From a virus: DNA of 25,009 nucleotides. Under the pieces are notes generated by a model that saw nothing but the letters and a program-made list of their open reading frames with translations, was not told the DNA's origin and did no database searches. The position numbers and the translations under genes were made by a program. Location of the stretch: IMG/VR virus record IMGVR_UViG_3300034631_000027, positions 1 to 25,009 of that record, one strand, 5' to 3'. This document shows, piece by piece, positions 1-25,009 of this stretch; positions within the stretch are counted from its first letter, which is position 1, and the number at the start of each line of letters is the position of its first letter.

Positions 1-2
1 AC

Positions 3-83
3 AGTGGCAACCATGAGCACGGCATCATGGCCTTCACCGAAGATGGCATTGAACATCTACGCCATCTCATCGAAGAGAAATAA
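3..83 (+). CDS. C-terminal fragment of an unidentified protein (cut by window start)
   Basis: An open frame runs in from the left edge and stops at TAA 81-83. It encodes about 26 residues ending in TEDGIEHLRHLIEEK. The tail looks like genuine coding sequence (charged amphipathic helix), but too little is visible to assign a family. It is in the same frame as the XRE-like remnant that follows, separated by stops at 81 and 96, so the two could once have been one reading frame. Confidence 0.35.
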   Translation, partial: SGNHEHGIMAFTEDGIEHLRHLIEEK

Positions 84-98
84 TCAGGCACGAACTGA

Positions 99-407
99 CA
101 GCGCCGTGGCCCTCAGCGGAGGCTTACGAGCAATCCATCAATTTCTCAGCTGGAGCTTGGGAAACAGGGCTTCTCAGACCGGACTCTAATCGCCATCGCT
201 GATGCTCTAGACTGCCATCCCGGTGACCTACTAATTCGGGAGCCAGAAGCGGAACTCCCGCCACATCCTCAAAGAGACAGGGAAGTGGCGAGGGAGCCAA
301 AGCCAATCACGTCAGCAGAGCCGCTGACAATAGAGAAAGCCAAGCAGCTTCTAGCTAAGACCTTCGGGCTGAAACCCTCTGCTATCGAAATCACAATCCG
401 AGGATGA
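99..407 (+). pseudogene. XRE-family HTH regulator, 5' end lost or frameshifted
   Basis: The frame from 99 to TGA 405-407 encodes the second half of an XRE/Cro-type helix-turn-helix, with SNPSISQLELGKQGFSDRTL followed by IAIADALDCHPGDLL. A short linker and the C-terminal tail AKTFGLKPSAIEITIRG follow, a tail I associate with small alphaproteobacterial regulators. No ATG, GTG or TTG lies in this frame between the TGA at 96-98 and the conserved HTH core. Another frame just upstream (about 93-125) reads TDSAVALSGGL, which would fit the missing first helices. This suggests a frameshift near 120-126 and a decayed gene. A sequencing or assembly error is an alternative. Confidence 0.5.
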
Positions 408-434
408 TCTTCATAGAGCGCCCTGTGGCGTCCG

Positions 435-472
435 TTGCAGCTTGCGCTACTTACCCCTCAGGTAAGCTGCAA
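435..472. terminator. Inverted repeat between convergent genes, possible bidirectional terminator
   Basis: TTGCAGCTT (435-443) and AAGCTGCAA (464-472) form a perfect 9-bp dyad. A nested TTACC (451-455)/GGTAA (461-465) can extend the stem if a 9-nt bulge is allowed. It sits between the end of the XRE remnant and the end of the minus-strand membrane protein gene, where a terminator is expected. No U-tract follows on either strand, so a Rho-independent function is uncertain. Confidence 0.35.
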
Positions 473-525
473 TCCCGCTGTACGACCTTCTCTGCGAATT
501 CTAGAGGCCTTGTAGCGCACGCCTT

Positions 526-1209
526 CTAGCTGCCTATCTGCGCACCCGCTCCGATTACCTTGGCATTAGGAACATCGTAGTTGCACCAATAGTGACCCTT
601 GCCCCACGCACCGTACTGGTTCTCAAGCCGCACCTTTTCTCCGGTCAAAACAACCACACCTTGTTCCATGTACCACCACTCCGTGCTCGAAAACTTGTCC
701 TCAAAGAAGCCGGACTCCCACCGGATACCGAAGGTGACAGTGCGCTCAACCGCTTCTGCACAGGCAGATTGTGCGTCTCTCCAAGTAGGTTCGATATAGC
801 ACTGTGGGTCAGCCCTACACTGCTGTGCCCTCTCTTCCTCCCGTTGCTGTCTTGTTGCGTTCCTCTGGAGGTCAGCAAGAGCCCTCTGGCGGTTAACCTC
901 ATCTGCCTCGGCTGTCAGTTGAGCCTTCTTCACCTGCCAAGCGCCAACATCTTTAATCCCGTGCTCCGCTGCGGAGTAGTAGTCTTTGGGTGTATCAAAG
1001 CCCAATTCTTTGACCTTCAGATTTTCAAGATACGCGCTACCCAAAGCATTGATCGGAAAAAGGAAAAGGATCACGAGGAAGGCGTCGCCTAGCCGATGCC
1101 TGAGCACCCTCAACTTCGGTCCTTTTAGATTCCATGCGACGACAAGCACCACGATTAGGATAAGCGCATGCAAGCCTATTCCCAACGACAACACCCTTAT
1201 TAAGTCCAT
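526..1209 (-). CDS. Hypothetical membrane protein with periplasmic or coiled C-terminal region
   Basis: About 227 aa. Two hydrophobic segments near the N-terminus (around LSLGIGLHALILIVVLVV and DAFLVILFLFPINALG) look like membrane helices. They are followed by a charged, Q/R/E-rich probable coiled coil (about residues 95-135) and a C-terminal domain with several Cys (QQCRADPQCY, SAC, WCNYD) that ends in a Gly/Ala-rich tail. I chose the ATG at 1209 because GGGGGAGG lies directly upstream, although the spacing is short. An in-frame GTG at 1233 would add eight residues. No family is recognised. The Cys pairs could form disulfides if the domain faces the periplasm (inference). It stands alone between the XRE remnant and a divergent plus-strand gene. 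Confidence 0.6.
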   Translation of the reverse strand: MDLIRVLSLGIGLHALILIVVLVVAWNLKGPKLRVLRHRLGDAFLVILFLFPINALGSAYLENLKVKELGFDTPKDYYSAAEHGIKDVGAWQVKKAQLTAEADEVNRQRALADLQRNATRQQREEERAQQCRADPQCYIEPTWRDAQSACAEAVERTVTFGIRWESGFFEDKFSSTEWWYMEQGVVVLTGEKVRLENQYGAWGKGHYWCNYDVPNAKVIGAGAQIGS

Positions 1210-1431
1210 CGCCTCCCCCAGCGCGCTAGCCACTTAGCTTTAGTTCACGTTTGCTGAACAAAGCTACAAGGTTCCGAGCCACGCCCACATCGGCGTTGTG
1301 ACTAAGGTGCCTTTACAAGGTATTTCCACCCGCCCAGGTCGAACCCGTATACGATCCCCTCAGGGGGCGGGTAGGCGCTTGCCGGGGGGCTTATTGCCAG
1401 ATCACTGAGCCTGAAGCTACGATGCACCCGC

Positions 1432-1713
1432 ATGGCAAAAGAATGTGCTCAGTCTACTGTCCCGCAATTGCCGTACCTACTCACTGGTGTAAGGCTGCTG
1501 GCTGCTGCCGCATTCCTCAGCATTGGCAATGACTCCGCCATTGCCTATGGACGCCCAGTAACAGAACCCACCAGAGCGCCTTGGCCTTGCTCATATCCAT
1601 ATCCTGTGGGGACATGCTTGGCGGACAAACAGGAAGCAGAGAGGGGCGTCCAGCGCAGAGCCAAAGACAAGGATAATGACCCTATTCAGCCTGAGCTAAT
1701 GGATATCTTCTAA
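1432..1713 (+). CDS. Small hypothetical protein, possibly exported
   Basis: A 93-aa frame whose N-terminal part has a hydrophobic stretch (about residues 14-37, YLLTGVRLLAAAAFLSI) that could be a signal or anchor. It continues with a Pro/Cys-containing segment (PCSYPYPVGTC) and a charged tail. No clear Shine-Dalgarno precedes the ATG and I recognise no family. The frame is not contradicted by a better one on either strand, but coding status is uncertain. Confidence 0.35.
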   Translation: MAKECAQSTVPQLPYLLTGVRLLAAAAFLSIGNDSAIAYGRPVTEPTRAPWPCSYPYPVGTCLADKQEAERGVQRRAKDKDNDPIQPELMDIF

Positions 1714-1766
1714 CTTGAAGAGATTCGACCCCGCATCAAGCCTGATGCAGGGCAATGAGGTTTAGA

Positions 1767-2321
1767 ATGGGTTTCTTCAAGACACTGTTTGGCACGAGGG
1801 AAGCATCACCAGAGAGCGCAGAAATAGAGACAATGCGCATATCTATGCTGCAGATTAAGGCTCATGGGGGTCCTCAGGCGATGCTCCGAGAGTTTTCCGA
1901 AGGAATGCGAGAAGTCCGTGAACCTGATGGTTACAGGGGATTCGTCGTAGAGAATGAGTATCTTCCTAGGATTGCCGCTAAGGCCTGCGCCCTAATGATC
2001 CTCTCTGACATCAAGAGCGCTCTATTGATCAAAGGGCCACCTACGGATTCCGACCTCGGACGAATAGCGGCAGCACCGGATTACCGGACTGCACATGAGC
2101 TTTTTGTGAACTCTGACGAAATCGTTCAGCAAACGACAGTGGAAAGTCTCCGGGAAGCTACGATGAAGTTTGGAGAGGAGAACTTTGCTCACGTCGGACA
2201 GCCCGGCTTTGGTGAGCTGATGATGAAGTCCCCGATCAGGGTGCACGTTGCTGAATTGAAGAAGCAGTCCGAGTTAGACTGGGTTCGGTGGACGCGCTCC
2301 GGAACACGGCTGAAGGTTTAG
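1767..2321 (+). CDS. Hypothetical protein, about 184 aa
   Basis: The start is set at 1767 (MGFFKTLFG) because TGAGG ends 6 nt upstream; an ATG at 1755 would add MRFR. The N-terminal MGFFKTLFG is amphipathic and could associate with membranes. The rest is mixed alpha-helical and charged with no Cys pattern, Walker or catalytic motif that I recognise. It is followed about 140 bp downstream by the serine resolvase on the same strand, with the res-like dyads between them. No function is proposed. Base composition is lower in GC than the phage element to the right. Confidence 0.6.
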   Translation: MGFFKTLFGTREASPESAEIETMRISMLQIKAHGGPQAMLREFSEGMREVREPDGYRGFVVENEYLPRIAAKACALMILSDIKSALLIKGPPTDSDLGRIAAAPDYRTAHELFVNSDEIVQQTTVESLREATMKFGEENFAHVGQPGFGELMMKSPIRVHVAELKKQSELDWVRWTRSGTRLKV

Positions 2322-2347
2322 CTGCCCAGCCACTCTCCTGCCAGAGT

Positions 2348-2450
2348 CTGTTCAAAAAACCCTATCAGAACAGGGCACGAAAATCGCTTGATTTTCAGCT
2401 GTCCAATGCCAACGAAAAGGTGTTCATTAAACACTTGATTGGTGAACATC
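2348..2450. promoter_or_regulatory. res-like cluster of dyads upstream of the resolvase
   Basis: Three dyads lie within about 100 bp before the resolvase gene. CTGTTC (2348-2353) pairs with GAACAG (2368-2373). GAAAATC (2379-2385) pairs with GATTTTC (2390-2396). TGTTCA (2421-2426) pairs with TGAACA (2443-2448), and this last site spans exactly 28 bp. Tn3-family resolvases bind a res made of three subsites, with a 28-bp crossover site I bounded by TGT...ACA ends. The match in position, number and the 28-bp length is suggestive. The order and the CT centre differ from gamma-delta res, so this is inference. Operators for the resolvase promoter are an alternative. Confidence 0.4.
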
Positions 2451-2463
2451 TGAGAGGACGCCG

Positions 2464-3057
2464 GTGAAACGCGCAGCTCTATATCTTAGGGTAAGCTCCA
2501 AGGAGCAAACCACCGAAAACCAGAGGCTTGAGCTGCAAAGAGTGGCGGATGCGAAAGGCTGGCTTGTGTCAGAGGTATATGAGGACCAAGGGATCAGCGG
2601 GTCCAAAGGTAGGGACAAGCGTCCGGCATATGATCGTTTGCTGAAGGACGCAGTGCGGTCACGCTTTGACGTTGTAATGGCGTGGGACGTGTCTCGACTG
2701 GGCCGAAGCTTAACGGGGCTGGTCCAAGCACTGGAAGACCTTCATGCAAACAGCGTGGACCTCTATCTGCATCAGCAAGCACTAGACACGACTACCCCAT
2801 CCGGTAGGGCACTCTTTCAGATGTGCGGTGTGTTTGCAGAGTTCGAGCGCAGCATGATTAGTGAGAGGATCAAATCGGGCCTACAGAGGGTTAGGCAAAG
2901 CGGAAAGGCACTAGGACGTCCAAGACGGGAAGTGAACCTGGAGGAGCTAAAGGCACTCTACTCCACTCTGAAGTCTGTGAGGGCAACCTCCAAGGCAATG
3001 GGCATTTCCGTCGGCTTGGCCCACCAGCTACTAAAGGAGCGATCCGCCTCTACATGA
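2464..3057 (+). CDS. Serine recombinase, resolvase/invertase family
   Basis: 197 aa with a GTG start preceded by GAGAGGA at 5-nt spacing. The N-terminal resolvase domain (Pfam PF00239) shows YLRVSSKEQTTENQ with the nucleophile Ser at about residue 11 and its partner Arg9. It also shows YEDQGISG, the AWDVSRLGRS segment with the catalytic arginines, and the long helix FAEFERSMISERIKSGL that leads to DNA. A short C-terminal HTH (about 150-195, LKSVRATSKAMGISVGLAHQLL) completes it. Length fits small resolvases/invertases rather than large phage integrases. It acts on a res or inversion site, probably the dyad cluster just upstream. Its 3' end overlaps the convergent NACHT gene by 8 bp. It may belong to a transposon or plasmid-derived segment, but no transposase is visible. 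Confidence 0.9.
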   Translation: MKRAALYLRVSSKEQTTENQRLELQRVADAKGWLVSEVYEDQGISGSKGRDKRPAYDRLLKDAVRSRFDVVMAWDVSRLGRSLTGLVQALEDLHANSVDLYLHQQALDTTTPSGRALFQMCGVFAEFERSMISERIKSGLQRVRQSGKALGRPRREVNLEELKALYSTLKSVRATSKAMGISVGLAHQLLKERSAST

Positions 3058-6000
3058 ACTCTCTTTTGCTCAGCATATCCGTGAGTCTCGCCTCGGCCTG
3101 ATCTGCAGGAATCCAGCTTGCTGACCTACTTTGTTCATCCTCCATCTTGGAATGCAGGAAGGTGCAGAGCCCGAAGGTCGCTCCCACGAAGGTCGATCTT
3201 TGAAAATTCACTTCCTCGAAGGTGCACCCAAGAAAGAGCGCTCTGTCCAGACAGCAATCGGACAAGTCTACTTCTGAAAACTGGACGTTTAGAAATATCC
3301 CACCTTCCAAAGTCGATGAAGCCAACTCTATCTTTTGGAAAATCGCGCGAGCAGTTTTCCGTCCCGACCTTTCGGGATTCATGTAAACTTTAGCGTTAGA
3401 TAAATTTGCCCCACTCAACTCACATGATTCTAAAACAGTGTCGACAAGCCGGCAATCGGATAAGTCGACTCCTCTTAAGTCGCCCGACACTATTGTCGAT
3501 GTGTAGAAATGCGTGTCCCTCATAGAAGCATGAGAAGCTTTGACACCATTCATGTTCAAAGAGCTAAAACGAGAGCCATCAAGGATGGCATCTGTGAAGT
3601 TCGCGCTGTCAAGTTGAGAAGACCAGAAGCTACTTTTTGACACATTCGATCCAGCGAAGTCTGCCGGCAACCAAATGGCGGGGCCGAGAAATCCTTCTCC
3701 AAAGCTATCGTAAACAATAGCGCCGAACGAGTAGTCGGTTAAACCCTGCGAGGAGATGTCTAGGTGTCTGAAGCTGGCCACCCGATTAGTCTCCTGTGCA
3801 TATGCAGTATTGACCAGAGACGCGAAGGTTGGGAGAAATCCGCCGCTTCCCCAAGGAATCGTCAGCACCGGCAGACTTTCTACGTCGAAGAGCTGACCTA
3901 CCGGATGGGCGAAACACATGCGACAGAGACATTGCATGGTGGTCCATAGAACATCAAAGCTACGCACCTCCTCCCGCTGTAGTTCCGCCATAGAGATTAC
4001 TAGTGCACGAGCATTCTGATGAACAGGCATCCTGTTCCTGACCGCCCAGCCTACCAACGAAACTATCTGAGTTTCGAGGATAGCGTGTAAGTCCTCCTCA
4101 GCAAAATCTAACCGTAGCTCGTCTATGAAAAACCGGGCTATGACCTCGGAAAACACTCCTATCCTAGCGACCTGTCCAATTATCTCGGCCGCCTCTCTAA
4201 GCCGCGTTTCATTCTGCCTCTCTTTAATATGTTCCAGTGCCCGCTTGACGGTGAACGCAAGGGCCCTCCCGATCAAAAACTCACCAAGAGTTTTGTGAAC
4301 AAACTCGTATCCTTCTCCCCCTCCTTCGGCCGATCTTGTATAGCTTTGTAGTGCTACGGTTTTTAGCGAGACGCTATCGAGGTCGCCCAAATCCTCAACC
4401 TTATCGGCAGGAAGATATACCTTTATCAGGTCTGGAAACTTATTCGCTGCTACGGTCCTGCCGCCCGTTGCCCATGATGCCAAGCCCAGCGCTTCTTGAA
4501 GTCTCAAGAATTCGTCCAACGTAAGTTCACTCGTTCCAACGTGCCCACCTTTTGGCCGATTAGCTGGTTGAGGCTTTGGGACCCCCCAGTCACGGCGGTA
4601 GATCAAGGCGAACATCTCCCGATAAACCACATTCCTATTGCTAGCCGCCGCCGGCCAATGCTCCCCTAGGTACCCCGTCCATATCAGAAGATAGAGCAGC
4701 AACGGCTCAGCAGTCAGCTCCAGCACAGCCTCAGCTTCAGCTTCAGCTTCACTTTCGTCGCCAGACAGAGCCTTTGGAAGATCTTCCTTCACCCCATGTG
4801 CGGAACACCACTTCTCCCAATATTCCCGCCGCTGGTCCTCGCCAGCCAAATCGTGGGGATCAGCAATCAATCCCTTCTTCTGCTTATAATTCCAGCTTGG
4901 GTTATTCAGAGGAAGAAATCCTCCGATCGTAAGCAAAGCTCGATGGTCTATTCCCAGTCTAGAGAAAGCCTCTTCGGCGGCGATGGTGCGTCCAAGTACC
5001 AATGCCTTTGCGTAAACCCCAGCCGAATTGCGATTTCCCAGCCAGAAGCCTAGCGCCTGTACGAATTCAGTTGTGGCGTTAGCAGCCTCTTTTGAGTCCG
5101 GCGGCGCCAGTTCATCTAGACCATCACAGACTAGCAGCAGAGGCTTGGATGGGGCATCCCCTGTGGGTTCCGTTCTGCCCATCCATTCCAGCGGAGAGTT
5201 CACCCGATCAAAACCCAGCTCAGTCCTCTTTCTGAAGAGATTCGATACTCGGGTATCAAAGCTGCCAGTGGAATCTAGTTCTTGGAGAGGAATGAAGAGA
5301 ACGTCATAAGCTCCGCTGTCTATCACTTCGATTGCAAAAGCTCTGGCGAACGTCGATTTGCCAGAACCTGGCCCTCCAGCCACAACTCTCACGTGGTCAG
5401 TGGAGCTATCTTTCTGGCTCAGCCACTCATGCAGAACATCATGGATTCTGCCGACGTTTTCCATATGCTCCGGTTGTTTCCGAAGATCACCTGTAAGCTC
5501 GCCTTCATCTTCATCTGCAGCGGCTTCGCTGTCAGATGGTGTACGCCATGTACACCTCTGCTCCACGTACAGATGGGAAAGTGTAATACCGCTCTCCTCC
5601 TGACCGAAGATTGGGTTCTGATGAAAAGCACGGATCAAAAAGGACTCGTGTCTAGCCGCCGCATTCCGCTTCTCCATTGCGTCGGTCAACGATGCAGAAA
5701 GAAATTGTTCAAGACCAGCAAAGGCCTCTGGCTTCTGATTACGTACCTCTTGCAGAGCGTCAGAGACAGATTTCTCGAGCAATCTCCTGTTTTGTTGGAT
5801 GCTACGGATAGGCTTAAACCGCTTCACTTCCTCCGGTAAGGCACGGGAGAAATCTCGGAATATTGGGACCTTAAGCGGCTGAAGTAGATGATCGGAGCTT
5901 AATAGCGAAGGGGCCTGCTCTCCAAGAATGTCAGCACGTTTAAGTAGGGACTCCAGCAAGTATGACAACTCTGAAGACGATATCGGTTTCTCCACCTCAA

Positions 6001-6262
6001 CTTTGGAGAAAAAGTCAGCGATTCCAATCGCGAAAGTACCCTTTAGGATGTCCCAGACACTATCGGAAAGCGTGCTAGGATGAGATTTTCGCATTGAGAA
6101 AAGCGCATCTAGTATGCTGGGTGCCATCGCAAGCGCCGGTGATACAATCGTGGCGGTTGTAGCACTCGCTGCCGAAACAGCTGCCACAATGGCCTTCAGA
6201 ACGGGTAGCTTTGCAGCACTGAGGTCGGGTGTACTTCTGGTGCTTTGGTACTTGATGCTCAT
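3050..6262 (-). CDS. NACHT-domain NTPase with C-terminal pentapeptide repeats, candidate antiphage STAND protein
   Basis: 1070 aa. The N-terminal part (1-230) is helical with a hydrophobic stretch at about 21-55 and no nuclease motif that I recognise. The NACHT P-loop ATPase has Walker A GGPGSGKST at 296-304 and Walker B LLLVCDGLDEL at 375-385 with the DGLDE signature. A winged-helix-like segment follows, with EFVHKTLGEFLIGRAL near 653-668. Residues about 880-1040 are pentapeptide repeats (SANFTDAILDGSRF, GANLSNAKVY, SEVDLSDCCLDRALF). NACHT proteins are STAND NTPases, and bacterial members are established antiphage sensors that oligomerise on ligand binding and activate an effector. A defence role here is inferred from architecture and position in a tRNA-adjacent island. 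SD GAGGGG lies just upstream of the ATG. An in-frame GCTTCA-type repeat encodes EAEAEAEA at about 505-512. No partner gene is coupled to it. Confidence 0.9.
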   Translation of the reverse strand: MSIKYQSTRSTPDLSAAKLPVLKAIVAAVSAASATTATIVSPALAMAPSILDALFSMRKSHPSTLSDSVWDILKGTFAIGIADFFSKVEVEKPISSSELSYLLESLLKRADILGEQAPSLLSSDHLLQPLKVPIFRDFSRALPEEVKRFKPIRSIQQNRRLLEKSVSDALQEVRNQKPEAFAGLEQFLSASLTDAMEKRNAAARHESFLIRAFHQNPIFGQEESGITLSHLYVEQRCTWRTPSDSEAAADEDEGELTGDLRKQPEHMENVGRIHDVLHEWLSQKDSSTDHVRVVAGGPGSGKSTFARAFAIEVIDSGAYDVLFIPLQELDSTGSFDTRVSNLFRKRTELGFDRVNSPLEWMGRTEPTGDAPSKPLLLVCDGLDELAPPDSKEAANATTEFVQALGFWLGNRNSAGVYAKALVLGRTIAAEEAFSRLGIDHRALLTIGGFLPLNNPSWNYKQKKGLIADPHDLAGEDQRREYWEKWCSAHGVKEDLPKALSGDESEAEAEAEAVLELTAEPLLLYLLIWTGYLGEHWPAAASNRNVVYREMFALIYRRDWGVPKPQPANRPKGGHVGTSELTLDEFLRLQEALGLASWATGGRTVAANKFPDLIKVYLPADKVEDLGDLDSVSLKTVALQSYTRSAEGGGEGYEFVHKTLGEFLIGRALAFTVKRALEHIKERQNETRLREAAEIIGQVARIGVFSEVIARFFIDELRLDFAEEDLHAILETQIVSLVGWAVRNRMPVHQNARALVISMAELQREEVRSFDVLWTTMQCLCRMCFAHPVGQLFDVESLPVLTIPWGSGGFLPTFASLVNTAYAQETNRVASFRHLDISSQGLTDYSFGAIVYDSFGEGFLGPAIWLPADFAGSNVSKSSFWSSQLDSANFTDAILDGSRFSSLNMNGVKASHASMRDTHFYTSTIVSGDLRGVDLSDCRLVDTVLESCELSGANLSNAKVYMNPERSGRKTARAIFQKIELASSTLEGGIFLNVQFSEVDLSDCCLDRALFLGCTFEEVNFQRSTFVGATFGLCTFLHSKMEDEQSRSASWIPADQAEARLTDMLSKREFM
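4731..4752. repeat. Short hexanucleotide repeat inside the NACHT gene
   Basis: TCAGCT occurs in tandem about three times (4731-4748), plus a partial copy. On the minus strand it encodes alternating Glu-Ala at about residues 504-512 of the NACHT protein. Copy-number change would be in frame and would lengthen or shorten an acidic linker. Confidence 0.6.
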
Positions 6263-6433
6263 TCGCCCCTCACTTCTGCTGAAGAGAATGATTCATCCCT
6301 TCTGGTATGCGCAAGAGACAAGGGGCGCAGAGTCACAGGCTTGTTGCCTGCAAAACCAACGCCAGGGTACATGCTGGTTACAAGAGGCGCAGAATATCTT
6401 AAAAATGGAGAGAAAACAGCTACTTAAGCTTAA

Positions 6434-6450
6434 TGGCGGAGAGGAAGGGA
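6434..6450. repeat. Left attachment-site core
   Basis: TGGCGGAGAGGAAGGGA is identical to the tRNA-Ser 3' end at 23703-23719. The flanks differ (TAA before, AACGCC after), as expected for the left hybrid site. The low-GC sequence to its left is therefore what followed the tRNA before integration. Confidence 0.88.
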
Positions 6451-6483
6451 AACGCCAGCAACAAACAAAATCAATGACTTAGC

Positions 6484-6534
6484 AGGTGTTTTCACCTCTA
6501 TTTTGTCACCTTTTGTGAGGTGCTTTTTGTCACC
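6484..6534. promoter_or_regulatory. Left-end arm-type repeats
   Basis: TTTTGTCACC occurs at 6501-6510 and 6525-6534 (24-bp period), preceded by an AGGTG/CACCT dyad at 6484-6497. The same decamer occurs twice at the integrase end of the element. Two copies inside each end of a tyrosine-integrase element fit arm-type integrase binding sites. The rest of the 6263-6569 gap holds only the att core and no gene that I can support. A run of eight C lies at 6533-6540. Confidence 0.6.
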
Positions 6535-6569
6535 CCCCCCAGCCGTTCCTTTATGTGCTTCGCTCCAGA

Positions 6570-7067
6570 TCAGAACGGCAGCACGCCGAAGACACTGAAA
6601 GGGAGCGAGATCAATAGCAGCTTGAACGCCAGGCCGCGCAGATCTCTCGGCTCCGATGTAGTGACGAAATTAGCGATAGCTGCATCAATCTCACTTCCAT
6701 TGAGCTCCACTTGATCAATGTCATAGAAGCCATCAGCGTCCACGATCTCTCGAGGCGGTAGATTCCACCTCACCCGCGCGGCTTTGTTCATGTGGTTCTG
6801 TTGACGGGCCAAAGCGCGAAGGCCGGCCAGGCGGCCCTCGCTCAACGCAAAGTCCCACCATCGCGGATTGCCAGCCATCTTCGCTGCGATTCGATCGCGC
6901 TTCACCTGAGCCTGGTGGGCTTGCTCCAGTGAGCGGCCAGTCTGGAATTTGAACAATCCTCGCACGGCCCTACTGAGCGGCTCGATCCACGGCAGGCCGA
7001 CTATTACAGTGGCCACAAATTGCAACAGCAAGGCGACGATCGATGAAACTGCCTGTAGAACATCCAT
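6570..7067 (-). CDS. Hypothetical membrane protein next to the left att site
   Basis: 165 aa. A hydrophobic N-terminal segment (VSSIVALLLQFVATVIVGLP, about 7-26) and a hydrophobic C-terminal end (LAFKLLLISLPFSVFGVLPF) flank a charged central region. This predicts two membrane helices with a soluble middle domain. No family is recognised. It lies downstream of a terminator that separates it from the other minus-strand genes, so it probably has its own promoter in the 50 bp upstream. Cargo in this position of integrated phages is often lysogenic-conversion or exclusion material (inference only). No strong Shine-Dalgarno precedes the ATG. Confidence 0.6.
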   Translation of the reverse strand: MDVLQAVSSIVALLLQFVATVIVGLPWIEPLSRAVRGLFKFQTGRSLEQAHQAQVKRDRIAAKMAGNPRWWDFALSEGRLAGLRALARQQNHMNKAARVRWNLPPREIVDADGFYDIDQVELNGSEIDAAIANFVTTSEPRDLRGLAFKLLLISLPFSVFGVLPF

Positions 7068-7116
7068 GATGTCTTAGCGAATCTTCCAGCTGATGAGGCT
7101 GCGCTTAGTATCATAT

Positions 7117-7146
7117 AAAAAATCCAAGCCGGTTAGGGCTTGGATT
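7117..7146 (-). terminator. Rho-independent terminator
   Basis: AATCCAAGCC (7121-7130) and GGCTTGGATT (7137-7146) form a perfect 10-bp stem with a 6-nt loop. On the minus strand the stem is followed by a run of six U residues (complement of 7117-7122). It would end transcription of the small genes at 7188-7874 before the membrane protein gene at 7067. Confidence 0.85.
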
Positions 7147-7187
7147 AGCTTAGTCACTGCTTTGCACAGTTGTCGTTTGAATTTAGC

Positions 7188-7388
7188 TCAGTCTTGGTCG
7201 CTGAGATCCTCGGCGATCCAACGGTCGAGGATATTGCCAGCAACGAATGAGTTGGTGGCGTCGCTTTCACTAGCTTGAGCCTCCTGCACACGGTCGCCGT
7301 AACGAACCACGATCATCCTGCCTTCACGGTGCCAAGTCGCCTCGACGCGGCCAAACTTGGTATGTCTCTCGACCGTGTGCTGCATCAT
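7188..7388 (-). CDS. Small hypothetical protein, 66 aa
   Basis: Starts within the stop of the preceding gene (4-bp ATGA overlap, 7385-7388), indicating translational coupling, and ends about 40 bp before a strong terminator. The sequence has a beta-rich core (FGRVEATWHREGRMIVVRYGD) and an acidic C-terminal end. No family is recognised. It was probably co-expressed with the 64-aa gene upstream, and the pair may act together. Confidence 0.6.
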   Translation of the reverse strand: MMQHTVERHTKFGRVEATWHREGRMIVVRYGDRVQEAQASESDATNSFVAGNILDRWIAEDLSDQD

Positions 7389-7579
7389 TCAGCCCCTACG
7401 CTGAGTTGATCGAGCAGGCGGGCGAGCTCGCGCAGCGAGGCAGCGGCGAGCTGCGGATCTTCGAGCTCGGCCAGGAGCTCGGCTGCGTTACTCGCGACAA
7501 GCGCGACGCGCTGGTCTGAGAGGCTGTCGATCGCGCTGTCGATTTGATCCTCGAGCGGTGCTGGCGTGGTGTTGGTCAT
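7385..7579 (-). CDS. Small acidic helical protein, 64 aa
   Basis: The ATG is preceded by AAGGGAG at a good distance. The product is acidic and helical, with leucine/alanine-rich heptad-like spacing (AAELLAELEDPQLAAASLRELARLLDQL, about 33-60) that predicts a helical hairpin or coiled coil. It is coupled by a 4-bp overlap to the next small gene. No family is recognised. Confidence 0.6.
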   Translation of the reverse strand: MTNTTPAPLEDQIDSAIDSLSDQRVALVASNAAELLAELEDPQLAAASLRELARLLDQLSVGAE

Positions 7580-7664
7580 GGTGGTGTCTCCCTTGGCGCC
7601 GGGGGTGGCGTAACTCGCCTATAGCGCCGGGTGATAGGCAATCTGCGCGGCCGCAAAATAAATT

Positions 7665-7874
7665 TCAGGCCGCCTCTAAAAGGCCCGTCTCGATCGTCGC
7701 CCGATGTTCCTCGGACCAGACGTCGAGCAGGCCGAGGGCAAACTCGGCTTCCTCGATCCCCGGCTCGCCGGTGAGTGGGTTCCAACCCACTTGGAAGATC
7801 TCGACCAGCTTCGGGTCGGCCAGGATAAGGTTCACCAGGTGCCGGATTGCCCAAGGTGCAAGGAACGTAGTCAT
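7665..7874 (-). CDS. Small hypothetical protein, 69 aa
   Basis: Start placed at the ATG at 7874 (MTTFLAPWAIRHL). A TTG at 7889 would add five residues. The product is acidic and probably helical, with DPKLVEIFQVGWNPLTGEPG in the middle. No motif is recognised. It is first in the small minus-strand group that ends at the terminator near 7120. A GCCTAT/ATAGGC dyad (7617-7639) lies between it and the next gene. Confidence 0.5.
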   Translation of the reverse strand: MTTFLAPWAIRHLVNLILADPKLVEIFQVGWNPLTGEPGIEEAEFALGLLDVWSEEHRATIETGLLEAA

Positions 7875-8074
7875 GAGAGGATGCCCCAAATCAGCAGAGT
7901 TGATGCTTGGAGATTCGCCTACAATAGGAAGCGCGTCAAACAGTAATATAAAGAAGCCCTGTTAAAACAAAGGCTTACTAAGTCACTGCTTACTTACCAC
8001 TCAGCTCAGAGAGCCTAAAAAACTCTTTCGCTACCTGATCGCTCTGCTATGCTTCTTACAATCTGAGGGATGAT

Positions 8075-8527
8075 ATGCGCCTGACACTTGCCACCCTACT
8101 CTGCCTTATGCCCGTTGCCGCTAATGCGCAGGCGTTCGGGCTTCGTGCCGATATGTCGCTCAACGATCTACAGGTGATCGAGCAGAACACTGTAAACAGC
8201 TATTGGGTCGATGTTCCTCAGCCAAACGAGAATTTCGACCGCTACCTTGTCACAGCTACAAGTGCCGGTGTCTGCACCGTGATCGCGAGCAACATGAATG
8301 CGAGCTCGTTCATTGACCTAAAGCAAGTTCTCGATCCGGTGCTACGTCGAACCTACGGCGAGCCCACGCGTGAACACGAGAGCGCATCCTTGTGGGAAGG
8401 CTTGCAAGGCCCCGTAGAGGCAATCTTTCTTGCCGCCTACCCTGACGGCCTCCTCTTAAGTTATAGCTTCCCTGGCGCCGCAGAGTGCGCAGCTGCACGA
8501 AGCGTAGTCGATGCCACGGGCCTCTGA
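8075..8527 (+). CDS. Secreted hypothetical protein on the opposite strand to the phage genes
   Basis: 150 aa. The ATG is preceded by TGAGGGA. A clear signal peptide is present (MRLTLATLLCLMPVAANAQA, cleavage likely after ANA). The mature protein has two Cys (about residues 67 and 136) that could form one disulfide. No family is recognised. It is the only clear plus-strand gene in the element and is convergent with the Rep-like gene, with only 13 bp between the stops, so it has its own promoter. This fits a moron-type gene expressed from the integrated state (inference). Confidence 0.72.
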   Translation: MRLTLATLLCLMPVAANAQAFGLRADMSLNDLQVIEQNTVNSYWVDVPQPNENFDRYLVTATSAGVCTVIASNMNASSFIDLKQVLDPVLRRTYGEPTREHESASLWEGLQGPVEAIFLAAYPDGLLLSYSFPGAAECAAARSVVDATGL

Positions 8528-8540
8528 ATACGCGGCTGCC

Positions 8541-9620
8541 TCAAGCTGCACGCGCCAGCACAGTGCGAGGGCGAGCCAACCAGTCATCTTCGGCGAGCCG
8601 GTGTAGCTCGCGAGAAACGAACTGCACTTTACTAGTGCCGAGCAGCTCGACGGTGCGCTCGGTGGTCTTGCTGAAATACGAGATCCAACCCTCGGCGCTG
8701 TAGAGCTCTTTGATCGTCACCTGGCGCGATCCTGCCCTGCCCTTGATCTTGCCGCACGCGATCGCCAGGGCCGCCTTAAGGGCCTCGAGCTCGGCCGGTG
8801 TTCCCTGCTCGAGGCAAACGACGCCGTGAATGTGCAGTCGACCGGTGGGACTAAGTTCGAACTGAAAGGCGTAGCAAGGTTCATGGGCGGCCGTTCCTCC
8901 TAGCGCACGGTTGAGGTAGGTCGCCAGGAGCTTCACCGGATCGGCGCTTGCCCTGAGTGCCTTCTCGCGGGCCGGAGAGAGGTTGACCGTGATTGCCACG
9001 CCGTTCCTGGTCTGGCTCGAGCGAATGGCCTGGTCGAACTTGTCGGCGGCCGTGGATCTCGACCAGGTGGAGGATGGCGTGATGGTCGGCAGGGTGAAGG
9101 GCTTCTCAGGCCTGCCGAACAGATGCGCCAGGGGTGACGGTTGGCTGGCTCTTACGCGGTCTGCAAGGCTGGTGGTGAGAGAGGGTGAAGGGGTGTGGGT
9201 TGAGGGGGTGTAACCCCTTACTAGACAACCTCTAAGGTAGATCGCCGGAAAGGCCCGCGCAGCCTGGGCTTTTGCCAGATTTTCGTCGTTGGATTTTGTC
9301 GCAATTTTCGCACCTACCGAGGTGTCGATCGCGTCCGGAAACAGGGCGTCGAGGGCGGCCGCGAACTCATCGCCGGAGAGGTGATTGAGGTTCACGCATT
9401 GGGAATGGTCGGCGGGTGGCAAGGGTGCCGGTGTGGGTGTGGTGTCCAGGGCCTCGACCTCGGCCAGGAGGGCGGCCGTTTCGGGATCGAGCGGCGAGGG
9501 TGCGGGCGTAAGCAAGGTCGCCGCAGCAACGGGCGCACGGCGTGAAAGCAACCCGCAAATAAATGACCAGAAACGAACGGTCGCGAGCCTTAGCTCTTGC
9601 TTTTCGCGGGCGAAACTCAT
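8541..9620 (-). CDS. HUH-type rolling-circle replication initiator-like protein
   Basis: 359 aa. The C-terminal half carries the three motifs of HUH endonuclease Reps in order: a hydrophobic strand AITVNLS (209-215) as motif 1, GRLHIHGVV with H263-x-H265 (HUH metal site) as motif 2, and WISYFSK with Y315 and K318 (YxxK nucleophile region) as motif 3. The N-terminal 180 residues are Pro/Ala/Thr-rich and not recognised. HUH Reps nick one strand at an origin and start rolling-circle replication. I see no helicase domain, so a host helicase would be needed. A perfect hairpin lies 45-68 bp upstream of the start and could be an origin. Relaxase or transposase HUH enzymes are alternatives. Family membership rests on motifs only. 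Confidence 0.72.
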   Translation of the reverse strand: MSFAREKQELRLATVRFWSFICGLLSRRAPVAAATLLTPAPSPLDPETAALLAEVEALDTTPTPAPLPPADHSQCVNLNHLSGDEFAAALDALFPDAIDTSVGAKIATKSNDENLAKAQAARAFPAIYLRGCLVRGYTPSTHTPSPSLTTSLADRVRASQPSPLAHLFGRPEKPFTLPTITPSSTWSRSTAADKFDQAIRSSQTRNGVAITVNLSPAREKALRASADPVKLLATYLNRALGGTAAHEPCYAFQFELSPTGRLHIHGVVCLEQGTPAELEALKAALAIACGKIKGRAGSRQVTIKELYSAEGWISYFSKTTERTVELLGTSKVQFVSRELHRLAEDDWLARPRTVLARAA

Positions 9621-9664
9621 AATATATTGAGGTCTTTCCTGAGACGATCTGAATAAGTAGTAAG

Positions 9665-9693
9665 GCCCCGCGATTGCAGTCGCGGGGCTTTTT
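9665..9693 (+). terminator. Perfect 9-bp hairpin with T-tract; terminator or replication-origin hairpin
   Basis: GCCCCGCGA (9665-9673) and TCGCGGGGC (9680-9688) flank a 6-nt loop, and five T follow on the plus strand. The shape is a classic Rho-independent terminator for plus-strand transcription, yet both neighbouring genes are on the minus strand. Its place just upstream of the HUH Rep gene makes a double-strand or single-strand origin an alternative. Confidence 0.6.
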
Positions 9694-9708
9694 CGTTGCT
9701 GCGCACTG

Positions 9709-10158
9709 TTATAGCGAAAACGCGGCGTCGATCTGGCCGGTGATGATGCGGCTTAGGTCGCGGGCTAGGTCGTGCGACATAGGCTTAGGCGGTGCGTCCA
9801 TCGGAATACTGAGGTGAATACCGGCGCCGCGACGGATCACTTTGAAATCCGCGTCGAGGTTGAGCACGCCGGAATCTTTCGGCGACCGAGGCACGGCCAG
9901 GTGATCGGCGAGCTCGGCGGCCGTCTCGGTTGTGAATGGAACGGCGTCGCCGTCGCCAATACGGATAATGATGCGGTCGCGGTCGGTTGCCTTGACTTCA
10001 AAGCCGGGGATGGTGTCGGAGATGGTGCCGCGCTCGATCTCGGTATTGATCAGGTGAGCGATGATCTCGCTAACGGTCTGGAGGTTGTGAGCCGCGCCGA
10101 TTGCCTTGAGCTGAGTAAGGCGTTCCGGCGCGACCATCAGGGTTGCAGAGTTACGCAT
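9709..10158 (-). CDS. Ribbon-helix-helix-like DNA-binding protein, 149 aa
   Basis: The N-terminal 45 residues have the RHH pattern. A short strand (ATLMV) is followed by helix 1 (ERLTQLKAIGAAHN), a turn, and helix 2 (TVSEIIAHLINTEIERG), as in CopG/Arc/MetJ-type regulators. The remaining about 100 residues are predicted mixed alpha/beta and are not recognised. AGGA lies about 9 nt before the ATG. A perfect 16-bp inverted repeat sits 14-65 bp upstream, a natural operator for a dimeric or tetrameric RHH repressor. It lies between the tape measure and Rep genes. In the absence of a CI-type repressor it is the best candidate regulator of the element. Assignment is by pattern only. Confidence 0.6.
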   Translation of the reverse strand: MRNSATLMVAPERLTQLKAIGAAHNLQTVSEIIAHLINTEIERGTISDTIPGFEVKATDRDRIIIRIGDGDAVPFTTETAAELADHLAVPRSPKDSGVLNLDADFKVIRRGAGIHLSIPMDAPPKPMSHDLARDLSRIITGQIDAAFSL

Positions 10159-10171
10159 GTGGGGCTTCCTG

Positions 10172-10223
10172 TTAATGTAGTAGCAATAATATCAGGTCGC
10201 CCCGCTCATTGCTACTACATTAA
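10172..10223. promoter_or_regulatory. Perfect 16-bp inverted repeat, candidate operator
   Basis: TTAATGTAGTAGCAAT (10172-10187) and ATTGCTACTACATTAA (10208-10223) are exact inverse copies with a 20-bp spacer. They fill the gap between the tape measure stop and the RHH-like gene. There is no U-tract, so it is not a standard terminator. The arm extended outward, CTTTAATGTAGTAGCA, recurs with one mismatch at the tail tube gene start (18645-18660). Confidence 0.7.
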
Positions 10224-10226
10224 AGT

Positions 10227-12524
10227 TTAGGTGCCCATGCCTCGGTTGTTCAGGCTGTTCCCAGGCCGGCGCTGTCGCATGATCTCGCTCTGCACCAGGC
10301 CGCGAATAGAGCCCTCGACCTGCTTAGCGATGTTCTCGCCGAGGGCCTGGTCGGCCTGCTCGCCTCGAGATCCTCCCTCGACCTTGATTGAGATCGTGGG
10401 TGCGATCGTCACGGCGCCGGATCTTGAGGCCTGTGCAATGGATTTGCTGCCAACCATGCCGCCATCGGCGAAGCGGCCGACCTGGCCGGAGTTGATGGCC
10501 TCAAGTAAGGCGCGGTTCTTGGCGGTAGCGGCCGAATTAATTACGAACTCGCCCTGGGACAGCATTGCAGGCACGGAATCCGAGCGAGCCGTGCCAGTGC
10601 CTCGGACAGGGCCGCCGCTCGCTAGGTGTTGCACCTCGCCGCCGTTGGACAGGCCGAGGATGCTGAGCAAGCCGCCACCAGTGCCGCCGCCCATGAAGCT
10701 CGAGATCAGGGCGTTGATCGCCTGGTCGAGGGCCATGTCGATCAAGCGATCGGCCAGGCGACCAAAGGCGTTGCTAAGCGCCTCGACGGCGCTCGAGCCG
10801 TTACGGAGGTCGCCAATGATGCCGCCGAGGAAATCCTTGGCAATACCTTTCGCGTTCTCCTGGGCCTGCTCGAGCCGCTCCATAGCAGCGGTCTGGCTGT
10901 CGATCTCTGTAACCAGGTTACGGATAGAATCTTTCTGCTGATCTGTCGCATTGGCACCTGCACGCCGGAGCTCGGCGTCGATACGACGCTCGACCTCGCT
11001 AGCGCCAATCAAGTCGAGCTCGCGTTGCAGTTCGGTGATCAGCTCGACAATAGCGTCGCGCTCTTGAGTAGCGCTGCCGGCTCGGCCGCCGCCACCACTT
11101 CCACCGGAGCCGGAGCCGGAGCCGGAGCCTGCACCTGGTGCGATCGGGTAGTCGCTCAAGGTGATCGGCTTGACGGGTGTCGCCGGTTTGAACGTGCCGG
11201 AGAACTCGGACCAGGTAGCGCCCTCGCCGATCGCGTCCGTGTTAGATGCCGCCGCATGTGCTGCCCTGGCGGCGTCGCGTAGGGCGATGAAGTGACTAAC
11301 GACGCCGGAGATCGAAGCCTGCAAATTGGCAAAGTCGGGGTTCGCCTGGCCGAGCGCCTCGATCGCCGCGGCTGCACTTTCCGCGGTTCCCTTACCCTTG
11401 AGGATCTGCTCAATGAGATCCTGAAACGCGGCGTCGACCTCGCCGAACTGGCCGCGCGTGTTGGTCGCCAGGTTGGCGACGGCCTGCTCGGCCTGGGCAA
11501 GCTCGAGCTCGGCGTCGGTTACGGAGTCGCCGAGGGTGTCGAATTTGGCGGCCAGGCCCTCGATCAGGCCGATGATGCGTTGAATGTCGGCCATGTCCTT
11601 TGCGAACGTCTCGCCGATCGCGTCGCCGAGATCGTTGAGGGCGTTATCGAAGGCCGGCGAGTTGACCAGGTTGGTGATCGAGGTGCCGAGATTGTCGAGC
11701 ATCTGCGCAAAGCGCTGCCCTGCACCGGATGTCGAGTTGAACTTGCCGGCAGTGTCGATCAATACATTCTGCAGCCGAACGAAACTGCTCGAGATCGTCG
11801 TTTCGGACGTGGCAACCTTGTCGCGCAGCGTGACCGATCCGGCCTCAAAGGCGCGGAAGAAAGCCTCGCTGCTGATCTTGCCGTCGACGACAAGCTGCCG
11901 GAGCTTGGCGACCGAGCCGCCTGCCTCATCTAGGCCGGCGGCAACAGCCTGGGCGATCGGCTGGGCGCCTTCCATGATCGAGTTAAATTCTTCAGCGCGA
12001 ACAATTCCGCCGCCCATAGCCTGGCCGAGCTGCATCAGGGCGCCGCTTGCCGCGCCTGCATCGGTGCCGGCGACGCGGAGCGCCAGGCTCACGCTGTCGG
12101 TAAAGCCGAGCAGTTCCTCGGTTGAGGCGCCGAGCTCGCCTTGCACCAGGGCAATACGGCCATAGAGCTCGACCAGGGACTCGAGCGGTGCGGCGTTACG
12201 CTGTGCGGAGTCGAACAGGCTCTTGTAAACCTTCTCGAGATCCTGGCCGGCCAGGCCGGCGACCTTGAGCGAATTGGTGATGCGGGTCGAGCTGTCGATT
12301 AGCTGCTGAGCCGCGCGGAGTGAAAGGCCACTTGCAAGGCCCGCGACCAGGCCGGCGCCCATGCGACCGAAACCGGCCTCAATCCGGCTAGTCGCCAGCT
12401 TGACGCGCTTTTCGATGCGGCCGAGATCACGGTCGGACGTGCGGGCCGCGCGGGCAAAGTTCTTCTCAAAGTCGCGAATACGCGCCTCGAGCTGAATAAG
12501 CAGTTTTTCGGATTCGATCGCCAT
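10227..12524 (-). CDS. Phage tail tape measure protein
   Basis: 765 aa. The N-terminal 60 residues are a charged helix, followed by the tape-measure N-terminal domain (about 60-260: AAQQLIDSSTRITNSLKVAG, then SALMQLGQAMGGGIVRAEEFNSIMEGAQ), typical of siphovirus proteins. Long helical stretches and a Gly/Ser linker (about 465-480) follow. The C-terminal end has the LASGGPVRGTGTARSDSVPAMLS-type segment common in tape measure proteins. It sets tail length; by the usual rule of about 0.15 nm per residue it would give a tail near 115 nm. It is the last gene of the structural block. In lambda-like phages it is followed by tail-tip genes, which are absent here. Confidence 0.93.
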   Translation of the reverse strand: MAIESEKLLIQLEARIRDFEKNFARAARTSDRDLGRIEKRVKLATSRIEAGFGRMGAGLVAGLASGLSLRAAQQLIDSSTRITNSLKVAGLAGQDLEKVYKSLFDSAQRNAAPLESLVELYGRIALVQGELGASTEELLGFTDSVSLALRVAGTDAGAASGALMQLGQAMGGGIVRAEEFNSIMEGAQPIAQAVAAGLDEAGGSVAKLRQLVVDGKISSEAFFRAFEAGSVTLRDKVATSETTISSSFVRLQNVLIDTAGKFNSTSGAGQRFAQMLDNLGTSITNLVNSPAFDNALNDLGDAIGETFAKDMADIQRIIGLIEGLAAKFDTLGDSVTDAELELAQAEQAVANLATNTRGQFGEVDAAFQDLIEQILKGKGTAESAAAAIEALGQANPDFANLQASISGVVSHFIALRDAARAAHAAASNTDAIGEGATWSEFSGTFKPATPVKPITLSDYPIAPGAGSGSGSGSGGSGGGGRAGSATQERDAIVELITELQRELDLIGASEVERRIDAELRRAGANATDQQKDSIRNLVTEIDSQTAAMERLEQAQENAKGIAKDFLGGIIGDLRNGSSAVEALSNAFGRLADRLIDMALDQAINALISSFMGGGTGGGLLSILGLSNGGEVQHLASGGPVRGTGTARSDSVPAMLSQGEFVINSAATAKNRALLEAINSGQVGRFADGGMVGSKSIAQASRSGAVTIAPTISIKVEGGSRGEQADQALGENIAKQVEGSIRGLVQSEIMRQRRPGNSLNNRGMGT
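11104..11129. repeat. CCGGAG hexanucleotide repeat in the tape measure gene
   Basis: Four tandem CCGGAG units plus two bases encode a Gly-Ser alternation on the minus strand. Copy number can change in frame and would alter a flexible linker, slightly changing the length of the tape measure. Confidence 0.65.
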
Positions 12525-12535
12525 TGTGGGTGTCC

Positions 12536-14317
12536 TTAGAAAACGAGTAGGCCGTCGGGCCTGGCCGAGGTGTCGGCGTAGATGCTGAGGGCGGATTCAC
12601 CGGCGAACGCTCGCGCAACAGCCATGGCGCTCGCGACGCTGCCGTCGATTTTGTCGCGAGAGCGCTTTTTGCTGAATTTCTTGCCACCGGCCGCGTCCAT
12701 CTCGACTGCGATATTGCTGAAGTTCCACCGGAGCACTGGATGGCCACCATGGCGGAACTTTCCCGCCAGAATGGCACGCTCGAGCTCTTTGATTGCCGGC
12801 GCCATGCTGATCATGCCCTGGCGGAACTCGACGACGGGGATTCCGTCGTCGGCTAGGTTTGCCATCATGACTTTGGCGTTCCAGGGGTCAAAAGCGACCT
12901 CCTGCACGTTGAACTCATGGCAAAGGTCGCGAACTTTCTGCTCTACCTGGCGATAGTCGACGACATTGCCCTCGGTCGGCGCAATGTGGCCGGCCTCGGC
13001 CCATGCGACATACGGAACGCCGGCCTGGTCGGCGCGGGCGCGTAGGTTATCGCCCGGGCAATAAAACCAGGGGTGCACGTCATAGCCGCCCTGGTCGTCG
13101 GGCCAGCACGCGACGATCACGGTCAGGTCAGAAACAGAACTGAGGTCGACGCCGAGCCAGCATGGCTTAGAGCGCAGGGCCTCGAGGTCGATCGGAACGT
13201 TACCGCGATCGTAAACCTGCATTTCGACGAACGGGTCGGCGCTGTGGTCGAGCCAGACATTAAGATGATCGTTGCGGAAGCGCTCACGTTCCGCCGGCCG
13301 GTGCTCGGCTTCGCGAGCCTCCTGTCGCAAGCTATCAATGTCGGGGAAGCCCTCGGCGAGGCCAGGGTTAGCACGGTGCCACAAGGCCTCGTCTTTCCAA
13401 TCCGCGTTATTGGGCGTTTCAAAAAGGATCGGCAGCGTGCCGGGATCATCGATCTCGCCGCGTGCGACCTTCCGGGCGTAATCGAAAGTGTCGAAGGCGA
13501 TTCCGTCCTGGCCGCGTCCAGCTTGACTAATAACAACCATGAGCGAGCCGCGAACCTTTGAGAGGCCGGTGCGGAGAACGCCGTAAAGTTTAGCGTCTCT
13601 GAAACTGTGGATTTCATCGACCAAGCAAAAGCTGGGGGTGCGCCCGTTCTGTGCGGCCGCGTCGCTCGATACTGCTTGAAGGAAGCTACCGGAGTCCGGG
13701 TGGCGAATGCGGTGCCGGTAGTCGAGGATCTTCGTCGCCCGTTTGGTGGCCGCGTGCTCGCGCACGATGCCGGCCGCTTCCTCAAACGCAATGCGCGCCT
13801 GGTCGCGGTCATAGGCCGCGCATATCACCTGGCCGCCGTTGATCCTTTCGGGACCGAATAAGTGCAACAGCGCCATGGCCGCGCCGAGGGAGGTTTTCCG
13901 GCCACCACGCGGTATCATCATGATGACATTCCGGATGATGCGAGTTCCATCGGGGTGGCGCGGACCATAGGTCGCGCGGATAATACGCTCCTGCCATCGG
14001 GGAAGCTGAAAAGCCCTCCCCTTGGAGCCGCTCTTTGGATGCTTGAGCGCGCGCAGGAAGCGGACGGCACGCTCGCCGCCGCCGATCATTTCGCCGGTCT
14101 TGGTCTTAAAGATCGGCGGATCATCAATCGGGCTGTTGTCAAAGATCCATTCCGGATATGTCGACGATTTAGAAGTCGAGCGGGTTATCGTCGCCTCCCC
14201 CGTCGAGCTCGCGCATAGATGGGCGAGCTCGGGAAACGGGCGTTGCGCCGATCTCGGCCGCGATTTGGCGGGCGCTGATAATTGCCTTATCCTGCAAGCG
14301 AGCCAGGCGCGGATCAA
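12536..14317 (-). CDS. Terminase large subunit (P27-associated type)
   Basis: 593 aa as an open frame, but similarity to the family starts at about residue 54 (TYPEWIFDNSPIDDP, near 14158). The ATPase has the Walker A-like PRGGRKTS (136-143) and Walker B LVDEIH (232-237). The nuclease domain begins with WLGVDLSS (Asp391), with a second acidic site in AFDPWNAK. Family: Terminase_1 (PF03354). It cuts and pumps DNA into the prohead through the portal. Start is unclear: the only ATG before the conserved region is at 14317, inside the small terminase gene, and the next (14092) would delete conserved residues. A non-canonical start near 14160-14175, right after the terS stop, is possible. The tape measure gene follows after about 11 bp. 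Confidence 0.92.
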   Translation of the reverse strand: MIRAWLACRIRQLSAPAKSRPRSAQRPFPELAHLCASSTGEATITRSTSKSSTYPEWIFDNSPIDDPPIFKTKTGEMIGGGERAVRFLRALKHPKSGSKGRAFQLPRWQERIIRATYGPRHPDGTRIIRNVIMMIPRGGRKTSLGAAMALLHLFGPERINGGQVICAAYDRDQARIAFEEAAGIVREHAATKRATKILDYRHRIRHPDSGSFLQAVSSDAAAQNGRTPSFCLVDEIHSFRDAKLYGVLRTGLSKVRGSLMVVISQAGRGQDGIAFDTFDYARKVARGEIDDPGTLPILFETPNNADWKDEALWHRANPGLAEGFPDIDSLRQEAREAEHRPAERERFRNDHLNVWLDHSADPFVEMQVYDRGNVPIDLEALRSKPCWLGVDLSSVSDLTVIVACWPDDQGGYDVHPWFYCPGDNLRARADQAGVPYVAWAEAGHIAPTEGNVVDYRQVEQKVRDLCHEFNVQEVAFDPWNAKVMMANLADDGIPVVEFRQGMISMAPAIKELERAILAGKFRHGGHPVLRWNFSNIAVEMDAAGGKKFSKKRSRDKIDGSVASAMAVARAFAGESALSIYADTSARPDGLLVF

Positions 14318-14561
14318 AGCCGGTCTTAAGCAGCTTCTCGAGGTCGCGGACGCGGCCGATCAAGAGGCAATACGACTCGACCATTCCGAGATCGGCGTCG
14401 GTCAAAATTCGCCGCTCGACCAGTTCCGGCATGATGCGGCGCCATTCGGCGCGTGCGTTCGTGCTGAGCCAGGCGGGCGCCCTTGGCACCTCGAGCACTG
14501 GATTGGCGGCCTCGGCTATGCTGTCGGGTTTACGGCCCTTCACTTTGCCAGCCTTTCGCAA
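14169..14561 (-). CDS. Terminase small subunit, P27 family
   Basis: 130 aa. The N-terminal basic segment KAGKVKGRKPD and the sequence PAWLSTNARAEWRRIMPELVERRILTDAD are typical of P27-family small terminases (Terminase_4, PF05119), whose N-terminal end binds the packaging site. A helical middle (ESYCLLIGRVRDLEKLLK) and an acidic C-terminal end ending in NPLDF follow. The start overlaps the end of the head-tail adaptor gene, and the large subunit gene follows directly. Packaging genes normally precede the portal; here they lie after the head-tail connectors. Confidence 0.9.
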   Translation of the reverse strand: MRKAGKVKGRKPDSIAEAANPVLEVPRAPAWLSTNARAEWRRIMPELVERRILTDADLGMVESYCLLIGRVRDLEKLLKTGFDPRLARLQDKAIISARQIAAEIGATPVSRARPSMRELDGGGDDNPLDF

Positions 14562-14857
14562 CGGAGCTCGAGGCCCTGGCGCCGGCCGAGCTCGCGGATC
14601 TCGACCAGATCGAAAGCCTGGCCGTCATAGGTGACGCGGGTCGAGGTCGTGATGCCTTGCCGATAGCGAACGCGGAAAATCATCGTGTTGCGCTCGGCCT
14701 CGGCGTCGGCCCGCAAGAACTCGGTTGCGGTTTGCTGGAGGATCTCGGCGCGGACGGTCGCGAGCGGTGCCCAGATCTCTTTGACAGTGCCGGCCGGCGA
14801 CACTGTTTTAGTGAACGTCTCGAGGGTGATCTGGTGAATGAGTTTACCGGAACGCAT
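14540..14857 (-). CDS. Head-tail adaptor (head closure) protein
   Basis: 105 aa starting at the ATG at 14857, which shares one base with the stop of the upstream gene (TAATG). The pattern RSGKLIHQITLETFTKTVSP, then EIWAPLATVRAEILQ, then TRVTYDGQAFDLVEIREL is that of the Phage_H_T_join family (PF05521; SPP1 gp16-type). The longer open frame upstream of 14857 is a shadow of the DUF3168 gene. The protein closes the portal-connector channel and joins it to the tail. Confidence 0.88.
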   Translation of the reverse strand: MRSGKLIHQITLETFTKTVSPAGTVKEIWAPLATVRAEILQQTATEFLRADAEAERNTMIFRVRYRQGITTSTRVTYDGQAFDLVEIRELGRRQGLELRCERLAK

Positions 14858-15267
14858 TAGATTCTTTCCTCGAGCAGGGCCTCGATCGAGAGCACGGCGT
14901 GACCGTGATGGCCGGAGGGGTCGCGCAGATAACGGGCGCCGGCGACGCGGAAGTCGACCAGGGCGAGGCCAGTCAGTGCCGGCTTGGTGCGAAGTGCAGC
15001 GGTAACAGCGCCGGCGATTTCCTTGACGGTCGCGAGGCCAGTCTCGTTGGCCCAAATATGCAGATCAGCAACGACGCGGACGTGATTGCGGGAATAGGTC
15101 AGATCTTCCAAGGCGGTGCGGCCGTCGCCGATGATGATGGCCGGAAAGGCTTCGGGGCGGGCGCTATGGTCGACGATGTGATCGGCAGGCACAAGCTCGA
15201 GCACGGCCGGCGAAGCGACCAGGCGGGCGCGAATAGCGATCTGGAGGGCAAGGCTTGGCTCGGTCAT
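14857..15267 (-). CDS. DUF3168 tail completion/terminator protein
   Basis: 136 aa. The opening PSLALQIAIRARLVASPAVLELV, then FPAIIIGDG and the beta-strand HVRVVADLHIWANETG, with helix TVKEIAGAVTAALR, match DUF3168 (PF11367), a relative of lambda gpU-type tail terminators. It caps the tail tube and joins it to the head closure protein. It overlaps the upstream gp10-like gene by 4 bp (15264-15267) and the downstream adaptor gene by one base. Confidence 0.9.
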   Translation of the reverse strand: MTEPSLALQIAIRARLVASPAVLELVPADHIVDHSARPEAFPAIIIGDGRTALEDLTYSRNHVRVVADLHIWANETGLATVKEIAGAVTAALRTKPALTGLALVDFRVAGARYLRDPSGHHGHAVLSIEALLEERI

Positions 15268-15683
15268 GTGGCGGATTCCTTCACGGCCTTACGAATGGCC
15301 CGCTTGATCCTGGCCGTCGCTTTCTTGCGGCCGAGGCGCACGGCAGGCCAGAAAAATGGCTGGGCCTCGGCGTGAGCGGTGCCATACTCGACCAAATGGG
15401 GGTAGCGAACTGAGGTGTTGCCGACCGTGATCACGGCCGCATTGGGTGGCACCAGGTCGGAGCCGCCTGGCTGTGAATAGGGCGGCGTTACCTGGCCGCC
15501 AGGCGTGACAGTGATCGAGTCGATAAGGTCGCCGGTGTCGCGCGACGTTTCGGCGAGCACGCGCATAGCGCCGGCCATTTCCTCGGCCGACTTAATGACA
15601 GCCGGCTGCACGGCCTCGCGAACGGCGACCGGGATGGCCTTGAGGCGCCGGTTGAGGCGAGCGCTTTGCCGGCTCATGATCAA
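15264..15683 (-). CDS. HK97 gp10-like neck/tail completion protein
   Basis: 139 aa. The N-terminal helix RLNRRLKAIPVAVREAV, the segment TGDLIDSITV, and the conserved end YPHLVEYGTAHAEAQPFFWPAVR are diagnostic of the HK97-gp10_like family (PF04883). The basic C-terminal helix is also typical. It acts at the head-tail junction. It overlaps the gp6 connector gene by 4 bp; a start two codons later (MSRQS) is equally possible. Confidence 0.9.
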   Translation of the reverse strand: MIMSRQSARLNRRLKAIPVAVREAVQPAVIKSAEEMAGAMRVLAETSRDTGDLIDSITVTPGGQVTPPYSQPGGSDLVPPNAAVITVGNTSVRYPHLVEYGTAHAEAQPFFWPAVRLGRKKATARIKRAIRKAVKESAT

Positions 15684-15967
15684 AAACTCCAGGCGCGGAA
15701 CGGTCGCACCAGGTCATAAAAGCCGAAAGGAAGCTCTTGGGCGGCGACGCCGACAAGGCTGGCCTCGCGATTTTCGTAAAGGTGAGCCGTGAGCTGGAGG
15801 ATCGCTTCTTTCAAAGCGGCTGGAGCATCGGCGTAAACAAGGGGCGTCTCGGCGCCGGTGTGGCGCGTAACGATTTCCTCGGCGGCCGCGATCTTACCCT
15901 CGAGCAGGGTGTTGTCGAGGTCATGGTCGAGGTTGAGGTGTGCCTTGAGGTCGGCCAGGGCGGTCAT
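15680..15967 (-). CDS. Head-tail connector, gp6-like
   Basis: 95 aa. ALADLKAHLNLDHDLDNTLL and AAAEEIVTRHTG, then ALKEAILQLTAHLYENREAS, are characteristic of the HK97 gp6-like/Phage_connect_1 family (PF05135). The family forms a ring under the portal. It overlaps the upstream repeat protein by 4 bp (15964-15967) and the downstream gp10-like gene by 4 bp. Confidence 0.92.
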   Translation of the reverse strand: MTALADLKAHLNLDHDLDNTLLEGKIAAAEEIVTRHTGAETPLVYADAPAALKEAILQLTAHLYENREASLVGVAAQELPFGFYDLVRPFRAWSF

Positions 15968-16530
15968 TTGGAAATCTCCAATTCGGACAAATCACGCGCG
16001 GTGCTACCTCGCCGGTCGCGGCCGCCCTGCCCTAGCTCGGACCCCTCCCCCCGTTTGGCGGCGCGGCTTGGTCTGATCAGCATCAGGTTGGGCGTTGTGA
16101 GCGCCTCGGTGACGCTCCAGCCTTTGCGAAGGCGGGCGCGTAGGGTGGCAGGCTTCACGCCGATACGGTCGGCCCAAGCCTCGAGGCTGAGCGTCATGCC
16201 GTCATGGGTGAGCTGTGAGTTGTGGCCGTTCGGTGCACGGTAGCGGGTTGGTGTGGTGAGCACGGCCGAAGGCGGCCAGCCGGCGCGAAGACGTTGGCGG
16301 ATCGAGTCGACTTGAAGGCCGGTCTTGTCGGACCATTGGGCAAGGGTAAGCGTCTGGTTCCGATAGGTGATCGTCTCGACCTGGCACGGCTGAGTGAGTG
16401 CACGCTCAAGCGTCCAGCCATAGCCCATGCGGGCGGTGACGCGACGGACGGGCACGCCGTAGATGCTGGCCCATTGTCTGAGGGTGAAGCTCTGGCCGTT
16501 CATTTCGTGGAGAGTGGCGAGCTTAGGCAA
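15964..16530 (-). CDS. Protein made of three tandem HTH-like repeats
   Basis: 188 aa. Three copies of one unit are visible at about residues 10-48, 56-94 and 109-147. Each has the form G-x-S/T-x-[ST]L-x-x-W-[AS]-x-x-x-G-[IV/LQ]-x(4-6)-[LI]-x-x-R-[LM]-x-x-G-W, ending in ALTTP or a close variant (TLRQWASIYGVPV, TLAQWSDKTGLQV, SLEAWADRIGVKP). Such units occur as tails on phage HNH proteins, where they are thought to bind DNA; that function is inferred for this one. The C-terminal 40 residues are basic and low complexity. It sits inside the structural block, coupled by overlaps on both sides, next to an HNH gene three genes upstream. Confidence 0.75.
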   Translation of the reverse strand: MPKLATLHEMNGQSFTLRQWASIYGVPVRRVTARMGYGWTLERALTQPCQVETITYRNQTLTLAQWSDKTGLQVDSIRQRLRAGWPPSAVLTTPTRYRAPNGHNSQLTHDGMTLSLEAWADRIGVKPATLRARLRKGWSVTEALTTPNLMLIRPSRAAKRGEGSELGQGGRDRRGSTARDLSELEISK

Positions 16531-16795
16531 GTTGAGGTTCCTTTATGGGTGCACGCTTGCTGGAGCCTTTGGCGATCGCGGCCTCGAGTGAGCCGAGCTT
16601 GTGCATTCGCTGGTGCAGAAGGTTGAGCGTGATACCGAGATGGTCGGCCCATTCGCGCAGGGTGCGGCTTTCGCCGTCGATGGTTCGGGGCTTACCCCAA
16701 TGCTCATCGCGCTGTCGCTTGGACTTGGCCTTCGGTGCCGGCTTGGCTTTGGCAGGCTTGGGCGGGCGGTTCTTGGTCGGGTTCGTTCGATCCAC
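16523..16795 (-). CDS. Small protein with one copy of the same HTH-like repeat
   Basis: 90 aa from a GTG at 16795. A Lys/Pro/Ala-rich N-terminal stretch (residues 5-30) precedes one repeat unit at about 40-76 (IDGESRTLREWADHLGI). The frame is open only after a TAG upstream, and is -1 relative to the 16920 frame. It may be an independent gene or the C-terminal part of a protein made by a -1 frameshift from the upstream frame. It overlaps the three-repeat protein by 8 bp. Confidence 0.6.
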   Translation of the reverse strand: MDRTNPTKNRPPKPAKAKPAPKAKSKRQRDEHWGKPRTIDGESRTLREWADHLGITLNLLHQRMHKLGSLEAAIAKGSSKRAPIKEPQLA

Positions 16796-16920
16796 CGGAG
16801 CACTTTGGCGCGATCCTCGCCGTGCCTAGCCGCGATGATCGCAAAGGCGCGTTCACGTGCTGCACGGCAGTCGGCTTCAAACTCCAGGCGGTCGATCTCG
16901 CGAGCTTCTTCCGGCGTCAT
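16543..16920 (-). CDS. Small helical protein; frame continues as a shadow of the 90-aa gene
   Basis: The ATG at 16920 overlaps the stop of the upstream tail gene (ATGA). The first 44 residues (TPEEAREIDRLEFEADCRAA, then AFAIIAARHGEDRAKVLRWI) look genuinely coding and helical. After about 16795 the frame becomes Ser/Pro/Arg-rich, with poor third-position GC, and overlaps the well-formed 90-aa frame. So the real product is either this full 125-aa frame or a fusion into the 90-aa frame. Function unknown. Confidence 0.45.
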   Translation of the reverse strand: MTPEEAREIDRLEFEADCRAARERAFAIIAARHGEDRAKVLRWIERTRPRTARPSLPKPSRHRRPSPSDSAMSIGVSPEPSTAKAAPCANGPTISVSRSTFCTSECTSSAHSRPRSPKAPASVHP

Positions 16921-17273
16921 GATACGGCCGCTCCGAAGTTCTGCCGGAGCGTTGCTGTAAGGCTGTAGAGCTGAGCCGGAAGGGTTTGGGTGCTCCATTC
17001 TGAGCAGGTCCATAGCTTGGAGCTGTCGCCTGGTAGAGCGTAGTGGAACGGCTTGGTGCCGGCCTGGCCTTCGAGGAAAGCGAGGATCTCGTTCCTATCG
17101 TCGAGCTCGAGGATTTCCCATTTTAGTTCGATGTTCTGGCGGATGTGGTTCAGGCCGTCAGGTGTGGCCTGGCTGTAGCCGTCGCCGAACTCGGCGCGGA
17201 GCACTTTGATCTCTGGCTTGGCGGACGTGCCAGGCGACGGGGCAATCGGTGGGTGAAACGTGAGGGTGCTCAA
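16917..17273 (-). CDS. Minor tail protein, lambda gpM-like
   Basis: 118 aa. KPEIKVLRAEFGDGYSQATPDG, then a predicted strand with LKWEILELDDRNEILAFLE, then KPFHYALPGD, match the Phage_min_tail family (PF05939; lambda gpM). That family works at the tail tip-tube junction. It overlaps the HNH gene by 4 bp at its start and the next small gene by 4 bp at its end. In lambda M follows the tape measure; here it is far upstream of it, with the head-tail and terminase genes in between. Confidence 0.85.
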   Translation of the reverse strand: MSTLTFHPPIAPSPGTSAKPEIKVLRAEFGDGYSQATPDGLNHIRQNIELKWEILELDDRNEILAFLEGQAGTKPFHYALPGDSSKLWTCSEWSTQTLPAQLYSLTATLRQNFGAAVS

Positions 17274-17608
17274 TGTGCTGCCCTTTCCTGGGCCTGCTTA
17301 TGGGAGTTGTGGCAGTGCGCGCAGAGCGCTTGAAAATTTGCGGGGTTAAAAAACAAGGCGCGGTTGCCGCGATGCGGCTGGATATGATCGACGACTGTTG
17401 CGGGCGCGGTGCAGCCAGGCCAGGAACAGCGGGGATTGGCCGCCAAGAACTCGGCGCGAATTTTGCGCCAGGCGCGGTCATAGCCACGGTCATGGGCATT
17501 CGGCCGGCGACGGTCGGCCTCGGCGCGGCGTTGCGCCTGGCAAGCGCAGCGGGTGCCATAGGCGACCACTTTACCGCATGAGCAGATGCGAGGGGCACGC
17601 ATTGGCAT
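17270..17608 (-). CDS. HNH endonuclease
   Basis: 112 aa. The core has DHIQPH (Asp74-His75), Asn91 in NPANFQALC, and His100 in AHCHNSHK, giving the ordered D-H, N, H pattern. Two CxxC-type pairs (C61/C66 and C96/C99) probably bind zinc; a further Cys group lies at 9-23. Family: HNH (PF01844), single-strand or double-strand nuclease. In HK97-type phages such proteins work with the terminase in genome packaging, which is likely here. It starts directly at the stop of the tail chaperone gene (TAAATG). Confidence 0.92.
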   Translation of the reverse strand: MPMRAPRICSCGKVVAYGTRCACQAQRRAEADRRRPNAHDRGYDRAWRKIRAEFLAANPRCSWPGCTAPATVVDHIQPHRGNRALFFNPANFQALCAHCHNSHKQAQERAAH

Positions 17609-18181
17609 TTACGCGGCCCTCTTGGCGCCGAGCCCGCGCATCAGGCCGCGCACCTTGTCGGCGAGGTTCTTGGGCTTGTCTGGTGCCGGTGCCTGGTCGT
17701 CGCCGCCATAGATGGCCTTGAGCATTTCCAAGCGCCCCTTATGGGCGGCGATGATCTCGGCCGGCGTGGCGTGCCAGGCGGTGTCAGGTGTCCAGCCGAG
17801 CCAACCGGTAGCGATACCGAAGAGGCGGGCGTGATATTCGTCGAAAGCGATCGGCTCGGCCTGGTCGGCCGGTTCCTCGATCTTTGTTTCGTCAAAGCCG
17901 GCGAGGGCGAGCACGAATTGCACCAGGGGATTGCTGATCTGCTCAAGGGTCGAGCCTAAGCCGGCCTGGTCGACATGCGCGGCCAGGTCGAAAGCTGTGC
18001 CGGGTGATCCTTCGCGGATTAGCTCGGCGATAATGCCGAGATGCCCGTCGAGGATGCCGCGCAAGAGAGGTGCGAACGATCCATGCCGGCGAGCCAGGTG
18101 GGTTGCGGCCCGCAGCGACGGGCGCAACTCGATCTCGAGCCTATTGGCTTTGATCGTGATGGCGGTTGCTGCGAGCTGCAT
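17609..18181 (-). CDS. Tail assembly chaperone-like protein
   Basis: 190 aa from the ATG at 18181. The N-terminal half (LRPSLRAATHLARRHGSFAP, then LRGILDGHLGIIAELIR) resembles GTA gp10-type tail chaperones. The second half contains YHARLFGIATGWLGWTPDTAW and ATPAE, resembling the Phage_TAC_6 type next to tail tube genes. The two-part form is like the lambda G and GT pair in one chain. It would keep the tape measure soluble for tube assembly. It sits immediately after the tail tube gene, the normal place. Family assignment is by remembered pattern. Confidence 0.65.
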   Translation of the reverse strand: MQLAATAITIKANRLEIELRPSLRAATHLARRHGSFAPLLRGILDGHLGIIAELIREGSPGTAFDLAAHVDQAGLGSTLEQISNPLVQFVLALAGFDETKIEEPADQAEPIAFDEYHARLFGIATGWLGWTPDTAWHATPAEIIAAHKGRLEMLKAIYGGDDQAPAPDKPKNLADKVRGLMRGLGAKRAA

Positions 18182-18185
18182 GGTT

Positions 18186-18665
18186 TTAGGCCACTGCCTC
18201 GGCCGGTGCGACCTCGAGCGGTTCGCTGTCAATCTCGAGATTGAACGCCTGTTTAACGACGTCGTTTGCCGTGCCGAGCTGCACGCGGCCGCTCATTACC
18301 AGGGCGGCGAAATAGAAAGTGGATGGAGTGCCGGCGTCCGGTGCGTCGTCGAGGGCGATTTTGAAACCGTAGGTGTCGCGGGTCTTGGTCGCGGCGCGGA
18401 GAGCGATTTGACCAGGGTCGGCGGCGTCACGGCCGACCACGAGCTCGATTGCACCGGCGTTGCTGGTGCCCTTGAGTTTACGGACGCGCGAATCCTCGAG
18501 GGTGGTAAAGGTGATTACCTCGGCCTCGTCGCCGAACTCGCCGAGATCCTCGATCCCCTTAACCTCGACGTAGCTGGCGGCCTGGTAGGTCGCCAGGTCT
18601 GCCGAGCTTGCGATCGGGGTGCTCGAGATAAAGAGCTTAGTGCCTGCTGCTACATTAAAGGACAT
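18186..18665 (-). CDS. Major tail (tube) protein
   Basis: 159 aa. The sequence runs SFNVAAGTKLFISS, then YVEVKGIEDLGEFGDEAEVI and SRVRKLKGTSNAGAIELVVG, and ends with a region rich in predicted beta-strands. This is the pattern of siphovirus tail tube proteins of the HK97/GTA type. It starts 3 bp after the capsid stop. A 16-bp segment at its start matches the inverted repeat at 10208-10225 except for one base. Confidence 0.82.
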   Translation of the reverse strand: MSFNVAAGTKLFISSTPIASSADLATYQAASYVEVKGIEDLGEFGDEAEVITFTTLEDSRVRKLKGTSNAGAIELVVGRDAADPGQIALRAATKTRDTYGFKIALDDAPDAGTPSTFYFAALVMSGRVQLGTANDVVKQAFNLEIDSEPLEVAPAEAVA

Positions 18666-18668
18666 GAC

Positions 18669-19823
18669 TTAGACCGCCTTTACCGAAAGGAACTTGAGGG
18701 CCTCGGCCTTGCTCACGGCGCCACCAACACGGCGGCGAGCGTGGAAGCGCACCTGGCCGGTCGTCTGGATGCTGTAGGGGTCGCGAAGGATCGAGACGGC
18801 GGTGCGGTCGAAGATCCGGAAGCCCTGATGGAAGTCACCGAAGGCAACGGGGATCTCGCCGGCAGCGGCGTCGGGCATGTCGGGGAACTCAACCACTGGC
18901 CGGCCGAGGATGGTGCCAGGATTACCGGCGACCAGGCTCGGTTGCCAGATATAGTCACCGGCGCCGTCCTTGAGCTTGCGGACCTTGCCGATGGTCTTGC
19001 GGTTCATCGCCCAAGTGCCATTGGCCGCATAGAAAGCCGGCAGCATGTGGAACAGGTCGATCAGGTCGTCGGCGGCGATTTCCAGGCCGGCAGTCTCGAG
19101 ATCCTCGATATCGGTGTTGAGCAGCATACCAACGGGCTTGCTGGTGCCGTCGCCATTGATCCAGGCAGCGGACTCGATACGGCCGAACTCCTCGCCGAAG
19201 TCGTGAGCAAGTTCGCCCTCGACGTTGAACGCGGAATCCTCGAGCAAGCGGTTGGAAACGTCGACGTAGCAGGCGATTTCGTGCATCACAAAGGTCTGCT
19301 GGCCGTAGCTCGGCTGCGTGCCGGTGCGGGCGGTCGTCTCGCCGACCCAAGCGCCGGTCAGGGTGCCGGTGCGCTTCGGGAGAAGGATCTCACCGGTCGA
19401 TGCGGGTGCGACGCGGGCGACCGAACGAACGGGCGAATACTGGACAAGGTTCTTGTCGAGCTCGGTCAAGAACGCGTCGGGGACCAGATAGCCGCCAGCC
19501 GAGTCGGTCGAGACGGTCAGCGCCTTGATTTCCTCGGCGGCCATCCGCTCCACGCCAGTGCGGGCGAAAGAAACAAAGGCCTTCTGCTCCAGATCGGTCG
19601 AGGGTGCGGCGTCACCGGCGACGGGCCGGTTAAGTGCAGCCTGCATTGCGTCGAGGCGAGCATTGACGGCGCCGAGGTCGACATTAGCCGACTTCGTTTC
19701 GATCGCTGCAATGCGGTCATCGACCGTTTTGGTCAGATCGGCCAGGGCCTTCGTGACCAGGTCGACCGGCTCGGCGTCTTTGAGCTCGAAAGCGCCAGGG
19801 GTAGCGTGGGGATTAAAAGTCAA
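18669..19823 (-). CDS. HK97-type major capsid protein
   Basis: 384 aa. Residues 1-75 are an alpha-helical delta domain that acts as scaffold. DLEQKAFVSFARTGVERM probably marks the start of the mature protein. Conserved segments SAGGYLVPDAFLTEL, then AWVGETTARTGTQPSYGQ and DGTSKPVGML, are diagnostic of the Phage_capsid family (PF05065). It overlaps the protease gene by 4 bp. I did not identify the Lys-Asn crosslink residues of HK97, so chemical crosslinking is not claimed. Confidence 0.97.
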   Translation of the reverse strand: MTFNPHATPGAFELKDAEPVDLVTKALADLTKTVDDRIAAIETKSANVDLGAVNARLDAMQAALNRPVAGDAAPSTDLEQKAFVSFARTGVERMAAEEIKALTVSTDSAGGYLVPDAFLTELDKNLVQYSPVRSVARVAPASTGEILLPKRTGTLTGAWVGETTARTGTQPSYGQQTFVMHEIACYVDVSNRLLEDSAFNVEGELAHDFGEEFGRIESAAWINGDGTSKPVGMLLNTDIEDLETAGLEIAADDLIDLFHMLPAFYAANGTWAMNRKTIGKVRKLKDGAGDYIWQPSLVAGNPGTILGRPVVEFPDMPDAAAGEIPVAFGDFHQGFRIFDRTAVSILRDPYSIQTTGQVRFHARRRVGGAVSKAEALKFLSVKAV

Positions 19824-20353
19824 TTCAGGGTTCCTTTTGGGGTTTGGAGCGCCGAGGTGGCGCGGTTGATAGCCTCGGCGATCGCGAGTGCGGCCGTTGC
19901 ATCCTTCGCCGAGACGATGCGGGCACCGGGGTGTGCGGGCACGGTTACGAGCGAAATTTCGTGAAGGTTGAGGGATCGGATCTCACGGCCGCCGCCGATG
20001 CGGGGCTTTGCGTCTTTCGTGACGAAACCGATGGATATGCCGGTGATCGCGCGGGCCTTTACCAGGGCGTGAACCTCGCGGGCCTTTTCAACGTCATTGA
20101 TCAAGAGCCGGCCGCGAACCTCGAGGCCGTGCATGGTTTCTTTGATTTCGTGCCAGACGCCGACCGGCTGGTGAGGGTCATGGGCGAACAGCATCGGCAG
20201 TGTTTCGGGTGTCCGGAACGCGCCTTTGGTGATGAGGTCGCCGTAACGGTCGGCCGAGCCGAACGGCCAGGCGATGCCGGTGATCTCGCCAGCCTCGGTC
20301 ACGGCTAGGTCAGCTTTGATCTCGAGCGTCTTGTCGGTCTTGGTGTCGGTCAT
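19820..20353 (-). CDS. HK97 prohead protease
   Basis: 177 aa from the ATG at 20353, overlapping the upstream stop by 4 bp. GEITGIAWPFGSADRYGD opens the fold. Catalytic His58 lies in MLFAHDP and Ser107 in ITGISIGF, the expected order for family S78 (PF04586), with NLHEISLVTVPAHPGA following. It cuts off the capsid delta domain during maturation. The longer frame upstream of 20353 is an Arg-rich shadow. Confidence 0.95.
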   Translation of the reverse strand: MTDTKTDKTLEIKADLAVTEAGEITGIAWPFGSADRYGDLITKGAFRTPETLPMLFAHDPHQPVGVWHEIKETMHGLEVRGRLLINDVEKAREVHALVKARAITGISIGFVTKDAKPRIGGGREIRSLNLHEISLVTVPAHPGARIVSAKDATAALAIAEAINRATSALQTPKGTLN

Positions 20354-20658
20354 TCGGTGGGTTCCTCGCCGGTGCCGGCATAGAAAAGCTCGAGCACGGC
20401 GACGGCCAGGGCGTGACCGTGAACTAGGCTCGGAGTGGTGGTGTAGGTCTCGGCGAGGGCCTTGGCCTTTTCCGGCTCGGCGCCGCCGCCAATAAGTGCG
20501 AGGCGGATCGTCTCGCTGATCTCGGCAAGGTGGAACTGGCCGGAGAATACCTTGCGGCATAGGGCGCCGATGCCGGTGCCGGTCGTGCGCTCGAGCTCGA
20601 GCACCATGGCTGATGTCAGCTTGAACTCATATTCAGCGTCGCCGAAGAACTTGTTCAC
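20350..20658 (-). CDS. GTA gp10-like tail chaperone (small)
   Basis: 102 aa. FFGDAEYEFKLTSAMVLELERTTGTGIGAL and the helix HLAEISETIRLALIGGG fit the gene-transfer-agent family protein (Phage_TAC_11/GTA-gp10, PF11836). It overlaps portal and protease by 4 bp on each side. Its position between portal and protease is unusual, since this family normally sits near the tail tube gene. The element thus appears to hold two chaperone-like genes. Confidence 0.7.
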   Translation of the reverse strand: MNKFFGDAEYEFKLTSAMVLELERTTGTGIGALCRKVFSGQFHLAEISETIRLALIGGGAEPEKAKALAETYTTTPSLVHGHALAVAVLELFYAGTGEEPTE

Positions 20659-21866
20659 GCGGCGCCCTCCTGGCTCGTTTTGCCGGAGGTATAAGGCGAG
20701 TGCAGATCCTCGCCGTCAGTGCGGGCCGGAAGGTTGAGGCCCGAACGGACCTCATTGGCCGTAATGGCGCCCATCGAACGATAGGCCTGGTAAGCGGTCG
20801 CGCGGGCGGCGAACTCAACGGCGAGCAGGTCGTCGACAACGAACTCGATTAGAAGCTCGGCGCGTTCCGTGTCTGAGAGTAGCACGCGGGAGTAAGCCCA
20901 CGTCCATGCGCTAAGCCAACCCCGCAGCGTGTGACTGAGGAATTGCTGAGCCTGTTGCTCGGTGTTCGCGAGGGTTCCGTGAGAAAGCTCCCCTAGCATT
21001 GTCGCGGGGATGGAAAAGGCTCGAGCGATTTCCTCGATCTGGAGCCGGCGAGATTCGATGAACTGAGCGTCGACGCTGGAAAACTGGAGGGCCTGAAACT
21101 GGCCGCCATCTTCAAGAACAGCGGTCTTGCCGGACTGCTCGCCGGCATGGGCGCCGTGCCAGGAGGCCGAGACGCGCTTTGCAACGTCGTCGCCGAGCTT
21201 GTTGGGAAACGTTAGCACGCCGGAAGGGCGGCCGCCGCGACTAAACAAGCGAGCGGCGTGCTGCTCATAGGTGAGGGCGAGGCCGATCGCCTCGCGAGCC
21301 AGGAAGATCGGCGAGGTTCCAGTGAGGCCGTCGAGGCTGAAAGCCGGGACGTGGAGCACGTCGCGGAACGATAGGGTGCGGCGATCGCGGCCGGTTCCGG
21401 TAATGTAAACAGGTTCGCCGGTTGAGGTGATCCTCACCTCGACGCCGGTCGGGTCGAGCCGGATCAGCTCGAGCACTTGGCCGTTGACGCGGTTCGCAAA
21501 GGCGTAGCCGTTGCCGTAAAGCAGGGCGTCAGCCGTGAGTTGCTGGCGCAAGCCCTCGGAGCTCGTCCAGGGGTTCGCCTCGCCGTGGAGGATCTTATGG
21601 GCGGCGTGATCGGTGGCGGGGATCTTGCCGCCCTTGCCGTCGCGCTTGAACAGCTTGACCGGCAGGGTTCCGACCGACTTGGAGATCAATTGCACTGCGC
21701 AGGCGACGGGCGTCGAGCGCATTGCGGTTTGCGGCGTAACCGACGGGCCGGCGATCGAGGGCGCGGCGAAGATCAGTTCAGCGCCCCATTCCATGGGCGC
21801 AACGGCGCTCTTTTGCTCTGGGGCCGCTAGACGATCGAGGAAGCGCCCGATGATGTTCTGTTGCAA
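20655..21866 (-). CDS. HK97-type portal protein
   Basis: 403 aa from a TTG at 21866; the first ATG in frame is about residue 25 and would be the alternative start. Diagnostic segments are ACAVQLISKSVGTLPVKLFK, then DALLYGNGYAFANR, DPTGVEVRI and LEEIARAFSIPATMLGE-like residues (QIEEIARAFSIPATMLGELS). Family: Phage_portal (PF04860). It forms the ring through which DNA passes and on which the head is built. It is the first gene of the structural block, with a promoter-operator candidate just upstream. Confidence 0.96.
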   Translation of the reverse strand: MQQNIIGRFLDRLAAPEQKSAVAPMEWGAELIFAAPSIAGPSVTPQTAMRSTPVACAVQLISKSVGTLPVKLFKRDGKGGKIPATDHAAHKILHGEANPWTSSEGLRQQLTADALLYGNGYAFANRVNGQVLELIRLDPTGVEVRITSTGEPVYITGTGRDRRTLSFRDVLHVPAFSLDGLTGTSPIFLAREAIGLALTYEQHAARLFSRGGRPSGVLTFPNKLGDDVAKRVSASWHGAHAGEQSGKTAVLEDGGQFQALQFSSVDAQFIESRRLQIEEIARAFSIPATMLGELSHGTLANTEQQAQQFLSHTLRGWLSAWTWAYSRVLLSDTERAELLIEFVVDDLLAVEFAARATAYQAYRSMGAITANEVRSGLNLPARTDGEDLHSPYTSGKTSQEGAA

Positions 21867-21877
21867 GTCGGCTGCCG

Positions 21878-21930
21878 TCTGTTCTGATATAACGTAACGA
21901 CAGTATACCGAACTGAGAACAGAAAGTGAA
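21878..21930 (-). promoter_or_regulatory. Promoter with overlapping inverted repeat before the structural block
   Basis: On the minus strand TTCACT (21930-21925) and TATACT (21907-21902) are 17 bp apart, a fair sigma70-type pair. A perfect 8-bp inverted repeat, TCTGTTCT (21878-21885) and AGAACAGA (21916-21923), puts one arm in the -35/-10 spacer and the other near the start point. A further TGTTCTG lies at 21854-21860. This is the layout of a repressible promoter. The regulator is unknown. Confidence 0.5.
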
Positions 21931-21991
21931 TCCTGCTTTTGTGTCTTTGTGCTAGAAAGTCAGCCTGTTGCGCCGATTTGTGGCCGGCGAG

Positions 21992-23611
21992 CTAGAACTT
22001 GAACTCTACTCGATTGAGGCCGTCACGCATGGCCTCGATCATCGTCACATTAGCCTCGCCGATGTAGATGCCGCCGACTGACTGGTCTTTGTGTCCGGTG
22101 ATCAGATCGGACACGTCGCGGTTGACGCCGTGCCGTGCCAGGGCGGTCTTGAGGGTGTGCCGGAAGCTGTGAAACACCTTGCGAGAGTCGAGAATGCCGA
22201 CCTCGGTCTTATACGTCCGGAGAAACCAGCGGTTGATCTTATCCTCGGGCTCCCAATCCCAAAACAGCTTGGTCTTACCTTGCCGCTTGAGCTGGTCGAC
22301 GTAGTCAAGAAAGCCGCGCTCGAGCAAAGCCTGGTGGATTGGCACCAGGCGTTTCGAGTGGACGTTCTTGGTCGCCTCGACCAGGTCGAACACCCAAACA
22401 CCTTGCTCCTGGTAGATGTCGCCGATCTTGATGCGACGGATCTCGCTGGAGGATCGTGCACCGGTGTAGAGGGCGATCAGAAGTGCCCATTGCCGCGACT
22501 CGTATTTGCTTGGATCTGCGAACAGCGGCGTCCTAAAAAGGCGCTGGAGGTCGTCGCCGGTAAAGCCGACGCGGCTCGGCGCTTCAAAGCTCTTGCCCTT
22601 GTCGATCTTGATACCCCGCGCGGGGTTCTGGTCGACATAGCCGTTCTTGGTCGCCCATCCCAAGATCGTGCTGATATGGGAAAGCCACTTTTCGTTGATG
22701 GTATTGGCGTTGAGGGTCGGGAAGGGCTTGGCGAGTTTCTTGTTGGCCTCGATCGCCTTGGGCAGGATCATGCCGGGAAAGCGCAGCGCGTAGTTGCTCG
22801 GCGTCTCGATCAACGCGTTTTTGTAATTCCGCATATCGGCGACGGCGATTGCTCGAGCGGCAATCCCCTGCCCCAAGAACTCCTGCAACATGCGAACAGC
22901 GACCTTGTGCTCGGCCATGGTCTTTTCCGATAGGCTTCGGCCGCCTGCCGTGCGTTCCCGGTGAAAGAGCGCCAGCACTTCCTCGATCGTCTCGCCGGAT
23001 GCTTTTGTTGCCGCACGCGCTGGAACAGCAGCATCGGGCGCCGGCGCCTCGGGCTGCAACAGCGGGCTTGCTGGTGTCGAGATTGCGATCTTACCGGCGT
23101 CGCGTTCTTCCTGCCTGGTCAGGGCCTCGAGCTGAGCTTCGGCCATCGCTCTTAGCAGTTCGGCCCGATCGAGGTTCGGATCGGCGGCACCGGCGGCGAG
23201 CGCGGCGTTAGCGGCATAACCCATCAGCGCTTCGCATTCCTCGCTCGAGAGCTGCTTCGCGAGCATCAGCCGGAGCAGCATGGCCCGATGCGGCGACGAC
23301 CAGCGGCGCAAGTCTAGGGTTCCACCGTTGGCCCGCTCGCGATCGTCAGCGGCGAGCTCGGCTTCGTAGTGATGCCTGGCCGCCGTCCGCAGGGTCGGCG
23401 CGGCCGCTTGGGTCTTGGCCTTGGCTTCATCAATTTGTCGATAGAAGCGAGCGACCACGGCCGGAGCGTTACGTTCGGCGACCTTTCGATCGCTGCCGAG
23501 CCATTCGCGCAGCTCGCGAGCGCCTACCGTTGCGCGGAGTGCCTCGGGCACGACGACGCGGACAGCAAAACGGCTGTTGATCTCATGCAGGTGCTTGATG
23601 CGCTTTGCCAT
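21992..23611 (-). CDS. Tyrosine integrase
   Basis: 539 aa. The N-terminal region (1-70) resembles the DUF6538-type leader of alphaproteobacterial integrases. A long helical region follows, then a SAM-like core-binding domain (about 205-330), then the catalytic domain with Arg386 in YTGARSSSEIR, His481/Arg484 in FHSFRHT, His507 in TGHKDQ and Tyr516 in GGIYIGE. It integrates the element into the tRNA-Ser gene whose 3' end is about 90 bp away. Two TTTTGTCACC repeats lie 5-26 bp upstream of the ATG, so bound integrase could repress its own gene. No strong Shine-Dalgarno is visible. No excisionase was found. Confidence 0.96.
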   Translation of the reverse strand: MAKRIKHLHEINSRFAVRVVVPEALRATVGARELREWLGSDRKVAERNAPAVVARFYRQIDEAKAKTQAAAPTLRTAARHHYEAELAADDRERANGGTLDLRRWSSPHRAMLLRLMLAKQLSSEECEALMGYAANAALAAGAADPNLDRAELLRAMAEAQLEALTRQEERDAGKIAISTPASPLLQPEAPAPDAAVPARAATKASGETIEEVLALFHRERTAGGRSLSEKTMAEHKVAVRMLQEFLGQGIAARAIAVADMRNYKNALIETPSNYALRFPGMILPKAIEANKKLAKPFPTLNANTINEKWLSHISTILGWATKNGYVDQNPARGIKIDKGKSFEAPSRVGFTGDDLQRLFRTPLFADPSKYESRQWALLIALYTGARSSSEIRRIKIGDIYQEQGVWVFDLVEATKNVHSKRLVPIHQALLERGFLDYVDQLKRQGKTKLFWDWEPEDKINRWFLRTYKTEVGILDSRKVFHSFRHTLKTALARHGVNRDVSDLITGHKDQSVGGIYIGEANVTMIEAMRDGLNRVEFKF

Positions 23612-23615
23612 GTGA

Positions 23616-23637
23616 TTTTGTCACCAGTTTTGTCACC
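23616..23637. promoter_or_regulatory. Right-end arm-type repeats
   Basis: TTTTGTCACC at 23616-23625 and 23628-23637 (12-bp period), followed by a degenerate TTTGTGACT. Same decamer and orientation as at 6501 and 6525 inside the left end. Likely integrase arm sites, placed over the integrase leader. Confidence 0.65.
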
Positions 23638-23650
23638 TGGTTTGTGACTG

Positions 23651-23676
23651 AAAGCCCCGGAATGCAAGGGCTTTTT
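23651..23676 (+). terminator. Hairpin with T-tract between integrase and tRNA
   Basis: AAAGCCC (23651-23657) and GGGCTTT (23668-23674) form a 7-bp stem with a T-run on the plus strand. On the minus strand it ends in only three T, so it would at best be a weak terminator for the tRNA transcript. Confidence 0.5.
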
Positions 23677-23702
23677 GGCGTATCAATGGCTTAGGAAGGT
23701 GG

Positions 23703-23719
23703 TGGCGGAGAGGAAGGGA
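23703..23719. repeat. Right attachment-site core in the tRNA 3' end
   Basis: TGGCGGAGAGGAAGGGA, identical to 6434-6450. It is the complement of the last 17 nt of the tRNA-Ser including CCA, so integration leaves the tRNA intact. Confidence 0.9.
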
Positions 23720-23792
23720 TTCGAACCCTCGAGACAGTTGCCCATCTGCACCCTTAGCAGGGGTGTGCCTTCGACCACTCGGCCACCTCTCC
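23703..23792 (-). tRNA. tRNA-Ser(GCU)
   Basis: A 90-nt gene with CCA encoded. The acceptor arms GGAGAGG and CCTCTCC pair fully, with discriminator G. The anticodon stem CACCC/GGGTG holds loop CTGCTAA with anticodon GCT (plus positions 23756-23758). A long variable arm follows and the T-arm contains GGTTCGAATCC. It decodes AGC and AGT. Its 3' end is the integration target of the element. Confidence 0.97.
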
Positions 23793-23966
23793 GGCAGGGC
23801 CGTGGATAGCGGGAGGGGGGGCGCATGGCAAGTGGTTTTTAGGCGGGTGTGCTGATCGTGGTCGGAAGGCAGCAGGATGAAGATTGTGGAGGGGTGAAAT
23901 CCTTTGTTCTGTCACGAAGAGACGGCTTAATCTTGTCGCGAAACGGGCGAATCGAGGAGTGGCGGC

Positions 23967-24467
23967 ATGGGCTCTGCGTTCGGGGTGATTTTGGGGGGAG
24001 TGCTGGCGGTGCTCGGTTCCGGCGCGGCATTGGCACAAGAAGCGATAGAGGGAACCTGGCGGACGCAATTGCAGTCGGAAATCACCATCGCGCCCTGTGC
24101 CGAAGGCTACTGCGGCGCGCTCAGCAAGATTGTGGTGCCCAGCGAAGGGCTTTCGGCCGACGAGATTGCTGCAGCCGCTGCCATGCCGGTCGAGGCCTAT
24201 ACAGACCACCGCAACAAGGATGCAAGCCTGCGCAGCCGGCCCATGCTGGGGTTGCAAATTCTGACGCTACGCCCCAGCACCAAGCCGGGTATTTATGATG
24301 GCGACATCTACAATCCCCAGGATGGGAATACCTATTCGGGCTATGTGGAGATGGTGACGATGGACCTTATGCGGCTCAATGGCTGCGTGCTCTACAACAT
24401 CATCTGCCGCGGCGAGGATTGGGTCCGGGTGATCCCCGAACCCGAAGTGCTGCCTAGCGCTGGTTGA
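23967..24467 (+). CDS. DUF2147 domain secreted protein
   Basis: 166 aa. A signal peptide is evident (GVILGGVLAVLGSGAALAQ, cleavage near ALA-Q). The mature part has EGTWRTQLQSEITIAPCAEGYCGAL and GDIYNPQDGNTYSGYVEM, which are hallmarks of DUF2147 (PF09917), a periplasmic beta-barrel-like fold of unknown function. Four Cys could form disulfides. It is convergent with the glutathione transferase gene, overlapping its 3' end by 14 bp. Composition is like the core chromosome. Confidence 0.88.
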   Translation: MGSAFGVILGGVLAVLGSGAALAQEAIEGTWRTQLQSEITIAPCAEGYCGALSKIVVPSEGLSADEIAAAAAMPVEAYTDHRNKDASLRSRPMLGLQILTLRPSTKPGIYDGDIYNPQDGNTYSGYVEMVTMDLMRLNGCVLYNIICRGEDWVRVIPEPEVLPSAG

Positions 24468-25009
24468 ACAGGATTTTCTGGGCGTCCTTGTCCTGGCTGA
24501 GATCGCTCGAGGGCTGATCCTTGCCGACCTGGAGGCCTTTGGCGACCGCAGGTCGCTGCCCCAGGCGCTCGATCCAGGCCTTCACATTGGGGAAGTCGTT
24601 GATGTCCTGTCCTTGGCGCTCCCACCCCTGGGCCCAGCCGATCGACATGATGTCGGCGATGGAATAGTCACCTGCGATGTAGTCTTGGCCTTCGAGCTGC
24701 TTGTTGAGCACGCCATAGAGACGGTGGGTTTCGTCGACATAGCGCTTGATGGCGTAGGGGATCTTCTCGGGTGCATAGAGGGCGAAATGGTGGTTTTGGC
24801 CAAGCATGGGGCCGAAACCGCCGGCCTGCCAGAAGACCCATTCATCGACCTTGACCTGCTGGCGCGGATCGGTGGGGTAGAACTTGCCGAACTTGGTCGC
24901 GAGATATTTCAGGATGGCACCCGATTCGAAGATGGAGATGGGCGTGCCCCCGGGACCTTCCGGGTCGACAATGGCCGGAATTTTGTTGTTGGGGGAGATG
25001 GCTAGAAAG
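24454..25009 (-). CDS. Glutathione S-transferase, YfcG/YghU type (cut by window end)
   Basis: The frame stays open to the right edge, so the N-terminal start is missing; about 185 residues are seen. The thioredoxin-like half shows ISPNNKIPAIVD with the conserved cis-Pro and FESGAILKYLA with the Glu-Ser that binds glutathione. The helical half shows WVFWQAGGFGPMLGQNHHF, then APEKIPYAIKRYVDET and YIAGDYSIADI. These match YfcG/YghU-type enzymes, which act as disulfide-bond reductases or peroxidases with glutathione. The C-terminal end is polar and Gln/Asp-rich. Confidence 0.93.
   Translation of the reverse strand, partial: FLAISPNNKIPAIVDPEGPGGTPISIFESGAILKYLATKFGKFYPTDPRQQVKVDEWVFWQAGGFGPMLGQNHHFALYAPEKIPYAIKRYVDETHRLYGVLNKQLEGQDYIAGDYSIADIMSIGWAQGWERQGQDINDFPNVKAWIERLGQRPAVAKGLQVGKDQPSSDLSQDKDAQKILFNQR

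What the first reader, a model, noticed from the sequence alone, without database searches (positions are those of the whole stretch)
6434..23719. A 17-kb element that builds heads and part of a tail but lacks tail tip, lysis and CI-type repressor genes
The element holds portal, protease, capsid, connectors, both terminase subunits, HNH, tail tube, chaperones and tape measure, all apparently intact. I see no tail hub, fibre, holin, endolysin, excisionase or primase. Known capsid-forming phage-inducible islands encode their own heads and packaging and borrow helper tails; this one also has its own tube and tape measure and an HUH Rep. Either it is a new kind of alphaproteobacterial satellite or a strongly reduced prophage. 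Intact frames with 4-bp couplings argue against random decay.
Basis: partly seen in the sequence, partly recalled or inferred. Interest (0 to 1): 0.75.

Follow-up and report, generated by a model that had tools for sequence, protein, structure and literature searches.

The report
Satellite phage lacking its tail tip
This 17.3-kb DNA element belongs to a widespread family of virus-like parasites in Alphaproteobacteria that appear to build their own head and tail shaft but must borrow the tail tip and the cell-bursting genes from another phage, a division of labour between satellite and helper that I could not find described.

Summary
A 17,269-bp element lies between 17-bp repeats (6434-6450 and 23703-23719, the tRNA-Ser 3' end). 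It carries head, packaging, connector, tail-tube, chaperone and tape-measure genes plus an HUH Rep. It has no hub, fibre, lysis, repressor or primase gene; one tip-associated gene, a lambda gpM homologue, is present.

It is not a decayed prophage. About 100 alphaproteobacterial relatives form one TerL clade. Twenty-eight att-bounded ones span 17.4 ± 0.6 kb; six more, checked in 35-60-kb windows, span 17.2-19.2 kb. One of these, at the same tRNA-Ser locus, is 17.9 kb. A circular Paracoccus plasmid relative is 17.5 kb. Structural genes are under purifying selection (dN/dS 0.15-0.29). Only four members, one nested clade, have tail-tip-like plus lysis genes.

The tape-measure C-terminus of the window's subtype matches 115-122-kb Rhizobium phages; in the one read in full it is followed by lambda-type tip genes M-L-K-I-J. 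Satellites carry M or I at most, never L, K or J.

Best reading: a helper-dependent satellite that makes head, packaging machine and tail shaft and docks its tape measure onto a helper's tip. Helper dependence is inferred, not shown. Closest kind: capsid-forming PICIs, which borrow whole tails.

The parts
6434..6450 (.). att repeat, distal end of the element
   Evidence: 17-bp perfect copy of 23703-23719
23703..23719 (.). att repeat inside the 3' end of tRNA-Ser
23703..23792 (-). tRNA-Ser(GCT), integration target
   Evidence: ARAGORN; same tRNA-Ser/DUF2147/GST neighbourhood in relatives
21992..23611 (-). tyrosine integrase
   Evidence: PF00589 2.6e-12, phrog_1 2.7e-32; 72.6% identical integrase at the same locus in a relative
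20655..21866 (-). portal protein
   Evidence: PF04860 5.4e-91
20350..20658 (-). RcGTA-gp10-like tail assembly chaperone
   Evidence: tblastn with chaperones of alphaproteobacterial phages, 1.3e-13 and 7.6e-6; found in all 41 subtype-A loci (by definition of the subtype)
19820..20353 (-). prohead protease
   Evidence: PF04586 7.4e-22
18669..19823 (-). major capsid protein, HK97 fold family
   Evidence: PF05065 6.1e-82
18186..18665 (-). tail tube protein
   Evidence: PF08813 1e-7; HMM family in 17 of 41 subtype-A and 46 of 46 subtype-B loci
17609..18181 (-). tail assembly chaperone-like protein
   Evidence: PF09550 6.2e-5, phrog_7493 5.5e-32
17270..17608 (-). HNH endonuclease, packaging type
   Evidence: PF01844 2.3e-6, phrog_2323 2.9e-25
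16917..17273 (-). lambda gpM-like minor tail protein (the only tip-associated gene)
   Evidence: PF05939 7.4e-19; 45% identical to minor tail protein M of Rhizobium phage RHph_X66
16523..16795 (-). small ORF with HTH-like repeat
   Evidence: ORF with coding score; function unknown
15964..16503 (-). repeated HTH protein (phrog_3377 without the HNH part)
   Evidence: phrog_3377 2.8e-36; in 27 of 41 subtype-A loci
15680..15967 (-). head-tail connector gp6-like
   Evidence: PF05135 1.2e-14
15264..15677 (-). HK97 gp10-like neck/tail component
   Evidence: PF04883 1.2e-6
14857..15267 (-). tail terminator/completion gp17-like
   Evidence: PF11367 3.2e-20
14540..14857 (-). head completion protein
   Evidence: PF05521 5.9e-22
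14169..14561 (-). terminase small subunit, P27-like (start uncertain)
   Evidence: same HMM family as the annotated P27 TerS of NZ_CP157016
12536..14230 (-). terminase large subunit (start uncertain)
   Evidence: PF20441 1.4e-44, PF03354 2.8e-18
10227..12524 (-). tape measure protein, 765 aa
   Evidence: PF20155 2.9e-51; N-terminal 300 aa 49-55% identical to alphaproteobacterial siphophage TMPs
10230..10379 (-). last 50 codons of the tape measure: proposed tip-docking end
   Evidence: z = 13 to the TMP end of RHph_X66, at most 1.2 to GTA-tip phages
10172..10223 (.). perfect 16-bp inverted repeat with 20-nt loop: candidate Rep origin or terminator
   Evidence: fold z = -6.3
9709..10158 (-). conserved 149-aa protein before rep
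   Evidence: family in 12 of 41 subtype-A loci; no Pfam or PHROG match
8541..9620 (-). HUH Rep (rolling-circle-type initiator)
   Evidence: invariant H263xH265 and Y315xxK318; HUH Rep fold matches over residues 204-346
6570..7874 (-). four small ORFs of unknown function (6570-7067, 7188-7388, 7385-7579, 7665-7874)
   Evidence: coding score; no Pfam, PHROG or PADLOC match noted
8075..8527 (+). 150-aa ORF with signal-peptide-like start
   Evidence: no family

Best explanation
An integrative phage satellite, one of a large alphaproteobacterial family. Shown from sequence: it integrates into the 3' end of a tRNA gene, encodes a complete small-genome head (portal, protease, capsid), terminase and HNH, neck, tail terminator, tail tube, two chaperones and a tape measure, and an HUH Rep; its kind keeps a size near 17.4 kb. 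Inferred: on infection by (or induction of) a helper phage it excises, Rep replicates it, and its own terminase packages it into its own head of about 17-19 kb capacity. It assembles its own tail shaft on its own tape measure, whose C-terminus docks on tip proteins supplied by the helper (lambda type L, K, I, J, with gpM encoded by the satellite). It leaves the cell by the helper's lysis.
For: Size near 17.4 kb at 13 or so kinds of tRNA gene and 17.9 kb at the same locus. Intact and selected structural genes. No lysis gene in any subtype-A element and L/K/J in none of about 137 loci. TMP C-terminus: 32 of 39 subtype-A ends match that of RHph_X66 (median z 20), 0 of 43 subtype-B. In 50,697 phage records the 51-aa end of one satellite hits only 10 Rhizobium phages of 115-122 kb; the one read in full has TMP-M-L-K-I-J. 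C-terminal 45 aa 46% identical on average among 31 members, against 30% N-terminal and 27% middle. No GTTCN7GTTC LexA box. Defence-type cargo. Circular 17,494-bp relative.
Against: No helper, particle or induction observed. 19 host genomes lacked lambda gpL, so a co-resident lambda-type prophage helper is not seen. 24 of 41 subtype-A members have no recognised tail tube gene, so the shaft may be borrowed in part. Four relatives carry tip-like and lysis genes, so self-sufficient members may exist. An unrecognised tip protein cannot be excluded, although the window has only about 3.6 kb outside named genes.
Confidence: 0.72

Rival explanations
1. A self-sufficient minimal siphophage whose tip and lysis proteins are too divergent to recognise.
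For: It encodes most of a virion; four relatives (L032, L033, L036, L037) do carry tip-like proteins, phage lysozyme and probable holin/spanin.
Against: The four form one nested clade by TerL. Other members have only small ORFs after the tape measure. Tip hubs of comparable phages are long (megatron 1,155 aa, J about 2,065 aa) and no such ORF exists in the window. No lysozyme, holin or CI-type repressor found.
Confidence: 0.12
2. A recent deletion derivative (decaying prophage) of a 35-40-kb phage.
For: It lacks functions that an ordinary prophage has.
Against: Same size and same absences in relatives at many tRNA sites and at the same locus; dN/dS 0.15-0.29; nearest TerL in 50,697 phage records only about 37% identical.
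Confidence: 0.03
3. A capsid-forming PICI in the strict sense that carries its own tape measure and tube to interfere with or re-measure the helper's tail, while still using an otherwise whole helper tail.
For: 24 of 41 subtype-A members have tape measure and chaperones but no recognised tube gene; tail-less, cf-PICI-like relatives lie inside the same TerL clade.
Against: The window and all subtype-B members have a tube gene and a terminator gene, enough for a shaft of their own.
Confidence: 0.1
4. A domesticated gene-transfer agent or tailocin-like particle.
For: Tail chaperone and some other proteins resemble RcGTA-type tails.
Against: Own integrase, att repeats, Rep, and presence at many different tRNA genes; a plasmid form exists.
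Confidence: 0.03

Closest known systems
Capsid-forming PICIs (cf-PICIs)
   Same: Integrase, own capsid, protease, portal, connectors, TerS, TerL and HNH; small genome; integration in the chromosome; defence cargo (definition as given in PMC10690885; PMC11389934).
   Different: cf-PICIs are described as depending on the helper for tails; here tube, terminator, chaperones and tape measure are self-encoded and only the tip and lysis are missing. HUH Rep in place of PICI primase-replicase; no AlpA found.
Mulch/Flayer satellites of Streptomyces phages (MulchRoom, MiniFlayer)
   Same: Satellite-encoded heads and packaging; virulent helpers; small capsids (PMC10690885).
   Different: No tail tube or tape measure reported in them; Actinomycetota hosts; no recognisable replicase in them.
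RHEph10/RHph_N1_10/RHph_X66-type Rhizobium phages (115-122 kb)
   Same: TMP C-terminus and gpM.
   Different: Complete large phages; X66 has L, K, I and J. They are the proposed tip type, not relatives of the head module.
Mesorhizobium phage vB_MseS-P1, Labrenzia phage vB_LagS-V1
   Same: TMP N-terminal 300 aa 52-55% identical; chaperone type.
   Different: 39-41-kb complete phages with distal tail protein, hub, megatron and lysis; different TMP C-terminus.
Rhodobacter capsulatus gene transfer agent
   Same: gp10-type tail chaperone.
   Different: No integrase, Rep or att repeats in GTAs (own knowledge); GTA encodes its own tail tip.

Membership tests
cf-PICI | own capsid, protease, portal, connectors, TerS, TerL, HNH | tested here: met
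cf-PICI | depends on the helper for the whole tail (no tail shaft genes of its own) | tested here: not met
   tail tube, terminator, chaperones and TMP present and under purifying selection
cf-PICI / PICI | PICI-type primase-replicase and AlpA regulator | tested here: not met
   none in Pfam/PHROG scans of the window's genes; HUH Rep instead
cf-PICI | sequence kinship of the head module with described cf-PICIs | not tested
   no cf-PICI sequence was at hand; the describing paper is not held
phage satellite in general | mobile, integrates by att repeats | tested here: met
phage satellite in general | lacks lysis and part of the virion genes | tested here: met
phage satellite in general | mobilised by a helper phage | not testable with these tools
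   needs infection or induction
autonomous temperate phage | tail hub, receptor-binding and lysis genes, repressor | tested here: not met
   divergent unknowns cannot be excluded
gene transfer agent | no integrase, no excision or replication genes, fixed chromosomal locus | tested here: not met
   integrase, att repeats, Rep, many tRNA sites
HUH Rep | HUH motif, catalytic Tyr motif, HUH fold | tested here: met
   HxH and YxxK invariant in 7 sequences; residues 194-347 match HUH Reps, Z 6-8; Pfam only below cut-off

The most novel reading that the evidence does not exclude
A pan-alphaproteobacterial class of satellites that build everything but the tail tip and choose their helper by the last 50 residues of their tape measure: one subtype keyed to lambda-type (M-L-K-I-J) tips of large Rhizobium-type phages, a second subtype keyed to other tips, in a TerL clade that runs from tail-less to tip- and lysis-bearing members.
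Probability: 0.55. Interest if true: 0.87.

Novelty: new variant of a known kind. Interest (0 to 1): 0.78.

Why it matters
Known capsid-forming satellites borrow a whole tail. A satellite that makes its own shaft and borrows only the tip would show that helper choice can be reduced to one protein-protein contact, the tape-measure end against the tip complex. The family spans Hyphomicrobiales and Rhodobacterales, keeps a 17.4-kb size and holds a series of tail contents (none, tape measure only, shaft, shaft plus tip-like and lysis genes) in one clade, so it offers a natural test of how satellites and phages turn into each other. The predicted helper type can be tested with existing Rhizobium phage collections.

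Tried and rejected
Deletion derivative: rejected by size conservation and the same-locus relative. The first size survey used loci cut at 10 kb on either side of TerL, which would hide longer elements; it was repeated in 35-60-kb windows and gave 17.2-19.2 kb (the Shinella, Gellertiella and Roseovarius windows showed no tRNA repeat). Clean empty site: not obtained; the tRNA-Ser locus of relatives is a hotspot with other inserts. Co-resident lambda-type helper: PF05100 (gpL) absent from 19 host genomes; the single extra gpM in Cypionkella showed no match to X66 L, K, I or J. GTA-type tip for the window: its TMP end does not match those phages, though its N-terminus does. Rep against phage records: no match; against plasmids: two weak ones. 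Model of f70 from the four tip-bearing relatives too poor to search (pLDDT 37). Literature: no paper on alphaproteobacterial satellites with tail genes in the held library; the cf-PICI description itself is not held, and most subscription papers and all preprints are missing, so the novelty claim is limited to that library. I first read phrog_32 in L046 as a fibre-assembly protein; one search shows it is gpI-like. Hairpin near rep: no common sequence among members, only similar geometry in three.
Full report
What is there. The window is a 25,009-bp IMG/VR record. On its minus strand, between a 17-bp perfect repeat at 6434-6450 and the 3' end of tRNA-Ser(GCT) at 23703-23719, lies an element of 17,269 bp. 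From the tRNA inwards it reads: integrase, portal, RcGTA-gp10-type chaperone, protease, capsid, tail tube, second chaperone, HNH, gpM-like protein, two HTH-like ORFs, connector, gp10, gp17 terminator, head completion protein, TerS, TerL, tape measure, a conserved 149-aa protein, HUH Rep and small ORFs. The one correction is that a tip-associated protein, gpM (PF05939, 7e-19), is present at 16917-17273.

A family, not a remnant. A TerL search gave IMG/VR relatives of 15.8-17.6 kb with the same order. A wider search gave about 130 loci from Hyphomicrobiales, Rhodobacterales and neighbours. Gene clustering shows two layouts. Subtype A, that of the window (41 loci), has the gp10-type chaperone and, where present, Rep after the tape measure; its integrase usually stands beside the portal gene. 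Subtype B (46 loci) has another small gene (f13) after portal, a TAC_18 chaperone after the tape measure and mostly an integrase at the far end. Another 17 long loci have heads but no tape measure. In a quick TerL tree 98 alphaproteobacterial rows fall on one side of a branch with 100% SH-aLRT support against phages of other phyla; the tail-less state needs at least seven changes and the four tip- and lysis-bearing members form one nested clade. The nearest TerL among 50,697 phage records is about 37% identical.

Size. In 28 members with a tRNA-overlapping direct repeat the span is 17,435 bp on average (SD 625, range 15,766-18,842) at tRNAs for Ser, Gln, Lys, Arg, Pro, Cys, Val, Leu, Asn, Thr, Phe and others. 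Because those loci were cut at 10 kb from TerL, five more genomes were read over 40-60 kb: 17,203, 18,251, 19,207, 17,872 and 17,331 bp. At the window's own locus, recognised by the tRNA-Ser, DUF2147 and GST neighbours, one relative (G350) holds an element with a 72.6% identical integrase and an 18-bp repeat 17,943 bp apart, with gpM directly after the tape measure and no hub gene. A Paracoccus marcusii record described as a plasmid is a circular 17,494-bp subtype-A relative with Rep.

Selection. Pairwise dN/dS medians are 0.15-0.29 for every head and tail family tested, including tail tube 0.23, terminator 0.21 and tape measure 0.15-0.22, the last from few pairs.

What is missing. Among 143 accessory proteins of 22 subtype-A elements the commonest Pfam and PHROG matches include no lysozyme, holin, hub or CI-type repressor; they include gpM (5), Arc-type regulators, and defence-like genes (AAA/OLD/PtuA, AIPR, Mrr). 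These scans list only the 25 commonest families. Direct searches with tip and lysis proteins of four alphaproteobacterial phages found: a distal tail protein in six to nine loci, nearly all subtype B; lysozyme in four (L032, L033, L036, L037); gpM in ten; gpI in three (L046, L049, L052); gpL, gpK, gpJ, GTA-type hub and megatron in none. L046 also has a 553-aa fibre-like protein.

The tape-measure end. Subtype-A tape measures differ in length (636-1167 aa) and sequence, but their last 45 residues are 46% identical on average in 31 of them, against 30% for the first 300 and 27% for the middle. A 51-aa end from a Roseovarius element, searched against 50,697 phage records, hits exactly ten, all Rhizobium phages of 115-122 kb, each at the tape-measure end, 63-67% identical. 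One of these, RHph_X66, has the gene order tape measure, M, L, K, I, J. With shuffles as control, 32 of 39 subtype-A ends match that of X66 (median z 20), none of 43 subtype-B ends do, and the window's own end scores z = 13 to X66 and at most 1.2 to four other phages. The window's tape-measure N-terminus instead resembles phages with GTA-type tips at 49-55%. So the protein looks like a shaft part of one descent with a tip-contact end of the other. That the end contacts the tip is established for siphophage tape measures in general (own knowledge); that it picks the helper is my inference.

Rep. Seven homologues share HxH and YxxK. The model is confident only over residues 190-350, where the best solved matches are mostly HUH Reps (SIRV1 ORF119 Z 8.1, geminivirus, nanovirus, parvovirus and pMV158 Reps Z about 6); Z values of this size alone would be weak, the motifs carry the claim. 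A perfect 16-bp hairpin lies upstream of the rep operon and hairpins of similar geometry occur in two relatives, a candidate origin.

How it most likely works. Shown: gene content, boundaries, size, selection, the shared tape-measure end. Inferred: helper-triggered excision (no LexA box found), Rep-driven replication, packaging by its own terminase into its own head, assembly of its own shaft, completion by the helper's L, K, I and J, release by the helper's lysis, and integration into the tRNA of a new host. Weak points: no helper is known; host genomes tested lack gpL, which points to virulent rather than resident helpers; many subtype-A members lack a recognised tube gene.

Comparison. cf-PICIs make heads and take whole tails; Mulch/Flayer satellites make heads. 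No paper in the held library describes a satellite with its own shaft but no tip, or satellites of this family, but that library is partial. I therefore rate it a new variant of a known kind.

Noticed in passing
window 1-6433: A separate lower-GC island (50-55% against 56-65% in the element) beyond the distal att repeat, with a serine resolvase (2464-3057) and a NACHT plus pentapeptide-repeat protein (3050-6262) that looks like a defence gene; not syntenic with relatives.
   Followed up: partly
L032, L033, L036, L037: Four relatives of 18.9 kb (L032) carry a 270-aa F5/8-type-C protein, a 587-aa conserved protein, lysozyme and holin/spanin-like ORFs after the tape measure: possibly self-sufficient mini-phages inside the satellite clade.
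   Followed up: partly
L165 (NZ_CP157016.1, 17,494 bp): Paracoccus marcusii 'plasmid unnamed5' is a circular member of this family with Rep and head genes and no integrase annotated.
   Followed up: partly
L046:4056-6445, L052, L049, L054:4732-5178: Some subtype-A elements carry a fibre-like protein and/or a gpI homologue, as if they could alter the borrowed tip.
   Followed up: partly
L200-L202 (Shinella daejeonensis): A complete prophage with GTA-type hub, megatron and a likely lysis gene lies about 20 kb from a subtype-A element in the same contig; possible helper or mere neighbour.
   Followed up: partly
accessory genes of subtype-A elements (alignment A3): Cargo matches anti-phage defence models (PtuA, AriA, GajA/Old, AIPR, Mrr-type).
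   Followed up: no
window 10172-10223; L047:14162-14210; L230+L234 19235-19296: Long perfect hairpins (14-20-bp arms, 20-22-nt loops) near the rep operon with no shared sequence; candidate replication origins or terminators.
   Followed up: partly
24 subtype-A loci, e.g. L034, L035, L040: Tape measure, chaperones and terminator without a recognisable tail tube gene, most with protease fused to capsid.
   Followed up: partly
L226, L227, L228, L233 (relatives' tRNA-Ser loci): The tRNA-Ser(GCT) next to DUF2147/GST is an insertion hotspot with different content in each relative.
   Followed up: partly
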